Source: Aeoliella mucimassa (lineage in GTDB: Bacteria; Planctomycetota; Planctomycetia; Pirellulales; Lacipirellulaceae). Taken from it: a stretch of 64,000 nucleotides of DNA. Within the stretch, counting starts at the first letter, position 1. Each line of letters begins with the position of its first letter. The notes below the pieces were generated by a model. That model was not told the DNA's origin. It ran no database searches and saw only the letters and a program-made list of their open reading frames with translations. Location of the stretch: positions 4,526,001 to 4,590,000 of the forward strand of contig NZ_CP036278.1 in NCBI RefSeq assembly GCF_007748035.1, in the 5' to 3' direction. Shown here piece by piece: positions 1 to 64,000 of this stretch. The translations under genes and the position numbers were made by a program.

Positions 1-2274
1 AAATGGATCCGCCCTGCTCAGGACAGCGATCCCAACAAGGAGCCGGTCGCCTGGCTTCGCAAGCAGTTCGATAGCAACCGCAAGGTGACCACTGCCAGGC
101 TCTACATTACCGCCCGCGGTTTGTTCCAAGCCAGCGTGAATGGGCAGCGAGTCGGCGACGACCATTTCGCCAACGGCTGGACTTCGTATCCCAATCGCCT
201 CGACACTCTGACCTACGACGTGACCTCGATGCTCAAGTCGGGCGACAACACGTTGCAAGTGGAACTGGCCAAAGGTTGGTACGCAGGTCACCTGGCGTTC
301 GCCGGCAAGTATGGCATCTTTGGCAATCATCCCGAGTTGCTCGCCCAACTCGAAATCACCTACGACGATGGCCAACGGCAAGTGATTGCCAGCGACGCCT
401 CGTGGCAAGCCACCTGGCAAGGTCCGATTGTCGACTCCAGCATCTACGATGGCGAGCACTACGACGCCCGCATTCAGGTTGGTAACTGGGGCGACGTGCA
501 AGTGTCCGACGAACTCGGCGCGGCCCAACTGGTGCCGAAGCCATTCGCCCCGGTGCGAGTCACCGAGACGCTGGCCGCCAAGAAGATCACGCAGCCTGAA
601 CCAGGGCACTACGTATTCGACCTGGGCCAGAACATGGTGGGCTGGGCCCGCATCGCCCTGCCGGCGGAGAAGGACAAGACCGTCACCCTCCGCTTTGCCG
701 AAATGCTCAACCAGGACGGCACCATGTACACCACAAACTATCGCTCGGCCAAGTCGACCGACACCTACACCGCGGCCGAAACCGGCACCGCCAAGTGGGA
801 GCCGACCTTCACGTTTCACGGGTTCCGTTACGTCGAGATTACCGGCGTACCGGAAGATGCGGAGCCGCAACTCGACTGGGTATCCGGCGTTGTGCTGCAC
901 ACCGACCTCGACCGCACAGGCAAGTTCGTGTCGTCGCATGCCAAGCTTAACCAACTGCACAGCAATGCCATTTGGGGCCAGCGAGGCAACTTCCTCGACA
1001 TCCCGACCGACTGCCCGCAGCGCGACGAGCGGCTCGGCTGGACCGGCGACGCCCAGGTGTTCTGCCCGACCGCGATGTTCCACTACGACTGCCATGCATT
1101 CTGGAAGAGCTGGCTCGGTTCGATGCGCGACGACCAGTTCGACGACGGGCGGATTCCGCACGTGATTCCCGACTGCTTGTTCGATGGCAATAGCCCTGGC
1201 TGGATGGACGCGGCCACCGTGGTGCCATGGGAGGTTTACATTCGCACCGGCGACACCGAAGTGCTGGCCGAGAACCTCGACATGATGGAGAAGCTGATCG
1301 CCCATTATCGCTCGCGTGCGACCGATGGGTTGATTACCGAGATCCCTGCGTTCGGCGACTGGCTGCAGCCTTACGCGAAGGAAACCCGCGGCGACACGCC
1401 GGCCGCGCTGATCGGCACCGCCTACTACGCCCGTAGCGCTCAGCTCCTCTCCGACTCGGCCCGCGTGCTCGGCAAAGACGATCTGGCCGACAAGTACGCT
1501 CAGGAGGCGGCCGGAGTTCGCAAGGCGTTTGCCGCGCACTACTTCAACAACGAAGGCAAGCTGCAAAACGCTCCGGAAACGCAAACCGCCTACGTGCTGG
1601 CCTTGGCCTACGACTTGATTCCGGCCGACATCCGCCCGCAAGCCACCGACAACCTGGTTCGCCTGGTGCACGAAGCCGATAACCACCTGCGTACCGGCTT
1701 CCTCGGCACCGCCCACTTGGTGCAGGTGCTCGACAAGACGGGACACCAGAACCTGGCTTACGAGTTGCTGCTGAAGGAAACCTATCCTTCGTGGTTTTAC
1801 TCGATCAACCAGGGTGCCACGACCGTGTGGGAGCGCTGGAACAGCTACAGCCATAAAGATGGCTTTGGCGACGCTGGCATGAACTCGTTCAACCACTACG
1901 CGTACGGGGCCATTGGTCAGTGGATGTACGAACGCGTCGCCGGCCTGGCGCCCGATGCCGAGCACCCCGGCTACAAGCACATGATCGTCGAACCGCTGAT
2001 CGTCGGCCCGCTCGACTCGGCCAAAGCAACGCTCGAAACTCCTTACGGGCTCGCTTCGAGCGGTTGGGAAAAGCAAGACGGCAAAGCGACGATCACGATT
2101 GTCGTGCCGCCGAACACGTCGGCCACGTTCTTGCCGCCGACGAACCAAGCGTCCGACGTCGTGTCGATCACCGCTCGCACGGTGCAGGATCGCATCGAAG
2201 TCACCGAGGGGGACCGCCTGACAATGGAGCTTCCGCCCGGCACGCACAAGTTCGAAGTGAAACTGCCTGAGTAA
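1..2274 (+). CDS. alpha-L-rhamnosidase, GH78 family (5' end outside window)
   Basis: The reading frame is open from base 1, so the gene starts before the window; the GTG at 85 lies inside the N-terminal beta-sandwich and is not the start. About 757 residues are visible. The order fits GH78: N-terminal sandwich (LYITARGLFQASVNGQRVGD), a second sandwich, then an (alpha/alpha)6 barrel with the family motif DCPQRDERLGWTGD at nt 1009-1050, which carries acidic active-site residues, and a WERW motif near nt 1828-1839, the usual place of the second catalytic Glu. The family releases terminal L-rhamnose from polysaccharides or glycosides. A sulfatase lies close by, which suggests use of sulfated rhamnose-containing glycans; that substrate is an inference. 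Confidence 0.93.
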   Translation, partial: KWIRPAQDSDPNKEPVAWLRKQFDSNRKVTTARLYITARGLFQASVNGQRVGDDHFANGWTSYPNRLDTLTYDVTSMLKSGDNTLQVELAKGWYAGHLAFAGKYGIFGNHPELLAQLEITYDDGQRQVIASDASWQATWQGPIVDSSIYDGEHYDARIQVGNWGDVQVSDELGAAQLVPKPFAPVRVTETLAAKKITQPEPGHYVFDLGQNMVGWARIALPAEKDKTVTLRFAEMLNQDGTMYTTNYRSAKSTDTYTAAETGTAKWEPTFTFHGFRYVEITGVPEDAEPQLDWVSGVVLHTDLDRTGKFVSSHAKLNQLHSNAIWGQRGNFLDIPTDCPQRDERLGWTGDAQVFCPTAMFHYDCHAFWKSWLGSMRDDQFDDGRIPHVIPDCLFDGNSPGWMDAATVVPWEVYIRTGDTEVLAENLDMMEKLIAHYRSRATDGLITEIPAFGDWLQPYAKETRGDTPAALIGTAYYARSAQLLSDSARVLGKDDLADKYAQEAAGVRKAFAAHYFNNEGKLQNAPETQTAYVLALAYDLIPADIRPQATDNLVRLVHEADNHLRTGFLGTAHLVQVLDKTGHQNLAYELLLKETYPSWFYSINQGATTVWERWNSYSHKDGFGDAGMNSFNHYAYGAIGQWMYERVAGLAPDAEHPGYKHMIVEPLIVGPLDSAKATLETPYGLASSGWEKQDGKATITIVVPPNTSATFLPPTNQASDVVSITARTVQDRIEVTEGDRLTMELPPGTHKFEVKLPE

Positions 2275-2302
2275 GCAGTCACTCTGTTGCTTTTGAAACC
2301 AA

Positions 2303-2350
2303 CGCGCGCGTACCGAGCAGGCTAATGACTTGCTCGGCGCGGCGTTTTTT
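2303..2350 (+). terminator. intrinsic terminator after the rhamnosidase gene
   Basis: CCGAGCA (2313-2319) pairs with TGCTCGG (2331-2337), GC-rich bases extend the stem, and six T follow at 2345-2350. It sits between two convergent genes; the T run suits transcription on the plus strand. Confidence 0.75.
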
Positions 2351-2884
2351 CTAGCACTGCCGGCAAAGCACTTCGAGCATCCCCAGGCAGAACTCTGGCA
2401 GATCGTCCGGCTTGCGACTCGAGACAAAATGGCGGTCGATCACCACCGCTTCGTCTTCCCATACCGCACCGGCGTTGACCAGGTCGTCCTTGATGCCTGG
2501 CGAACCAGTCACCCGCACCCCGCGATACACGCCGGCCGAGATGGGGATCCACCCGCCATGACAGATCGCAGCGATCAGTTTGCCATCGGCGTCGAACTCC
2601 CGCACAATCTCCAGCACCCGTGCATCCCGACGCAGCTTGTCGGGCATGAACCCACCCGGCACCAGCAGTCCCGCGAAGTCGCTGGGGTTCACGTCGGCGA
2701 TGGCGATGTCGGACTCGGCTGGGTAGCCATTCTTGCCTTGATAGGTCACGCCCGCCGCCGGCCCGGCCAGCACCACTTCGGCTCCCGCTTCGATCATTCG
2801 CAGCTTGGGATACCAGAGTTCCAGATCTTCGTAAATGTCTCCAACGAACGATAGAATCCGCTGATCGGCCAAGGGACGACTCAT
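2351..2884 (-). CDS. DJ-1/PfpI family protein (class I glutamine amidotransferase-like)
   Basis: The 177-residue protein has the PfpI/YhbO single-domain length. The nucleophile elbow AICHGG places Cys108 next to His109, and LLVPGGF near residue 73 is typical. Family members are described as intracellular proteases, deglycases or stress proteins, and sequence does not separate these. No signal peptide is visible, so it is probably cytoplasmic. It faces the rhamnosidase gene tail to tail and diverges from the sulfatase gene across about 120 bp. Confidence 0.85.
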   Translation of the reverse strand: MSRPLADQRILSFVGDIYEDLELWYPKLRMIEAGAEVVLAGPAAGVTYQGKNGYPAESDIAIADVNPSDFAGLLVPGGFMPDKLRRDARVLEIVREFDADGKLIAAICHGGWIPISAGVYRGVRVTGSPGIKDDLVNAGAVWEDEAVVIDRHFVSSRKPDDLPEFCLGMLEVLCRQC

Positions 2885-3008
2885 ATATACCTCCTGCTTC
2901 GATGAACAAACACGCTTCGCTATTCGCTACACTATATCGCATCAGCAACCCGCTCCGCGATAGTTGCTGCGGTTGCTTTTCGTTCTCGCACAGCTTGAGT
3001 ACCGAATC

Positions 3009-4358
3009 ATGGCACACTCTCTTCCTTCGATATTACTCGTTTCGCTGTCGTTTGCAGTAGCCACATCGGCTTGCCAGGCGGACGAACCACCGCTACCTCC
3101 GAACGTGGTAATCATCCTCTCCGACGATCAAGGCTGGACCGACTACGGGTTCATGGGACACCCCGAAATCCAAACGCCCAACCTCGACCAACTCGCCCGA
3201 CGCAGCCTGGTATTCTCGCGCGGCTACGTACCGACTTCGCTGTGCCGGCCGTCGCTCGCTTCAATCGTCACCGGACTCTACCCCTATCAGCATGGTGTGG
3301 TTTGCAATGATGTCGATCGCTCGAACCGCGACGAGTCGGACCTCGCGCTTCGCGAGCAATTTCATCGTCATCCGAGTTTGATCAAACAGCTCGTTGCTCA
3401 TGGTTACTTTGCGTTTCAGACTGGCAAATGGTGGGAAGGTTCCTGGCGCGACGCGGGTTTCACCGGCGGCATGACCCATGGCGATCCGCAGCGCGGCGGC
3501 CGGCATGGCGACCTCGGGCTCAAGATCGGTCGCAACACGCTGAAGCCAGCCACCGAGTTCATCGACCAGGCGGTCGCTGAGCAGAAACCGTTCTTGCTCT
3601 GGTACGCCCCGTTCATGCCGCACACGCCGCACACCCCGCCCGCGCGGTTGCTCGACAAGTACCGCCAGGAGGGTCGGCCCGCGAACGTTGCCCGCTACTA
3701 CGCCATGTGCGAATGGTTCGACGAATCGTGCGGCGAGCTGCTCGACCACCTGCAGCAGTCGGGTGCGGCCGACAACACCATCGTCGTTTATCTGTGCGAC
3801 AACGGTTGGGCGCCGGCCGCCGAAGGAGACTCCTCCGACCAACCCGCCGACTGGTGGCTCGACTACGCTCCCCGCACCAAGACCTCGCCCTACGAGCTCG
3901 GCGTTCGCACTCCGATCATGATCGCCTGGCCCAAACACCTGGCGGCTGAACAATCTCCGCACCTGGCCAGCTCGCTCGACCTGATGCCGACGCTGCTCAC
4001 CGCCTGCAACATCTCGCCGCCCGAAAACCTACCTGGCATCAACTTGCTCGATCCGCAAGCGGTCGCGAGTCGCAAGCTGGTGTTCGGCGGCATCTGGTCG
4101 ACTCACAATGCCAAGGTCGGCGATACACTTTCAACCCTGCAATACCGCTGGTGCGTCGGCGATCGCTGGAAGCTGCTGCTCCGCCATCACGGGCTCGATA
4201 GCACCCGCTACCGGGTGACCCACGAGTGGGATACCGACCCTGTGCAGCTGTTCGACCTCCAATCCGATCCCGGCGAAACCACCAACGTCGCCGACCAGCA
4301 TCCAGCCCTCGTCGAGCGACTTACCAAGCAAGTCGACCAGGCGATTCCTGGCCAGTAG
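3009..4358 (+). CDS. sulfatase, exported (arylsulfatase family)
   Basis: The ATG at 3009 gives a 449-residue protein with a clear signal peptide ending near SACQA. An upstream TTG at 2964 would put charged residues before the signal and is less likely. The domain opens with NVVIILSDDQGW, whose Asp39/Asp40 are metal ligands. The formylglycine signature reads LCRPSLASIVTG with Cys79 as the residue to be modified; Leu replaces the usual Arg of CxPSR, a variant that should be checked for maturation. The family hydrolyses sulfate esters and needs a formylglycine-generating enzyme. With the GH78 gene it suggests breakdown of sulfated polysaccharide in the periplasm or outside the cell. Confidence 0.9.
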   Translation: MAHSLPSILLVSLSFAVATSACQADEPPLPPNVVIILSDDQGWTDYGFMGHPEIQTPNLDQLARRSLVFSRGYVPTSLCRPSLASIVTGLYPYQHGVVCNDVDRSNRDESDLALREQFHRHPSLIKQLVAHGYFAFQTGKWWEGSWRDAGFTGGMTHGDPQRGGRHGDLGLKIGRNTLKPATEFIDQAVAEQKPFLLWYAPFMPHTPHTPPARLLDKYRQEGRPANVARYYAMCEWFDESCGELLDHLQQSGAADNTIVVYLCDNGWAPAAEGDSSDQPADWWLDYAPRTKTSPYELGVRTPIMIAWPKHLAAEQSPHLASSLDLMPTLLTACNISPPENLPGINLLDPQAVASRKLVFGGIWSTHNAKVGDTLSTLQYRWCVGDRWKLLLRHHGLDSTRYRVTHEWDTDPVQLFDLQSDPGETTNVADQHPALVERLTKQVDQAIPGQ

Positions 4359-4384
4359 CTGCGTCAGATCTGAATCACTGTATC

Positions 4385-5422
4385 TCACGCAAACTCCACA
4401 ATCGCCTTGATGACCCCATCGCGTTTGTGTTCGACGAAATCAAACGCGGCTTCCGTATCAGCGAACGCAAACCGATGGGTCAGCAGCCGGTCGACATGCG
4501 TCGGGTACTTGGCGATCAACTCCAACGCGGCCGGTACGCAGCCGCGCTGCCGACGGACGTTCACGATCGTGATCTCTTTGCGTCGCATCACGTGCGGTGC
4601 AAAACTCACCTCGTCGCACTCTGGAATGCCGACGATCATCAACCGCCCACCTGGCTTCAGCAGCTCCACCGCCTGATCGAGCGCACGCTGGTCGCCACAA
4701 CACTCATAAACAATATCGAGCCCCGCCGGCTCGCGCGAGAGGATCTCGCGGACGACGTCGTCGCGATCGACGTTGCCCGCCCAGTGGGCTCCGGCCTCGA
4801 CCGCCTTGTCGCACCGCGCGTCGACCTTCTCGGTGCAATAAATCGCCCGGCACCCCAGGTCAATCGCCGGCAGCATCACGCTATGACCGATCGGCCCCAT
4901 GCCCAACAGACCAATCGCGTGCTCCTGGCGAAGCTGCGACTGCTGCACCGTGTAGACGCCGATCGCGAGCGGCTCGGAAAACGTCGCCATGCCGAAATCG
5001 ACTTCGTCGCCAACGCGAAACAGATTCGTCTCAGGCATCACCATCAACTCAGCGAGCGCCCCCTCGACCTGGCCAGGGCAACCGAGGAACAAATTGTTCC
5101 GGCAAGTGTTCTCTCGCCCCGCAACGCATTGGTCGCAACTGCCGCACGACAGCGAAGGCTCAATCGCCACGCGGTCGCCGACCGCCACGCGGGTGACCTC
5201 CGAGCCCACCTGAATCACCGTTCCAGCACACTCGTGCCCCACCGTAAACGGGTACTCCACGACCTGATCGCCGATCCGCCCGGTCGTGTAGTAATGCAAA
5301 TCGGAGCCACACACGCCGACCGCCCCGATGCGTACCAACACATCGGTTCCCCGCTCGATCACCGGCGCCGGTACTTCCATCGACTCCAACGTATGCAACG
5401 CACTCAATTTGAACGACTTCAT
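4385..5422 (-). CDS. zinc-dependent alcohol/polyol dehydrogenase (MDR superfamily)
   Basis: The protein has 345 residues from the ATG at 5422; a GTG nine bases upstream is in frame but has no ribosome site. Catalytic zinc ligands are Cys38 (VCGSD) and His63-Glu64 (GHE). Structural zinc cysteines are 93, 96, 99 and 107. The Rossmann nucleotide loop GLLGMGPIGH lies at 171-180. It resembles sorbitol or threonine dehydrogenases, which oxidise secondary alcohols with NAD(P). The exact substrate cannot be read; the neighbours suggest sugar metabolism. It converges with the sulfatase gene with only 26 bp between stops. Confidence 0.88.
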   Translation of the reverse strand: MKSFKLSALHTLESMEVPAPVIERGTDVLVRIGAVGVCGSDLHYYTTGRIGDQVVEYPFTVGHECAGTVIQVGSEVTRVAVGDRVAIEPSLSCGSCDQCVAGRENTCRNNLFLGCPGQVEGALAELMVMPETNLFRVGDEVDFGMATFSEPLAIGVYTVQQSQLRQEHAIGLLGMGPIGHSVMLPAIDLGCRAIYCTEKVDARCDKAVEAGAHWAGNVDRDDVVREILSREPAGLDIVYECCGDQRALDQAVELLKPGGRLMIVGIPECDEVSFAPHVMRRKEITIVNVRRQRGCVPAALELIAKYPTHVDRLLTHRFAFADTEAAFDFVEHKRDGVIKAIVEFA

Positions 5423-5529
5423 GACTTCCACAGCTTTTTGAGAAACAGGAATAGCTTAACCCGATTGTGCGACTCCCACTTTCAATGCGTCAAGCAGCAC
5501 CCATCCGCACTGCGGGCATCCCCTCGTTC

Positions 5530-6206
5530 GCAATAGATTCCCAATTTACCCACCGATGGGAAAATTGAATCGGCACGCACGCTATAAAACCAGTGGTTTT
5601 CGCGCCCGAATAGATTCCCATTCCCAAAAACGCATCGAGTGGGAATCTATTTTCGCGGCGGGAATCAATCGCAAGTCGTTGGTAGACAATGAGTTGCATC
5701 AACACCTCCGCGATAGATGCCCAAAATAGATTCCCACCCATGGGAAACTATTTTGGGATGGGAGTTGGGGGATTTCGGATTGGGGATTTCGGAATGCGGA
5801 ATAGTGGTAAGCGGATGTCATCTTGAGGGAGCTTCCAGCGACGCAGCCCCACCAACCGCTTTGACAACCGCGCAGCAGCCAGCGCCCACGCCAGCAACCA
5901 TTCGCCTGCGTGTCGAAATTGGCAATCAAGTGAATTCACAAACGGCTAAACCATTCCATCCTCCAACAACGGACTACTGACTACAAACAACGGACCAAAC
6001 ACACCTGTCCATTAGAACACCCCCGGTGGCCATTTTCCAGCGAAAAGTGGAGAGAATCGGGCAAGCCCGCAGCCGAACGCAGCACCACTCTCCGAGTGGC
6101 TAGATGAGGCGGAGTGGCTTGGCATGCCTAAAGGCAAAAGAAGCGACGCCTTTCTGCACCCTGCGATTCGGAGAATCGTGCCGCTTTGGCTTCCGCCAGC
6201 CGTAGA
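5530..6206 (-). repeat. composite intergenic repeat, copy A (inverted relative to copy B)
   Basis: This 0.7 kb stretch has no convincing gene. Read on the minus strand it matches 18460-19163 on the plus strand. The best-conserved part is 5530-5757, with only scattered substitutions; the rest matches in blocks such as GTTCTAATGGACAGGTG and CACGATTCTCCGAATCG. The core contains the 11-mer GGGAATCTATT or its complement several times and can fold into long hairpins. A short reading frame inside the core is conserved in both copies (RFPLDAF near its middle), but it has no ribosome site and its reach follows the repeat, so it is not called as a gene. Confidence 0.75.
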
Positions 6207-6293
6207 ATTGGCCCTGGCACAACAAGACTACAAACTGGAAATGAGGATACCTGGCGATGACCGCTCTCAACTCTCGCCGAGCTCCCGACTCGT

Positions 6294-7124
6294 CTACCGT
6301 TTAGGGCTCTTCGTTGGAACACGCCTTCCTGTGTTATACTCGTGGTTCTTGTCGCTTCCGTTCATTCCGACTCCCACCACGAATGTTTCGGCATCGGCAC
6401 CACGAACAGGTTTTCCCTGGAAGTACACGGTTGCCTTGTCTTTGGCATAGACGTCATTCAGTATCTTCAGCGACTCGTAGTCAGCCCCTTCGAGTTCTGT
6501 CGCTTCCCAGTAATAAGCAACACCATCTCGCGACCACGCAGGTACCCAGTGCTCCCTTAGGTCTTTAGCCATTAACCTTCCGTTGGCATTGCCAATCGGC
6601 ATATTCCAGAAATCGATTTGCAGCACCTCGAAATGGTCGAGAGAATGAACCTCTAGTGGCTTGAGGCCGATATAGGCGCGCTGCGAGTCGACCGCGCAGG
6701 GAGTTTTAAGAATCCGAAACGATGCCGGATCTGCGCCTGGCACTTCGACACCATACCAGTACACCCGATTTTCATCCGCGGCATAGTCACCGTTTGGCGT
6801 GATAATCTTGAAAGTAGCGGGATCCGATAGGGGAATGGCCATCGCTCTGCTGATGTACCCAATATAGGCTTGATTGGCGTCGATGGCATAGATCGCGTTC
6901 ACGTTCTTGCCATATTCGAGCGGCTTGAATGTCTTGGGGTCGGCCCCAGGAATCGGGGTAGACTCTCTACCAACAGCTGCATTCATTTCAACCATGACCG
7001 GCTTGCCGTTCTCGATCTGGAAACCAGGTTTGCCGCAACCGGCGATCGCGAATCCAGCGCAGAGCAAGCAGGGATACCAAACCATTCGACGAGTGATGAA
7101 TCGGAATAAACTCTTCCTATGCAT
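6294..7124 (-). CDS. DKNYY-family lipoprotein
   Basis: The 276-residue protein begins with a hydrophobic leader ending in a lipobox-like FAIAGC, so lipid attachment is likely. The rest is made of repeats such as YAKDKATVYFQGKPVRGADA and YAADENRVYWYG, the pattern of the DKNYY family, whose function is unknown. The start is the ATG at 7124; an internal ATG at residue 14 would leave a shorter but still workable signal. It lies directly downstream of the ankyrin lipoprotein gene (17 bp gap), so the two probably share a transcript. Confidence 0.75.
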   Translation of the reverse strand: MHRKSLFRFITRRMVWYPCLLCAGFAIAGCGKPGFQIENGKPVMVEMNAAVGRESTPIPGADPKTFKPLEYGKNVNAIYAIDANQAYIGYISRAMAIPLSDPATFKIITPNGDYAADENRVYWYGVEVPGADPASFRILKTPCAVDSQRAYIGLKPLEVHSLDHFEVLQIDFWNMPIGNANGRLMAKDLREHWVPAWSRDGVAYYWEATELEGADYESLKILNDVYAKDKATVYFQGKPVRGADAETFVVGVGMNGSDKNHEYNTGRRVPTKSPKR

Positions 7125-7141
7125 GCGAGTTCGCTTTCTCG

Positions 7142-8056
7142 TTACTTAAATACCGCCGCTGATCCATCGACTTTCAACCGTTTCGATTCTTCGGGATACT
7201 GTTCATGGAGCCACGCGAGCAGTACTTTCAATTCCTTTGCTTGCTCGGCATTGATCCATTTACCATTACTGCCAGTGGACGCGAAGTTAAGCACATCAAA
7301 GTAATCGCGATCTGTCAGGGGGTTTCGCCGATGGGGGTCCGCCCCCGCTTTGAGCATTGCGAGGCTAACGGCAAAGTTGTGGCCATAGCACTGTCCCTCG
7401 ACCGGCAAGAAGCCGTCTGAATACCTTGCGGGATTCATATCAGCCCCATGGTCAATCAGTACCTGAAGACGTTTGATAGTCTCCTCGGAACTCTCTCCTG
7501 AATGCACACCTGTAAGCATAGCAATGGGTGGCCTTCCGGAAATCCCCATTTTGTTGGGCCCTGCGGGCAAGTTGCCATCTCCACCATGCTCAAACACAAG
7601 ATAGAACTTCTTGCCGCCATAAATAGTTACTTGGTGAGTGACGGCTTTTCCTTGACCGAAGGCCAGCTTGCGAGTCTGTAGCGATTCGCCGGTGTAGAGG
7701 ACATTGGGATCCGCCCCCAGTTTCAGGAGCTTCTCGAAGACTTCAGCGGAAGAATCCGGAAACGCCCACATGAGTGGCGTGACCCCATCCTTGCCAATCG
7801 CATTTACGTCGGCGCCGTTAGCGATCGCCTGATCGATGGCATGCAGATCGCTGTTCTCTATCGCCTTGCATAGAGCGAGGTCAGCATCCCCTTCAAAATA
7901 GTCCGATGCTCGCAGGCCGAGTTGCCCCCAAAAAGTACTGCTACGGTTACAGCCACCAATAACCACGAGGCACAGCACGATGGCTAAGGTGACCTTCCGC
8001 CCCACATGGCAGATGAACCCAACAGCTTGGCGGTGATTGGCTGGCCTCTCCTCCAT
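7142..8056 (-). CDS. ankyrin-repeat lipoprotein
   Basis: The ATG at 8056 has a good ribosome site (AGGGGA) and gives 304 residues. A hydrophobic segment ends in VVIGGC, a plausible lipobox. Ankyrin repeats follow (DLHAIDQAIANGADVNAIGKD, GVTPLMWAF, KLLKLGADPN, VLIDHGADMNP), which form protein-binding solenoids. A longer frame reaches 8092 but without a ribosome site. The partner is unknown. The protein probably sits on the periplasmic face of a membrane, together with the DKNYY protein encoded after it. Confidence 0.78.
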   Translation of the reverse strand: MEERPANHRQAVGFICHVGRKVTLAIVLCLVVIGGCNRSSTFWGQLGLRASDYFEGDADLALCKAIENSDLHAIDQAIANGADVNAIGKDGVTPLMWAFPDSSAEVFEKLLKLGADPNVLYTGESLQTRKLAFGQGKAVTHQVTIYGGKKFYLVFEHGGDGNLPAGPNKMGISGRPPIAMLTGVHSGESSEETIKRLQVLIDHGADMNPARYSDGFLPVEGQCYGHNFAVSLAMLKAGADPHRRNPLTDRDYFDVLNFASTGSNGKWINAEQAKELKVLLAWLHEQYPEESKRLKVDGSAAVFK

Positions 8057-8295
8057 GTTAGTTTCCCCTGTTGACGCTATGCATCGTTGCATCCGGTCGA
8101 CTACCGAGTACGATGAAACAAACGAACCGCAGTGATGCGTGGCCGAACAACTCGGCGCGTGCGGTTAGATATTTTTAGTGTATAGTATCGGGGTGCAAAG
8201 CATCCACCGCTTTGCTGTAAGCTGAACAGTTGAAATTACCTGTCGTTCAATCACGCCCAGCCTCCCCGGGCACTGGCACCACTCCCCATCCCCGA

Positions 8296-8736
8296 ATGAA
8301 CTCCAACAATCCTTCCTATCGCTTTGGCATGCAGGAGTTGATGCTGGGGATATTGCTATCGGCGGTCGCTCTGGCCGCTCTATCGCAAGCGACTTTCGTT
8401 TCGAGCCTGGTGATTGCAGTAATTGGTTGCTTCTGCGCACTATGTGATTCGCTCGATCGCCTGGCAAAGGAGGAGTCGGGACTCTCCACGCTCGCCCGAC
8501 TTGCTTGTCGAACCAGTTTTTTCACGATCGGTGCGACGCTGGCCATGGCGATATGGGTCGTTTTAATTGTCACCAACCTCCTTGGCTTCGGCATCCAGCT
8601 AGGTGGCTCGGTACTGCTGGCCTGCTACAGCACTACCATTGCGCTAGCGGCTTTGTTGGCGTTCTTGTTCCCTGCTCATTTCCGAATTGGCAGGTACATT
8701 GTCAAATTTCTGACGTGCCTATTGCCGAGCCCCTAG
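8296..8736 (+). CDS. small integral membrane protein, function unknown
   Basis: From the ATG at 8296 the protein has 146 residues and four hydrophobic segments, starting with a short basic-aromatic stretch (YRFGMQELMLGILL) like that of many planctomycete inner-membrane proteins. An in-frame TTG at 8230 would add 22 unlikely residues. No catalytic motif is visible. It stands alone between the lipoprotein genes and the arsenic operon promoter, and I do not recognise a function. Confidence 0.5.
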   Translation: MNSNNPSYRFGMQELMLGILLSAVALAALSQATFVSSLVIAVIGCFCALCDSLDRLAKEESGLSTLARLACRTSFFTIGATLAMAIWVVLIVTNLLGFGIQLGGSVLLACYSTTIALAALLAFLFPAHFRIGRYIVKFLTCLLPSP

Positions 8737-8773
8737 CCCGCTATCCCGATGGCTATCGCGCTCGCAGCCTGAG

Positions 8774-8820
8774 TTGACAAGGCTCCGGCTAACTCCTACA
8801 TTTCGTTATATGGCGAAATG
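8774..8820 (+). promoter_or_regulatory. sigma70-type promoter with ArsR operator for ars operon 1
   Basis: TTGACA (8774-8779) is followed after 17 bp by TACATT (8797-8802). A dyad CATTTCG-N8-CGAAATG at 8799-8820 overlaps the -10 box and the probable start site, the expected position for repression by the ArsR encoded 20 bp downstream. Confidence 0.7.
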
Positions 8821-8839
8821 ACGTAATGGACCGGCGACC

Positions 8840-9208
8840 ATGCGAGACCTGCTAGCAATCACCAAAGCCCTGGCCGATGAAAATCGTCTGCGGGCGATTG
8901 CGCTCTTGCAGGGGCGGGAGCTTTGCTTGTGCCAGATTGTCGAGGTGCTCTCGCTTGCTCCTTCGACCATGTCGAAGCACATGTCGATTCTCTCTCGCGC
9001 CCGGTTGGTGGAGTCGCGCAAGGAGGGCCGGTGGGCCTACTTTCGGCTTGCCGACAGCGACGCTCCGAGCGAAGCGTTGCAGGCCCTCGAATTGGTGCTG
9101 GCCAGCGTGAAGCAAGACAAGCAGGCCAAGGCCGATCAACAACAGCTAAAGCAGGTGCTGAAGCTGGAACCCGAAGAACTTTGCCGCAAACAGGCGAGCT
9201 GCAAATGA
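8840..9208 (+). CDS. arsR: ArsR-family metalloregulatory repressor
   Basis: The 122-residue winged-helix protein has the ArsR/SmtB layout. A recognition region (APSTMSKHMSILSRARLV) is preceded by ELCLCQI, where Cys29 and Cys31 match the ELCVCDL metalloid-sensing motif of helix alpha3. It should release its operator when As(III) or Sb(III) binds. The tail after residue 90 is charged and lysine-rich. Its stop overlaps the arsC start (ATGA), so it is the first gene of the operon and very likely autoregulates through the dyad at 8799-8820. Confidence 0.92.
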   Translation: MRDLLAITKALADENRLRAIALLQGRELCLCQIVEVLSLAPSTMSKHMSILSRARLVESRKEGRWAYFRLADSDAPSEALQALELVLASVKQDKQAKADQQQLKQVLKLEPEELCRKQASCK

Positions 9209-9645
9209 TCAAAGTCCTTTTTCTCTGCACCGGTAATTCCTGCCGCAGCCAAATGGCCGAAGGGTGGGCGCGACACCTGAAGGGGGACGAGATCGTCGCC
9301 TTCTCCGCAGGGATCGCTACCCATGGTATGAATCCTCACGCGATGGCGGTGATGAACGAAGCGGGCGTGAACATTGCCTCGCAGCATTCGAAGCTCGTCG
9401 ACGAATTGGCCGATGTGGAGTTCGACTACGTGGTGACCGTGTGCGACAACGCGGCCGAGTCGTGCCCAACGTTTCGTGGCAACGCGAAGGTAGTGCACCA
9501 CTCGTTCGACGATCCACCGCGACTGGCTCGCGACGCCGCCACCGAGGAAGAAGCCCTTGAGCACTATCGCCGGGTGCGGGATGAGATTCGCGACTACGTT
9601 GCGACGCTGCCCGAGTCGCTGCAGGAAGCAGGCGATGGCGAGTAA
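9205..9645 (+). CDS. arsC: arsenate reductase, low-molecular-weight phosphatase type
   Basis: The 146-residue protein carries the phosphate-loop CX5R motif CTGNSCR (Cys8 to Arg14) and the resolving pair Cys80 and Cys87 in [11 protein letters not shown]. This is the thioredoxin-coupled ArsC type, which reduces As(V) to As(III) through a relay of three cysteines. The start overlaps the arsR stop by four bases, and the end overlaps the acr3 start by 11 bases, so translation is coupled along the operon. It acts in the cytoplasm. Confidence 0.93.
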
Positions 9646-10741
9646 CCCCAACCCTATCGAAAGCTGCAGTGCAGCAGCCTGCCCGCCAGGTCGGCTTGGT
9701 TTTCTCGACCGGTTTCTGACCTTGTGGATCTTTCTGGCGATGGCCATCGGCGTAGCGATCGGGCGTTTCGCTCCGGGCGTCGAGCCGTTTATCCATCGGT
9801 TTCAGATTGGCACCACCAACGTACCGATTGCGATTGGCTTGATCCTGATGATGTATCCGCCGCTGGCGAAGGTGCGTTACGAGGAACTCGGCGACGTCTT
9901 TCGCAACTGGAAGGTGCTGGGGCTCTCGCTCGTGCAGAACTGGGTGATTGGCCCGGTGCTGATGTTCGTGCTGGCGGTCCTGTTCCTACGCGACTACCCG
10001 GAGTACATGACCGGGCTGATTCTGATTGGCCTCGCCCGATGCATTGCGATGGTGATCGTGTGGAACGACCTCGCCAAAGGCGACGCCGAGTACGCGGCCG
10101 GACTCGTGGCGTTCAACAGCGTGTTCCAAGTGCTGTTCTACAGCGTCTACGCCTGGCTGTTCATTACCTGGCTTCCTCCGCAACTGGGGCTCGAAGGAAG
10201 CGTGGTGGAAGTTCGCATGAGCCAAATCGCCCAGAGCGTGTTCATCTACCTCGGCATCCCCTTCCTCGCCGGCATGATCACACGCTTGGTGCTGCTCAAG
10301 GCCAAGGGGCGAGAGTGGTACGAGCAGCGTTTCATTCCGCGGATCAGTCCACTCACGTTGATCGCGCTATTGTTTACCATCCTGGTGATGTTCAGTCTCA
10401 AAGGGGAGCAGATCGTCCGCATCCCAGGCGACGTGCTCCTGATTGCGATCCCGCTGCTCATTTACTTCGTTGTGATGTTCCTGGTGAGCTTCTTCATGGG
10501 GAGACAGATTGGTGCCGACTACTCGAAGACCACTACCCTGGCGTTTACGGCCGCGAGCAACAATTTCGAGCTGGCGATCGCCGTGGCCGTGGCGGTGTTC
10601 GGCATCGATTCGGGCGCGGCGTTTGCCGCGGTGATAGGCCCGCTGGTGGAGGTGCCGGTGATGATCGGCCTGGTGAGTGTCGCGTTTTGGTTTCAACGGC
10701 GGTACTTCGCTGCCGAGCAACAAGCGGAGTCGAAGCCATGA
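9635..10741 (+). CDS. acr3: ACR3-family arsenite efflux permease
   Basis: The 368-residue membrane protein has about ten hydrophobic segments and the family signatures [16 protein letters not shown], with conserved Cys136 in the fourth segment, and [12 protein letters not shown] with the conserved Glu. ACR3 proteins export As(OH)3 using the proton gradient. The ATG at 9635 lies inside the end of arsC and is preferred over an upstream start that would add 26 residues without membrane character. It completes a minimal arsR-arsC-acr3 resistance set. Confidence 0.93.
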
Positions 10742-10983
10742 GTCACAAATCTTGCTACGGCCAGATGTTTCCCTCCGACATGGACAACCCGCCCGCGGAT
10801 CGGCGCGTGAGCGGCAAAGTGTTCGCCTACGAGAGCCAACCGCCGATCGGTATCTGCGCGGCCAAGCGCGAGACGTTTGTCGACCAACAGGAGTGGGACG
10901 ACTGCCTGGCGTGCGAGGAGTTCGATCATTGCTACCGCCTGTGCCTGGCTAAACTCGAGTTTGATCAGGCGGTTGGCAGCTAG
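10738..10983 (+). CDS. small cysteine-rich protein of the ars operon, unknown function
   Basis: The start overlaps the acr3 stop (ATGA), so this 81-residue protein is the fourth gene of the operon. It holds six cysteines: Cys6, then five in a C-terminal cluster spaced like GIC...DCLAC...HC...LC. There is no signal peptide and no family I can name. The thiol density and tight coupling suggest a metalloid or metal chaperone, or a zinc-binding accessory; this is inference. Similar short genes could be overlooked after acr3 elsewhere. Confidence 0.65.
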
Positions 10984-11010
10984 CACCCTCTTTTCGCGAC
11001 TATCACTAAC

Positions 11011-11054
11011 TTGACCGCGGGTGAATGCCGACCTATACTTGCATAACGTTGCAA
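11011..11054 (+). promoter_or_regulatory. promoter and ArsR-type operator for ars operon 2
   Basis: TTGACC (11011-11016) and TATACT (11034-11039) are 17 bp apart. The near-palindrome TTGCATAACGTTGCAA (11039-11054) covers the probable start site. The regulator start at 11081 lies just downstream, which rules out the longer frame that begins inside this promoter. Confidence 0.72.
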
Positions 11055-11080
11055 ATACCCAAGAGCACGCTTTATCCCCC

Positions 11081-11404
11081 ATGAACCGAGCCGAACGCGA
11101 CAAGTACGAAACACGCACCAAGGTGCTCAAGGCGCTCGCCCACCCGGCGCGTTTGAAGCTGGTCGACGTGCTGGCCGAGCACGAGGAAGTGTGTGTCTGC
11201 GATTTGACCGAGACCATCGGCATGGACATGTCGACCGTGTCGCGACACCTCACCCAACTCAAGAACGCCGGCATCGTCGAGAGCGACAAGCGGGGGCAGA
11301 TGGTTTTCTACCGCTTGCGGGTGAAGTGCCTGAAGAGCCTGTTCGGCTGCATCGAGTCGGTGGTGAAGTGCAACGTCGATAAGCAGTTGAACGTGCTCTC
11401 GTAG
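11081..11404 (+). CDS. second ArsR-family repressor
   Basis: The 107-residue winged-helix protein has EVCVCDL with Cys38 and Cys40, the canonical arsenite-sensing pair, and the recognition helix region DMSTVSRHLTQL. It differs clearly from the first ArsR and probably answers a separate signal for operon 2. A further CxxxC-like set near the C-terminus (LKSLFGCIESVVKCN) could add ligands. The permease gene begins 65 bp downstream after a short AT-rich gap. Confidence 0.9.
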   Translation: MNRAERDKYETRTKVLKALAHPARLKLVDVLAEHEEVCVCDLTETIGMDMSTVSRHLTQLKNAGIVESDKRGQMVFYRLRVKCLKSLFGCIESVVKCNVDKQLNVLS

Positions 11405-11469
11405 GACCCCAGCATTTTTTTAAACCAACACTTGCACAATCCCACAAATACGCAAGAACAGGTGGCGAC

Positions 11470-12885
11470 ATGAATCGAGAGTGGAGGATCTTTGCCGCGT
11501 TTCTCGGCGTGTTTCTGTTCGCGTATTTTGTGCCGCTCGCGACTCCGCAGTTCGACAGCCAGGCCGATCCGCTGGCGGCCAAGATCACCGCGGCCATCGT
11601 CGAGGCCTTCCTGCTGCTGCAATGGTACGCCCGCAACCACACGCTCGCCTGCGTGGTGCCGGCGTTGTTCATTGCTGGTGCGATCACTACCTTTCTGTCG
11701 AAAGAAGCGGTGCTCAAACACTTGGGGCCCAAAGCTAACAAGGCCGAAGCCTATAGCGTCGCGTCGGTTGCGGGCACGGTGCTGGCGGTTTGCTCGTGTA
11801 GCGTGCTACCGATGTTCGCCGGCATCTACCGCATCGGCGCAGGCCTGGGACCGGCTGCTTGCTTCCTGTACGCCGGGCCGGCGATCAACGTGCTGGCCAT
11901 CTTTCTCACCGCCCGCGTACTCGGCTTCGAACTCGGCGTCGCCCGCGTGATCGGTGCCATGGTGTTCGGCGTCGTGATCGGGCTACTCATGGCGCTACTG
12001 TTCCGACGTAGCGAAGAGGAGCGCAGCACCATCACGCTCGCCCAGCCCAGCCCCCCCGCGTCGTCCCGCCCGCTGTGGAAGAACGCCTTGATGCTGACCG
12101 CCATGCTGGCGCTGCTCGTGTTCAGCGATTGGTTCAACCCTGGCGACAAGATCGTGCAGCTCGCCGACGGGCAGCAGTTCGCCGCGGTGATGCAGTACGA
12201 AACCGAAACCAGCTACGACTTGCGATTGAAGCAGGCGGTGCTTGGTCACGAAAGCTCCGACGTCGTCAGACTGTCGAAGACCGAAATTGCCAGCATCGAC
12301 GATGTCGATACCTGGGTCACTCGCATCCACCACTATCGCTGGTACTTAGCGGGAGCGATGGGCGTGCTGGTCGCTGCGATGAGCCTGGCATGGCTCAGTC
12401 GCCAAGACTTTGCCGACTGGATGGGCAACACCTGGGAGTTCTCGAAGCAGCTCGTACCGCTCCTGTTTGGCGGCGTGTTCGTGGTTGGATTCCTGGGAGC
12501 TTTGATTCCCGAGAAGCAGGTCGCGACGCTGGTGGGCGACAACAGCCTGCTCTCCAACCTGATTGCTTCGGTCGTTGGCTGCTTGTTCTACTTTGCCACG
12601 CTTACCGAGGTCCCGATTCTCGAAGCCCTCATGCGAAACGGCATGCACAACGGGCCGGCGCTCGCCTTGCTGCTGGCCGGCCCCGCGCTTTCGCTGCCGA
12701 GCATCTTGGTGATTCGCAGCGTGGTCGGCAACGCGAAGACCGCCGTGTTCGTCGCCCTGGTGATTGTCATGGCAACGATCGCCGGCGCCGGCTTCGGCAG
12801 CCTTTATCCCACCACGCCCACCGACGGCCCTACCCTGGCCGCGACAACGATTTCTACCACTCAAACCTTGGAGACAAGCAGATGA
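11470..12885 (+). CDS. permease of the ArsP/YraQ (DUF318) family
   Basis: The 471-residue protein has two halves of membrane helices separated by a soluble stretch of about 90 residues (roughly 185-285). The motif VCSCSVLPMFAGIYRIGAG places Cys108 and Cys110 in a membrane segment, as in the permease family that includes ArsP, an exporter of trivalent organoarsenicals. The second half repeats the pattern (PLLFGGVFVVGFLGALIP). The substrate is probably a thiol-reactive arsenical or a soft metal; the operon supports the first. It overlaps the next gene (ATGA). Confidence 0.85.
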   Translation: MNREWRIFAAFLGVFLFAYFVPLATPQFDSQADPLAAKITAAIVEAFLLLQWYARNHTLACVVPALFIAGAITTFLSKEAVLKHLGPKANKAEAYSVASVAGTVLAVCSCSVLPMFAGIYRIGAGLGPAACFLYAGPAINVLAIFLTARVLGFELGVARVIGAMVFGVVIGLLMALLFRRSEEERSTITLAQPSPPASSRPLWKNALMLTAMLALLVFSDWFNPGDKIVQLADGQQFAAVMQYETETSYDLRLKQAVLGHESSDVVRLSKTEIASIDDVDTWVTRIHHYRWYLAGAMGVLVAAMSLAWLSRQDFADWMGNTWEFSKQLVPLLFGGVFVVGFLGALIPEKQVATLVGDNSLLSNLIASVVGCLFYFATLTEVPILEALMRNGMHNGPALALLLAGPALSLPSILVIRSVVGNAKTAVFVALVIVMATIAGAGFGSLYPTTPTDGPTLAATTISTTQTLETSR

Positions 12886-13115
12886 TCACCATTCAAGTAC
12901 TCGGCACCGGATGCAAGAAGTGCGTTTCGCTGAAAGAGAACGTCGAAGCTGCGGTGGCCGAACTCGGCATCGAAGCCAACATCGTGAAAGTCGACGACAT
13001 CAACGACATCGTGCAGTTCGGCGTCATGTCGACCCCCGCGTTGGCCGTGGATGGCGAAGTAAAGATCGTGGGCAAAGTCGCCACGCCCGAGGAAATCAAA
13101 GCCGCGATTGCCTGA
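12882..13115 (+). CDS. thioredoxin-fold small redox protein
   Basis: The 77-residue protein has GTGCKKC near its start (Cys11 and Cys14) and the cis-proline loop STPALAVDG, the layout of the single-domain thioredoxin/glutaredoxin-like family often found beside DUF318 permeases. It is cytoplasmic. It may reduce a substrate or hand it to the permease; the overlap of the two genes supports joint function. Confidence 0.85.
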   Translation: MITIQVLGTGCKKCVSLKENVEAAVAELGIEANIVKVDDINDIVQFGVMSTPALAVDGEVKIVGKVATPEEIKAAIA

Positions 13116-13205
13116 TGCGCCTTAAAGCCGGCATCAGTACTCTCGTTTGTTTTCACTTTTCGAGCGCGTTCCGTTCACTGCATCGCGCTCTCTCGTGAGG
13201 TTGTT

Positions 13206-13985
13206 ATGAAGACTATCGATCGACGCACCCTACTCACTACGCTCGGCATCGCCGGCGGAGCGACCGCGCTCGGAGTGCACCAAGGCGCCGGTGGGGCCGA
13301 CAGTCAGCCGGCCGACGCTTCGTCCCCCACCTGGCACTACACCCCGCTCGATCCGCAAGCCACGAGCGACCTCGCCTATCAGTATTACGCGGATGGTGGT
13401 TGCATGTACGCGGTGGTCACCAGCGTGATTCGCCAGCTAGCGGAACTTCATGGCGAGCCGTTCCGTTCGTTTCCTTGCGAGATGATGCGTTACGGGGCCG
13501 GCGGGGTCGGCGAATGGGGCTCGCTCTGCGGGGTCGTGAACGGAGCCATGGCACTGGCGGGCATGTTCTGCAGCGAGAAAGAGAAGCCCCGCCGCGAGGC
13601 CTTGGCCAGCGAGTTCTGCCAGTGGTACGAGAGCACCGCGCTGCCGAGTTTTTCGCCGGCCGAGCCATTGCTCGACTGCCCGGTGCCCAAGGCGGTTTCG
13701 GGTTCGGTGCTCTGTCACGTGTCGGTCGCCAAGTGGTGTCAGGAGAGCGGCTGCGAAGCCTTCTCGCCCGAAAAGAAAGAACGCTGCCGACGCCTGGCCG
13801 CCGACGGGGCGAAGAAGATTGTCGAAATGCTCAACGCCGCGCACCAAGGCACTGCCGCGCCGGCCCCCACGCTTAGCCCCGCCGTTGCCTCGTGCGTCGC
13901 CTGCCATGGCAAAGAAGACATGGCCAACGCCAACGGCCACATGAGTTGCCAAACGTGCCACGACATCGACGAGTCGCACCCGTGA
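13206..13985 (+). CDS. C_GCAxxG_C_C family protein with two CxxCH motifs and Tat-like signal
   Basis: The 259-residue protein starts with DRRTLLTTLGIAGG, a twin-arginine-like leader, so folded export is likely. The central part resembles the C_GCAxxG_C_C redox family (GGCMYAV with Cys66, then Cys108 in SLCGVVNGAM and Cys122). The C-terminus carries CVACH (230-234) and CQTCH (248-252), two c-type heme sites. This combination points to a periplasmic electron carrier or reductase. It lies within the second arsenic operon, between a thioredoxin-like gene and ArsF-like genes. Confidence 0.8.
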   Translation: MKTIDRRTLLTTLGIAGGATALGVHQGAGGADSQPADASSPTWHYTPLDPQATSDLAYQYYADGGCMYAVVTSVIRQLAELHGEPFRSFPCEMMRYGAGGVGEWGSLCGVVNGAMALAGMFCSEKEKPRREALASEFCQWYESTALPSFSPAEPLLDCPVPKAVSGSVLCHVSVAKWCQESGCEAFSPEKKERCRRLAADGAKKIVEMLNAAHQGTAAPAPTLSPAVASCVACHGKEDMANANGHMSCQTCHDIDESHP

Positions 13986-14033
13986 TGTTCGCCAGCTTGC
14001 ATCCATAGCCCCTCACCTGAAAGGGATCGACCG

Positions 14034-14519
14034 ATGAAACTCAAGTCGATCATCACGGTCGTTTTGTTACTGTTTGTCGCCAGCTCGGTGGTGATGCTCG
14101 TGTCGAAGGAACTGTCGTCCTCGCCGGGCGAGTCGCCAGCGGCCGCCGCGTCGCTGCCTGACAACGCGCTGGTGGTCTATTACTTTCACGGCAACATCCG
14201 CTGCCCCACCTGCGAAAGCATCGAAAGCTATTCACACGATGCGATAACCACCACTTTTGATGAAGAGTTGGCGAGCGACGCGGTGGTGTGGCAAGTCGTC
14301 AATTACGAACTGCCGGAGAACGCGCACTTCGCGACCGAATACGAACTCGTATCGCCGACCGTGGTCCTGGTACGTACCGCTGATGGAAAAGTGGCCGACT
14401 GGCAAAACCTGGTGCGTGTCTGGGAACTGGTCGGCGATCGCGAAGCGTTTACCGAGTACGTCGTCGCCGAAACCCGCAACATGCTCGCCCCCTCGTCGAG
14501 CTGCCATCCGGGGATCTAA
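14034..14519 (+). CDS. ArsF-family membrane-anchored thiol protein (first copy)
   Basis: The 161-residue protein has an N-terminal membrane anchor (residues 5-24) and then a domain opening VVYYFHGNIRCPTCESIE with the redox pair Cys57/Cys60. It matches the protein family named after ArsF of the Shewanella arsEFG genes, which were linked to reduction of nitro-aromatic arsenicals. The domain looks thioredoxin-like and should face the periplasm. It ends in a Cys-containing tail. A second family member follows after 15 bp. Confidence 0.8.
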   Translation: MKLKSIITVVLLLFVASSVVMLVSKELSSSPGESPAAAASLPDNALVVYYFHGNIRCPTCESIESYSHDAITTTFDEELASDAVVWQVVNYELPENAHFATEYELVSPTVVLVRTADGKVADWQNLVRVWELVGDREAFTEYVVAETRNMLAPSSSCHPGI

Positions 14520-14534
14520 CAAGGAAATAACACT

Positions 14535-15062
14535 ATGCCGACATCCCTTCTACTCGCCTTCCTTCTTGCACTCGGAAGCGCGGTGGCTACCGACGCCCCG
14601 ACCGATACGACTCCAGCCGATAACGAGCCGGCCGCCGAAGAGCCAAATACCGAAGAACCAGCCACCGAGGTCGCGGAGCACGAAGTCGTGGCCATTTACT
14701 TCCATCGCACCCAGCGCTGCCCTACCTGCAAGCGGATTGGCTCGCTCGCCGAAGGTGCCGTGGACCAGAACTTCGCAAAGGAGATAGCGACCGGCGCGGT
14801 GAGGTTCCAGTACGTCGACTTCCAAGACAAGAAGAACGCGAAGCTTGCCAAGGGCTACCATATTACTTCGCCAACGCTGGTGCTGGTCAACGTGCACCAA
14901 GGCAAGACCGCTTGCTGGACCGCCATGCCGAAGGTCTGGCAACTGATTGGCAAGCCAGCCGAGTTCGAGCAATACGTCAGCGACGGAGTGACTCGCTACC
15001 TGAAACAGTCGCAGGAAGACGCCGAGCAGGAATATCAGAAGTCATTGGAGTCGGAGAAATGA
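14535..15062 (+). CDS. ArsF-family thiol protein (second copy)
   Basis: The 175-residue protein has a short signal sequence, an acidic Pro/Thr/Glu-rich linker (residues 20-48) and the same core as its neighbour (VVAIYFHRTQRCPTCKRIG, Cys62/Cys65). The two copies differ in sequence but keep order and spacing, so they arose by an old duplication and may form a pair. The end overlaps the next gene by four bases. It is probably secreted to the periplasm. Confidence 0.8.
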   Translation: MPTSLLLAFLLALGSAVATDAPTDTTPADNEPAAEEPNTEEPATEVAEHEVVAIYFHRTQRCPTCKRIGSLAEGAVDQNFAKEIATGAVRFQYVDFQDKKNAKLAKGYHITSPTLVLVNVHQGKTACWTAMPKVWQLIGKPAEFEQYVSDGVTRYLKQSQEDAEQEYQKSLESEK

Positions 15063-15739
15063 CGGAGGTCCTTGTTGCCGCTGCCACCGCCTTGTGGTTA
15101 GGCGTGTTGACCTCGATAAGCCCCTGCCCGCTCGCGACAAACATCACCGCCATCAGCTACATCGGTCGTCGCATCGATAACACGCGACACGTGTTGCTGG
15201 CCGGTTTGCTCTACACCATTGGGCGGGTGGCTGCCTACGTCGGACTGGCGAGCCTGCTACTGCAGACCGCCTTGTCGGTGCCAAGCGTCGCGCAGTTTTT
15301 GCAGAAGTACATGCACTTGATCCTGGGGCCGACGCTCGTACTGGTCGGCATGTTCCTGCTTGGGCTCATCGAACTCCGCTTCGGCGGGCAGGGCCTCTCC
15401 GAGTCGGTCAAGCAGCGGGTCGATCGACTAGGCATCTGGGGCGCCCTGCTCCTCGGTGTGCTTTTCGCCCTCGCGTTCTGCCCCACGTCGGCCGCGCTGT
15501 TCTTTGGCAATATCGTCGCCTCGCTCACGGTCGGCTCCACGGTGCTGCTGCCGATGCTGTATGGCGTCGGCACCGCCCTGCCGGTGCTCGGCTTCGCCTT
15601 GCTGATTGCCCTCGGCTCGAAGAAACTGGGGGAGACGTTCAACGCGATCACCGCCACCGAACGCTGGGTCCGCACTGGCACCGGGTGCATCGTACTACTC
15701 GTCGGCTGCCTGCTCACCATCCAGGCACTCTTGCAGTGA
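15059..15739 (+). CDS. ArsG-like / CcdA-like membrane protein
   Basis: The 226-residue protein has six hydrophobic segments. Cys23 in TSISPCPLATN and Cys141 in LAFCPTSAALFF are placed like the two redox cysteines of CcdA/DsbD membrane domains. Databases use the name ArsG-family aromatic arsenical efflux transporter for such proteins next to ArsF. The sequence itself supports transfer of electrons across the membrane to the ArsF-like thiols at least as well as export. It is the last gene of operon 2; no clear terminator follows. Confidence 0.8.
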   Translation: MTEVLVAAATALWLGVLTSISPCPLATNITAISYIGRRIDNTRHVLLAGLLYTIGRVAAYVGLASLLLQTALSVPSVAQFLQKYMHLILGPTLVLVGMFLLGLIELRFGGQGLSESVKQRVDRLGIWGALLLGVLFALAFCPTSAALFFGNIVASLTVGSTVLLPMLYGVGTALPVLGFALLIALGSKKLGETFNAITATERWVRTGTGCIVLLVGCLLTIQALLQ

Positions 15740-15888
15740 GATTAGCGGGGAGTCGCGCGGAGAGTCTGGTCGAACTGCAGTTGCCCCTATACACTTAGGT
15801 AGTGTGTACGCACCATGACAGAATAATTCTTGTGCCAATCTGGAGTTTTTGACATGCGCCCAATCGATCTCGATGGATTCTTGCCTGC

Positions 15889-16284
15889 ATGGTGGGAAGC
15901 GTTGTGTGTGTCGCTGGTTGCAGCACGGAGCAACTGTCTCAGACTCCCGATGGCGAGTACCACGGAACAGGTGCGGTTAGCTACCCCTATGATGGAACGA
16001 CTCACATTCAGCGTCGCGACTGGTACGACCAGGGGCATCTATCGAAGTCGCAATGGTACAAGCCAGATGGAACGAAAGTGGCCACCACGCATTGGGGCGA
16101 CACCGGCGAAGGCATCGAATACTACCTCTACGACGATGGCAGTATCCATCGTATGGTACAAATGGAGGGGATGCTGGCCCATGGGGAAGGCTGGGTGTTC
16201 GATCGCGAAGGCCGGCGCACAGCGATTGAAACCTACACAGAGGGAGTGCTTGTGCAAGAGCAAGAACTGCTGAAGGTAGATTGA
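15889..16284 (+). CDS. hypothetical lipoprotein with MORN/YwqK-like repeats
   Basis: From the ATG at 15889 the protein has 131 residues. A very short hydrophobic start ends in VAGC, a possible lipobox; the true start may lie upstream, and a frameshift there cannot be excluded because the upstream frame looks coding in another phase. The body has repeats of the form GTGAVSYPYDG, WYKPDGTKV, YYLYDDGSI, the pattern of YwqK/MORN-like proteins of unknown role. It is not obviously linked to the arsenic genes before it. Confidence 0.5.
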   Translation: MVGSVVCVAGCSTEQLSQTPDGEYHGTGAVSYPYDGTTHIQRRDWYDQGHLSKSQWYKPDGTKVATTHWGDTGEGIEYYLYDDGSIHRMVQMEGMLAHGEGWVFDREGRRTAIETYTEGVLVQEQELLKVD

Positions 16285-16351
16285 GATCTAGGTTCAGCCC
16301 GGGACTGGAAAGCACTGTTATGACAAACATTCCAAAGCCTACGAGAACTAC

Positions 16352-16438
16352 ATGAATCGCCACTACCTAATTCTTTCGATGGTACTGCTGTCGGCGAGTG
16401 TTATTGCGGCGGGTGGCGTCGCCAGCGTTAGATCTTGA
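16352..16438 (+). pseudogene. isolated signal-peptide-like fragment
   Basis: A 28-codon frame begins MNRHYLILSMVLLSASV and ends shortly after an AAGGVAS signal-cleavage-like stretch. It looks like the start of an exported protein whose body is missing. It could also be chance; no ribosome site is visible. Confidence 0.25.
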
Positions 16439-16446
16439 TGGCTCTG

Positions 16447-16929
16447 TTAACTCCACCACTCGTCTTCAAGCACGTTTAGTTCGTCTAGCCTCATATCCAT
16501 TGGTAGTTGCTCGACTGAATCAATGTCATCATACCATCTTCCATTGTATTGTTCTGGAATGGTAAAGCCGATTCCCAATACACCATCGAGCACAAGGACA
16601 CCATGTATAGCAAGTTGCTTTTGTGAGGCTTGCACTACTTCCCCCACAGTCATTCCTGGCAAATATCTACCTTTCCATTTTCCAGAGTAGGGTGGACTAC
16701 ACCAGAGTCGGACAATATGTTTGAGATCGTTTGCAATGATTCCGATCGTTCCGCCTTCCACTATCACATGGCTAAACCACTGTCCGCCAGTCGAATAAGA
16801 AGATTGTTCATAGCGCATGGACTGGGAAACCAATCGATCGAGAATTATCTGAAGGTCGTCACCGATGCAGATGTTAGCAACTGAACACCCAGGTAAGATG
16901 GGTGCTGTGAAATCAATTTGTAGTTCCAT
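16447..16929 (-). CDS. hypothetical protein, probable immunity protein of a toxin pair
   Basis: The 160-residue soluble protein has no family I can name (start MELQIDFTAPILPG). The case for immunity rests on position. Directly upstream on the same strand, once the inserted IS element and one target copy are removed, the stop of a polymorphic-toxin-like tail (17991-17993) would lie 17 bp before this ATG. Toxin followed closely by a small acidic, Trp-rich protein is the usual toxin/immunity order. Expression may now depend on the IS element. Confidence 0.5.
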   Translation of the reverse strand: MELQIDFTAPILPGCSVANICIGDDLQIILDRLVSQSMRYEQSSYSTGGQWFSHVIVEGGTIGIIANDLKHIVRLWCSPPYSGKWKGRYLPGMTVGEVVQASQKQLAIHGVLVLDGVLGIGFTIPEQYNGRWYDDIDSVEQLPMDMRLDELNVLEDEWWS

Positions 16930-16943
16930 TTAGAATTCGCTAT

Positions 16944-17978
16944 GGCCTTGTTGACTAACTCCACTCGAACTGTGGAAGCCCGAGTTGGGTGAATTGATTG
17001 ATGATTTTACAGCGCAAGCGGGCTTCCGTTTGTTGGTTTTCGAATACTCGGTTTTTGAGATGGCTCCCAAAGCTTTGTTTCACTCGGTACATGGTCGTTT
17101 CCGCCAAGCTTCTACGATGATAGCCCACTTCCTCTTTCCAACTCCTACGCCCCTTGCGTCGAATCTGACGAATTGCCTCGTCCCGGGGCAAAGGCTCCTC
17201 CGCAGAGTTGCCATGTTGTTTGATCTTGGCGTTGTGCTGCGGCGGAATCACCGGCTCAATGCCTTCGGATTCCAGCCCTTCATAAACCTTCCACTTGTCG
17301 TAACTACCGTCGCCGTGAAACTTTTTTACGGGCTGCTCCACCTGCTCCAGCATTTCGGGAACCGCATCGGCATCGTGGCAACTGTTCTCGGTCAAAATCT
17401 CCGCCACAATCTCGCGGGTGTCAGGATTCACCGACAAATGCAGCTTCCGCCATGTCCGCCGCTTCGACTTGCCATGCGTCCGCATCTTCCATTCGCCCTC
17501 GCCAAACACTTTCATGCCGGTGCTATCCACCACGATATCGATGTCGCCCCTCTTGTTAGCGATATCGAGCGAAACATTCAGCTTGCTGGCTCGCTTGGCG
17601 AGCGAAGAATAATTGGGAATCGCTGCCTCGACGCCCAACATCGCCACCAGCGAGCGGCCGAATCCCTCAGTCTGCCGATAGGGAAGTTTCAGCAGTTCGC
17701 GAATCGTCAGCAAGCACTCGATCGCCGTATCGCTGAAGACAAAAGGGCGACCGACTTTTGTCTGGTCGTTAGGATGTTCCCAGTTCTCCAACGCCTCGTC
17801 GCTAAACCAAATAGTGATGTTTCCACGCTCGATGAGCGACTTGTTATACTCCTTCCAGTTCGTGACTTTGTAGGTTCGTTTTTCTTTCGTAGCCATGTTC
17901 GATCTCCGTAAAAAAGGTACGTGGTTCCATTCCACGTTAGTTTTTACGGAGGTTTGTGACTAATTGTTCAACAAGGCC
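16944..17978 (-). mobile_element. IS5-family (IS903-like) insertion sequence, copy 1
   Basis: The element is 1035 bp with ends starting GGCCTTGTTGA on both sides, like the GGCTTTGTTGAA end of IS903. It is flanked by a perfect 9-bp duplication ATTCGCTAT (16935-16943 and 17979-17987), the length typical of the IS903 group. The copy at 41587-42621 has the same length and encodes the same protein, so movement was recent. Confidence 0.93.
16955..17896 (-). CDS. IS903-like DDE transposase (copy 1)
   Basis: From the ATG at 17896, which has GGAG upstream, the protein has 313 residues and begins MATKEKRTYKVTNWKEYN, as in IS903 transposases. The catalytic triad can be placed in VVDSTGMKV, HGDGSYDKWK and YHRRSLAETTMYRVK (the Y-2-R-3-E-6-K motif of this superfamily). 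The frame is intact. A long frame on the opposite strand is a shadow. Confidence 0.93.
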   Translation of the reverse strand: MATKEKRTYKVTNWKEYNKSLIERGNITIWFSDEALENWEHPNDQTKVGRPFVFSDTAIECLLTIRELLKLPYRQTEGFGRSLVAMLGVEAAIPNYSSLAKRASKLNVSLDIANKRGDIDIVVDSTGMKVFGEGEWKMRTHGKSKRRTWRKLHLSVNPDTREIVAEILTENSCHDADAVPEMLEQVEQPVKKFHGDGSYDKWKVYEGLESEGIEPVIPPQHNAKIKQHGNSAEEPLPRDEAIRQIRRKGRRSWKEEVGYHRRSLAETTMYRVKQSFGSHLKNRVFENQQTEARLRCKIINQFTQLGLPQFEWS

Positions 17979-17990
17979 ATTCGCTATTCA

Positions 17991-18155
17991 TTAGTTAACT
18001 AACTGGCCGCCGACGAATACCGGAGAGTCAATAATTTGGTCAAAGTTCATGAAGCCGTTCGGAGCAATACGTCCAAAGACGGTTTTTACTCCATCAACGA
18101 TCTTATACACCTTCCAATAAGCTGATGAGTGTATACCACCGGCTGGGTGGCACTG
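17991..18155 (-). pseudogene. C-terminal tail of a polymorphic toxin, 5' truncated
   Basis: Reading leftwards, 54 codons from 18155 to the stop at 17991 are open and encode a compact end domain (HPAGGIHSSAYWKVYKIVDG, then VFGRIAPNGFMNF). The HPxGGxHxxxYWKV pattern resembles the C-termini of secreted RHS/polymorphic toxins. A stop precedes it in frame, and the sequence beyond 18155 is repeat-like, so the rest of the toxin gene is gone. The IS903-like element sits three bases plus the 9-bp duplication after its stop. Confidence 0.55.
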
Positions 18156-18459
18156 TTAGCCATTCATTTTTGAGTGCCACTGCTGGCTTGTCGCGGACGA
18201 CCTTGCCAGATCGCATGGCAGGATCAACGGCACGATCATGATCCGCCACGTTACCCAATGACCAGCAGTGTGTTGGATGTTTGGTGGGGGGCGTCACGAC
18301 ACTCGAAGAAATGAGCAGCCAACAACCCCCGGCTACAGATCTGCGGTAGCGCGTAGTCTAGGACGTGGGTAGCGGTTTCTAGCCACGGACGAACACCGAT
18401 CATCACGGATGGGTTAGCCTGTTTGGCTTCGCCCACCTTTCGTCATGGAGGCCTGTCAG
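18156..18459. other. intergenic stretch with dispersed-repeat-like fragments
   Basis: No gene is supported. A segment near 18168-18200 contains AGCCAGCAGTGGCACT on the minus strand, and one near 18379-18410 resembles the short repeat TCTAGCCACGGA that is common between planctomycete genes. The stretch separates the toxin remnant from repeat copy B. Confidence 0.4.
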
Positions 18460-19163
18460 ATGCTGGCGGGAGCCATCGTAGCACGATTCTCCGAATCGTC
18501 GGAAGTTGAGCGAGGCATTGCATCCAGAGCCCTTAAGTATGCCAGGCCGCTGCGTACTGCATACCACTCGGAGAGTGGTGCTACATTCTCCGACGCCTTC
18601 GGCTGCGGGCTAAACGATTCTTCTTATATCACCAGTTTTCGCTGGGAATTGGCCACCTGCGGTGTTCTAATGGACAGGTGTTGTGTTGTCCGTTGTTAGT
18701 CGTCAGTAGTCCGTTGTTGGAGGATGGAAAGATGTAACCGAGTGAACATGAAATTCGCTGAAACCATCTACCACGCAAGCGCGCTGTAGGAGCGGTCTCT
18801 GACCGCGATGGCCTTTGTGTTGGCGTTCGCTGCTGCGCGGTTTCAAAGCGGTGGGCTAGATCCTTCGGTCGCTGGAAGCTCCCGTCAGGATGACATTCCG
18901 CAATCCGCAATCCCAAATCCCCAATCGTGTCTCCTCCGGAAATAGTTTCCCACCCATGGGAATCTATTTTGGGCAACTATCGCGGAGGTGTTGATGCAAC
19001 TCACTACTGTCAAACGACTTGCGATTGATTCCCACCGCAAAAATAGATTCCCACTCGATGCGTTTTGGAGAATGGGAATCTATTCGGGTGCGAAAACCAC
19101 TGGTTTTGTAGCGTGCGTGCCGATTCAATTTTCCCATCGGTGGGTAAATTGGGAATCTATTCC
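18460..19163 (+). repeat. composite intergenic repeat, copy B
   Basis: Inverted counterpart of copy A at 5530-6206. The core (18934-19163) contains four exact copies of GGGAATCTATT or its complement, and a hairpin in which AAATAGTTTCCCA faces TGGGAATCTATTT with one mismatch. Shared blocks in the outer part include CGATTCTCCGAATCG, CACTCGGAGAGTGGTGCT and CCGTTGTTGGAGGATGGAA. No gene is supported inside. Confidence 0.75.
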
Positions 19164-19638
19164 CCCGGACGACGACTTAGGCCCGCTTTCGCGGGAATCC
19201 AGATTTCGGCCAGCCCAAAACGCCTTTACACCCCCCCTCCTCAGAGGGGATCCATGACCGATTTATTTTCCGCCTGCACCTCGTGGCGGACGGCAATCGT
19301 GAGCCTAGGGCTACCCGGGGGACAGGGCGTCGGAGACTACGGTAAATACAGTAGCTTTTCGGCGATGCAGCCAGGGTCGGAAGAGTAGTGGAAGCCCCGG
19401 GCCGGCTGTCAGCTTGCGACCCGCTAGCAGCGGCTTGCCGCACAATAGTTGATAATTCCGATTATTCACTTTGTAAGAATGGACAGTTATGGCAAGATAT
19501 GAGATATTACTGCCACCTGTAGTTGGGGGAGGGGGATCATTCCGCCCACCCAACTCACCTTTGATTTTTGCACTAATACGGTTGTCGGCCGGAGTTTTTG
19601 GAAGCAACCGCTAGATTCTCAACTTTGAGGTAAGACTA
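19164..19638. other. intergenic region upstream of a PEP-CTERM gene
   Basis: No gene is supported in these 475 bases. The part nearest the gene is AT-rich, with TTGATA at 19448 and weak -10 candidates about 17 bp on; a confident promoter cannot be named. A small GC hairpin (CCCGCTTTCGCGGG) lies near 19182. Confidence 0.4.
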
Positions 19639-20454
19639 ATGACTCGCAATCTATCTGCCATGTTCCTTAGCATGGCTAGCGCTCTATTCTTCTCCGCGAT
19701 TTCCGGTAGCACCGCGACTGGTGCGACCATCCCTGTATCGGTTTCCGGCTTCAACGCCGACGTAGTAGTGGAAGCGACCGCTACTCCCGATTTCGACGAC
19801 GATGCATCTGGTTTCGACGTGCCCAACAACTGGGCTCTGTATGAGTCGGGCCTGGCTGGCGGTTCTGCTGGTTTGCCTGCTGGTGGTAGCTTCGTCAGCG
19901 ACACTTACGGCACTTCGTTCCAGATGGCCGATTACAGCGAAAACAACGCCCTGCTGCTGACTTCGACGTTCCCAGTCGGTCAGTTGATGCTCGATACCCC
20001 TGAAGCTTACACCTCGATTCACGTGCTGGCTGGTTCGACCAACAGTGGTACCATGGGTTCGATGGTGGTGATGTACACCGATGGCTCCGCCATGGTGAGC
20101 GACTACGGTGCCCCCGACTGGTTCAACAGAACCGGTGGAATCACTGGTGCTGGCAACGAGTACGACTACGCCCTGCAAGGCATTGGCCGCGTTCAGGCTG
20201 TGGCCGGCAGCTCATCGTTCGACGATCCTGCTGGAAACCCCGACTTGTTCGAAACCATCGTCCCGGTTGATCCTTCGAAGGAAATCGCTTCGATGTGGTT
20301 CGTCCGCTCCGGTCCCGCCAACGCGGGTACCGCGACTGGTATCTTCGCCATCAGCGGCGAAACCGTTGACCAAAACAACATTCCTGAGCCTTCGAGCATC
20401 GTGCTGCTAGGCCTGGGTGGCTTGGCCCTCGCTTACCGCGGCCTGCGTCGCTAA
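19639..20454 (+). CDS. PEP-CTERM exported protein
   Basis: The 271-residue protein has a signal peptide (ending near STATGA) and the C-terminal sorting signal IPEPSSIVLLGLGGLALAYR followed by basic residues. PEP-CTERM signals are recognised by exosortase, and such proteins end up in the envelope or matrix. The body is rich in Gly, Ser and Thr with no catalytic motif. GAGGT lies nine bases before the ATG. A strong terminator follows, so it is a single-gene unit. Confidence 0.88.
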   Translation: MTRNLSAMFLSMASALFFSAISGSTATGATIPVSVSGFNADVVVEATATPDFDDDASGFDVPNNWALYESGLAGGSAGLPAGGSFVSDTYGTSFQMADYSENNALLLTSTFPVGQLMLDTPEAYTSIHVLAGSTNSGTMGSMVVMYTDGSAMVSDYGAPDWFNRTGGITGAGNEYDYALQGIGRVQAVAGSSSFDDPAGNPDLFETIVPVDPSKEIASMWFVRSGPANAGTATGIFAISGETVDQNNIPEPSSIVLLGLGGLALAYRGLRR

Positions 20455-20494
20455 GCGATTTTGGCATCTGCCAACACAAGAGACTGCAAATCAC

Positions 20495-20533
20495 GCTTGG
20501 AGCAGTGGTATCCCCACTGCTCCAAGCTTTTTT
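20495..20533 (+). terminator. intrinsic terminator after the PEP-CTERM gene
   Basis: A perfect 14-bp stem, GCTTGGAGCAGTGG with CCACTGCTCCAAGC, has a five-base loop and is followed by six T (20528-20533). Confidence 0.92.
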
Positions 20534-20605
20534 ATTGCCTTTCCCCAACGCACTTCATGGCATAGAATACAGTGCTCGCACATGTGCGAGGGCTTCTACC
20601 TTACT

Positions 20606-20966
20606 GGGGGCGAACAGGGTTCGACCGGATAGGCGAAGCGTAAGTGGCGTGTCGTGGTTGATCGGTGGCCCACGTAAAAAGCCGATCGCAACCTTCAATT
20701 GCCGAAGGTAACTACGCTTTGGCTGCCTAGATTTAGGCTGCCCGTTTGCCAGCAGCTCGCCGGAAGCAGCTGACCGAACGTATAACCCCCTCCGGACCGC
20801 TGCGAGTCATTGCTGAGCACGCTCGCGGTTAAATAAGTTCTTGGCTAGTGCGTTGGTAGCCCTGCCCGCGAGGCGCCCAACGTGCGAAATCAAAACTCGT
20901 AGGACACACACGTAGAAGCTTGCGTGGAGATATTACGGGACGCGGGTTCGATTCCCGCCGCCTCCA
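20606..20966 (+). ncRNA. ssrA: transfer-messenger RNA (tmRNA)
   Basis: The 5' end GGGGGCG (20606-20612) pairs with CGCCTCC (20959-20965), and GAACAGGGTTCGACCGG is the usual tmRNA opening. The T-arm GCGGGTTCGATTCCCGC stands at 20942-20958. The tag frame begins at 20701 after the conserved GTAAAAAG region and reads AEGNYALAA then TAG (20728-20730). CCA is not encoded. tmRNA rescues stalled ribosomes and tags the nascent chain for degradation. The 3' end is the integration site of the island that follows; the 28-bp core restores it, so the RNA stays intact. Confidence 0.95.
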
Positions 20967-22277
20967 CTTATCATTTTGCGTGCCAGAGGATGACTTTGGC
21001 TGTCGCGAGATGACGTAACCCCTGCAATCGCAGGGGTTTTTTAATTCACCCTCTTCATCCTCCTCATCTTCGCCATTGTCACTATTTGACACTGGTTGAC
21101 TCGAAGAGACGCCTGTTCCGCTGCCAATCCGCTGCCAGTTTCCCTCGGTTGCTTCCTCCGGGACATTTGGAAGTGGCAGCTTCGAGAGTGCCTTCGCTTG
21201 GTCTGGGAGCCGGATGTGGGTGTACTTCATCGTCTGCCGAACATCGGTGTGACGGGCCAGTTCTCGGGCCTCGGCCAACGTAGCTCCGTTGCGAAGCAGT
21301 TCGGTGATGTGGGTGTGTCTGCCCGCCGCGTGGAAGTCGGCTGTCCCCTGTTCGTTCGTGTACGGGATGTCTGCCGCCTCAAGGTCGGTTTTGACCATGA
21401 GCCAGGTCTTCTTGCGGTCGAGATTCGGAAACAACAGTGCATCAGGCTCAACTCCATCGAGCCAAACCTCTAGCAATGCGACCAACTCCGGATGCAGCGG
21501 GAGGACATCTTCGCGGCGGTGCTTGGAACAAGCCGCCTCGACTCGCAGGACGGGCTGGTCGACCTCAAGTTCGAAGCTCCTGCTGGTCAGGCTGGCAAGC
21601 TCCTTTCTGCGAAGGCCTGTCAGATAGGACAAAAGATAAACCTGTGCCCGCATTGGTCCCGGATAGCCTTGGACGGTCTTTGTGCTTTCACGGGCAGATT
21701 TAAGGAGTTTGGCGAATTCATCCGGAGTGAGTGCCCGCCGTTTGTGTCGTACGTCGACTTGCGTGTTCAAACGCTCCAGGGCGACCAGCGGATTGCGGTC
21801 TAATCTGCCCATATCGACCAGCCAGTTGCAGAAGCCGTCGATGGCCTGCACGTAGTGGTTGTATGTGCGGTTACCAAACTTCTGTTTTCGCTTCATTTGG
21901 CGAAGAGCCGACGCGATGGTGTCGACTCGGAGGCTGCTAAGCGTTGTCGCGTTTGCCGCTTCAATTACGCGACGGATGCGACCTATGGTCAGCTTGACGT
22001 GCTTGGGAGTGTTGTCTGATAGGCTCTCCTCAAACTCTTGAAGATGCTCTTCGATAGGCGACATTTTGACTTTCAGTCGCCGCTCATCTTCTGGGTCGAT
22101 AAGCCCGCGTTTGCGAAGCATCGCCTCTCGCTCATACTTCGCTGCAAGCTGCTGCGTGAGCCCCTTATCGGTGTATCCTTTCTTGGTTCGCCGCTTACCT
22201 TCGTGGTCATCGTACGAGAAATAGTAGACGGCGTTCTTCTTCCCTTTGTCACGGCCTCGTTTGAATACGGATGCCAT
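20829..22277 (-). CDS. int: tyrosine integrase of the ssrA island (C-terminus altered by integration)
   Basis: The ATG at 22277 has a strong GGAGG site and gives 482 residues in the integrated state. Catalytic residues are Arg223 (TGLRRKEL), probably Lys252, His316 and Arg320 in FHAAGRHTH, His343 and the nucleophile Tyr352 (MKYTHI). The HAAGR spacing is one longer than the usual HxxR. Residues 1-436 are island-encoded, 437-445 (KWRRRESNP) come from the att core, and the last 37 come from antisense ssrA. In a closed circle the frame would instead run into 53998-53775 and give 519 residues. It overlaps ssrA on the opposite strand by 138 bases. Confidence 0.92.
   Translation of the reverse strand: MASVFKRGRDKGKKNAVYYFSYDDHEGKRRTKKGYTDKGLTQQLAAKYEREAMLRKRGLIDPEDERRLKVKMSPIEEHLQEFEESLSDNTPKHVKLTIGRIRRVIEAANATTLSSLRVDTIASALRQMKRKQKFGNRTYNHYVQAIDGFCNWLVDMGRLDRNPLVALERLNTQVDVRHKRRALTPDEFAKLLKSARESTKTVQGYPGPMRAQVYLLSYLTGLRRKELASLTSRSFELEVDQPVLRVEAACSKHRREDVLPLHPELVALLEVWLDGVEPDALLFPNLDRKKTWLMVKTDLEAADIPYTNEQGTADFHAAGRHTHITELLRNGATLAEARELARHTDVRQTMKYTHIRLPDQAKALSKLPLPNVPEEATEGNWQRIGSGTGVSSSQPVSNSDNGEDEEDEEGELKNPCDCRGYVISRQPKSSSGTQNDKWRRRESNPRPVISPRKLLRVCPTSFDFARWAPRGQGYQRTSQELI
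20942..20969 (+). repeat. attL core (28-bp direct repeat within ssrA)
   Basis: These 28 bases (starting GCGGGTTCGATTCCCGC, ending CCTCCACTT) are identical to 53999-54026. They cover the T-arm and acceptor end of tmRNA, a favoured target of tyrosine integrases. Confidence 0.92.
21019..21042 (+). terminator. intrinsic terminator inside the island edge, facing ssrA transcription
   Basis: CCCCTGC and GCAGGGG form a perfect 7-bp stem with an AATC loop, followed by six T. It lies 53 bp after tmRNA and within the antisense int coding region. It works only for plus-strand transcripts, so it probably ends ssrA transcription now that the native terminator is about 33 kb away. Confidence 0.82.
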
Positions 22278-22279
22278 CT

Positions 22280-22603
22280 CTACAACCTCCCCATGAGCTT
22301 GTACAAAGGCCGCGTGAACACGGCATACATCAGCTTGTTGATGAGAGAGTCGGTTGCAGGACAACCTTGCTCTATCCACGTAAGAATATCGCTCCGCCGC
22401 CAACGGACGGCACGCCCTACTTTGACCGATTTGGGTAAATCGCCTTTCGCCTTGAGACGCCAAATCGTCCGCACCGATACCTGAAGGCAGTGGGCAATTT
22501 CTTCCGCTGTCATCATCATAGGGGCATCTTGGAGCGAATCCGGCGTAGCCCGCTCTAGCGAGTCGTCGTTGTGCTCGTGTGCAGGTTCTCGATTCTCTGC
22601 CAT
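22280..22603 (-). CDS. helix-turn-helix excisionase-like protein
   Basis: From the ATG at 22603 the protein has 107 residues. The MerR/AlpA-type HTH reads MTAEEIAHCLQVSVRTIWRL, then KAKGDLPKSVKVGRAVRWRR and ILTWIEQG. This is the form of recombination directionality factors and AlpA-like regulators. It ends two bases before the integrase start, so the two are one operon and the protein probably directs excision. Confidence 0.82.
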   Translation of the reverse strand: MAENREPAHEHNDDSLERATPDSLQDAPMMMTAEEIAHCLQVSVRTIWRLKAKGDLPKSVKVGRAVRWRRSDILTWIEQGCPATDSLINKLMYAVFTRPLYKLMGRL

Positions 22604-22779
22604 AACGGCCTCGTCGGCTCGCAATGTCGGAATGGCAACGGTGGATTTGATTCTAGCGACGGAGTTTGGCTCCGGTTAGGTCGGCGGAGCGGTTCCTGGC
22701 GTGCGGAGGGGCCAGCGGGTATATTCTACACCTTGAAATCTCGATTGTCACCTGCCACTTTTCAAGGTAGGTTTGAAGC

Positions 22780-23937
22780 ATGATACAACGCACCTCCCAT
22801 CTAGCTAGAATCACGAGCCTCTTAGGCCAATTTCCCGTCGTTGGCATCCTAGGAGCCCGGCAGATTGGCAAAACGACCCTATCCAGAGCGATTCAAAAGG
22901 GCTGGAAAAGGCCGTGTCATTCGTTTGACCTGGAGCGTCAGGCAGACGTAGGACGCTTAGCGGACCCCGAACTGGCCCTCGGCCCTCTCAAAGGCCTTGT
23001 GGTCCTTGACGAAATCCAGCGGCTCCCCAATCTGTTTCCCGAGTTGAGAGTTCTCGCCGACCGCCGACCGATACGCACACGGTTCTTGATACTGGGCAGT
23101 GCGTCCCCAGACATGCTTCGGCAGGGAAACGAATCGCTTGCGGGACGCATCGCCTACTACTCGCTTGGCGGGTTCTCGCTAGACGAAGTCGGCGTGACGA
23201 ACCATGAGAAACTCTGGCTGAGGGGCGGATTCCCCGATTCGTTTCTGGCGACGTCCAATGCGAAGAGCCAGACTTGGCGTCAGCAGTTCGTCTCAACATT
23301 CCTTGAACGCGACATTCCTCAGCTAGGAATCCAAGTCAGTTCCACGACCTTGAGGCGATTCTGGACCATGCTAGCCCACTATCACGGCCAAGTATGGAAT
23401 GCCTCCGAATTTGGTCGGTCGTTTGGCGTCGCCGACAACACGGTGCGAAACTACTTGGATATCCTCTCCTCCGCCTTCGTCGTCCGTCAGTTGCAACCCT
23501 GGCACGAGAACCTCAAGAAACGTCAGGTCAAATCTCCCAAGGTCTATTTGACAGATAGCGGGATACTTCATTCCTTGCTGGGACTCAACTCCAAGGCGGA
23601 CATCGAGGGGCACCCCAAGCTGGGAGCTTCGTGGGAAGGGTTCGCAATCTCTCAGGTTGCAGCCTTGCTCAATGTTCAGCCAAGCGAGTGCTTCTTTTGG
23701 GCGACTCATGCGGGGGCAGAACTCGACTTGCTGGTTGTGCGAGGGAGAAAGCGTTGGGGGTTTGAGATAAAGCGGACCTCGTCTCCCAGCATCACCCCGT
23801 CGATGCGAACTGCCTTGACGGACCTCAAGCTTCAACGCCTGTTCGTCGTCCACGCGGGCGAGCATTCCTTCGACATGGCAAAGAAGATACGGGCGATTGC
23901 TCTCACCGACCTGCTCGACGAACTCAAGCCGTGGTGA
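22780..23937 (+). CDS. AAA ATPase with DUF4143 domain
   Basis: The 385-residue protein has Walker A GARQIGKTT (25-33) and Walker B LVVLDEIQ (73-80), followed by a winged-helix region and a C-terminal DUF4143-like nuclease-fold domain (GAELDLLVVRGRKRWGFEIK with the D-x-E-x-K pattern). This family is widespread, and its role is not settled; some members accompany mobile elements. It diverges from xis-int and could be defensive or regulatory cargo. Confidence 0.85.
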   Translation: MIQRTSHLARITSLLGQFPVVGILGARQIGKTTLSRAIQKGWKRPCHSFDLERQADVGRLADPELALGPLKGLVVLDEIQRLPNLFPELRVLADRRPIRTRFLILGSASPDMLRQGNESLAGRIAYYSLGGFSLDEVGVTNHEKLWLRGGFPDSFLATSNAKSQTWRQQFVSTFLERDIPQLGIQVSSTTLRRFWTMLAHYHGQVWNASEFGRSFGVADNTVRNYLDILSSAFVVRQLQPWHENLKKRQVKSPKVYLTDSGILHSLLGLNSKADIEGHPKLGASWEGFAISQVAALLNVQPSECFFWATHAGAELDLLVVRGRKRWGFEIKRTSSPSITPSMRTALTDLKLQRLFVVHAGEHSFDMAKKIRAIALTDLLDELKPW

Positions 23938-23940
23938 CGG

Positions 23941-24876
23941 CTACGCCGCCTGCCGGAGACAGTTTTCGACCATCTGAGCGGCTCTTGCTGCGATACGGCT
24001 GAGTGCCGGGTCGCCGTGACGTCCCAAGTAGCCCGATTTCAAATCCGAGACAAATCTTTCCTGTTCTTCGATTTCCTTTTTAGGATTTACGTTTCTTAGC
24101 GTTGACTTTTTCACCCTGGGAGCGTTGACCTTTCCTCGGACGGGCGTTGATTTTTTGTTGCAGCATGACCGTCGGGCTTGAGTCCGACGCACCGATTGGT
24201 CGCGACGAACCAAAGAGATTGCTTGGCCGTCGACAAATAGTTGGCCGTAGGCGTTCTCATTCTGTTTCACGACGGGAACCGTATTCAGAAAACCGCGTTC
24301 TATCAGTCGACGCATCATTCGGCATTGCGATGCACGGTGAACGCCGGTCCACTCCTGAAACTGAGCGTATGTGAAACGGGCGTATTGTTCTTCGGACTTT
24401 AGCCTGGTCATTGGCTTGCGTTGCGGGATGCGACGCATGAAATAGGCGAAGCAAAGCAACGCCTCAACGGTGGTCGCTCCACCTGAAGCGATATGACGCA
24501 GCACCTTGCGGGCGACGGGCTTTTCATGGGAGGACGCGGCAGGGTGCTCGGACTGGGAGTTCAACTCTAGCTGGAGCCTAGGAAGATGCCGATTGAGTGC
24601 TCGGGCTGCGTCGCCGATTTGACCAGCCGTAAGACGGCGATTCCCCTTGCGATGCGAGTTCCAGTTCAGAATGCGAGCAAGTTGCAGCCGATTGCTGTTG
24701 GGATGACGAGCGGCAAACTCTAGGCGTGCCGCAAATACGCGTACTTCGTTGCGGCGAAAAATGCCTAAGCGGTAGCCTTCGAGTAGGGCTCGAAGTTGCG
24801 TCTCTTCGACTCGGGCGTAACCACCTTCAAACTGCCAATAGCGAATGTTGCTCTTGTTTCGTTTTCCTCGTGCCAT
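23941..24876 (-). CDS. hypothetical DNA-binding-like protein (possible replication initiator)
   Basis: The 311-residue basic protein begins MARGKRNKSNIRYWQFEGGY. Its middle part (YAQFQEWTGVHRASQCRMMRRLIERGFL) looks like a winged helix-turn-helix, as in phage or plasmid replication proteins. The C-terminal part is Lys/Arg-rich and charged. No catalytic motif is visible. It converges on the ATPase gene with three bases between the stops. The function is inferred only from fold-like features and the island context. Confidence 0.55.
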   Translation of the reverse strand: MARGKRNKSNIRYWQFEGGYARVEETQLRALLEGYRLGIFRRNEVRVFAARLEFAARHPNSNRLQLARILNWNSHRKGNRRLTAGQIGDAARALNRHLPRLQLELNSQSEHPAASSHEKPVARKVLRHIASGGATTVEALLCFAYFMRRIPQRKPMTRLKSEEQYARFTYAQFQEWTGVHRASQCRMMRRLIERGFLNTVPVVKQNENAYGQLFVDGQAISLVRRDQSVRRTQARRSCCNKKSTPVRGKVNAPRVKKSTLRNVNPKKEIEEQERFVSDLKSGYLGRHGDPALSRIAARAAQMVENCLRQAA

Positions 24877-25151
24877 GACTCTCCATGCGATTCGCCGTGC
24901 CGCCTTACAAGAGACGCACCGGTCTTGTACGACTTGTGCCGTTTGACCGTTGACTATGCGTGGAGATTCCTGCTACTGTCGGTTTAGGGATACCGGAACA
25001 GTCGTTCCAACGCATTTGCCAGTGTGTTGACCATTGTCGTGGCGGTCGACGCTACTTGTTCATAAGTGACTCCAATTGTTGGCGACGGAATGTGCATCCG
25101 CCGCACGCGTTAGTTCAGAGTCACAGTAGCACTCGCCCGATGGGTTTGTCA

Positions 25152-25379
25152 CTACAGCAAATCGGCGAGGGCGGGATGTATCAGAATCCGCTTTTTCTCT
25201 TGCTTCGGCTTTAGCCGAGACAACTCCCATGCCTCGACGTCACACCGGCGGGCATAGCGGATGCGTCCCCGCTGCTCGTAAGGGAGTTCTCCGGCCAACA
25301 TGGCTGCAACTACGGTGTCGCGACGCATTCGCTGCTCTTTTCGTATCTCTTCAACAGTCATCCATCGCTTCTGCTGCAT
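25152..25379 (-). CDS. small HTH protein (excisionase-like)
   Basis: The ATG at 25379 is preceded by GGAGAACACC and gives 75 residues: MTVEEIRKEQRMRRDTVVAAMLAGELPYEQRG and RYARRCDVEAWELSR, a short DNA-binding fold of the excisionase/MerR type. It diverges from the Clp-N protein gene across about 130 bp and may regulate that promoter. Confidence 0.65.
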   Translation of the reverse strand: MQQKRWMTVEEIRKEQRMRRDTVVAAMLAGELPYEQRGRIRYARRCDVEAWELSRLKPKQEKKRILIHPALADLL

Positions 25380-25513
25380 GGTGTTCTCCTGAATCCCGCA
25401 GAGAAACTGCAGGCAACGGGTTGAACGACGAGCGGCCAAATACGCTACAATGAGCGAAGCGTTGTTCGACTTGGAGTACAACGCTCCCTGAACCGCTCAT
25501 CTTGGCTCTTTCG

Positions 25514-26929
25514 ATGGCATTCGACAAGTTTACAGAACGTGCCCGCCGCATCGTCGACTTCGCCAGGGAAGAAGCTACGCAATTAGGTTGCGACTACGTC
25601 GACTCAGCCCACTTGCTGCTTGGCATGCTTCGTGAAGGAAGTGGCGTCGCCGGTTGCGTCCTGAAACACGAGGACGTCGATGCCAACAAGGTACGTGAAG
25701 CCTGCGAACAGCACCGCGAAGGCACCGACATTTCCTTGGAGGAGTTCGAGTCCCGCTGCTTAGCTCAGGTAGACTGGCTGGGCCACAATTACGCGGGCAC
25801 CGAACATTGCATCTTGGCGATATGCAGTCTACCCGATTGTCTTGCAACACAAGTGCTCGCCAAACTCGGAGTGACCCCGGAGGAGTTGTGTCGGGAAGTG
25901 TTCTGCTTGCTCGGCCATGAAGAGCAATTCGAGCTTTGGCTGGACGGGCAGCAACGTTCGCCGCGAGACATGAAGGGGGAAGAGAATGTGAGCATGGCCG
26001 ACTATGACTCGGAAATTACCTTCCCTTGCTTCGCAGGTTGTAGTGGCTACCGCGAGGAATCAGAAGTCTACCTGACTGAATTCTCAAAGGAAGTGGCAGG
26101 CAAGCTTTGCATGCCCCTATTCGCGACACGGCATTTGGTTGAAGAATACCATCAGAACGACTACGTACAGCATGACAGTCGTGAAGAACTCACGATACAC
26201 GCCTTCGAAGCCGGTGACGAGCTTGCCGATTACTTTTTATTCCGATGGGTTCATGGAGCTGGCGACATATTGCATTACGTGCTATTCGACGGCTCGTTGA
26301 ATGATATCGTGGTGCCGAGGTTGGTCTCTCGGCTCATTTACCACTACGACAGTGACTCTTTGATAAAGTATCTTCGTCATTCGCCATTCTATGACGGAGT
26401 ACCGGATGCAGTCGAAGGCGAGGTGTACCGGCGATTCCCCACAGAAAGGCTGCCTTTCGACATCGGCCCATTTGTGCTGTTGCCGGGGGGGAACATCCGG
26501 TTGCCAGAGGGGCGGTTTATAGAATCCGATGGAAGCGGGCAACTCTGCCTGCTCGACGATGACAGGGCTATTGTTAACCTGATTCTCGCAGGTTCGGAAA
26601 TGACTTTCTGGGGCGGCAAGATGCAGTTCGCTCGCGGACAATGGCCAACGCAGGTCGTGTTCAGTTCGAAAGACACAGGCAATTGGGAATACAGTTTCGA
26701 CCCTGAGAAGGGTTGGGAAGAACGAAGGCTCGCGGGTGAGGCGTCAGTAAATGCTAATGCGGACGCACCGGCTGGATTCATGCGTTGCCAAGTGTGCGGC
26801 CTTTGGAATGCCGTGGATGCACTTGAATGCAAGGTCTGCAAGGCCGACCTAACAGTGCCGCACTGCAGCCGGTGCGGAGCGGAACTCGAAGAGGAAGCGG
26901 ACGGCTGCAAAGCATGTGAGGGCGATTAG
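25514..26929 (+). CDS. Clp N-domain protein with C-terminal zinc ribbons, no ATPase
   Basis: The start at 25514 gives MAFDKFTERARRIVDFAREE, a textbook ClpA/ClpC N-terminal repeat (about residues 1-140, two repeats including HLLLGMLREGSGVA). The AAA+ modules are absent. Instead a unique region of about 280 residues follows, then a tail with four CxxC pairs (CQVCG, CKVCK, CSRCG, CKACE), a double zinc ribbon. The family role of the N-domain is to bind adaptors or substrates. Here it may act as a free-standing adaptor or decoy for Clp; this is inference. It is a single gene between divergent or convergent neighbours. Confidence 0.75.
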   Translation: MAFDKFTERARRIVDFAREEATQLGCDYVDSAHLLLGMLREGSGVAGCVLKHEDVDANKVREACEQHREGTDISLEEFESRCLAQVDWLGHNYAGTEHCILAICSLPDCLATQVLAKLGVTPEELCREVFCLLGHEEQFELWLDGQQRSPRDMKGEENVSMADYDSEITFPCFAGCSGYREESEVYLTEFSKEVAGKLCMPLFATRHLVEEYHQNDYVQHDSREELTIHAFEAGDELADYFLFRWVHGAGDILHYVLFDGSLNDIVVPRLVSRLIYHYDSDSLIKYLRHSPFYDGVPDAVEGEVYRRFPTERLPFDIGPFVLLPGGNIRLPEGRFIESDGSGQLCLLDDDRAIVNLILAGSEMTFWGGKMQFARGQWPTQVVFSSKDTGNWEYSFDPEKGWEERRLAGEASVNANADAPAGFMRCQVCGLWNAVDALECKVCKADLTVPHCSRCGAELEEEADGCKACEGD

Positions 26930-26943
26930 CCTTATGGGCATTC

Positions 26944-27171
26944 TCAGTAGCCCATATCGAGTTCCTGAGCCTGCTGTGCCAGCTCATCGAGAGAACGCTT
27001 GCGTTCCCGGTCGATGCTGTGCTTGTACTCCATGAGGTCCTTGTAGAAGACAACGCAATGCTTCCCTCTGTGTCTGCAGGGAATGGCGTGAAGCTGCCGA
27101 ATCAAGAACGCGTGAGACACTCCGATGAGTTCGGCTGCTTGCTGAGTCGTGAGTTCGGGATTCTCAGGCAT
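26944..27171 (-). CDS. excisionase-family DNA-binding protein, antitoxin-like, without a visible toxin
   Basis: The 75-residue protein reads ELTTQQAAELIGVSHAFLIR, then VVFYKDLMEYKHSIDRERKR and LDELAQQAQELDMGY. This is the type of small HTH antitoxin normally followed by a PIN-domain toxin gene. No toxin gene follows: the next gene on that side is the convergent Clp-N gene. It could be an orphan regulator or a remnant of a toxin-antitoxin pair. Confidence 0.65.
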   Translation of the reverse strand: MPENPELTTQQAAELIGVSHAFLIRQLHAIPCRHRGKHCVVFYKDLMEYKHSIDRERKRSLDELAQQAQELDMGY

Positions 27172-27376
27172 CTGTACAGGCAAACAACTGCGGGTTCATT
27201 ACTGTCCGTATGCAGTAGACCCTCGGTCAGGTCTCCTGGTTCGGGTATCGCTCTCCCAGCACGGACATTCCGTAGGAAGTCCATCTTCGTCACGTAGAGT
27301 TGGAGGGCAGTCGCTGGTTGCCACCGCTTATCGCGTTGGCTGGGAGGCCGGTGGTGCAGGTCGGCCTCAAGGAACC

Positions 27377-27622
27377 TTATTCGGCCTCGGAAGAACCGTT
27401 CTGGCCATTCTGCTCGTACAAGTACGAGTGAACCTGGTCCGCTACCTTGATGAGGAGCGGCAGGTCCTCGCGAGCAAAACTCGCCGAACCTCGCCACGAA
27501 TCTCCGTCCTTGTAGAGGGCGGTGAACTGGACCTTGCGAGGAGCGTTGTCGCCGTTCTCAAAGACGGCGGCCTTGATGCGTCCGATTCGGACTTGATGAA
27601 CGGGTCGATTATTTTCGGCCAT
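27377..27622 (-). CDS. small conserved hypothetical protein of mobile islands
   Basis: The 81-residue protein (PVHQVRIGRIKAAVFEN; SFAREDLPLLIKVADQVHSY) looks like a compact beta-hairpin plus helix unit, a pattern I associate with short proteins on planctomycete accessory DNA and loosely with the single-strand-DNA-binding-like DUF736 type. The start ATG has a purine-rich GGAGAT upstream. It is probably co-transcribed with the DUF932 gene. Confidence 0.6.
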   Translation of the reverse strand: MAENNRPVHQVRIGRIKAAVFENGDNAPRKVQFTALYKDGDSWRGSASFAREDLPLLIKVADQVHSYLYEQNGQNGSSEAE

Positions 27623-27679
27623 CGTATCATCTCCTTTCTGACTCGTTGAGTCACAAAGTAATAACGGAACAAACAGGAC

Positions 27680-28711
27680 CTAGGCGGCGAGGCTCAACAA
27701 CGACGCCGCTTTCTGGTCCATAACAAGTCGGTCACCGGCGTTTTCATAACGACCGGCAATCCTCGTCAGTGCGTCCACCACGCCGAACACGGTGTACGGC
27801 GTCCGCTCACCGGCCAACTGCACGACTTGCTCCGCGATGCGGGAGCTAACGCCTTGCTTGGCCAAGAGCTTGTGGACTTCTTCGGCGTCCTCGCCGAAGG
27901 GTGTCGCCATCGCCTGGCGGATGCCGCTGGCGAAGCTGTCGCGACGTTCGTCGCGTTTCTTCACCAACTGGGCAATCGCCAACCGGACATCGTCCAAGGC
28001 ATCCTGGACGTTGCCGATATGGCGACGCTTCAGCTCGACCACCTCGATGGCGTCCCAGACGATATGATTCTGGCAAATCTCTTGATACCAGAACGTCTGG
28101 ACGCCGACGCTGCGGCGGCCTACCTCCGAGTTCCACACAAAGAAGCCCGGAGCGAAGTTCTCTCCACCAATTTCTACCCAGCCGTCGGGGTCGATGCCGA
28201 AGGCGAACATATCTTGTTCGCCCGCATAGAGTCCTGTGGCTCCACCCATGCCAGTGGGCGGGGGCGTGAAATCGGGGGCGGCCTCGCGGACCGCCTGGAG
28301 AACTTCCGCGTCAAACAGACGCGAGTACGTCGAGCTGTGAACCGCCAAGGCGGTGTCGGCTGCGGCGTACACCTGCAGGGGCTCCCGGGAGTGGGGCATC
28401 GTGTCTCGAAAGACACGCGACGCCGTCTCGGAAGTGAGTTTGTTGACGGTGTCCTTTTGGACCCCGCACAACTTGCAGAGCTGAGTAAAGCTCCAGTCGC
28501 TAAGGGACAGATTGGGAGTTTCCGCATCTTCCAGTTGCATCCGCAAGCCCTCAGGCGTGTGCTCAATGCAAAGTTGCTGCGAAAGCTGCCAGTGTTCGCT
28601 CGACCGCTCACGCCTAGCTTGGCAGTGAGCGAGCAAGCTGTCGAACGAATTGAACCGCTCGTCGGGAGTGCGACTAAACAACTCTCGACTCGCTCGGGTC
28701 AAATTCACCAT
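27680..28711 (-). CDS. DUF932 protein (phage/plasmid-like)
   Basis: The 343-residue protein has the features of DUF932: an N-terminal LSDWSFTQLCKLCGVQKDTVNKL, a central FAFGIDPDGWVEIGGENFAPGF with RSVGVQTFWYQEICQNHIVWD, and a C-terminal helical part. The family is common on plasmids and phages, often near replication or recombination genes; its activity is unknown. It precedes the 81-residue gene on the same strand. Confidence 0.8.
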   Translation of the reverse strand: MVNLTRASRELFSRTPDERFNSFDSLLAHCQARRERSSEHWQLSQQLCIEHTPEGLRMQLEDAETPNLSLSDWSFTQLCKLCGVQKDTVNKLTSETASRVFRDTMPHSREPLQVYAAADTALAVHSSTYSRLFDAEVLQAVREAAPDFTPPPTGMGGATGLYAGEQDMFAFGIDPDGWVEIGGENFAPGFFVWNSEVGRRSVGVQTFWYQEICQNHIVWDAIEVVELKRRHIGNVQDALDDVRLAIAQLVKKRDERRDSFASGIRQAMATPFGEDAEEVHKLLAKQGVSSRIAEQVVQLAGERTPYTVFGVVDALTRIAGRYENAGDRLVMDQKAASLLSLAA

Positions 28712-28865
28712 TTTGAGTCTCCTCTCTACTTGGAAAGAGTGCGTGGATGAAAATCCTTCGCTTGAGCCTCTGCACCACCGGTCCCATCAAGCGAGCGACT
28801 CGCCTGATGCGGCCAGTGGACTGGTGACCTTCTACTCGATACGAATTGGGAAAGAGCAAGCGAAG

Positions 28866-29219
28866 TCAGTTTGCTGCCGAAGCGGCTCGCCGAATGTGAG
28901 CCTCGGCCAAATTGCAATCCGTGCTGGGTGGCGAGGCTTTGTTGCTTTCTGCAACGGCGTGCTGCTCCATCCATTTCTCGGTGAACTCTCCGGGATTGTT
29001 CTGTTCCATGAATTGAATCGCCCGGCTCATCACCTTGCCCAACGCGGACGCATGCTTCTGCCCGAAGAACTCGGTGTATTCCCAACTGTCTTTGCCCGTC
29101 CGCTTGAAGGCTCGCGTGAACGCGAACGTCCAAAAATATTCGCCGCTCTGTTGTTTTCTCGGCATCAACGTGATTCCCACGGGGCCTTCCCAGAATCGTT
29201 TGCAAGGTAACTGTGACAT
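28866..29219 (-). CDS. hypothetical island protein
   Basis: The ATG at 29219 gives 117 residues: KRFWEGPVGITLMPRKQQSG, FTFAFTRAFKR-like aromatic strand, then a helix (GKVMSRAIQFMEQ). No known family is recognised. It is short, charged and without a signal. A frame extending to 29246 lacks a ribosome site. It shares strand and probably transcript with the DUF932 gene. Confidence 0.5.
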   Translation of the reverse strand: MSQLPCKRFWEGPVGITLMPRKQQSGEYFWTFAFTRAFKRTGKDSWEYTEFFGQKHASALGKVMSRAIQFMEQNNPGEFTEKWMEQHAVAESNKASPPSTDCNLAEAHIRRAASAAN

Positions 29220-29404
29220 AGTTGCTTCTCCATCGTTGTTGAGCAAAATACATCGCCGGTCGACAGCGGCACTTCCTCACTCGCGGCTGCCGACTGACGA
29301 TGTCGTTCGTGTGAGCATTTCGCCTGTTATGGGGGGCGTCCTACTCGCGTGACTTAATTTGGCAAGATTGTGTCACACGGGGAGCAGCGGTCGCCATAAG
29401 AATC

Positions 29405-30615
29405 TCGTCGCCGACTGCAAACCTTGCAGAGCGACTTCTTGGATAGGAGGTAGCTCCCGGTAAACGTGGCCTTACCAACCACGCTAAGGGGAGAACGTTG
29501 CTTTTCTCATGCTGCCTGTCCGTAGAGCCGGATACGCCGAGAGGTGTTTGTCCGGAACGACGGAGGCTCCGTGAAGTAATCCTGTCGTGTGCGTCGTTCC
29601 TTTGTATCGAACGTCGCCACACAGCAGAGTAATCTCACGGTTCTATCCGATGCTAGGCGTTGAATAGGGGCGACTCTGAAAAGCCTGGTGTGTTTTTTCA
29701 CATTGGGTTGCTGCAGGCAAAGCGGGTGCAAATCCCGTCGACGGGGCCTGATTCCGCCATTGGCGGACGGTGCAACGTCGCGAGCGTGGGGACCTGCTGC
29801 GTGGCGACACGCGGCATCGGAGTGATGACAAGCTCCGGCGTCCTGGGAAACCAGGCGGGGAATAGCTCAACCATGAAAGGCGAGAAATCGCTTGCTCGTA
29901 AGTCAACAGAGAGACGGTGCCGAACCGGGACAACTTTTCAAAGCGGGATACCCTGAGCTTGTATGTTCGTACGGGGAAATCAGCTACTCCAAAGAAGTAG
30001 CTGGAAACTGCGACCCGCCTGGCGGCGGGCACGTAGCTTTGAGAAGCGGCGGCCTGCGGGCCGCTCACCAACGTGACTCTGTGTCGATGTCTGTAGCTAA
30101 AGAGGGAAGCTCTTGCGGGGCCGGGGATTAGCTCCCGGTGTCTGGTTTCGTCAACCAGGTGCTTGAAAACCGCAAGAGTGGGAGTGTGCCGCAAGTAGGT
30201 AGTCTGCCCTCGGGCGGAGCGATGCGACGGGCGAAGGCCCATCAAGATTGCCTCGACAATCTTCCGTGCAAGGCAGTACGGGCTCGTTTGGAATTTGGTG
30301 GCTGGTAACCACCGAGGGGTCTCGCAAGAGACCAGGCCAACGACGAAAGCGGCGACGGGCTTTGTGCCTGTCCAAGAAAGTCGCGGTGGCTGGCTACTTT
30401 GGTAGCAAGCCGCCACTTCCTTGGGTGGAAGCTCAAGGTGCTAACGTCACACGAGCGGCTTGGCCGCTGCTGGTGTGACGTATTTGCAGCGACACGGCTA
30501 GCGGGTTGAAGGCAGTGATAGGGGCGACTTCCCTAGGGAAGTGGTTCTCGCACGGTTTTGTCTTCCAAGGTTAGCGGGCTTTTCGGATGGTTTGTGCCTG
30601 ACAACAAATCATCCT
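29405..30615 (+). ncRNA. candidate large structured RNA (about 1.0-1.2 kb, no ORF)
   Basis: No credible gene lies between 29219 and 30654, yet the sequence is dense with perfect hairpins. Plus-strand examples: CCTGG-GAAA-CCAGG (29843), GGTCTC-GCAA-GAGACC (30318), CGTG-GCGA-CACG (29800), TCCGCC-ATT-GGCGGA (29753), AGCTACT/AGTAGCT (29981-30002), CTGGTT/AACCAG (30142), AAGATTG/CAATCTT (30245-30263) and a long two-part stem CGTCACAC/GTGTGACG at 30445-30480 enclosing AGCGGC/GCCGCT. Three GNRA loops appear only in plus orientation, so the plus strand is the likely RNA. The hairpin 30585-30614 may mark the 3' side. Size and context recall GOLLD, ROOL or ORF-less group II introns, but no match is claimed. 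Confidence 0.55.
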
Positions 30616-30653
30616 CTTGACGAGCATGCGTGGGTCTTGAACGAGTTCAAGGT

Positions 30654-31265
30654 CTATCGTGGGTCGAAATAGTCCTCACGCGAGCCAACCTCGGTTCCAT
30701 CTGCTTCCTTGTGCAGTGCCCACAGGGTTGCGTTCATTTCAGTTGATACATTGAATCCTAGATGCTCGAATGTTTTATGCAATTCGACGAAATGCTTCTC
30801 GATTTGTGGGGCACCACGTACTTCCTGTAGCTCAAAGCCCGGCTCACTTGCAAAGGTTTCATCAGCGACGCACTCAAAGTATCGCTCAGAGACCTGCCAT
30901 TCAACCGTGCGAATGCGGAGGTGCAGCTTTACTGGGTCTTTGTGTTTCTTCCTCCAATGCGGTTTGGAGAACGTCAGGTATAGTCCGGAGTACGGGACGA
31001 AGGGCAAAGTGATTTCGCCTTCGACGGTCAATAGTCGATACTGCTTGTGTTTGCGGCGAGGGTACTGAGGTCCAGGCACATGTAATCGGAGCTTGACCGT
31101 GTGTTCACACGACGTGATGCGTTCTGTCGTACGACAATCGTCTGGTTTTCTCGTGTTCGTCACGATAACGTACCTTTCCAGTAGTTTCCAATTAGCATTC
31201 CAAACTCCGACTACGGGGCAATCGGCCGCTACCTTTTCTACCTGGCTACTTCCAACAATGAACAT
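30654..31265 (-). CDS. hypothetical protein
   Basis: The 203-residue protein begins MFIVGSSQVEKVAADCPVVG and contains a beta-rich middle (KQYRLLTVEGEITLPFVPYS) and charged helices (IEKHFVELHKTFEHLGF). No family is recognised and no signal is present. It reads towards the RNA-like region and stops about 40 bp beyond its right edge. Confidence 0.5.
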   Translation of the reverse strand: MFIVGSSQVEKVAADCPVVGVWNANWKLLERYVIVTNTRKPDDCRTTERITSCEHTVKLRLHVPGPQYPRRKHKQYRLLTVEGEITLPFVPYSGLYLTFSKPHWRKKHKDPVKLHLRIRTVEWQVSERYFECVADETFASEPGFELQEVRGAPQIEKHFVELHKTFEHLGFNVSTEMNATLWALHKEADGTEVGSREDYFDPR

Positions 31266-31382
31266 ACACGTAGGTGATTATTTCGCAGTCGTGGCTCCCG
31301 GCACTCAGAGCGGCTGACACTCTTGTGCAACATCTGCTGGAGATGCTCCATAACATGCCAAATGCCGCGATGGCATGACGGG

Positions 31383-32090
31383 ATGTTAGGAGTGCAAAAA
31401 AGAGGTCCAACCTACAAGTGCGAAGCCACGACGCTCGAAGGCTTCATTCAACAACTCGCCGTGGGCTACGTTGCCCGCCGCTACTTCTTCTATGTTAGTG
31501 GTCGCGTTCCCAAGCGTCTTACGCCTCAAGAGCACGACGCACGGTTGCTCGACAAGTATGGCGTGGCAATCAGCAAATGGTCACGGTACCGACGAACGAA
31601 GCGAACCGGTCCGGGCGGCAGACCGCTGGCCAACGTGCAATACATTCGCTATCGCGATTTCTGGGTCTTACTGTCCACAGCGGGCTATCATCGCTTCTTT
31701 CAGGAACACGTCCAACTTGCACCTGGCGGGCTGGCCACGATTCGCCAGTATCAAGACGTTCGCCAGACGCCGGTTGTGTTCGGTGGATACACCATTGGCC
31801 ATAATGGCAAAGCGTCGGTGCGTCTTAGTCGCCGAGCGTATCGGGAACTGAAAGAGCAGTTTCTTCAAGTTGCTTGCCTTCATCGCACCACGGACCGGCT
31901 GGAGCAAGAGTTCCGCCGCTCTCCTTTTGAATCCTACGGGGGCGTGACGCGACAGATGTTCGCCCTCCTGAAGGCGGTAAACAAAGCTCGAAAGACCGCT
32001 GGGCTTTCGCCCGTCCCTCGCTCCTGCGTGCGAGTCAAACGGAAGGCGGTAAAACCATTCGAGCCTGTGAGTATTCGACTAGCCGCATAA
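31383..32090 (+). CDS. conserved island protein of unknown function
   Basis: The ATG at 31383 gives 235 residues: MLGVQKRGPTYKCEATTLEG, FIQQLAVGYVARRYFFYVSG, then a basic middle, FGGYTIGHNGKASVRLSRRA and a helical end. I have the impression of a family recurrent on planctomycete mobile DNA in which a replication or transfer role is possible, but no motif proves it. The next gene follows after 12 bp, so they form an operon. Confidence 0.6.
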   Translation: MLGVQKRGPTYKCEATTLEGFIQQLAVGYVARRYFFYVSGRVPKRLTPQEHDARLLDKYGVAISKWSRYRRTKRTGPGGRPLANVQYIRYRDFWVLLSTAGYHRFFQEHVQLAPGGLATIRQYQDVRQTPVVFGGYTIGHNGKASVRLSRRAYRELKEQFLQVACLHRTTDRLEQEFRRSPFESYGGVTRQMFALLKAVNKARKTAGLSPVPRSCVRVKRKAVKPFEPVSIRLAA

Positions 32091-32102
32091 TGGAGGACAA
32101 AC

Positions 32103-32597
32103 ATGGGAACGATAGCAATCGAGAACAAACAAGCTAACTGCGAGGTCGTCGACCTCTTCGATAGTGAGATGGCTCAATACGCCGCTGAACTACGCCGCGA
32201 GGAGCAGCGTAGTCGCCTGATGCGACGGGCCGAAGAGGTGGCCGAGATGCTCGACCGGCTCGACGGCAAACTCAGCGTTGACCGGGAGCAGGCAGTCGCG
32301 ATGCTGGCGGAGTACTCGGGTTTGCTGGACCTGGTGGTGGAAGACATTCGCTCGATTCGCGACATCGACGAGACGTTTGGGGCCGAATCACGACGGATGC
32401 CAAAGATTGCTCGCCTGGCTCTGCAATTGGAAAGAGGCATCGCCTATCTGCAGGGAATCTTCTCGGTGGTCAGCAGCGGCGAGGTCCTGCCGGTATACAA
32501 CTGGAAACTGGTGCATCGCGACGTGCAAGAAGTGCTGGGCACGTCGCTAGAACTGATTCGCTTGCCTGAACTGGTCGCAGAGCGGCAGGCAGCTTGA
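32103..32597 (+). CDS. helical hypothetical protein
   Basis: The 164-residue protein is acidic at the start and almost entirely helical (MAQYAAELRREEQRSRLMRR, AEEVAEMLDRLDGKLSVD), with coiled-coil potential at residues 20-60. GGAGG before the ATG is a strong ribosome site. It is the second gene of a two-gene unit. No family is recognised. Confidence 0.6.
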   Translation: MGTIAIENKQANCEVVDLFDSEMAQYAAELRREEQRSRLMRRAEEVAEMLDRLDGKLSVDREQAVAMLAEYSGLLDLVVEDIRSIRDIDETFGAESRRMPKIARLALQLERGIAYLQGIFSVVSSGEVLPVYNWKLVHRDVQEVLGTSLELIRLPELVAERQAA

Positions 32598-32607
32598 TAA
32601 GACAGCG

Positions 32608-33798
32608 TCAATGCAAACGCTCACTGCTTTCGTAGTAGCCACCGGCGGCCTTAAATCTTCGAATAAGCCGGGAAATGAGGTCGTTGGCGAGCGACTGATG
32701 GTCCAACAACTGCTTGCGGACGATACGTTGCGGCTCCGGCGGAGAGGAGACCGGGTCATCCAATGAATGACTTGGCATCTGAAAGCTGTTTGGCTCAGAC
32801 GACGGGATGCGACCAAACGACTTATCACGCATGTTCGCGAGTTGTAACCAGGTGAAGAAGGCGGAAGCCTGCCTGAAGGCTTCGAGTGAGGAGTAAACGC
32901 TCTCAGAGAAGGCGAAGAAGCCCGATGCACGGTCCAACACATTCTGCTCGTCGACGACAAAACTCCGTAGCAAGCCATGCGAGAAGCGGTCCCGCTGGTG
33001 CTGGGAAGTCAGGGAATCGGCAAGGATGATAGTGCCGTCTGCGTAGATGGACACCGATGTGTCAGGAGAGTCGTATTCGTCGCGACCCTGCCACAGGCAG
33101 AGGAAATCCTCGCCTTCACGGCATCGAACACCTTTCTCACGGTCAAATAGTCGCGGCTGTGGTCCAAATAAAAGAAGCTGTTCGAGCTTTTCGCGGAAGG
33201 AGGCTTCACTCAAGTCGTGCGGTGAAAGATACTCGTCGACCTGCCGTTCGGGGATAATGGCCAAGCGGCATTCAGGCTCACTGCGACGGCTCGATTCGTC
33301 GCTACTTATTCTTGACTCGAACTTCTTCTGTGCGACGCTCGCATCAAGCCCACCACCCAGGGAGGCAAGCGAGAGGTCGTTGAGAGCCTGGACTATCAAG
33401 TCCTTCAATTCGTCGGTCGATTCGTAGAATGCGAGCATCTTGCCATGCTCATAGCTCTTGATGGAGTCGACAAATTGTTTCTGGTCGTCGTCCAGGGCTC
33501 CCTTCATCACGAAGCAGAGCATATCAAGGCCTCGCCTCTCTGCTTCGCGAAACTCTTCCTCTGTGGGAGAATGCCCCGACTCGACGCGATTGCCGTATCG
33601 TTGACCGAAGATACCGACGTAGATGTGACTCCGGCGTACTCCCTCCAGGCATGCCGTCTGCGGGGTGGAGGCGGTGGCACCAAAGTCTTCTGCCATAACC
33701 GGCTGGTGGCGGAGGGTCTCGACAGCCCGGCGAGCGGCTGCCCGCTCTGCGGCGAAGCCCCTCATCACAGAGCTAATGAAAACATTCTTCTCATTCAT
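32608..33798 (-). CDS. DUF4062-domain protein
   Basis: The ATG at 33798 (GGAGGG upstream) gives 396 residues; a longer frame to 34278 is not coding-like and covers another gene. The N-terminal domain reads NVFISSVMRGFAAERAAARR, PVMAEDFGA, SHIYVGIFGQRYG and HSPTEEEFREAERRG, the DUF4062 pattern, a TIR/SLOG-like fold found at the start of many predicted defence and conflict proteins. The remaining 250 residues match nothing I know; they include a beta-rich sensor-like part (VSIYADGTIILADSL). An anti-phage or stress role is possible but unproven. Confidence 0.78.
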   Translation of the reverse strand: MNEKNVFISSVMRGFAAERAAARRAVETLRHQPVMAEDFGATASTPQTACLEGVRRSHIYVGIFGQRYGNRVESGHSPTEEEFREAERRGLDMLCFVMKGALDDDQKQFVDSIKSYEHGKMLAFYESTDELKDLIVQALNDLSLASLGGGLDASVAQKKFESRISSDESSRRSEPECRLAIIPERQVDEYLSPHDLSEASFREKLEQLLLFGPQPRLFDREKGVRCREGEDFLCLWQGRDEYDSPDTSVSIYADGTIILADSLTSQHQRDRFSHGLLRSFVVDEQNVLDRASGFFAFSESVYSSLEAFRQASAFFTWLQLANMRDKSFGRIPSSEPNSFQMPSHSLDDPVSSPPEPQRIVRKQLLDHQSLANDLISRLIRRFKAAGGYYESSERLH

Positions 33799-33838
33799 CT
33801 GGAGAGTTCCCTCCGTGGAGCACCTGGTTAGCGGGGCT

Positions 33839-34015
33839 TTACATGCGTCGTGCCACGTGGCGAAGGATTCGGCCTGGCTCGATGTACTCGCTGTGACACT
33901 CAGGACAACGGACGGGTGCGGTGGGAAGAACAAGCCGCTCGGCTTCTCCTTCCTCGAATACTTCCTTCTCGAACCGACATCCGCAGCGTGTGCATTTGTA
34001 CTCTTTGAGGACCAT
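33839..34015 (-). CDS. 58-residue zinc-ribbon protein
   Basis: A short frame from ATG 34015 to TAA 33839 encodes MVLKEYKCTRCGCRFEKEVF, a linker, and VRCPECHSEYIEPGR. The two CxxC knuckles are 24 residues apart, an FmdB-like zinc ribbon. It lies 40 bp upstream of the DUF4062 gene on the same strand, so the two are probably co-expressed. Confidence 0.65.
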   Translation of the reverse strand: MVLKEYKCTRCGCRFEKEVFEEGEAERLVLPTAPVRCPECHSEYIEPGRILRHVARRM

Positions 34016-34334
34016 GAAACGCTCCTTGCTTCAGATTCATCGTGTCTGCCAAAATGGCGGCAGATTACTACGTATACAGATGTACCGCATATTCTGTGCC
34101 AAACCCGTCCTGCAGTTGCCGCTACTGCTCTGTTTGATTCGGCTTCTGCTTCCGCCGCCCGGTCGCCGTTGGTCCTCACCCTACGTCTGGGACCGACGGC
34201 GACTGCGGCGGCGGATACACCTGCCACCCCCTGCTTTTGTCGTTCGCGAGTCCCGCAGGTCCTCGTCAGCCAAGTCATGTGAAATCGTCACGAGAGGTGA
34301 ATTTGGCCCCGTAGACATCGACTGAAGATTGTCG
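34016..34334. other. intergenic region without visible gene
   Basis: These 319 bases between the ImmA gene end and the zinc-ribbon gene hold no convincing frame. They presumably carry the minus-strand promoter of the zinc-ribbon/DUF4062 pair, but no clear -35/-10 is seen. Confidence 0.4.
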
Positions 34335-35216
34335 TCACTCTTCTTCATCGGCGAGGTCATCTTCATCGACGGTGAGCAGCACGAGCAGGCTATTCATCAC
34401 CGGTATCGAGAAGTAGTGCTCGCAGACATACGTCGACTCAAGGCTTGTTGCGTCATAGGTTCTGAACCAATCTCCGACGACGCCGTCTTTCGTGCGATTT
34501 GACAAGTTACCATTCTCATGCTCTTTCCAAGCCAATAATGCAGTTTCAGGCAGGTTGCTACCTCGTTCACCTGGATAGCAGCCCGCTTCGATGAGCGGAG
34601 TGGAGCAAAACATCCAGGCAAGTGACGACTGCCGGACGCAAGCGAGTCCACAAGGAAAATGAGATAGTTGCACTGTACGAATAGCAGTGCTCAGCATGGA
34701 TGTTTGGAATTCTGAGGCTACCTGCTGGATGAGGTCGAAGCTTGGTTCGGTCTTGTTTACCCTTGGGGAGAACAGCCAGTTCGGCATGAGGAGTCCTGCG
34801 GCAAATGCGTCGGCTTCCCGCTCGACAAGTTCGTCGCTCTTGAATTCGGACTCTGAGCCGTGCGAATTACCGCCACCAATTAGATAAGCACGGTGTGGTT
34901 CAAGGTAATAATGGGCAAGTTCATGGCCCATCGAAAACCGAGTGCGTGGATGGTGTTCTCCGGGGAATTGGCCTATGTCGTATTTAGTGTTCAAGAAGAT
35001 TAGAAACCGGTTGTGCTTGCGATGATACTCAAGCTGTCCGTCAAAGGCGTCGTGGAAGTCGCCTAGAGTGAACTTGAGCAAAGGGTGCTCGGAGCGAGCA
35101 ATGGCGAACGGGTCTATTGGCAAACCATTTTGATGTGCCACTTCCGCGACTTCTTCGCCTTTCCGTTCCGCGTGCCCAAGTCGCGAGTTAATCAGATTCC
35201 AAGTCGTTTTCGTCAT
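34335..35216 (-). CDS. ImmA/IrrE-type metallopeptidase
   Basis: The ATG at 35216 gives 293 residues. The zinc motif is GHELAHYYLEPH (His98, Glu99, His102), followed by EREADAFAAGLLMP that supplies the third ligand. Family members cut repressors or anti-regulators: ImmA cleaves the ICEBs1 repressor ImmR, and IrrE acts on DdrO. The start overlaps the upstream gene by 29 bases, so translation is coupled to the 121-residue acidic protein, a natural candidate substrate. No Xre repressor is seen next to it. Confidence 0.88.
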   Translation of the reverse strand: MTKTTWNLINSRLGHAERKGEEVAEVAHQNGLPIDPFAIARSEHPLLKFTLGDFHDAFDGQLEYHRKHNRFLIFLNTKYDIGQFPGEHHPRTRFSMGHELAHYYLEPHRAYLIGGGNSHGSESEFKSDELVEREADAFAAGLLMPNWLFSPRVNKTEPSFDLIQQVASEFQTSMLSTAIRTVQLSHFPCGLACVRQSSLAWMFCSTPLIEAGCYPGERGSNLPETALLAWKEHENGNLSNRTKDGVVGDWFRTYDATSLESTYVCEHYFSIPVMNSLLVLLTVDEDDLADEEE

Positions 35217-35553
35217 CGTCGTGTTCTTCAAGTGCTTTCTTGCGAAACTCATCCATCCGTTTTTTGATTTCTTCGTCGCTGTCCCCTTTGTTGCGATTAA
35301 GTTGAAGCACCCCTTCTTCAACGCTCGACGTGTCGACATCAGCAAGCCAATCGAACAGAGGCTCTGGCTCAGAAGCATGGCTTTCGCCACTGCTAACAGC
35401 ATGCACAATGGCGTCTATTTCATTCTCAGTAAGTGGCTCCGGCTGGACCGCCTCAATCTGCCGCTCCAATTCAGCGGCAGAAGGAAATGTCTTTTCGACA
35501 CGTTGATATCTGCGGACAAGCTCACGCCAAATTGAGTTGTGCTTTTCGCTCAT
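35188..35553 (-). CDS. acidic hypothetical protein between sigma factor and ImmA protease
   Basis: The 121-residue protein is strongly acidic, with a helical start (SIWRELVRRYQRVEKTFPSA) and an Asp/Glu-rich tail (EEHDDDENDLESD). There is no membrane segment. It starts three bases after the sigma-factor stop and overlaps the protease gene. Position suggests an anti-sigma factor or regulator controlled by the protease; this is inference. Confidence 0.65.
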   Translation of the reverse strand: MSEKHNSIWRELVRRYQRVEKTFPSAAELERQIEAVQPEPLTENEIDAIVHAVSSGESHASEPEPLFDWLADVDTSSVEEGVLQLNRNKGDSDEEIKKRMDEFRKKALEEHDDDENDLESD

Positions 35554-35556
35554 GGT

Positions 35557-36177
35557 TCACTCCGCTATATGCTGAGGGTCAAAATGACCCATTTTCTTCA
35601 ATTCTCGCTCAATCGTCGCTCGTGCTTTGTTGCGTGAGACGTAAATCGAGTTTTTCGAGGTTCCGTGCAATTCCGCGAGTCTCTCGCCGTCAGCGATATC
35701 GCCACAGGCTAGGTCAGCTTCGATGATGGCCCTTTGCAGCTTTGGCAGTCGTGATAGGACAACCTTGAAGTCGCGGACCACCTTTTTTTCTTGCTTGGTG
35801 GGTTCGTCCTCGCTCTCCGCCTTGGCAAACTGCACCGCCAGGAATTCCTCATCAACCAGAGCAAAGTCGGCACGGTTCTCTGCAATGAGGTCTCTCGCCT
35901 CGTTGAGGGCAATCGCGACGAGCCAAGTGCTGAGTTTCGCTTTGGCATCGTCATAGCTGTCTGCGTGCTTCCATGCCTTGGTTGCAGTCCTGAGGAGAAC
36001 TTCCTGGACCTCGTTCTCCGTCAAGGTGTTCCGAAATACCTTTCGGAGCATTCCTTTTACGACCCCGCCATGCTTGCGGAGTAGGTCGCGTATCGCGTCG
36101 TCCCTCACTTCGTCTAGGTCATCCGTAAGATTGACCATGATTCGGAGGTCATCTTCTTCGTCGTCAGTCATGTCCAT
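35557..36177 (-). CDS. ECF-like RNA polymerase sigma factor
   Basis: The ATG at 36177 gives 206 residues. Region 2 is visible around residues 35-95 (VVKGMLRKVFRNTLTENEVQ, KLSTWLVAIALNEARD) and region 4 around 135-190 (VVLSRLPKLQRAIIEADLAC, AELHGTSKNSIYVSRNKARA). Sequence between the two domains is acidic. The gene heads a three-gene operon with an acidic protein and an ImmA-type protease. Upstream lies one copy of the motif GTTAAGGT-N6-GTATCAC on the same strand, so self-control is likely. Confidence 0.82.
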   Translation of the reverse strand: MDMTDDEEDDLRIMVNLTDDLDEVRDDAIRDLLRKHGGVVKGMLRKVFRNTLTENEVQEVLLRTATKAWKHADSYDDAKAKLSTWLVAIALNEARDLIAENRADFALVDEEFLAVQFAKAESEDEPTKQEKKVVRDFKVVLSRLPKLQRAIIEADLACGDIADGERLAELHGTSKNSIYVSRNKARATIERELKKMGHFDPQHIAE

Positions 36178-36213
36178 TTTGCCAACTGTAGTCGCATTTC
36201 GAGGCCTCCGATG

Positions 36214-36350
36214 GTGATACCATCGCACCTTAACCGGCCTGGAGAAGCGATTTCCAGTTAAGGTCCCGAGTATCACGAACAATGAATTCGCCGAGTACGG
36301 GGTCTCGCCCCAAAAAACAACGGCTCCGAGTTAAGGTGTCGCAGTATCAC
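36214..36350. promoter_or_regulatory. three copies of a bipartite motif in a divergent promoter region
   Basis: The motif GTTAAGGT-N5/6-GTATCAC occurs at 36214-36234 (minus strand, N6), 36257-36276 (plus, N5) and 36330-36350 (plus, N6). The first lies 37 bp before the sigma-factor start; the third lies about 60 bp before the small-protein gene at 36409. Spacing is too short for -35/-10 elements as such, so it may be an operator or part of an ECF promoter. Confidence 0.7.
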
Positions 36351-36408
36351 TTATAGGGAAAGCAGACCGGCTGCCTTCCAAAGTATCCCTTTATTGGAGA
36401 CCTGAAAT

Positions 36409-36567
36409 ATGGCCAAAAAGCACTGTGGTGGCAAACCAGCTACCGGCCCAAGAACGGTCCCGGTCAAACCGCACAAGCGGTCGACGCCGGGAAAAACGTG
36501 TCATGGGCCAGGGAAACCTGGGCCAAAGACTGTGCCCGTGAGACCGCACAAGCGGTCCAAGCCGTAG
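36409..36567 (+). CDS. 52-residue basic protein made of two repeats
   Basis: ATG 36409 has GGAG upstream. The protein consists of two similar halves, GPRTVPVKPHKRSTPGK and GPKTVPVRPHKRSKP, each preceded by a Cys- and Gly-rich turn (HCGG, TCHGPGKP). It is highly basic and Pro-rich and is likely to bind nucleic acid. The third GTTAAGGT motif lies just upstream, so the sigma operon may control it. No family is known to me. Confidence 0.6.
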   Translation: MAKKHCGGKPATGPRTVPVKPHKRSTPGKTCHGPGKPGPKTVPVRPHKRSKP

Positions 36568-36662
36568 CCTGGAGAAGCCATCTCGCTCCACGCAGAACGG
36601 ACCTGCCCCGACAGAGTCGGGGTGGTTCGGGCTGTATTCCGGTCCTTAGGAGAGTTATTGAA

Positions 36663-36923
36663 ATGAAGTTACAAGGTGCAATTATTGAGGAGCAGGGCGT
36701 TCGCTTCGCCATCGTCGTGGTCAAGCAGAACGTCGTGCAGAACCACACTACCGCAGATGAGACGATTCAGGCCTGCCGCCCAATCTTCGCCGGGATGCCG
36801 GTGATTCTGATGGCTCAGGATTCTCGTGGTACGCCGACCTATTACGGTCGTCAAGACATCGCGAAGTTTATGGAAAACGTTCCGCTCGATGCAGTTCGCT
36901 GGAAGGAATTCACAATTGGTTAG
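36663..36923 (+). CDS. 86-residue conserved island protein
   Basis: ATG 36663 follows AGGAG. The protein (MKLQGAIIEEQGVRFAIVVV; IFAGMPVILMAQDSRGTPTY; YGRQDIAKFMENVPLDAV) is compact and beta-alpha like, without catalytic motif. It belongs to a short plus-strand cluster (36409-37154) that diverges from the sigma operon. The function is unknown. Confidence 0.65.
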   Translation: MKLQGAIIEEQGVRFAIVVVKQNVVQNHTTADETIQACRPIFAGMPVILMAQDSRGTPTYYGRQDIAKFMENVPLDAVRWKEFTIG

Positions 36924-36935
36924 AAGGATGAAGCG

Positions 36936-37154
36936 ATGAGTGTAGTAGCAAAGAGTCGCATTCGCGGCAATTTCGAGGGCTGGAAGGGCAACGGCACTTA
37001 CGAACTCGAAAACGGACAACGCTGGGAGCAAACGCGATACCGATATCGCTACCGGTACAAGTATCGCCCCAAGGCAGAGGTCATTCGCCGTGGTGGTCGG
37101 CACTATCTTTACGTTGAGTGCATGAACGAGCCGATTGAAGTTCGCCGGGCGTAG
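36936..37154 (+). CDS. 72-residue basic island protein with Tyr/Arg repeat
   Basis: The protein reads SRIRGNFEGWKGNGTYELEN, then the striking RYRYRYRYKYRP and a beta-like end. The alternating Arg-Tyr run could form an amphipathic strand. It begins 12 bp after the previous gene and is likely co-translated. No family is named. Confidence 0.6.
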   Translation: MSVVAKSRIRGNFEGWKGNGTYELENGQRWEQTRYRYRYRYKYRPKAEVIRRGGRHYLYVECMNEPIEVRRA

Positions 37155-37205
37155 ACATCTGGTGAGTAACATCCACCTGGACACGATGGTGCGTTCACAA
37201 TGCGT

Positions 37206-38033
37206 CTAGTGTAAGAGGGCAGTCTTCTGAGCAATCGTCGTAGCCGCCTGCAGCGGCATCATGCTCACCAGAGTGGCCAACAAACGCAGCACACTCCACG
37301 CCGACATGCGAAAGTCGGTCTTCGTTATCTCCGCCACGGCGGTGGCGATTCCCAGCAATTCAAACAGCTCGCGACACAAGACTTCCCGATATTCCTCAAC
37401 CGTAAAGCCAGCGGGCACAACCGGCTGGTCGAGCGTTTCGTGGTACTCCTTGATTTCATCGAGCAAGGGACTCATCCGTAGCATTTCAAAGACCGTGTCC
37501 TGAAGCGAGCTGATGCTCACGTGCTCTGACTGACGAGCAATGAGGTGCAGGCCCCGACACGCCAACAGCAGCTTGACTAACAGGGTCGCGGGCAATGGAG
37601 GCTGATAATTCGAGAACAGGGTGGTGAGCGTCGCGGTCTCGGGCACCACGACCACCAGGTCCAGCTCTCCGCGTCGATAAAGCAAGAACAGTTTGACGAA
37701 GAAGCGAGGTCCAACCCACCAGGGCGAATTCGGGGGCCGCACAAAGAGGTGGTGGGGCAACTTCCGCTTGTCTTCAAACGGATTGTCTATCGTTTCGAGC
37801 AGGTCCCGCATCGCGGTGCTATTGAGCACGTTCACCAGGTCAACGCAATCGTGGTCTCTCGCCGACGGGTATTTCCAGAAGAGGCTGTTCCACAAGTCCA
37901 CGCTGACCTCACAACGAAAACGAAACCCTGCCTCGCGAGCGACGTCGCTACAGTCAATAAGACGGCCCGCGAGGCGGGCGGTCTGCAACCGCTTGTGAGT
38001 ATTGATGATTTCTCTGCGTTTGTATCGTCTCAT
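37206..38033 (-). CDS. hypothetical protein with DUF6573-like N-terminus
   Basis: The ATG at 38033 (GAGGGGGA upstream) gives 275 residues. The N-terminal 80 residues (ARLAGRLIDCSDVAREAGFR, FRCEVSVDLWNSLFW) resemble the DUF6573 pattern of plasmid proteins, which is also seen in the protein at 38242. The C-terminal part is mainly helical. No activity is known. Confidence 0.55.
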   Translation of the reverse strand: MRRYKRREIINTHKRLQTARLAGRLIDCSDVAREAGFRFRCEVSVDLWNSLFWKYPSARDHDCVDLVNVLNSTAMRDLLETIDNPFEDKRKLPHHLFVRPPNSPWWVGPRFFVKLFLLYRRGELDLVVVVPETATLTTLFSNYQPPLPATLLVKLLLACRGLHLIARQSEHVSISSLQDTVFEMLRMSPLLDEIKEYHETLDQPVVPAGFTVEEYREVLCRELFELLGIATAVAEITKTDFRMSAWSVLRLLATLVSMMPLQAATTIAQKTALLH

Positions 38034-38241
38034 GCCTGGTCCCCCTCGGTCGTTTCGAGAGGTTATGGGCGGGTAGAGGCCGAACGTGATGTTGCTAGGT
38101 CGCATCCTCGCCCCGAGAGAAGGTCCGCTCAGATGTCAGGCGGGCACGGCTTTGCCGCAGCGGGCCGGGTGGCCGGCGGGAAAGCGTCAAAGCCGCCCGC
38201 TGAACGATTCGCGGACGGACTTATCAATGGAGGAAACGACC

Positions 38242-38697
38242 ATGACAACTCGCAAGTTCGACAACTCGGCTATCGACCTCTCCCAAGAGCGTCTCTCCCA
38301 GCACGTGAGCGAATACTCGTTCGAAGAAGCCCTAGCCAATGGGCTGCTGGTGAATGTGACCAGTTGGGTGCGGCACGAGATGGGTTTTGGCACCAGCCGC
38401 TACAACGTGAAAATCGCCGTGACCGCTAGGCTATGGAAGACCATTGTGAGAATCTCACCGTTGGCCAAGGTGTGGCAAACGGTAGTTGGTCGCGGCAATG
38501 ACGTGTTGTGGCTCGCGGCCTACGCGATGCACCGGGCCAGACAAGTCGGTGAAGACGCAGCCAACTTCCAATGCTTCCTGCCGACCGAAGACGACTGGGG
38601 CAGCGAATGCGTCAAGCCGCTGCGGGTCGAGCTTTGCGATGAGCAGGGCAAAGCGGCCATTGTCATTGGTTACGTGGAGGAGTTTGCGATGCTATAG
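38242..38697 (+). CDS. DUF6573-like island protein
   Basis: ATG 38242 follows TGGAGGAAACGACC, a strong ribosome site, and gives 151 residues. Core motif: EEALANGLLVNVTSWVRHEM, then YNVKIAVTARLWKTIV. This is the DUF6573 form that often accompanies DUF932 and replication/transfer genes on plasmids. A frame extending upstream to 38086 is not preferred. Confidence 0.65.
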   Translation: MTTRKFDNSAIDLSQERLSQHVSEYSFEEALANGLLVNVTSWVRHEMGFGTSRYNVKIAVTARLWKTIVRISPLAKVWQTVVGRGNDVLWLAAYAMHRARQVGEDAANFQCFLPTEDDWGSECVKPLRVELCDEQGKAAIVIGYVEEFAML

Positions 38698-38738
38698 CCG
38701 AGGAGGCGTAGCAAGAAGATGAGGGCGGGGGAGTAACA

Positions 38739-41048
38739 TCAGTTCTCATCGCCCTCATCGTCTTGGTCGGGTAGATAGAAGGTCTCTTCCTCATCGTCCC
38801 AGAGCATCTTGCTGAGGTCATGCTTCTTTTCACGGCCTTGGTGCTCGGGCGTCTCTGGCTCGTTCGGCTTTGCGGGACGAGGCCGGAGAGGAGTAGCAGC
38901 TTCTCCTCCGCGAAGACTGACGGGGCTTTCAGGTTGAGGTGCCGCCGCAGGGGCTGGCGGAGTTGAAGTCGCTTTGGGAGGGAGAGGTCTGGTGTGGTCG
39001 TCTCCATCGAATTGAAAGCCGAGTGCTTGTAAAGAGCCAAACAAGTCCCTGGGAGGGCGGAACCGGCCTTTGGGAGTAGGATAGACGTCCTTTTCTGAAA
39101 AGCGAAACGTTTGACCGGCGACCTTGTAGCAAATCTCCGTCGCACTCCACAAGCGTTCGTCGAGTTGCTTGGGAGAATGGAACTGGGTGTTGCCGTAGTA
39201 AACGTCACGCGGCAAATGGCCCCGATAGGGCGGATGCATAGGTACATCGAAGTAACCAAACACACCACTTTCATATTGCGGTACTTCCCGGTCGGCGGAT
39301 GCCAAAGGAAGCTGCATAAATACTTCTGCTGGTACGGCAGGTCGAGTTAGTCGTTGGAAAGACTTCGTCTTTGAAGTGCCAACGCTGTGACTGGAAGGAG
39401 CGTCTTGTTCAATCGCGGGTGATTTGGACCGAGACTCGGAAGTTGAAGTGAGTTCGACTAGAACGTCCTGGGCACCGATTTGGTCGGACATCCATCGTGC
39501 CGTCTCTGCACTTTTTACACGCAAGTAGGCTCGGAACCCACATGCCCCAAGGATGCCGTTCGCCGACTTGCCGTAGATGTCCGACAGGGTCGCAATGTCG
39601 TGAATGCCCAGGGCGATACTGAGGCCCAGGCCGGGAGCAGTCTCCAAGGCGTGCTCGATGACGGGAAGTCGCCCAAGCCGTGCAAACTCATCGAGAATCA
39701 TGAAAGTGTGGTGTTTTCGGGTGCGGGCGTTGTCGAGCAATTCATGGAACAAGAAATAGAGAATTGCCTGATTGATGGGTTGCAGGTCCGCGTGATTGCG
39801 AAGGCTGTTGCCAATTACTAGCCCTTTGGATTGATGGTTGACCCAATGACTCAAGCTGAGTCGAGCACTGGCTCTGGACCATGCCGTGGCGACGTTCAGA
39901 TAGCGTTGAGAGCACGCGTCCAGGTCACTGAGAACGTTTTGCTGAGTCTGGCCATCTCCTTGAATGTGGGTCAAGTATTGACCTCGTCCTTCGTCTGTGG
40001 AGCACAGCACCGAGCGGATATTCTCCCGCTTGATGGAAAGCATGAGGTCGAGAAACGTCCAGCGGTCACCAGCACACTCAATGAGAGTGCGTATCACCGC
40101 CGTGAGAAGCTGCCTCGACGTTTGCAGGAAGTAGTCACGTCGTGCGTGACCGTCACCAGGTATCAAGATACCAGCGAGGGTGCTCGCCGATTCAGCATCG
40201 ACGTCCTTGGCAATGTCCCAGGCAACTCCACGCGAGTCGTAGGCGTTAAGCAGGTAATAGAAATGCGTGGCTGTCTTTCGTTTGCTGGAGGGGTGAAGCA
40301 GCGGAAGCAGGTCGCCCTTGAAGTCATAGACAACCGTGCGGACCGCTGGGTTCAAAAACATGCTTTGTAGGAAGAGTCGAAGGATGGTAGTCTTTCCACT
40401 TCTGGTCGTCCCCGTCACTAGAAAATGGCTCTTCCGTGCATCGGACAATCGGTAGCGTAGCGGTCCCCAACGGATGCCGTCATCGGGGGAAGCTTCTGAG
40501 GAGAATTCGAGAATCTCTTGCTGAGCCAACCTAGAGCCGCTGCAGAAGACATCCCCGTTGGGGAGTCGTTCTCGCTGTTTATATCCGTGAGGCAGCGGAG
40601 TCTTGGGAATGTCCGCGTCTTGGAGGCTCTCGGTGATGCAGTCCGCCAGAGCATTCCATAATTCCATCGATGGTTCAGCTCCTCCTTGGTAGGCGAAGGC
40701 AAACGGGTTGCGTTGCGGGTTCGTATGGTCCGTGGCGGACCGTTCGAATCTGAACCTGGGGCGTTTGTTCTTGAGGAAGGGAAGGACAAGCGAATTCGTG
40801 ACCGCACAAGGGCATATTCTTGTGTGTGCCAGCTTGAAGAAGTTCTTTTGGCGTTGAGCTGCAGCCAGTTCTCGCGTTTTCTTGCTATACCACCCGGCGA
40901 CGTCACGCCAGTAGTTTGGAAAACCCTCGGCGAAAGCCTGTGCCGGTTCAGAGAAGACTCCTAGTGACTCCCAAAACTCGGTGTCTCCGTAATCGTAAGG
41001 CTTGCCGTGTTCATTCGAGAGCTTATAGAGCAATGCTAACTCCCCCAT
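38739..41048 (-). CDS. type IV coupling protein (VirD4/TraD-like ATPase)
   Basis: The 769-residue protein has Walker A VTGTTRSGKTT (around 211-221), Walker B FMILDEFARLGRLPV (around 455-468) and the later PALSLAIALGIHDIATL-like region typical of TraD/TraM-recognition ATPases. The C-terminal 130 residues are Pro/Glu-rich and acidic. These hexameric pumps deliver relaxosomes to a type IV secretion channel. No relaxase or T4SS channel genes are seen in the window, so the island would need helpers or is a degenerate conjugative element. It overlaps the upstream gene by 13 bases. Confidence 0.85.
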   Translation of the reverse strand: MGELALLYKLSNEHGKPYDYGDTEFWESLGVFSEPAQAFAEGFPNYWRDVAGWYSKKTRELAAAQRQKNFFKLAHTRICPCAVTNSLVLPFLKNKRPRFRFERSATDHTNPQRNPFAFAYQGGAEPSMELWNALADCITESLQDADIPKTPLPHGYKQRERLPNGDVFCSGSRLAQQEILEFSSEASPDDGIRWGPLRYRLSDARKSHFLVTGTTRSGKTTILRLFLQSMFLNPAVRTVVYDFKGDLLPLLHPSSKRKTATHFYYLLNAYDSRGVAWDIAKDVDAESASTLAGILIPGDGHARRDYFLQTSRQLLTAVIRTLIECAGDRWTFLDLMLSIKRENIRSVLCSTDEGRGQYLTHIQGDGQTQQNVLSDLDACSQRYLNVATAWSRASARLSLSHWVNHQSKGLVIGNSLRNHADLQPINQAILYFLFHELLDNARTRKHHTFMILDEFARLGRLPVIEHALETAPGLGLSIALGIHDIATLSDIYGKSANGILGACGFRAYLRVKSAETARWMSDQIGAQDVLVELTSTSESRSKSPAIEQDAPSSHSVGTSKTKSFQRLTRPAVPAEVFMQLPLASADREVPQYESGVFGYFDVPMHPPYRGHLPRDVYYGNTQFHSPKQLDERLWSATEICYKVAGQTFRFSEKDVYPTPKGRFRPPRDLFGSLQALGFQFDGDDHTRPLPPKATSTPPAPAAAPQPESPVSLRGGEAATPLRPRPAKPNEPETPEHQGREKKHDLSKMLWDDEEETFYLPDQDDEGDEN

Positions 41049-41586
41049 ACGTCCCGACGCACATGCCGTGCGTCGACTTGGGTTTGCGTAGTCGACTGGC
41101 CGATTTCTTGAAGGTACTGTGCCTCGCGTTGCGACCAGTGTGTGTTCAGGTTGATGTCATGGACTTGCTGGTGCCACGCGGCCTGATGCTGCGTCATTGG
41201 ATTGGATTGCTGGAAGACGTGTGTTGTAGTGGCAGGAAACAGCGACAAGCCATCGAGACCAGTGTAGACCTGGTTGGGAGGCGTATGAATGGTGGGAGCT
41301 TGCGGCTGCGATGGTTGCCATTGAAAATAATCCGGTTGGGATGAATCACGAGGTCTTGTTTCTGATTCGAAGTTCAACGGATTGACGAGAATGCTGTCTC
41401 CGATGGCCTCTTGGTGCCTGCGGCGGCGGAGTTTCTTCTTCCATATGGCGTACGCGAACTCAATGTCGGGTGACTCGTCGGCGGTAACGCGGTGCGTTCT
41501 TTCGCTGCCGTCAAACTTCACTTCGTACGCACGATTCACCGTGTCGACGGATGTGACTGTGCCGTAAGAGTTTTTCAATATCAATC
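41036..41586 (-). pseudogene. gene truncated at its 5' end by an IS element
   Basis: The open frame from the IS boundary at 41586 down to 41036 encodes about 183 residues (NSYGTVTSVDTVNRAYEVKF, then a Gln/Pro/His-rich tail). The original start is missing; any start now lies within the IS903-like element. It overlaps the coupling-protein gene and was its operon partner. The function is unknown. Confidence 0.7.
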
Positions 41587-42621
41587 GGCCTTGTTGACTA
41601 ACTCCACTCGAACTGTGGAAGCCCGAGTTGGGTGAATTGATTGATGATTTTACAGCGCAAGCGGGCTTCCGTTTGTTGGTTTTCGAATACTCGGTTTTTG
41701 AGATGGCTCCCAAAGCTTTGTTTCACTCGGTACATGGTCGTTTCCGCCAAGCTTCTACGATGATAGCCCACTTCCTCTTTCCAACTCCTACGCCCCTTGC
41801 GTCGAATCTGACGAATTGCCTCGTCCCGGGGCAAAGGCTCCTCCGCAGAGTTGCCATGTTGTTTGATCTTGGCGTTGTGCTGCGGCGGAATCACCGGCTC
41901 AATGCCTTCGGATTCCAGCCCTTCATAAACCTTCCACTTGTCGTAACTACCGTCGCCGTGAAACTTTTTTACGGGCTGCTCCACCTGCTCCAGCATTTCG
42001 GGAACCGCATCGGCATCGTGGCAACTGTTCTCGGTCAAAATCTCCGCCACAATCTCGCGGGTGTCAGGATTCACCGACAAATGCAGCTTCCGCCATGTCC
42101 GCCGCTTCGACTTGCCATGCGTCCGCATCTTCCATTCGCCCTCGCCAAACACTTTCATGCCGGTGCTATCCACCACGATATCGATGTCGCCCCTCTTGTT
42201 AGCGATATCGAGCGAAACATTCAGCTTGCTGGCTCGCTTGGCGAGCGAAGAATAATTGGGAATCGCTGCCTCGACGCCCAACATCGCCACCAGCGAGCGG
42301 CCGAATCCCTCAGTCTGCCGATAGGGAAGTTTCAGCAGTTCGCGAATCGTCAGCAAGCACTCGATCGCCGTATCGCTGAAGACAAAAGGGCGACCGACTT
42401 TTGTCTGGTCGTTAGGATGTTCCCAGTTCTCCAACGCCTCGTCGCTAAACCAAATAGTGATGTTTCCACGCTCGATGAGCGACTTGTTATACTCCTTCCA
42501 GTTCGTGACTTTGTAGGTTCGTTTTTCTTTCGTAGCCATGTTCGATCTCCGTAAAAAAGGTACGTGGTTCCATTCCACGTTAGTTTTTACGGAGGTTTGT
42601 GACTAATTGTTCAACAAGGCC
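41587..42621 (-). mobile_element. IS5-family (IS903-like) insertion sequence, copy 2
   Basis: It has the same 1035-bp length, ends and encoded protein as copy 1. The flanks do not match: ATATCAATC on the left, ATTTGAATG on the right. Lack of a target duplication together with two broken genes at its edges indicates that adjacent DNA was deleted or rearranged after insertion. Confidence 0.92.
41598..42539 (-). CDS. IS903-like DDE transposase (copy 2)
   Basis: The frame is intact and identical in translation to copy 1 (313 residues, same start and catalytic motifs). The two copies are about 24.6 kb apart in the same orientation, so recombination between them could delete the region between, including ssrA and the int end of the island. 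Confidence 0.93.
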   Translation of the reverse strand: MATKEKRTYKVTNWKEYNKSLIERGNITIWFSDEALENWEHPNDQTKVGRPFVFSDTAIECLLTIRELLKLPYRQTEGFGRSLVAMLGVEAAIPNYSSLAKRASKLNVSLDIANKRGDIDIVVDSTGMKVFGEGEWKMRTHGKSKRRTWRKLHLSVNPDTREIVAEILTENSCHDADAVPEMLEQVEQPVKKFHGDGSYDKWKVYEGLESEGIEPVIPPQHNAKIKQHGNSAEEPLPRDEAIRQIRRKGRRSWKEEVGYHRRSLAETTMYRVKQSFGSHLKNRVFENQQTEARLRCKIINQFTQLGLPQFEWS

Positions 42622-42833
42622 ATTTGAATGCCTGAATTACGTGCAACATCGCGTGCCTGGTATTCGAGTCTAGCGTCGGCCAAACATTGTGAAGCAGGTG
42701 CAGCTCGCGGATGATTTGCAGGTCGAAATCGGAGCACTCGCTACAGTGACAATCGGACCGCTGCCAGCCCTTTTTCGGGTGCACAAAACACCTTGTTTTT
42801 TAGGGTGAAATGCGTGGCGGACTGCGGGTTCTA
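42622..42833 (-). pseudogene. decayed right end of an ssrA element with integrase-tail remnant
   Basis: The stretch aligns with the island's right end (53876-54010) through GACAATCGGACCGCTGCCAG, CACAAAA..CCTTG, TAGGGTGAA and CTGCGGGTTC. On the minus strand it encodes a relative of the integrase tail: IIRELHLLHNVWPTLDSN versus LTWELHQLHLAWPNLPAE. It lacks an 11-bp piece and is frameshifted to a stop in the att frame. The IS903-like copy cuts its end. The att core keeps only GCGGGTTC before the IS630-like element. Confidence 0.7.
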
Positions 42834-42839
42834 TTATAC

Positions 42840-43996
42840 GCATTCTAAAGAAGAGCTGCGCGCTTTCTATTGCGCTTTCCTATTCCCCCCATCATAATGC
42901 GACTTTCCGAGAACATGGAGGTCGCGATGAAAGTGGCGGGGCATCTTCCGCTTGCGGAGTTAAAGCGATTGGAGCGTGTGGAGAAGAACGTCAATCGCTC
43001 CAAGCGGTTGCGGATTCTGATCTTAGGTCACGAGGGCTGGACGGCCCCCGCTGTGGCAGCCGCTGTTGGGCTATCGCGACGGGCGTGCCAGGAGTGGGTC
43101 GCCCGATACAATCGACACGGGCTGGCGGGGCTGGACGACCACCGCGGTGGGTCGTTGAACCTGCCACTCACAGCCGACCAAGAGCAGACGTTTCGTGAGC
43201 GTCTCGCGGCAGGGCCAACGAGCGAAGACCTTGTCTGCTCGTTGCGGGGCAAGGACTTCCAACGCATCTTGGCCGAGGAGTTCGGCGTGAGGCGGTCGTT
43301 GCCTGCGGTGTACTGGCTGCTACACCGATTGGGCTACAGCTACCTGCGTCCCAGGCCGCGTCATCGCAAAGCAGACCCTGAAAAGATCGAGGCGTTCAAG
43401 CGGGAGTGGCCTGAGCGAATCAAGGAGATCGCCGCGGAGCATCCCCATAAACAGCTGCGGGTCTACTTCCAGGACGAATCACGGTTCGGACAGCAGGGGA
43501 CCAACACCAACCTGTGGGCCGAGCGGGGCTCCCGACCGACCGCCGTCCGTCAAACCGAATACGAATACTTGTGGGTGATTGGGGCGGTCTGCCCGGAAAC
43601 CGGACACGCCGAGGGCCTGCTGAGCCCGCAACTGAACACGAAGATCATTAACTCGTTCTTGGAATCGTTCTCCGAAACGATCCCCGAGGGCGAGCACGCC
43701 GTGATGATCTGGGATGGCGCCGGCTTCCACACCAGCAAGGCAATTCAGGTCCCAGAAAACGTGTCGCTGGTGCAACTGCCGCCCTACAGCCCTGAACTTA
43801 ACCCAATCGAAAACCTCTGGCATTACCTCAAAAGCCACTTCTGGAGCAACCGGGCCTACGACGACTACGATGACTTGGAAGAAGCGGCCATGACCGCATG
43901 GCGGACCGCCGTGCTCAACGAAGAACTCATCAAAACCGTCTGTGCCGCCCCGTATGTTGATGGCGGCTCAAACGCGCAGGTTTAAATTAGAATGCG
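42840..43996 (+). mobile_element. IS630-family element, type A
   Basis: Ends CGCATTCTAA and TTAGAATGCG are inverted repeats flanked by TA (42838-42839 and 43997-43998), the IS630/Tc1 target duplication. The length is 1157 bp with one intact gene. Confidence 0.85.
42927..43985 (+). CDS. IS630-family transposase (type A)
   Basis: The protein has 352 residues from the ATG at 42927. N-terminal HTH (WTAPAVAAAVGLSRRACQEW) is followed by the catalytic parts VYFQDESRFG, MIWDGAGFHTS and PPYSPELNPIENLWHYLK, the D-D-E of the Tc1/mariner-like group. The frame is continuous with no frameshift. An upstream frame from 42870 is possible but adds no domain. Confidence 0.92.
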   Translation: MKVAGHLPLAELKRLERVEKNVNRSKRLRILILGHEGWTAPAVAAAVGLSRRACQEWVARYNRHGLAGLDDHRGGSLNLPLTADQEQTFRERLAAGPTSEDLVCSLRGKDFQRILAEEFGVRRSLPAVYWLLHRLGYSYLRPRPRHRKADPEKIEAFKREWPERIKEIAAEHPHKQLRVYFQDESRFGQQGTNTNLWAERGSRPTAVRQTEYEYLWVIGAVCPETGHAEGLLSPQLNTKIINSFLESFSETIPEGEHAVMIWDGAGFHTSKAIQVPENVSLVQLPPYSPELNPIENLWHYLKSHFWSNRAYDDYDDLEEAAMTAWRTAVLNEELIKTVCAAPYVDGGSNAQV

Positions 43997-44319
43997 TATT
44001 AGAGCAGGTGAATATCGCGTTACGCATTCTCTTTGTTTGCCCCAAGTCCTCACTCTCGGCGGCGGGAAACGAAACCCGTAGCCCTGGCTTTGAGGCTTCA
44101 GCGTTGTCTCCGGAATGGTCGCGAAAATACCGAGGTCTTACTTTATCGCGTGCAATTCGGCACGCAACGATTCTTCTTCGTCGGGTTGTCTAACCTCTTA
44201 CGTTTCCACTACGCAAGAGCGGCGGTAGGGAGTTCCGAGCTATGCTTGTAGCCGCTGGAGGGAGTGGGGATAATAATCGAATAAATCAGTCATCGTTCCC
44301 TTGCCGACGGAGCACTCTG
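43997..44319. other. intergenic region upstream of superoxide dismutase
   Basis: No gene is supported. The region begins at the IS630 flank and ends in the AT-rich leader of the dismutase gene (ATAATAATCGAATAAATC). It marks the left edge of the metal-resistance part of the island. Confidence 0.4.
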
Positions 44320-45030
44320 ATGAGCCACTTCTCACGACGCAACTTCGTGTTTCTGTCCTCAGGCGCGGCAATTGGAAATATGGTCCTGCCGGGACTTGCA
44401 ACGGCGGAAGAGGCACACGCTGAGGGATTCTACTTCTCGCATTCAGGACTGGTCACGGGGCAGCCGAAGCCACTGAAGCATAAGTCGATTCCGGGCTTTC
44501 TCAGTGCAGAGCAAATCGCTCCCCATCACACAGCTCACTATGGTGGGGCACTGAAGGGTTACACAGCTGCGGATGCGACCATTGAAGCCTCCGTCAAGAG
44601 CGGCGAAAAACTCGACGCGGCGGCTTATGGAGCATTGAAGCGAATCATCAACAGCAAGGGCAATAGCGTCGTACTGCATGAGATGTATTTTGACGGATTG
44701 ACGCCGACCACCATGGAACCGGCTGCTGACGTTCGTTCAGCAATCGATGCCAGATTCGGCTCGGTTGAAAAATGGGCGGAAGACTTCATCGCATCTGCCA
44801 AGGAGGCCGCGGGTTGGGCGATGTTGGTCAAACATCCAGTAAATGGGAAGCTTTACAACGTCGTCAGTGACGAACACGCGATGGGCATTCTCTGGATGGC
44901 AGTTCCCCTGGTCGTCATCGATACCTACGAGCACGCCTTCTACATTGACTACGAAAATCGGAAGGCCGAGTACGTCGAGAAGTTCATCGAACACATAGAC
45001 TGGAACGCAGTGAACAAGCGATTTGCGTAG
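44320..45030 (+). CDS. exported Fe/Mn superoxide dismutase (Tat signal)
   Basis: The 236-residue protein starts MSHFSRRNFVFLSSGAAIGN, a twin-arginine signal, so a folded enzyme is exported. Metal ligands can be placed at His69 (SAEQIAPHH), His120 (SVVLHEMYF), Asp201 and His205 (DTYEHAFYIDY). The enzyme converts superoxide to H2O2 and O2. In the usual position of the DVWEHAYY motif the Trp is replaced by Tyr. It lies just before a copper/heavy-metal efflux operon, which fits protection from metal-induced oxidative stress. Confidence 0.9.
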   Translation: MSHFSRRNFVFLSSGAAIGNMVLPGLATAEEAHAEGFYFSHSGLVTGQPKPLKHKSIPGFLSAEQIAPHHTAHYGGALKGYTAADATIEASVKSGEKLDAAAYGALKRIINSKGNSVVLHEMYFDGLTPTTMEPAADVRSAIDARFGSVEKWAEDFIASAKEAAGWAMLVKHPVNGKLYNVVSDEHAMGILWMAVPLVVIDTYEHAFYIDYENRKAEYVEKFIEHIDWNAVNKRFA

Positions 45031-45277
45031 GCTGCTCACGACTGAGGGGGTTAGTTTGGGCACGCAGCGAAGCTTATGGACGCAACGGACCAAGGTGTCG
45101 CCTGATAGGTCTCCGGTTGCTATCACCGACAATCGTTTCTTGCAGAGTTAACGCTGAATCTGCCGATACCGAAGGGGATAGGGCCGCCCTTTCCTGCTGG
45201 GCTGCTGTTGACCGTCGAGGTCCACCGCACTAATATTCCCTAAGTTGTCAGTTCGCCTGGTCTTACGTAAAGCTCCG

Positions 45278-45790
45278 ATGTTCCGTCGTTCCATATCCTT
45301 GCTTGTACTTGCGGCCTATGCCGGTGCCCAATGGGCAGCGTTACCGCACGCACACGAAGGTGGTTGGAGCGACAATCATGGGTCAACGCCCCACATACAC
45401 TTGGCCTCGCTAGCTGATGATAGTCATCGTCAGCATGGCCACGGACACGACCACTCTCATCAAGGCCACTACCATGATGGTGGGCATAGCCACGAAGCCG
45501 ACCAGGTAGCTGCGAACTCACCGGACAGTCAGACACTCGGTTCGATTAGCGTTGCAGCCAGTTCGGCTGAGCATGATGACGATGCCGTCTACCTGCCCAA
45601 TCTAACGACGACAACCTTGCGAGATGACGCTGGCGTTAATTGGCTTGCGGCAACCGTGATGTTGATATCGCTCGACCAATTGCAAGTTCCTGCCCAGCTG
45701 GCGGAGGAACCTTGGTTTGCTGAGAATAGACCACCGCTCCGGGCTGGCGGCTGCGCTCTCTATCTTTCGCTACGCACTCTGCGTATCTAG
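45278..45790 (+). CDS. histidine-rich exported protein, metal binding
   Basis: From ATG 45278 the 170-residue protein has a signal peptide (MFRRSISLLVLAAYAGAQWA) and a His-rich segment (residues 25-80: HRQHGHGHDHSHQGHYHDGG). It lacks a known fold. Such proteins bind Cu, Zn or Ni in the periplasm and may pass them to efflux pumps. It lies 124 bp upstream of the RND operon. Confidence 0.75.
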   Translation: MFRRSISLLVLAAYAGAQWAALPHAHEGGWSDNHGSTPHIHLASLADDSHRQHGHGHDHSHQGHYHDGGHSHEADQVAANSPDSQTLGSISVAASSAEHDDDAVYLPNLTTTTLRDDAGVNWLAATVMLISLDQLQVPAQLAEEPWFAENRPPLRAGGCALYLSLRTLRI

Positions 45791-45813
45791 GTCGACGCCT
45801 ACGACTGCTCGTT

Positions 45814-45837
45814 CGTCTCACACTCTTTCGTGAGACG
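45814..45837 (+). promoter_or_regulatory. hairpin between the His-rich gene and the RND operon
   Basis: CGTCTCAC and GTGAGACG form a perfect 8-bp stem with an 8-base loop. No T run follows, so it is more likely an operator or processing site than a terminator. Confidence 0.4.
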
Positions 45838-45914
45838 TCTGCATTAGGTTCTGAGTCGATTCTCTGGCTGGTTATCGGCCATATCCGCTTGGGCATTCTT
45901 CGTTGGAGAGTGTG

Positions 45915-47312
45915 ATGTTTCGTAGGTTGCTGGTTTCATTAGCCGCATTGTGTGCCATCGCAGCGGTGGGCGTAGGGGTCTGGTTCGGCTACCAGCAGTG
46001 GCAGTCGGAACCCGCAGCTTCATCACCGGTCGAGGAGGCGTCCCTGGGTGCCGTGAAAACCGAAGACGGCAAAGTCATCGTCAGCGACCGTGCTCAACTA
46101 AACTTGGGACTCACGGCCAAGCCGCTGGAGACCCGCGTGTACTGGAAAACCATCACGCTGCCGGGGATGATTGTCGACCGCCCCGGCACGAGCGACCGCG
46201 ACGTGGTGACGCCCGCCGCTGGAGTCGTCACTCAGATTTACCACGTGCCGGGTGACTTGGTGCAGCCGGGCGAGCGACTGTTCACGATTCGACTTGCCAG
46301 CGACTCACTTCAGCAGACTCAGGCCGAATTATTCAAGGCCAGCGAGAACATCAAGCTGGCCGAGGCCAAGCGGCAGCGTCTAGTGAGGGGTGGCGAGGGA
46401 ATCCCACAAGCAAGAGTCATTGAAGCGGAAAGCGAAATCGCTCGCCTCAAAGTTGCCGTCCAAGGGTATCGCCAAGAGTTGCTCAATCGCGGTCTCCCCA
46501 ACGCCGAAATCGACGGCATTGCTCGTGGCAAATTACTAAGCGAACTCTCGATTGTTGCCCCGCGACTCGACTTTGCGGGCGATGCACCCAAGTCGGCAGA
46601 AGCTTTGGGATTTGAGCTGCATGAGTTGCTAGTAGAAATGGGTCAGCAGGTGCAGGCGGGGGCGACGCTCTGTAATCTTGCCAACCACCAACTTCTCGCT
46701 GTCGAAGGAAAGGCGTTTCGCGACGAGACAGCCCTGCTACAGCGAAGCCTCGAAGAAGGCTGGCCGGTAGAAGTCGATTTTCGCGAAGGAGCAACGACGG
46801 CTTGGCCCACCTTCGACCCGCTACTTCCCATCAGCTACATCGACAACTCGATTGACCCGGTCAATCGGACATTCAGCTTTCTGGCGTTGTTAGAGAATCA
46901 GCACAAGGTTGTCGAGCGGGATGGGCGTTCGCGACTGCTATGGCGATTCCGTCCTGGACAAAAGGTGCTGCTTCAAGTTCGCGTCGAAAAGATGGAGGAC
47001 GTTTTTGTCGTGCCCGCTGATGCTGTTGTTGCCGACGGGCTGGAGAACTACATCTTCACGCAAAACGTGAACACGTTCGAGCAAGTCAGTGTGCGAGTTC
47101 TCCATCGAGACCGCGAAACTGTGGTGATAGCCAACGATGGAGCGTTGGAGACCTATGAGCGGGATGGTGTGCAGAAGACGTTCGCCGCAGTCGCTCAGAA
47201 TGCAGCAGCCCAACTGAATCGTATGACCAAGACAAAATCGGATGGCTTGCCCCCTGGATATCATATCCACGCCGACGGCAGCCTCCACAAGAACGAAGAC
47301 GAGGACCGGTAA
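45915..47312 (+). CDS. RND periplasmic adaptor (CusB/CzcB type)
   Basis: The protein has 465 residues with an N-terminal membrane anchor (residues 5-24), a lipoyl/barrel-sandwich part (VVTPAAGVVTQIYHVPGDLV, QPGERLFTIR), a helical hairpin (about 135-205) and the beta-barrel parts. The last residues contain HIHADGSLH, a possible metal-binding tail. It bridges the inner-membrane pump and outer-membrane channel. It is followed after eight bases by the pump gene. Confidence 0.88.
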   Translation: MFRRLLVSLAALCAIAAVGVGVWFGYQQWQSEPAASSPVEEASLGAVKTEDGKVIVSDRAQLNLGLTAKPLETRVYWKTITLPGMIVDRPGTSDRDVVTPAAGVVTQIYHVPGDLVQPGERLFTIRLASDSLQQTQAELFKASENIKLAEAKRQRLVRGGEGIPQARVIEAESEIARLKVAVQGYRQELLNRGLPNAEIDGIARGKLLSELSIVAPRLDFAGDAPKSAEALGFELHELLVEMGQQVQAGATLCNLANHQLLAVEGKAFRDETALLQRSLEEGWPVEVDFREGATTAWPTFDPLLPISYIDNSIDPVNRTFSFLALLENQHKVVERDGRSRLLWRFRPGQKVLLQVRVEKMEDVFVVPADAVVADGLENYIFTQNVNTFEQVSVRVLHRDRETVVIANDGALETYERDGVQKTFAAVAQNAAAQLNRMTKTKSDGLPPGYHIHADGSLHKNEDEDR

Positions 47313-47320
47313 GGACACCT

Positions 47321-50300
47321 ATGCTCAACGCAATCATTCGTACCGCCCTTCGTCAACGCACCCTCGTGCTCGTCATCGCGATAGGGGTGTTGGTTTACGG
47401 TGGCTACTTAACCACCACGATTCCTATCGACGTCTTTCCTGACCTCGACCGACCCCGCGTCGTGATTCTCACCGAGTGCCCTGGCCTTTCGCCCGAGGAA
47501 GTCGAAACGCTGGTGACTCACCCCATCGAAACGGCCCTGCTGGGAGCATCCGGGGTGGAGGCGGTGCGTAGCCAGTCGAGTCAGGGGATGAACGTTATCT
47601 ACGTCGAGTTTGGCTGGCGGACCGAAATTCGCTCGGCACGACAAGTCGTCATGGAGAGGTTGGCCACGGTGCCGATGCCCGAGGGCATCCGCCCACAGAT
47701 GACGCCCCCCGCTTCGATTATGGGACAAATCCTGCACGTTGGTGTTCACCACCGAGACGGACCAGAGGGAGGTCGTTTGACGCCGATTGTGGGGACCGAC
47801 CTCCTCGCCGAGCTTACCGACGAGAGTGAGCTATCGGTCTGGAATCCACTTGAGCGGGACGACCTTGCTACTTGGGAACGGGTCTCTTACGACCAGCTGC
47901 AATGGGAGGGGACTGCTGAACGTCCAACGGCGAGGTTCGTTGTCCGCAACTCTCCCCTTACCGCGACGTTTCAGACACCGCTTGAGTCACAGATGGACCT
48001 GCGGACGACGACCGACTGGGTCATCCGTCCGCGGTTGCGAAAGCTATCCGGCATCGCAGAGGTCATCATCATGGGGGGCGAGGTGAAGCAATACCAAGTG
48101 CTCATCGACCCTCGTCGATTGCAGGAATATGACGTCACGCTGCAGGAAGTAGAGCAGGCGATAAAGGAGAATAACCTCAATACGAGCGGTGGATTTCTGA
48201 AAGAAGGTCAAAGTGAACGCCCGGTGCGAGTCATCGGTCGCCTCGGTCCGCTTCCGCTGCAAGTGATTTCCGAGCTGCTAAAAATCCCGGTCAAGCCGAA
48301 CGCCGACCGGACCGTACTGCTTCACCATGTCGCGGAAGTGGTCGAAGGGCCTGCCCCTAAGCGGGGTGACGCAAGCATTGATGGCCACTCAGGAGTAGTC
48401 ATTACCATTGTCAAGCAGCCGCACGCCGACACACGTCTGTTGACCGACCAAGTGAAAGCCGCACTACGCGAAACAGAGTCGACTCTTCCGGCTAACGTCG
48501 TATTCAATACAGACCTGTTTCAACTCAAGAGCTTCATAGACCGTGGCATCTATTATGTCGAGGAAGCGTTAGTAGTTGGTGCGGTGCTAGTCGTCATCGT
48601 CTTGTTCTTATTCCTCCTGAATCTTCGCACCACCTTCATCACGCTCACGGCGATTCCGTTGTCGCTCGTAATGACGACCATCGTGTTTCGTTTGATTAGC
48701 TTTCTCACTGATACAGAACTGTCAATAAACGTCATGACGCTGGGCGGCATCGCCGTTGCGATGGGCGAGTTAGTGGACGATGCCATCGTCGACGTCGAGA
48801 ACATCTTCCGTCGGTTGAGCGAGAACAACGCCCGAGAAAATCCACGTCCTTCGCTCGTTGTCGTCTACGAGGCGAGCCGAGAAATCCGCTCCGCCATCGT
48901 GTTCGGTACGGCAGTGGTCATTCTCGCGTTCATGCCGTTGTTCGCCCTCTCTGGTGTAGAGGGTCGGCTCTTCATTCCCTTGGGACTGGCGTACATCACT
49001 TCGATTCTCGCTTCGCTTCTGGTCTCGTTGACCGTCACGCCGGTCCTTTCCTACTACTTGCTCCCCCAATCGCGGGCCACTCATCGTCACCAAGATGGCT
49101 TACTTCTCCGCGTGCTGAAGTGGGGGGCGAGTTATCTGATTCGCTTCAGCATGCGGTACGCGGGCATTTTGCTCGTCGTAACCTGGGGGCTGGTTGGCTT
49201 TAGTGCGTGGCAACTTACTCAGTTGGGTGCGGACTTCTTGCCCAAATTCGACGAAGGAAGCGTGCAAATCAACGTGGCACTCCCTGGCGGTTCTTCACTC
49301 AAGGCGTCGAATGATGTCGCGGCGGTCATCGACCGGCAACTCATGGCGATGCAGAAGTCGCCCGAGAATCCTGACGGACCGGTGCTGCATTTCGCCCGTC
49401 GCACGGGCCGAGCCGAGTTGGACGAACACGCCCAGCCGGTCAACGTTGGGGAGTATATCCTCACGATGAACCCGCATTCGGGCATCGGTCGCGACGAGTT
49501 CTTGCGACAAGTCATCGCAGATTTGCGAAATGAAGTTCCGGGAGTGGAAATCGATGCGGAGCAGCCTCTCTCGCACCTCATCAGTCATATGCTCTCCGGG
49601 GTCAACGCCCAGATAGCGATTAAGTTCTTCGGGCCTGACCTCGATAAGCTGCGGGAATTGGCAGAGGAGGCCCGCGATGCTCTTGTAGAGATTGAAGGAG
49701 TCACCCCGCCCATTGTCGACCCGCAGCAACGTGTCGACGAGTTGCACGTGGTTCTGCGTCCCGACGACCTTTCGGTATATGGGCTGAGCCGTGCCTACGT
49801 TGCTGAGTTTGTGCAGACGGCCCTCAAGGGCGAAGCGGTTTCACAGGTGTTGGAAGGGCAGCGGAGATTCGACCTCGTCGTCCGCCTTCAAGAACCTTAC
49901 CACTCCGACCCGGAGTTTCTTAAGGAGTTGCGTCTCGACCTTCCCAGTGGGCAGGGACAAGTCCGCCTGAAGGACGTCGCCGACTTCCCCGCAGCGGCTA
50001 GCGGACCGAATCTCGTCAACCGCGAGAACGTTCAGCGTAAGCAAGTCATTCGCTGCAATGTCAGCGGTCGCGACCTAGCGAGTGCTGTCGACGAAATCGA
50101 AGAGCGTGTCCGTCAACGCATCGACCTTCCAGAAGGTTACTTTGTTGAGTTCGGCGGGCAGTTCGAGGCACAGCGGTCAGCGACGCTGATGATTACGGGA
50201 CTGGCCAGCGTCTCGCTGGCAGGCATCTTCGTTGTACTGATGATGCTGTTTCCTTCCACTCGTATCACGCTTCAAGTCCTCAACGCAGTGCCAACGGCAT

Positions 50301-50740
50301 TCATCGGGGGCGTGATGGCCCTCGTGGTGACCGGGCAAACGGTCACCGTTGCCAGTCTCGTCGGATTTGTGTCGCTTGCTGGTATCGCAGTACGCAACGG
50401 CATTCTGCTTGTGACCCACTACTTCTACCTATTGAAGGAAGAAGAGCTGCCGTTTTCACGCGAGACAATTCTACGCGGCAGCTTGGAACGATTGTCACCC
50501 GTGCTAATGACTGCGATTACAGCTGGCATTGGACTTCTTCCATTAGTGCTAGGTGGACATAAACCGGGCTTAGAAATCCTCTATCCGGTAGCCACGGTAA
50601 TCGTCGGCGGTTTGCTGACTTCGACCTTCTGTGAATTCTTCCTGCACCCCGGCTTGTTCTGGAAGTTCAGTGGCAAAGATGCGGAGCGATTGGTGCGAAG
50701 TGAAGGCTCCGATGCCGACCTATTACGAGACTCGGAATGA
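47321..50740 (+). CDS. heavy-metal RND efflux pump (CusA/CzcA family)
   Basis: The 1139-residue pump starts MLNAIIRTALRQRTLVLVIA and has 12 hydrophobic segments with two large periplasmic loops. The TM4 proton-relay region reads AMGELVDDAIVDVENIFRRL, with the acidic residues of HME-type RND pumps. It is longer than usual (about 1040) owing to insertions near residues 145-215 (HHRDGPEGG to VRNSPLTA). Expected substrates are Cu, Ag, Zn, Co or Cd; sequence alone does not decide. It moves metal from periplasm and inner membrane outward with CusB- and TolC-like partners. Confidence 0.9.
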   Translation: MLNAIIRTALRQRTLVLVIAIGVLVYGGYLTTTIPIDVFPDLDRPRVVILTECPGLSPEEVETLVTHPIETALLGASGVEAVRSQSSQGMNVIYVEFGWRTEIRSARQVVMERLATVPMPEGIRPQMTPPASIMGQILHVGVHHRDGPEGGRLTPIVGTDLLAELTDESELSVWNPLERDDLATWERVSYDQLQWEGTAERPTARFVVRNSPLTATFQTPLESQMDLRTTTDWVIRPRLRKLSGIAEVIIMGGEVKQYQVLIDPRRLQEYDVTLQEVEQAIKENNLNTSGGFLKEGQSERPVRVIGRLGPLPLQVISELLKIPVKPNADRTVLLHHVAEVVEGPAPKRGDASIDGHSGVVITIVKQPHADTRLLTDQVKAALRETESTLPANVVFNTDLFQLKSFIDRGIYYVEEALVVGAVLVVIVLFLFLLNLRTTFITLTAIPLSLVMTTIVFRLISFLTDTELSINVMTLGGIAVAMGELVDDAIVDVENIFRRLSENNARENPRPSLVVVYEASREIRSAIVFGTAVVILAFMPLFALSGVEGRLFIPLGLAYITSILASLLVSLTVTPVLSYYLLPQSRATHRHQDGLLLRVLKWGASYLIRFSMRYAGILLVVTWGLVGFSAWQLTQLGADFLPKFDEGSVQINVALPGGSSLKASNDVAAVIDRQLMAMQKSPENPDGPVLHFARRTGRAELDEHAQPVNVGEYILTMNPHSGIGRDEFLRQVIADLRNEVPGVEIDAEQPLSHLISHMLSGVNAQIAIKFFGPDLDKLRELAEEARDALVEIEGVTPPIVDPQQRVDELHVVLRPDDLSVYGLSRAYVAEFVQTALKGEAVSQVLEGQRRFDLVVRLQEPYHSDPEFLKELRLDLPSGQGQVRLKDVADFPAAASGPNLVNRENVQRKQVIRCNVSGRDLASAVDEIEERVRQRIDLPEGYFVEFGGQFEAQRSATLMITGLASVSLAGIFVVLMMLFPSTRITLQVLNAVPTAFIGGVMALVVTGQTVTVASLVGFVSLAGIAVRNGILLVTHYFYLLKEEELPFSRETILRGSLERLSPVLMTAITAGIGLLPLVLGGHKPGLEILYPVATVIVGGLLTSTFCEFFLHPGLFWKFSGKDAERLVRSEGSDADLLRDSE

Positions 50741-50798
50741 GAAATGGTGCAATCGATGTACCTAGATGTTTGTTTCCTCTAATCGAAGGAGTGAGAAA

Positions 50799-51764
50799 AT
50801 GGAGCGATTTTGCATGTCAGTTTCGTTAGCCCTAGCAGTTGGTCTGCTTGCATTCGTGGGCTGTTCCAAGTCGCCTGATACCCCGACGCCCCCCACGACG
50901 GGACCTGTCGCCCAAACGCAATCCAAACCAGAAGGGGAGCACACGCATGGTGCTGGGCCGAACGGCGGCGTGGTCTTCGACCTCGGCAGCCATCACGTTG
51001 AGTTTACCGTCGACCACGATGCCCAGACTTGCAAGTTTCTCATCCTTGGACCCGATGAGAAAACCCCTTTGCCGGTTGCCGCATCCGAGTTTGTGGTGCG
51101 TATTGCCGAGACGAAAACCGCCGACGGCACGATTGTGGAACCAATGACCATCATTGTGGAACCGGTCGACCCGGTGGATGGCAAAGCGGCTGAGTTTATC
51201 GGAACCGACCCCGGAATCGCGAATGTCGCGGATTTTGCAGGGAAGGTTTCTGGCCAGGTCAACGGAAAGCCCGCCAGCGGCGAGTTCGACGAAAGTGCGA
51301 GTGGAGGGCATGGGCACGCCCACACCCCACACGACGGCATGGTCGCGGCTCTGCTCAATGAGGCCGGTTCCACGGTTGGTTTCGTCGAACTGAAGTTGCA
51401 CGACGACAAAGGGGATTTGGAACTTTGGCTCGCAAAGGACCGCGAAATCACCCAGCCCATGGACCTCCCAGTGGATACCGAAGTACAGGTCACTTTTGCG
51501 GACTTTGGTGACAAGACCGTCACGCTAAGCGTGCGAAACAAAGAAAAGAATGAAGACGAAGACGGGACTCCGAATCTGCGAAACGGCAAGACCAACTACT
51601 TCATCTTCCCAGGCGATTCCGGGCAAGACCCGAGCTGGTTGATGGGGAAGCAGTTCAAGTCGGCAGTGACGGTTTCCTTGAGTGCCGACGGCGTAAATTA
51701 CACGTCAGAGCAGTTCACGCTAGTGCCCCATACGCACGCGGATGGGGAGGGGCATTCTCATTGA
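50799..51764 (+). CDS. histidine-rich metal-binding lipoprotein
   Basis: ATG 50799 has AAGGAG at the right distance and gives 321 residues. Lipobox LLAFVGC marks it as a lipoprotein. His clusters EHTHGAGPNGG, GGHGHAHTPHDG and PHTHADGEGHSH flank two beta-rich domains. It resembles metal-binding accessory proteins that accompany RND pumps in planctomycetes; a role in loading or sensing metal is inferred. Confidence 0.75.
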   Translation: MERFCMSVSLALAVGLLAFVGCSKSPDTPTPPTTGPVAQTQSKPEGEHTHGAGPNGGVVFDLGSHHVEFTVDHDAQTCKFLILGPDEKTPLPVAASEFVVRIAETKTADGTIVEPMTIIVEPVDPVDGKAAEFIGTDPGIANVADFAGKVSGQVNGKPASGEFDESASGGHGHAHTPHDGMVAALLNEAGSTVGFVELKLHDDKGDLELWLAKDREITQPMDLPVDTEVQVTFADFGDKTVTLSVRNKEKNEDEDGTPNLRNGKTNYFIFPGDSGQDPSWLMGKQFKSAVTVSLSADGVNYTSEQFTLVPHTHADGEGHSH

Positions 51765-51777
51765 GAGGCAGCTCAAT

Positions 51778-52110
51778 ATGATGGGGTACATTTTGCGGGT
51801 AGCGATAGCGGTGGTCACCATCGTGGCAGTATCGGAGTTGTCAAAAACTCATCCACGGTATGGTGCACTGCTGTTATCGCTACCGCTGACCAGCATTCTC
51901 GCTCTCGGCTTTAGTTGGCAGCAGCATCACGACTTGGTGTCAGTCTCACAGCTCGCCAAGGACACGCTGATTCTCGTGCCGCTCGGGCTGCCGTTATTCG
52001 TTCCGCTGGCTCTGGCTTCCCATTACGGCTGGAATTTTTACGCCGCCTTCCTAGCCGGAATAGTCCTTGCAGCTATTACAGTCGGAAGCTGGCTCGCTTT
52101 TAGTGCGTGA
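51778..52110 (+). CDS. small four-helix membrane protein (DUF3147-like)
   Basis: From ATG 51778 the 110-residue protein has four hydrophobic helices and the pattern SKTHPRYGALLLSLPLTSIL, typical of the DUF3147 type of unknown function. It starts 13 bases after the lipoprotein gene and belongs to the efflux operon. Confidence 0.65.
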   Translation: MMGYILRVAIAVVTIVAVSELSKTHPRYGALLLSLPLTSILALGFSWQQHHDLVSVSQLAKDTLILVPLGLPLFVPLALASHYGWNFYAAFLAGIVLAAITVGSWLAFSA

Positions 52111-52177
52111 TTAAGTGATACCGTCGATACACAAGGAAGAAGCGGTGTAATGCGTACAAGGGGAAGGAGCCCCACCT

Positions 52178-53623
52178 TTGAATAAGAACCAGTATCAAGA
52201 CCGCCTACGGCGGCGGACGCTGCTCGTTGCCGTGCTGTTGGCTACTGCAGTGGTGCAACCTGCTTGGGGGCAGTCTGAGGACGTACCCTTGCGGCTAGAA
52301 AACCCGCTGGGCATGACGCCTTCGCCAATCGAGAGGCTTCCACCCCATGATAGCATTCCCGTCGATGCCTCAGAGAAGGGTCTGACGCTAGCAGATTTGG
52401 AAGCGATTGCTCTATCGCGGAACCCCTCCATCGCCCGTGCTGCCGATTTAGTGGGAGCTGCACGAGGTGCGTTCGTTCAAGCGGGCTTAGGCCCGAATCC
52501 ATCGTTCGGCTATGACGGACAGCAACTTGGGAGTGGAGGGTTGGCCGAGCAGCACGGTGTCGCGTTCGGGCAGGAGATTGTGACCGGTGGCAAGCTTCGC
52601 CTCAGTCGTGCAGTCGCCCGGAAACGTATCGAGTTGGCTGAGCAGCAGTTCGCCGCCCAAAGGCAACGTGTACTCACGGATGTTCGGCTCGCTTACTACC
52701 AGGTCCTCGTCGCTCAACGACAAATCAATCTGGCCGAAGAACTGATACGTGTGAGTGCTGAAGGGACACGTGCTGTTGATGCTTTGTACAAGGCCGCTGA
52801 GGTGGGGCGAGTCGATATCCTCCAAGCACAGTTAGAAGCCGAGCAGGCACAGATAACGCTCCACGCCGCAAAGAATCGATACGAGTCCGCATGGAGAGCT
52901 CTGACTGCGGTCATTGGGGAGCCTAATCTCAACCAACAGTCCTTGCTTGGTAACCCCGCGGCAGTCTCCAACGAAATGCAGTTCCAGGCCGTTCTTACCG
53001 AGTTGCAGAACCGGAGCCCTGAAGTGAGTGCGGCGTTTGCCGAATTGGAGCGTGCCCGATTCGCGGTGGATAGAGCAAGAGCCGAACCGATTCCCAATGT
53101 CACGGTGCTCGGCTTGGTGAACTGGCAAGACAACGGCATCGGCGGCAAGCCAGACGGCGGCGTGGCGGTCTCGATTCCCATACCACTGTTCAATCGGAAT
53201 CAAGGTGCGATTGCACAAGCTGAGCGTGAAGTAGCGGCGGCTCGCAATGCAATCGACCAAGTGGAGCTAAGCCTGCAACAACGACTGGCGGCGGTTTACG
53301 AGACGTATGCCGTGGCCCGCAATCAAGTAGAACGTTATCGAGAAATAATGCTCCCCGCCGCTAATGAAGCCCTCACGCTCTCCCGCAAGATGTACCAGGC
53401 AGGCGAATCCAACTTCGTTGCCGTTCTCACTGCCCAGCGTACATTCGCCCAAACCAACAGCAACTACCTGGACGCCGTACTACGCTTACGGACAGCGGAG
53501 GCACTTATGGAAGGGTTGCTATTGTCGGGAAGCTTGGACGGAGGAGAGGGCGTGGGCAACCCGGCTAATACGTCAACTCCGGACCAGAAGGGCATGATGG
53601 CTCCTTTGCTGCTGAATCGCTGA
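52178..53623 (+). CDS. TolC-family outer-membrane channel
   Basis: Translation probably starts at TTG 52178, placed nine bases after AAGGAG; no ATG fits. The 481-residue protein has a signal peptide (ending AWGQ) and the repeated helical hairpins of the OEP family (LADLEAIALSRNPSIARAAD; QAQLEAEQAQITLHAAKNRY; VAVLTAQRTFAQTNSNYLDA). It completes the tripartite efflux system. It is the last gene before the island's right end. Confidence 0.88.
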   Translation: MNKNQYQDRLRRRTLLVAVLLATAVVQPAWGQSEDVPLRLENPLGMTPSPIERLPPHDSIPVDASEKGLTLADLEAIALSRNPSIARAADLVGAARGAFVQAGLGPNPSFGYDGQQLGSGGLAEQHGVAFGQEIVTGGKLRLSRAVARKRIELAEQQFAAQRQRVLTDVRLAYYQVLVAQRQINLAEELIRVSAEGTRAVDALYKAAEVGRVDILQAQLEAEQAQITLHAAKNRYESAWRALTAVIGEPNLNQQSLLGNPAAVSNEMQFQAVLTELQNRSPEVSAAFAELERARFAVDRARAEPIPNVTVLGLVNWQDNGIGGKPDGGVAVSIPIPLFNRNQGAIAQAEREVAAARNAIDQVELSLQQRLAAVYETYAVARNQVERYREIMLPAANEALTLSRKMYQAGESNFVAVLTAQRTFAQTNSNYLDAVLRLRTAEALMEGLLLSGSLDGGEGVGNPANTSTPDQKGMMAPLLLNR

Positions 53624-53698
53624 GAAGTAGCACGAACCGGAGGCAACAAATGCCCCAAGTTCGTCAGCCCGTTAATCCGACTAGGCGACCGAAACTGC

Positions 53699-53715
53699 TG
53701 CGGTTCGAATCCGCA
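53699..53715 (+). other. isolated tRNA T-arm-like hairpin
   Basis: TGCGGTTCGAATCCGCA is a perfect 5-bp T-arm with a TTCGAAT loop. No acceptor or anticodon arm surrounds it. It may be a relic of an older attachment site near the island end. Confidence 0.35.
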
Positions 53716-53774
53716 AAGAGCAAGGTCTTGCTATATGCACAACAGGTCTGGTTCGAACCTCGTGTCGGGCTCGG

Positions 53775-53998
53775 TCACGAAAGGCACATGATGAGTTTGA
53801 TGGAATTAAGAATCTCGCGTCGGGATTCGGCAGGTAGATTTGGCCATGCCAGATGGAGTTGATGGAGTTCCCAGGTCAGTTCGAGGCTTGTATCGGGGCA
53901 CTCGCCAGACTGACAATCGGACCGCTGCCAGTCCGCTGCCAGCCCCTTTTGCGAAGCACAAAAGCCCTTGTTTTCTAGGGTGAAGTGGCACTCCGTCT
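53775..53998 (-). other. orphan C-terminal coding segment of the integrase (attP right arm)
   Basis: Starting in the att core at 54026 on the minus strand, the frame shared with int stays open for 83 codons to a TGA at 53775-53777. It reads KWRRRESNPQTECHFTLENK, then DWQRSDCQSGECPDTS and LTWELHQLHLAWPNLPAESR. It has no start of its own. In the excised circle it would be joined to codon 436 of int, giving the native C-terminus. Confidence 0.8.
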
Positions 53999-54026
53999 GC
54001 GGGTTCGATTCCCGCCGCCTCCACTT
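53999..54026 (+). repeat. attR core (28-bp direct repeat)
   Basis: Identical to 20942-20969 within ssrA. It marks the right junction of the island; chromosomal DNA resumes at 54027. Confidence 0.92.
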
Positions 54027-54434
54027 GAGTTGTTTTCAGACCTGCATTGTCTCGCATCATCGCGACTCTAAGCGATAGAGACGAGGAGCTCGACCGGGCT
54101 TCCTGCCAACTTCGGCAGGCGTGACCGGCAAGAACCTGATTGCAGTCGCCTTCAAAAGGAAGGTTGCGGGACACACAGCCCGCAGCCTTCTTTTCGATGC
54201 CCGCGATACTTAGCCGAGCCCAGCTTCAGCGGTCGCAAAATTAGTGAAGAGCCCTCCTCCCTTTCTTCAACTCTCTCACTTGCTGTCCAAATACGAGAAT
54301 AGCGAGAAGACCATCTGCACGCTTTATGCTTGCAACCTACTACTATGTTTCATATCTTACTGCAGCGTAATACTGCGAAGGGCTTACGCTCCTATTCCAA
54401 TTACACACCACTATCGAAGCTGGGGAGACCTCGA
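54027..54434. other. chromosomal region after the island
   Basis: No gene is supported in these 408 bases. They contain the terminator at 54159-54194 and the leader of the interrupted tautomerase gene. Confidence 0.5.
54159..54194 (+). terminator. intrinsic terminator, probably the original ssrA terminator
   Basis: GAAGGTTGCGGG pairs over 12 bp (one G-U) with CCCGCAGCCTTC and is followed by TTTT. It lies 133 bp after attR, where transcription of ssrA would have ended before the island arrived. Confidence 0.8.
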
Positions 54435-54494
54435 ATGCCATTGGTGAACTGCGATAGCCCAAGACTTTCGGACAGCGGCGGGAGCCATATTCTG

Positions 54495-55379
54495 TTACGC
54501 CGCTACGGTCGGGGCGTAATCGGTTTCGAATGCTTCAGGGGGGGTGTAACCCAGCGACGGGTGGAGTCGCTGGCGATTGTAGAACATGTCAATGTACTTG
54601 AATACGCTCAGGCGTGCTGACTCAAGGTCGGCGTACTCATAGTGCTTCGTCCACTCATGTTTCAGACTCCAGAAGAACCTCTCGGCAACCGCGTTGTCGT
54701 AGCAGTTGCCCCGGCGGCTCATCGAACACTCGATGCCAAGTGTCTGCAAGGTCCGTTGATAGCTCTCACTCGTGTACTGACAACCGCGATCACTGTGATG
54801 CAGCAGTTCGCCAGTACGTGGTTGTCGTGACTCGATGGCTTGACGTAACGCATCGCTCACCAGCGGGGTGGCCAGCGAATGACTCATCGACCAACCTACC
54901 ACCTTGCGGCTAAACAGATCAACGACGACCGCCACGTACACCCAACCAGCCAGCGTCGGCAAGTACGTGATGTCGGTCACCCATTTCTGGTTCGGACGCT
55001 CCGCATCGAAGTCCCGATCCAAGACGTTCGGCGCTTGCTGTTTGGACGGATCCGCCTTGGTCGTCGTCGGCGTGAACCGCTTACGGACTCGGCTTTTCAG
55101 GCCCATTTCTTTCATCGCAGAAGCCACCGTGTTACGACAGGCCGTCTCCAACTCCTCGTGTTGCTGGAGTTCGTGAGCGATCTTCTGGGGACCATAGATC
55201 GTGTCGCTTGCCTCGAAGACCTGCCGTACGGACTCGTGAATCTTGGCCGTCCGCTCGGAGCGTTTACTTCGCGGACGGTCGACCGAGTCGTAGTAGCCCG
55301 ATCGACTGACCTGAAGGAGCTGGCACATCAGGGCCACCGGAAAGGAGTCGCGGTGCTCGCTAATCCAGGCGTACTTCAT
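54495..55379 (-). CDS. IS3-family transposase OrfB
   Basis: The 294-residue integrase-type protein has the DDE residues in WVTDITYL, LHHSDRGCQYTS and NAVAERFFWSLKHE. It begins with the usual HTH-21-like region (RSGYYDSVDR). The start overlaps the stop of OrfA, so it is made by coupling, or fused by frameshift as in other IS3 members. Confidence 0.93.
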   Translation of the reverse strand: MKYAWISEHRDSFPVALMCQLLQVSRSGYYDSVDRPRSKRSERTAKIHESVRQVFEASDTIYGPQKIAHELQQHEELETACRNTVASAMKEMGLKSRVRKRFTPTTTKADPSKQQAPNVLDRDFDAERPNQKWVTDITYLPTLAGWVYVAVVVDLFSRKVVGWSMSHSLATPLVSDALRQAIESRQPRTGELLHHSDRGCQYTSESYQRTLQTLGIECSMSRRGNCYDNAVAERFFWSLKHEWTKHYEYADLESARLSVFKYIDMFYNRQRLHPSLGYTPPEAFETDYAPTVAA

Positions 55380-55681
55380 GTCGACTCCTTCGCAAAGTAC
55401 GCCGTGGCTTTTTTTAGGATTTCTCGTTCCAGTTCGGTCCGCTTGAGTTGTTTGCGGAGCCGAGCGATCTCGGCTCGCATCTCCTCGACCGTGGCGTCGT
55501 CACCGCACGGCTCCGGCGGGGGAGCCAATTTGGCGTGCCAGGCCCGCAGCGTGGCATCGCATACCCCCACCGCCTCGCAGGCTGCCTTGAACGAATAACC
55601 TTCCTCAACTACCAGTCGCACCGCGTCTCGCTTGAACTCATCGCTATACGTCGGCCGCTGCCGCTTCGCTTGCTCGTCCAT
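55376..55681 (-). CDS. IS3-family OrfA (HTH protein)
   Basis: The 101-residue protein reads YSDEFKRDAVRLVVEEGYSF, KAACEAVGVCDATLRAWHAK and ends in a leucine-zipper-like stretch (LRKQLKRTELEREILKKATA). It binds the IS ends and pairs with OrfB. Confidence 0.92.
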   Translation of the reverse strand: MDEQAKRQRPTYSDEFKRDAVRLVVEEGYSFKAACEAVGVCDATLRAWHAKLAPPPEPCGDDATVEEMRAEIARLRKQLKRTELEREILKKATAYFAKEST

Positions 55682-56034
55682 ATTTCGGACCTCCTATGGG
55701 AACCATTATTCCGGCTCCCGCCACTGTCCGAAAGTCTTGGGTTATCGCAAACGTCAAAGTAATCGAAGGTGTTTTTACCACCGAACAGAAGCAGGACATT
55801 ATTCGCAAGGTCACAGATGCGATGGTCTCGATCGAAGGTGAGAACATGCGTCCTGTTACGTGGGTAGTAGTTGAAGAAGTAAAAAGCGGCGACTGGGGCA
55901 TCGGTGGCAATCCACTGAGCACTGAAGATGTCAAGAAGTTAGCCGCTGGTGCGTGAGCAATGCATTGTCGCAAGAATAGAGAAGAAAGAACCACTGCGGC
56001 GCTGCTGTACTACGGGTGCTGGTGTTCGCGTATG

Positions 56035-57039
56035 TCATAAATGGCGTTTAACAACCCCACCCATTCTGCCGTTTACCTCGGTGTCATCCGTATTTGGGCC
56101 TACTTCGCCAAGCAGCGACCACTTTGCATTAACCATGCGGCTTGTCCAAACGTTGTCAAAAACCCAGGCTGTCCATCCCAGCTTGTGCCTCTCCACGTAC
56201 TCGATCAGTTCAGTACCAAACTCGTCGGCCGTGCCGTGTACGACGCGATCAGCCCCTTGCTCAAATCCCCACTCTGATACGAATACGGGGACATGATCGA
56301 CAATAGGATCGAGGACGTCGGCGATTCTACGTCCTCGGTCGTGGCCCGGGTAAGTGTGCGTAATATATGCGATTGAAGGTGGATCGTTTACCGGATCCTG
56401 TACAGGATGTGACGCCGCCCCGGCCATTTCTAAACAGTAGTTCGGGCCACCCACTAGTATGAGATTCTCGGGAGCGTGAAGTCGAATGCGATTGACGAGT
56501 GGCTGAGCCATTTCATCCTTCCAAATCAGCCAGTCGTACGGCCCTTCCCATAAATCGGTTGGAAGCGGCTGAACAGGCTCATTGTAGATATCATAGATGA
56601 CGTTGGAGTAATCCTTGAACTTTGGCGCTATATAATCCCAGAATTCGAAGGCCTGACTCTTTTTGTCCAAGTATCCAAAGGATGGGTTACCATCCACAAG
56701 AGGTTCACCGTCAACGTAGTGCATGTCAATGATTGCGTAGAGACCAACTTCAACGCAGTAATCAACCAGAGGCTTGAGATAGCGGTGATAATACAAGTCT
56801 TGTTGGTGGAGAAACCCATACCCGTACCCGTAAAAGTCCTCAGGAGTCACGGGGATGCGTACCACCTTGCACCCCAGGTTGAAGAAAACCCGATCGACAA
56901 CATCTAAGATACTAACTCTGTGCCGATCCCGATAAATAACTTCTGGATCAGCAATGTTGACGCCCTTCAGCACGATATCGTTGCCGTCCAAATCGACAAT
57001 CCGAGAGCCTTCAGTCTTAAGTCGAGGTAGAAATACCAT
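56035..57039 (-). CDS. glycoside hydrolase family 5-like enzyme
   Basis: The 334-residue (beta/alpha)8-type protein begins RIVDLDGNDIVLKGVNIADP. The acid/base Glu154 lies in VIYDIYNEPVQPLP and the nucleophile Glu256 in VPVFVSEWGFEQG. No signal peptide is visible, so it may act inside the cell or be exported by an unknown route. Family members hydrolyse beta-linked glucans, mannans or related chains; the substrate is not determined. It stands alone with long intergenic sequence upstream. Confidence 0.85.
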   Translation of the reverse strand: MVFLPRLKTEGSRIVDLDGNDIVLKGVNIADPEVIYRDRHRVSILDVVDRVFFNLGCKVVRIPVTPEDFYGYGYGFLHQQDLYYHRYLKPLVDYCVEVGLYAIIDMHYVDGEPLVDGNPSFGYLDKKSQAFEFWDYIAPKFKDYSNVIYDIYNEPVQPLPTDLWEGPYDWLIWKDEMAQPLVNRIRLHAPENLILVGGPNYCLEMAGAASHPVQDPVNDPPSIAYITHTYPGHDRGRRIADVLDPIVDHVPVFVSEWGFEQGADRVVHGTADEFGTELIEYVERHKLGWTAWVFDNVWTSRMVNAKWSLLGEVGPNTDDTEVNGRMGGVVKRHL

Positions 57040-57736
57040 TCACTTCTTCCTGTAAGTAATCTTCGAAGGTAGGGGCGGATTATGGAGGCAACATGCCCCC
57101 CAGATCAGCTAATTGTAAACTTCACTTCTCCACATACAATCGAATCAGCCTCTTATATTGCGACTCTTCAACAGTGAATGTCAAACATAGTTGCGTGCTC
57201 TGGATGAGACGCCTCCCAAGATGAGTCTCTGATTGCAGATAATATGGGCATTCAACGCTGGCAATCACAAGATGTAGTTCTCCGCGAGATCAGGACTATT
57301 CAGCAAGATGATCTACACGCTAGTCCTTCAGAAATACGGACATCCCTCTTGGCTACACCTTAACGCCCTGCATGTCGGCGGTCGCCCGATCTACCCGGTG
57401 CCGCATTTAGAAGGCAATCCCCATTTGTCCAGATTCTCAAACAGCGTCCTAAAGAGAAGCCCAACAACTAGGTTGTTCAAGTCCACTCTGCGATGCGGCC
57501 CATAGTATCCACAGTGTCCCAGAGAATTTCCAATAAAGCAGAGGCTATGGATGGCTCATTCCAGTCCCACAGCAAGATACAAAAGAAAGGTCCACCGAGA
57601 TCAATCGGCAGACCTTTGACTTGCTGGGAATCGAGGAGACTAGGCGCCCGCATTTTGCCGCTACCGATCCAATTCAGACTAGTCAGCGTTATTTACCACT
57701 ACTCATCTCTAAAAGTAGTGGTCGCGGTTCGAGCCG
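57040..57736. other. long intergenic region
   Basis: No convincing gene in about 700 bases; frames are short, without ribosome sites, and AT content is raised. It includes the promoter region of the GH5 gene at its left edge, but no clear -35/-10 can be named. Confidence 0.45.
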
Positions 57737-57904
57737 TCAAAAGCGGCCTTTTTGCATGCAGCAACGCTTGAAGAGTCGTCTGCTGCCGCAGGGGCAGAGA
57801 TCGTTGCGGCCGAGCTTCTCCTCAAGGAGCTTGCTGCCACGTACGATTCGCACGCCTGCTTTAACCTTCGTCTCGGAAGGATAGCCGCGGCGTCGCTTGC
57901 TCAT
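57737..57904 (-). CDS. 55-residue SEC-C motif protein
   Basis: From ATG 57904 the small basic protein ends in [19 protein letters not shown], a SEC-C zinc motif (CxCx8CC) as at the SecA C-terminus and in many small accessory proteins. The rest is Lys/Arg-rich. It may bind nucleic acid or a protein partner. A frame to 57949 is less likely. Confidence 0.7.
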
Positions 57905-58174
57905 GATCTCGAAAGGATGCTTCGCATGAATGAAAGGAGCACATTTCACACCTCACTTTCTTGGTACGCAAAAGGCCGGTTCATCGACACGACGGGACTG
58001 ACACACGGGCACCAGTGGAGGTTCGCTACGAATGCAGAAAAGAGTATGCCCCAACTGGCACCCGGAGCACTACCGAACAGAGAGTTGTATCGTGCAAAAG
58101 CTATCCATAGAGATAGATGATGAGAAACCGCGCGAAGCCTCCGCCACGATAGCCATCAAGAAGACACCCTTCGA

Positions 58175-58567
58175 CTACTCCAAGTTAAAGTCCTTACTCA
58201 GGTTCTCTTGCCCCACAGTAAGCTTTAGCGGGGTGAAGCGTGGCTGGGTGTACTTGCTTGGCACCTTTACCGGTGGAGGTGGCAGTGGGTCACCTTCCTT
58301 CCAACCCTCCGGCGGTGGCGTTGAAGTGACTACTACCACGCTATAAGAACCAGGCGGTACCGAGGCGGTATAGCTGCCCGACGCGTCGACAGGCACGCCG
58401 ATTGGCTGCCCTTCGTCGGTGGGAAAGAACGTCACCGCTCCGGTGCCCATCGCCTGCCCCGATACGCTAATGGTGCCGCTCACTTTGGTCGAAGCACTAT
58501 CGGCCCCACAGCCAGCCAGCAAAGTCAAGGAAAGCAGATAACAGAACAGACTTAAGCGACTACTCAC
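58175..58567 (-). CDS. small lipoprotein with carboxypeptidase-regulatory-like fold
   Basis: GTG 58567 overlaps the end of the DUF1559 gene by eight bases and gives 130 residues. Lipobox LTLLAGC, then a beta-sandwich (KVSGTISVSGQAMGTGAVTF, GSYTASVPPGSYSVVVV), the planctomycete type of short lipoprotein that follows DUF1559 genes. A longer frame to 58663 merely reads through the neighbouring gene. Confidence 0.75.
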   Translation of the reverse strand: MSSRLSLFCYLLSLTLLAGCGADSASTKVSGTISVSGQAMGTGAVTFFPTDEGQPIGVPVDASGSYTASVPPGSYSVVVVTSTPPPEGWKEGDPLPPPPVKVPSKYTQPRFTPLKLTVGQENLSKDFNLE

Positions 58568-59615
58568 TGACAACCTCTTCGCCGTTCCGTGAGCCAAGGG
58601 CCACGTACACATCCAGATCGAGTTCATCCGGCAAGAACGCGACGCTGCCATCTCCGTAAACAAAGTTCACCCCCCCTGGGTGGAAACTACCGAACGGCAG
58701 GTCGTTCACCGAGATGCTACGCGCCGAAGTATCAAGCACATCGGGTCGATCGGTTGCATTGTTGTGTCCCACGTAACAACTGATGTTTAAGTCGTGATTA
58801 AGTGGAACCGCTGCAGTGATGTTCTTCATCGCAAACAAAGCGGTCGTCGGCTGAGGTCCATCGGGTGCACCGGCCGCCCGGTTGCGACCTTGCGGCGGGT
58901 CGGTGGGGCTTCGCCAATAGGAACCAATCATCCAAGCGCGAACACCGTACCAACGCTCGCCAATCATTAGGGTGTTGCTTAACCCGTCCGATGCTTGGCG
59001 CAACTTGACGGGCCAGTCCTGAATTAGCAAACCATCGTAATTGTTTTGAGCAAAGGTCGGATCCGAAACACCAACGCAATAAGCTCCCGTTTTTTTGCTA
59101 CTGAAACACTCGCCGGTGCGACTGTAGTAGGAACCTGAAACCCCGGCGTAACTCATTTGCCGGCGATCAGCGGTGAGGTACTTCTCCTGCTGCTGCTTGA
59201 TGTCTCCATCGCTTGGGCAGTAGTACATCGGCATAATCAACGCATTAAGCTGATCCATGGCCGATCCATATGCGTCGCCGCTGGCGGCGAACACGTCGAT
59301 GGCATCTTCGCTTACCACGCTCCCTTCGCAATAAGGGAGAATCCAGACCGGCCAGCCCAATCCACTCTGCTGCTGACCTGCAGCATTCACTCCACCAGGT
59401 GGCAAATGCCCTTTCGCCGATTCGTAGTTGAGGCAAGCCAGTCCGATATTCTTTAGGTTGTTCACGCAACTGATGCGTCTAGCCGACTCGCGAGCCGATT
59501 GCACTGCTGGCAGCAAAAGCGCTACCAGAATGCCAATAATCGCAATGACTACAAGCAACTCAACCAGGGTGAAACCCAAGGAGCGTCGAACAGAATCCTT
59601 TGGCGTTCTGTGCAC
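58560..59615 (-). CDS. DUF1559 protein with type II pseudopilin leader
   Basis: The 351-residue protein starts with a prepilin-type signal (GFTLVELLVVIAIIGILVAL) and continues RRISCVNNLKNIGLACLNYE, LPPGG, and late HPGGVNFVYGDGSVAFL, all signs of the large planctomycete DUF1559 family. Such proteins may form pilus-like fibres, possibly for uptake or attachment to polysaccharide. It is coupled to the lipoprotein gene, and the disrupted PEP-CTERM gene lies 42 bp upstream, so the three probably formed one transcription unit. Confidence 0.9.
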   Translation of the reverse strand: MHRTPKDSVRRSLGFTLVELLVVIAIIGILVALLLPAVQSARESARRISCVNNLKNIGLACLNYESAKGHLPPGGVNAAGQQQSGLGWPVWILPYCEGSVVSEDAIDVFAASGDAYGSAMDQLNALIMPMYYCPSDGDIKQQQEKYLTADRRQMSYAGVSGSYYSRTGECFSSKKTGAYCVGVSDPTFAQNNYDGLLIQDWPVKLRQASDGLSNTLMIGERWYGVRAWMIGSYWRSPTDPPQGRNRAAGAPDGPQPTTALFAMKNITAAVPLNHDLNISCYVGHNNATDRPDVLDTSARSISVNDLPFGSFHPGGVNFVYGDGSVAFLPDELDLDVYVALGSRNGEEVVSE

Positions 59616-60790
59616 AGGTTACCTCGATGGAAGAAAATGGATGGACTACGCGGAAGACTACGACCGTCGACGGCCGATCCATATTCCGCCGACAGCCAAT
59701 GCCAAAAGAACTATCGTGGAGGGCTCTGGCACGTTGGCCACGACCGCTCCGCCCGTCAGCTCATCCTGGGGACCTTCCAGATAGATGTTGTCGAAGTAGG
59801 TGTGGGCTGTCGTGTAGAGCGACGAAGGACCACCAAAACGCAGGTTGTTAAAGCCATAATTTAAGGCAAAACCAGCGTTGGTTTCCTGATCAAAGACAAG
59901 CGTTGCATCGACACCAGGTTCTCCGGTAGCGTTGTTAATGCCGTCGCGGTTTAGGTCCACCGTAGCTGTGATCGAGGTCGCGGTGATGGTCGCTTCCCAG
60001 CGATGCCAGGCATCGCCAAATTCAGAGCGAATCTCCGACTGAGTGACCGTGCCATCTTCATTTAGATCGTAGGAAGGGTCAAAATCAAAGTACTGCCAAC
60101 CAGGACTACTTCCCTGCCAGAGCGCGGCACGCATGGCAAAACCACGGCCTTCGCTGTTGTATAAACCAAGTTCCACCAAATCGAGATCGCCGGAACCTTC
60201 ATAAACATTGCGCAGACCGAGAGTATTACGCTGCAAGCCGGAATCGACAAACATGTCGACGCCAACCACTACAGGCTCGGTCTCTGATGGATAAACGGAC
60301 CCATCCACCGTATTGTTCGGATTGAGAGTCTGCTGATAAACAACGATGCCATCCGGCACTTTTGTAGGACCAGCAGAAGAATCCGTGTTGCTGTAGTTGA
60401 TCAGATGCTCGACCACGTTGCCCTGCCCAGTTGGCGGAGGTCCGCTGCCGAAACTCGACTTCCAGGCAGTGTAGTCAGTTGAGTCGACGGTGCCATCGAG
60501 GTTGGCGTCGCCCATCGCTTGGCTAGCACCCGTCGCACCAAGGTTGTCGCGCCAGATCGTGTAGTCGGCGAGATTAATGATGCTGTCGCCGTTAAAGTCG
60601 GCATTGGGATCATTAAGTTGTGTCAGCTGAAATTGAGCCTCGACTTCGGTCTGCGTGCCAGGCGAATAGGTACCCGCTACGCCAACCCAATTGTTATGAA
60701 ACTCGGCGTCGCTCGCGTACGACTCAAAGTCTTCGTCGACGATCACGACAGCAATCGCCTGGCTTGAGTAGACGGACAAAGTGACTGCTA

Positions 60791-61950
60791 GTACGTCTTT
60801 CCTGAAATCCATTCCGCTGCTATATGCTGCGGAATGAAAAAGCACATTGTTTGCCTGGACCACCAGGCCCGTGGAGGTTTGGAGCAGCTAGCACGCTCAG
60901 GCGCCCGCGCGGCGCAAGTGGTGCGTCGCTGCCAGATATTATTGAAATCGGACTCGGGATGCACCGACGAAGAGATCGCCGAGCATGTGGGCTGCACGAC
61001 GCGCAACGTCCGAGCCGTCCGAAAGCGGTTCTGCGAAGAGGGCGTCCAGCGGGCGGTGTACGATGCGCCTCGCTCGGGCCGCCCCCCAGAGTTCACCAAG
61101 CGGCAGCAGCAACAGGTAATCGCCCTGGCGTGCAGCGAGCCGCCCGAGGGACGGGCTCGCTGGACGCTGGAATTGTTGTGCGAGCACGCGGTGAAGGAAG
61201 GCTTCGTCGATTCGCTCAGCGTGACGGAGGTCTCGCTGTGGCTCAAGGAACACGACCTGAAGCCGTGGCGAAAAAAACTTGGTGCGTGCCCAAGCTGAAC
61301 GACGAGTTCTGTGAGCGGATGGAGGACGTCCTCGAGCAGTACGAGAAGCCGCTCGACCCGAACGAGCCGGTCGTCTGCCTCGACGAGCAGCCCTATCAGA
61401 GGGTCGACGACGCGCGGCCGCCCGAGCCCGCGGCACCCGGCAAGATCGCGAAGCAGGACTACGAGTACCGCCGCTGCGGAACCTGCAGCGTGTTCGTGGC
61501 GGTCGAGCCGAAGGCGGGCAAGCGATTCGTTCAGGCCAAGCGTCACCGCAAGCGAGCCGACTTCGCCCGGTTCGTCCGCGACCTCTTGAAGCGCTATCCC
61601 GACGCAGAGCGGGTTCATCTGGTGATGGACAACCTCAACACGCACAACGAGAAGTCGTTGATCGAAACCTTTGGCGAGGAGGCGGCTCGGCCAATGCTGG
61701 AGCGGATTGTGTGGCATTTTACCCCCAAGCATGCCAGTTGGCTCAACATGGCCGAGATCGAAATCTCGGCCATACAGCGACAATGCCTGGGACGTCGGTT
61801 GGCTTCGCTCGACAAGGTTCAAAGCGAACTCTCCCACTGTTCACGCGACCGCAATCGGAAGAAAATCAAAATCAATTGGACCTTCCATCGAAAAGACGCC
61901 AAACGCGTCTTCCCTGAACTCTATAGGAAATGACTTCCGGGACGACGTAC
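60791..61950 (+). mobile_element. IS630-family element, type B, copy 1
   Basis: It is 1160 bp with ends GTACGTC on both sides (inverted) and a TA duplication (60789-60790 and 61951-61952). A second copy begins at 62944. Confidence 0.9.
60834..61933 (+). CDS. IS630-type transposase, two frames joined by -1 frameshift
   Basis: Frame 1 (60834-61298) encodes the HTH part (MKKHIVCLDHQARGGLEQLA; SDSGCTDEEIAEHVGCTTRN). At the run of seven A (61271-61277) the frame moves by -1 and continues to 61933 with the catalytic parts VVCLDEQPYQ, HLVMDNLNTHN and ASWLNMAEIEIS. The fusion has about 366 residues. The slippery run is identical in the second copy, so it is a programmed frameshift and not damage. 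Confidence 0.88.
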
Positions 61951-61980
61951 TAGAAACGCATAAAGCAAAGAGGTTCTCAT

Positions 61981-62406
61981 GACATTACCCCAAGCGGAGA
62001 CGAAAGGCCTGACGATCGACAGTACAGCAAGCGAAGAAACAGCAGGGTGACGTTGCGTTGCTTACTGAGAACCGAAGTGATCGGTCCACACCAGCAATCG
62101 TAACTACTTCCGTCATTTGCTCCGAGTAAACTTGGCGCACCTTTTTCATCGTTTCGCGCAAACATCATTCATGTCTGTACAACCTGCGCGTTCAAGCACT
62201 ATCGCATGGCTGGAGTACGCTCTACGCAAAACGGAGCAAACTTCCCGCAATATTAAATGCCATTCCAAGTACAACTTGGCTATGTTGGCTAATGGGGAGG
62301 GGACTAGTTCCACCGCATCAACAGCCTTGTAGCACTAGTCACTTCTTGGTTATCGATTATTAGTCACCATCATCTTGTTTAGAGCTTCATTAGCAGGAGT
62401 AGCCTC
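61981..62406. other. divergent promoter region
   Basis: No gene is supported in 426 bases. It lies between the original starts of two divergent exported-protein genes, both now broken by the same IS. A short frame on the plus strand has no ribosome site. Confidence 0.45.
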
Positions 62407-62943
62407 ATGAGATTACTGAGATTGACCCTACTCGCACTCGGTGCAGTTGCCTGCACTTCGGTGCTGATGCCGCGTTCGCTGAACGCTGCAACGATCGTTA
62501 TGGAAGACTTCGAGACTTATGCCGATACGGCTGCCATGCAGGCGAATTGGGGCGTCAACGAAACCGCCACTCTCGATACAGTAACCGGCAATCCTGGCCA
62601 ATCGGCTTCGCACACAGGTGGTGCCGTAAGCAGCTGGCAATCTGCTTTCTCGCTTACGCCAACTGCCGATGAATCGATCGTACTAACGGCCGACATCTAC
62701 GACGATGGCACCAGCATCAACGAACGGATGACCGTTGGACTTCGCAATGGTGCCAATCCATTGTTTGAAATGGGCCACTACAATTCCGGTGCTCATTATT
62801 CAGTTCGCATTCTGAACATGTATGGCAACGAAGGCTGGGTACCTATCTCGGACGGTCTTATCGCATCCTCCGGACAACCAGCTGGGTGGAACCGGTACGA
62901 AGCTACTTTCACTGATACCAGCCTGACCGTGACGATCGACCTA
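62407..62943 (+). pseudogene. exported-protein gene truncated by IS630-type element B, copy 2
   Basis: ATG 62407 (AGGAG upstream) encodes a signal peptide (MRLLRLTLLALGAVACTSVL) and TIVMEDFETYADTAAMQANW, a relative of VIVDEDFESYASDAEFHNNW in the gene split at 59658-61980. The coding sequence is interrupted at 62942-62943 after SLTVTIDL. The 3' part lies beyond the window and presumably held a PEP-CTERM tail. Confidence 0.85.
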
Positions 62944-64000
62944 GTACGTCTTTCCTGAAATCCATTCCGCTGCTATATGCTGCGGAATGAAAAAGCACAT
63001 TGTTTGCCTGGACCACCAGGCCCGTGGAGGTTTGGAGCAGCTAGCACGCTCAGGCGCCCGCGCGGCGCAAGTGGTGCGTCGCTGCCAGATATTATTGAAA
63101 TCGGACTCGGGATGCACCGACGAAGAGATCGCCGAGCATGTGGGCTGCACGACGCGCAACGTCCGAGCCGTCCGAAAGCGGTTCTGCGAAGAGGGCGTCC
63201 AGCGGGCGGTGTACGATGCGCCTCGCTCGGGCCGCCCCCCAGAGTTCACCAAGCGGCAGCAGCAACAGGTAATCGCCCTGGCGTGCAGCGAGCCGCCCGA
63301 GGGACGGGCTCGCTGGACGCTGGAATTGTTGTGCGAGCACGCGGTGAAGGAAGGCTTCGTCGATTCGCTCAGCGTGACGGAGGTCTCGCTGTGGCTCAAG
63401 GAACACGACCTGAAGCCGTGGCGAAAAAAACTTGGTGCGTGCCCAAGCTGAACGACGAGTTCTGTGAGCGGATGGAGGACGTCCTCGAGCAGTACGAGAA
63501 GCCGCTCGACCCGAACGAGCCGGTCGTCTGCCTCGACGAGCAGCCCTATCAGAGGGTCGACGACGCGCGGCCGCCCGAGCCCGCGGCACCCGGCAAGATC
63601 GCGAAGCAGGACTACGAGTACCGCCGCTGCGGAACCTGCAGCGTGTTCGTGGCGGTCGAGCCGAAGGCGGGCAAGCGATTCGTTCAGGCCAAGCGTCACC
63701 GCAAGCGAGCCGACTTCGCCCGGTTCGTCCGCGACCTCTTGAAGCGCTATCCCGACGCAGAGCGGGTTCATCTGGTGATGGACAACCTCAACACGCACAA
63801 CGAGAAGTCGTTGATCGAAACCTTTGGCGAGGAGGCGGCTCGGCCAATGCTGGAGCGGATTGTGTGGCATTTTACCCCCAAGCATGCCAGTTGGCTCAAC
63901 ATGGCCGAGATCGAAATCTCGGCCATACAGCGACAATGCCTGGGACGTCGGTTGGCTTCGCTCGACAAGGTTCAAAGCGAACTCTCCCACTGTTCACGCG
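62944..64000 (+). mobile_element. IS630-family element, type B, copy 2 (cut by window end)
   Basis: The visible 1057 bases repeat copy 1 from its left end (GTACGTC) without a difference that I can see. By comparison it should extend to about 64103. Confidence 0.9.
62987..64000 (+). CDS. IS630-type transposase with -1 frameshift (partial)
   Basis: Same arrangement as copy 1: frame 1 at 62987-63451, the A7 slippery run at 63424-63430, and the -1 frame carrying the DDE residues up to the window end. Both copies have the same encoded residues, a sign of recent transposition. Confidence 0.87.

Follow-up and report, generated by a model that had tools for sequence, protein, structure and literature searches.

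What becomes of an integrase when the attachment site at which it recombines lies within its own gene is the question raised by a genomic island inserted at the 3' end of the tmRNA gene (ssrA) of Aeoliella mucimassa, whose genome is a single contig of 6.6 Mb. The window, that is, the whole stretch of 64,000 nucleotides analyzed here, shows the layout of a tRNA/tmRNA genomic island: int is bounded on one side by the complete target RNA gene and on the other, at the far end of the island, by the displaced 3' fragment of that gene. The tmRNA gene (positions 20606 to 20967, plus strand; tag AEGNYALAA) is the integration target, restored by the core of the island. The int gene (20829 to 22277, minus strand) encodes in its integrated form a tyrosine recombinase of 482 amino acids, in which a Pfam scan placed the Phage_integrase domain (PF00589) at residues 183 to 355 (E 2.9e-16), and residues R223, K252, H316, R320, H343 and Y352, which we take to be the catalytic ones, were unchanged across 9 aligned sequences. 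Starting at 22277, the frame enters at codon 437 the 28-bp attL core (20942 to 20969, minus strand), which is the 3' end of the tmRNA gene and gives the antisense reading WRRRESNP; the core starts 85 codons past the conserved Tyr352, and the final 46 codons of the integrated gene are made up of the core and of antisense tmRNA. The second copy of the 28 bp, the attR core (53999 to 54026, minus strand), is followed in the int frame by a displaced tail (53775 to 53998, minus strand, stop codon included). When the int frame was read through the shared core, a protein of 519 amino acids resulted that ends at a TGA at 53777-53775 and has the C-terminal end ELTWELHQLHLAWPNLPAESRREILNSIKLIMCLS. An earlier note on this DNA had claimed the in-frame entry into the core at codon 437, the open frame from the attR core to the stop at 53775-53777, the joined length of 519 residues and an intact catalytic part, and all four are borne out by the coordinates, with the reservation that the excised circle in which the two parts would join is inferred.

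Taken alone, the openness of the displaced tail is weak evidence that it belongs to int, because the +2 frame after the attR core of the window is also open for 63 codons, as would suit an open frame that had arisen by chance. The relatives of the integrase were more informative. Matches at E <= 1e-30 were present in 22 of the 43 genomes of the family, and in 18 of 28 relatives (L002 to L029) the open frame overlapped a complete tRNA or tmRNA gene in antisense, the targets among the relatives being tmRNA and tRNAs for Met, Ser, Lys, Arg and Leu; L030, whose frame continues for 745 codons, was excluded from this count. Known phages and plasmids contributed 13 and 10 records, respectively, at E <= 1e-5, none of which covers 80% of the query.

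A second core was searched for upstream of int in 29 of 32 relatives. It was found in 10 of them, and all 10 gave an open in-frame tail of 58 to 93 codons; in the other 19 no second core was found in the upstream DNA that was available, several of these being on short contigs. A held-out set was obtained by searching 26 genomes with few contigs, 15 of which matched at 30 places; 23 places from 13 genomes were used, the seven weakest being omitted, and in 15 of the 23 a core copy overlapped the end of a tRNA or tmRNA gene. This set was not blind to the presence of a tail in some genomes, since G647:1543856, G686:3936979, G428:833309 and 881539, G405, G437 and G670:C2:504209 were chosen with a known tail match, the frame of the match being unknown beforehand. 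The complete collection of 27 int/attR pairs comprised the window, 25 pairs from other planctomycete genomes and one viral pair (L197 with its other end L263), the last being one of three viral contigs tried; no core was found at the other end of L195 and L196.

At least 50 open codons followed the core in the int frame of 26 of the 27 pairs, in the +1 frame of one and in the +2 frame of two. Moreover, the tail motif DL..V...W..LP..(I/V)R..I..LV (53790 to 53924, minus strand, in the window) occurred in the int frame of 22 of the 27 pairs and in neither of the other two frames of any pair. The motif was called at a tail profile score above 6 bits, a cut chosen after the scores had been seen, and all segments were scored in the other frames. 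Eleven of the 27 rows (the window and 10 relatives) had contributed to building the profile, and among the 16 pairs outside profile building the motif was present in 11. The binomial value for the frame match (3e-11) overstates independence because the pairs are mutually related. As for the five pairs that lack the motif, G451 has only 13 open codons after the core, and G229:4262652, G428:171555, G428:844502 and G217 have 51 to 60 open codons whose ends differ or are similar only weakly.

The agreement between the two ends was also seen where one and the same tmRNA core is read in three different frames, as WRRRESN in the window and G010, as VEAAGIEP in G001 and as SGGGGNRT in G007:C9 (G001 and G007 belong to the same family as the window, and G005, another of the genomes, to the same genus), since the tail after the core continues in each member's own int frame. 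At a tandem site in G229 the tail-bearing core is in frame with an integrase 30 kb off, and the adjacent integrase reads the place of that core in another frame and then stops. In G229:C1:5890560-5930559 (L274, L275) two related integrases about 31 kb apart resemble a tandem pair, the core next to one of them bearing the tail that is in frame with the other.

Comparison of related tails indicated that this stretch is under constraint at the protein level. In all eight independent tail pairs pS exceeded pN, and the differences between paired tails were distributed over the three codon positions as 90, 61 and 122 (p 3.6e-5), or as 88, 59 and 111 when the kinase-like pair (L241, L242) was left out. 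On the basis of the frame and motif counts over the 27 pairs and of the constraint in 8 of 8 pairs, the possibility that the open frame past the core is due to chance was rejected, and we attach practically no weight to it. The earlier note had proposed to give up its reading if related elements showed no conserved tail beyond the core or if the junction were out of frame, and the reading passes on both counts.

The same data bear on the rival idea that a small gene with a product of its own occupies the far end of the island, the match of the tail frame with int being secondary. Many of the other tails do have a possible start codon in frame (ATG, GTG or TTG), and the motif also ends other proteins, for example the kinase-like L241 and L242, as such a gene might lead one to expect; nevertheless, in the window the sole in-frame start codon after the core is codon 70 of the 74 of the tail, and no start codon lies in the tail frame from the stop just before the core up to that codon. 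A separate gene would also leave unexplained why the motif was in the int frame of 22 pairs and never in another frame, and why L168, L136, L183, L249 and L025 carry it fused to int, so that we regard this explanation as very improbable.

Among these five, L168 contains a complete int, the core and the tail in a single frame. L136 and L249 have the same int-core-tail order in one frame, starting at contig edges, and L183 has it in frame within an open frame of just 248 codons, from which its N-terminal part must be missing or shifted. No tRNA or tmRNA gene was detected by ARAGORN in the L136 and L168 loci. In L025 the tail lies directly on int, and the core, at the end of a tRNA-Ser gene, is located about 250 nt beyond the stop codon. 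Because L025 keeps the tail with the core beyond the stop, the tail is a part of the integrase and not a by-product of the overlap. In four further loci int, core and motif adjoin but are out of frame; about 78 residues are missing from the N-terminus of L159, stops interrupt the frame of L184, the core of L154 is altered and L167 begins at a contig edge. L124, the closest relative (78%), showed no motif after the core.

The tail is predicted to be a helical hairpin carried on a disordered linker. In the L168 model, pLDDT stays under 50 across residues 375-496, and helices follow at 500-512 and 515-535, with block means of pLDDT of 78-86 over residues 501-530 and of 53 at the end, although the tail was present in only 6 of the 28 rows of the underlying alignment; it is by analogy with this model that the motif of the window would form a hairpin. 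Tn1549 Int, XerA, lambda Int and Cre are among the matches of the whole L168 model, in which residues 3-55, where a lambda-like integrase would have its arm-binding domain, form three strands and one helix. No NCBIfam entry matched a 30-residue tail peptide at E <= 0.1.

The tail profile matched at least 166 of 396 genomes of the order (E <= 1e-3) and at least 56 of 294 genomes drawn over the phylum (E <= 1e-5), both counts being lower bounds because scoring was limited to 18 or 25 candidates in each genome; some of the matches are ends of non-integrase proteins. The same motif ends the non-integrases L241:1894-3357 and L242:1831-3324, both kinase-like, and L247:834-1928, and it may represent a more general planctomycete C-terminal module. 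Fifty tail loci, the 30 best matches and 20 chosen by hand, were inspected for the tRNA T-arm motif, which occurred within 300 nt upstream of the tail in 25 and downstream in 2, sharing the open frame of the tail in 23 of the 25 upstream cases. When three duplicated places were reduced to distinct loci, the values were 22 of 47 upstream, 2 of 47 downstream and 20 of 22 in the same frame. The profile counts suggest that swapping of the tail is a common feature of one bacterial phylum.

Besides the core, the int frame appears to contain the arms of the attachment site. Two TGGCAGCGG repeats, 11 bp apart, lie inside int on the P side (21118 to 21137, minus strand; copies at 21137 and 21126), and two more, also 11 bp apart, lie inside the tail frame on the P' side (53922 to 53941, minus strand; copies at 53941 and 53930). 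Another copy is found at 42766, in a relic described below, and a sixth at 15086, outside the island, about 0.9 copies being expected in all. Direct repeats common to both sides of the core reached 11-27 nt in 8 of 14 cases, a length attained in 0-2 codon shuffles out of 200; the remaining 6 had only repeats of 9-10 nt, which 9-52 of the 200 shuffles reached. Judged by sequence, arm-type repeats thus flank the core within the int frame, a lambda-like feature for which no binding data are available.

The attP stretch of int may also serve the target RNA. A terminator-like hairpin lies downstream of the tmRNA gene, on the strand opposite int (21017 to 21038, plus strand). In the window alone it was not above chance (one found in a generic scan, 2.5 in shuffles), and the fold of this stretch gave a z of -2.06. 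Over 58 nonredundant integrases, a hairpin oriented for the target RNA preceded the core in 42, compared with 3 in the int direction and 5.1% in codon shuffles. Within the window and 10 relatives, all 4 tmRNA members had it and 5 of the 7 tRNA members did not. The hairpin, encoded in the int linkers of the window, of L124-L197 and of others, is possibly a replacement terminator for tmRNA. A host-side hairpin at attR was found in 8 of the 27 pairs (5 of 7 tmRNA sites and 3 of 20 tRNA sites), which supports displacement of the native terminator for part of the set only; none was found at attR in the window.

Such additional tasks of the attP stretch raised the possibility that the arrangement is merely a compact module, in which attP within int keeps enzyme and site together and supplies the target with a 3' end and a terminator, the tail being a general part of the enzyme whose loss upon integration is tolerated, whether the enzyme then stays fully active or is dead, with no regulatory role. 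The arm-type repeats and the terminator-like hairpin of 42 of the 58 members fit this explanation, as does the retention of the tail by L025 while integrated. On the other hand, an in-frame tail that is kept open and constrained is a cost that an attP downstream of int would avoid, and L025 indicates that such a position is possible; in addition, the prophage form of the integrase of phage Mx8 shows altered activity, according to the accessible part of a review (PMC4701971). We consider this explanation unlikely, although it retains more weight than a separate gene.

We consider it likely, instead, that attP lies wholly inside the int frame, that integration swaps the conserved tail and that this tail works in the free-state enzyme, most probably during integration. 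Sequence comparison establishes the anatomy, the agreement of frame in relatives, the protein-level constraint on the tail and the uninterrupted forms; the remaining steps are inferred. The whole attachment site, that is, arm repeats, core and arm repeats, would sit in the reading frame of int, and the excised circle, whose formation is itself inferred, would encode a full Int in which a long disordered linker, specified by attP DNA, connects the N-terminal and catalytic parts with the conserved C-terminal helical hairpin. Integration at the 3' end of ssrA, or of tRNA genes in other members, would cut the frame in the core and leave the hairpin part at the far end of the island, and the integrated int would then end in an arbitrary peptide that is the antisense of the target RNA gene. 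Selection needs translation, and the far-end frame of the window is without a start before codon 70 of the tail; it is simplest to suppose that the tail is of use to the free element and that the integrated form is a different enzyme. A role of the hairpin in the free-state enzyme, most likely in integration, where selection can see the tail, is inferred, and so is the change of activity on tail loss, which would lower or redirect activity once the element is integrated. Excision would be left to an HTH_17 protein or to an incoming full-length integrase. An HTH_17/AlpA-like frame, a candidate excisionase (22280 to 22624, minus strand; PF12728, E 1.1e-12), ends 2 nt ahead of the int start, and hence the gene structure need not be the sole control.

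Control of direction by the tail, through two protein forms that differ in activity, is likewise an inference made without activity data. As a tentative proposal, which we hold with rather less than even confidence, the hairpin tail could be a self-removing integration module on the enzyme of the free element, favoring integration and deleted by the very reaction that it promotes. If this were true, mobile elements throughout Planctomycetota would have direction encoded in the layout of the gene itself, in addition to an excisionase. The arrangement would provide many natural pairs of long and short integrases with which to ask whether an enzyme can encode its own direction, and it would explain integrases with tRNA-derived peptide ends and orphan short frames at island ends. 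The tail motif can also help to locate the far ends of islands.

The nearest known case is phage Mx8 of Myxococcus xanthus, which likewise has a tyrosine integrase with attP in int, a new 3' end upon integration and a catalytic part that is kept. In the parts of the reports that were available, the integrated form is altered in specificity (PMC6070905) and the prophage form of Int is less active (PMC4701971). The elements studied here differ from Mx8 in that their targets are tmRNA or many tRNAs and in that the tail is common across a phylum. Mx8 Int (AF396866, 5085-6809) scored -2.8 bits against the planctomycete tail profile, which is no match, and blastp aligned only 15 residues with the int of the window (E 0.052), which is not kinship in sequence. 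Within it lies the stretch STGLEPV, which by our reading looks like the end of a tRNA read in antisense, and the long tail that comes after this stretch does not resemble the planctomycete tail. The arrangement follows Mx8 in its logic, and in this single comparison no kinship to Mx8 Int was detectable.

The earlier note had pointed instead to the archaeal SSV integrases, a likeness that stands with regard to the att site within the integrase gene, enzyme and site forming one module (PMC8371274, seen in part), and fails in that Mx8 is the closer case and that the catalytic domain of the window is kept whole, whereas SSV-type integration leaves two inactive gene parts, as stated in the same available portion. 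A suicidal integrase of the SSV type was rejected, the core lying 85 codons past Tyr352 with no split between catalytic and N-terminal parts. Phage_integr_3 (PF16795), described in that portion as the domain of SSV-type integrases (PMC8371274), was absent among the Pfam matches of the window int at E up to 1. Streptococcal ICEs in rumA also have an att site in the integrase gene, with an excised form of other length and C-terminus, according to the accessible section of an ICE review (PMC4701971); they differ from the window in having serine integrases and rumA as target. Mycobacteriophage BPs and its relatives have attP in a phage gene whose product is changed by integration, as judged from a partial text (PMC4557955). 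Integrases that extend across attP are allowed for in the Islander paper, whose available text names Mx8 and SSV (PMC4383910), the ICE review counts elements whose att site falls within the integrase gene as very few (PMC4701971), and the archaeal recombinase review, within the portion consulted, restricts recombinases that disrupt their own gene to archaea (PMC8371274). We did not find the planctomycete arrangement in titles and abstract openings of the open literature, a source that leaves most subscription journals out of scope. In the integration-dependent immunity of BPs, the altered gene is that of the repressor and not of the integrase.

The interior of the island contains a decayed relic of attR with its tail (42622 to 42833, minus strand; blastn), which is 73% identical to attR over 119 bp, spans the core end and one arm repeat and has broken frames. 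The earlier note had reported this decayed copy and had taken it as a sign that the tail is under selection; the relic is real, and the second part of the claim falls, since selection on the tail is supported by the comparisons of relatives (pS above pN in 8 of 8 pairs) and not by a decayed copy. The relic sits between two DDE transposase genes, at 41601-42578 and 42870-43982 (region 41598-43985), suggesting that more than one element contributed to the growth of the island. The cargo of the island, at 38742-41048, 44242-45027 and 45903-53620, includes a TrwB/TraD-like coupling protein, a superoxide dismutase domain and an efflux set composed of HlyD-like, AcrB-like and outer membrane efflux proteins. 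An rve-type transposase gene (54498-55379) lies about 470 bp outside attR.
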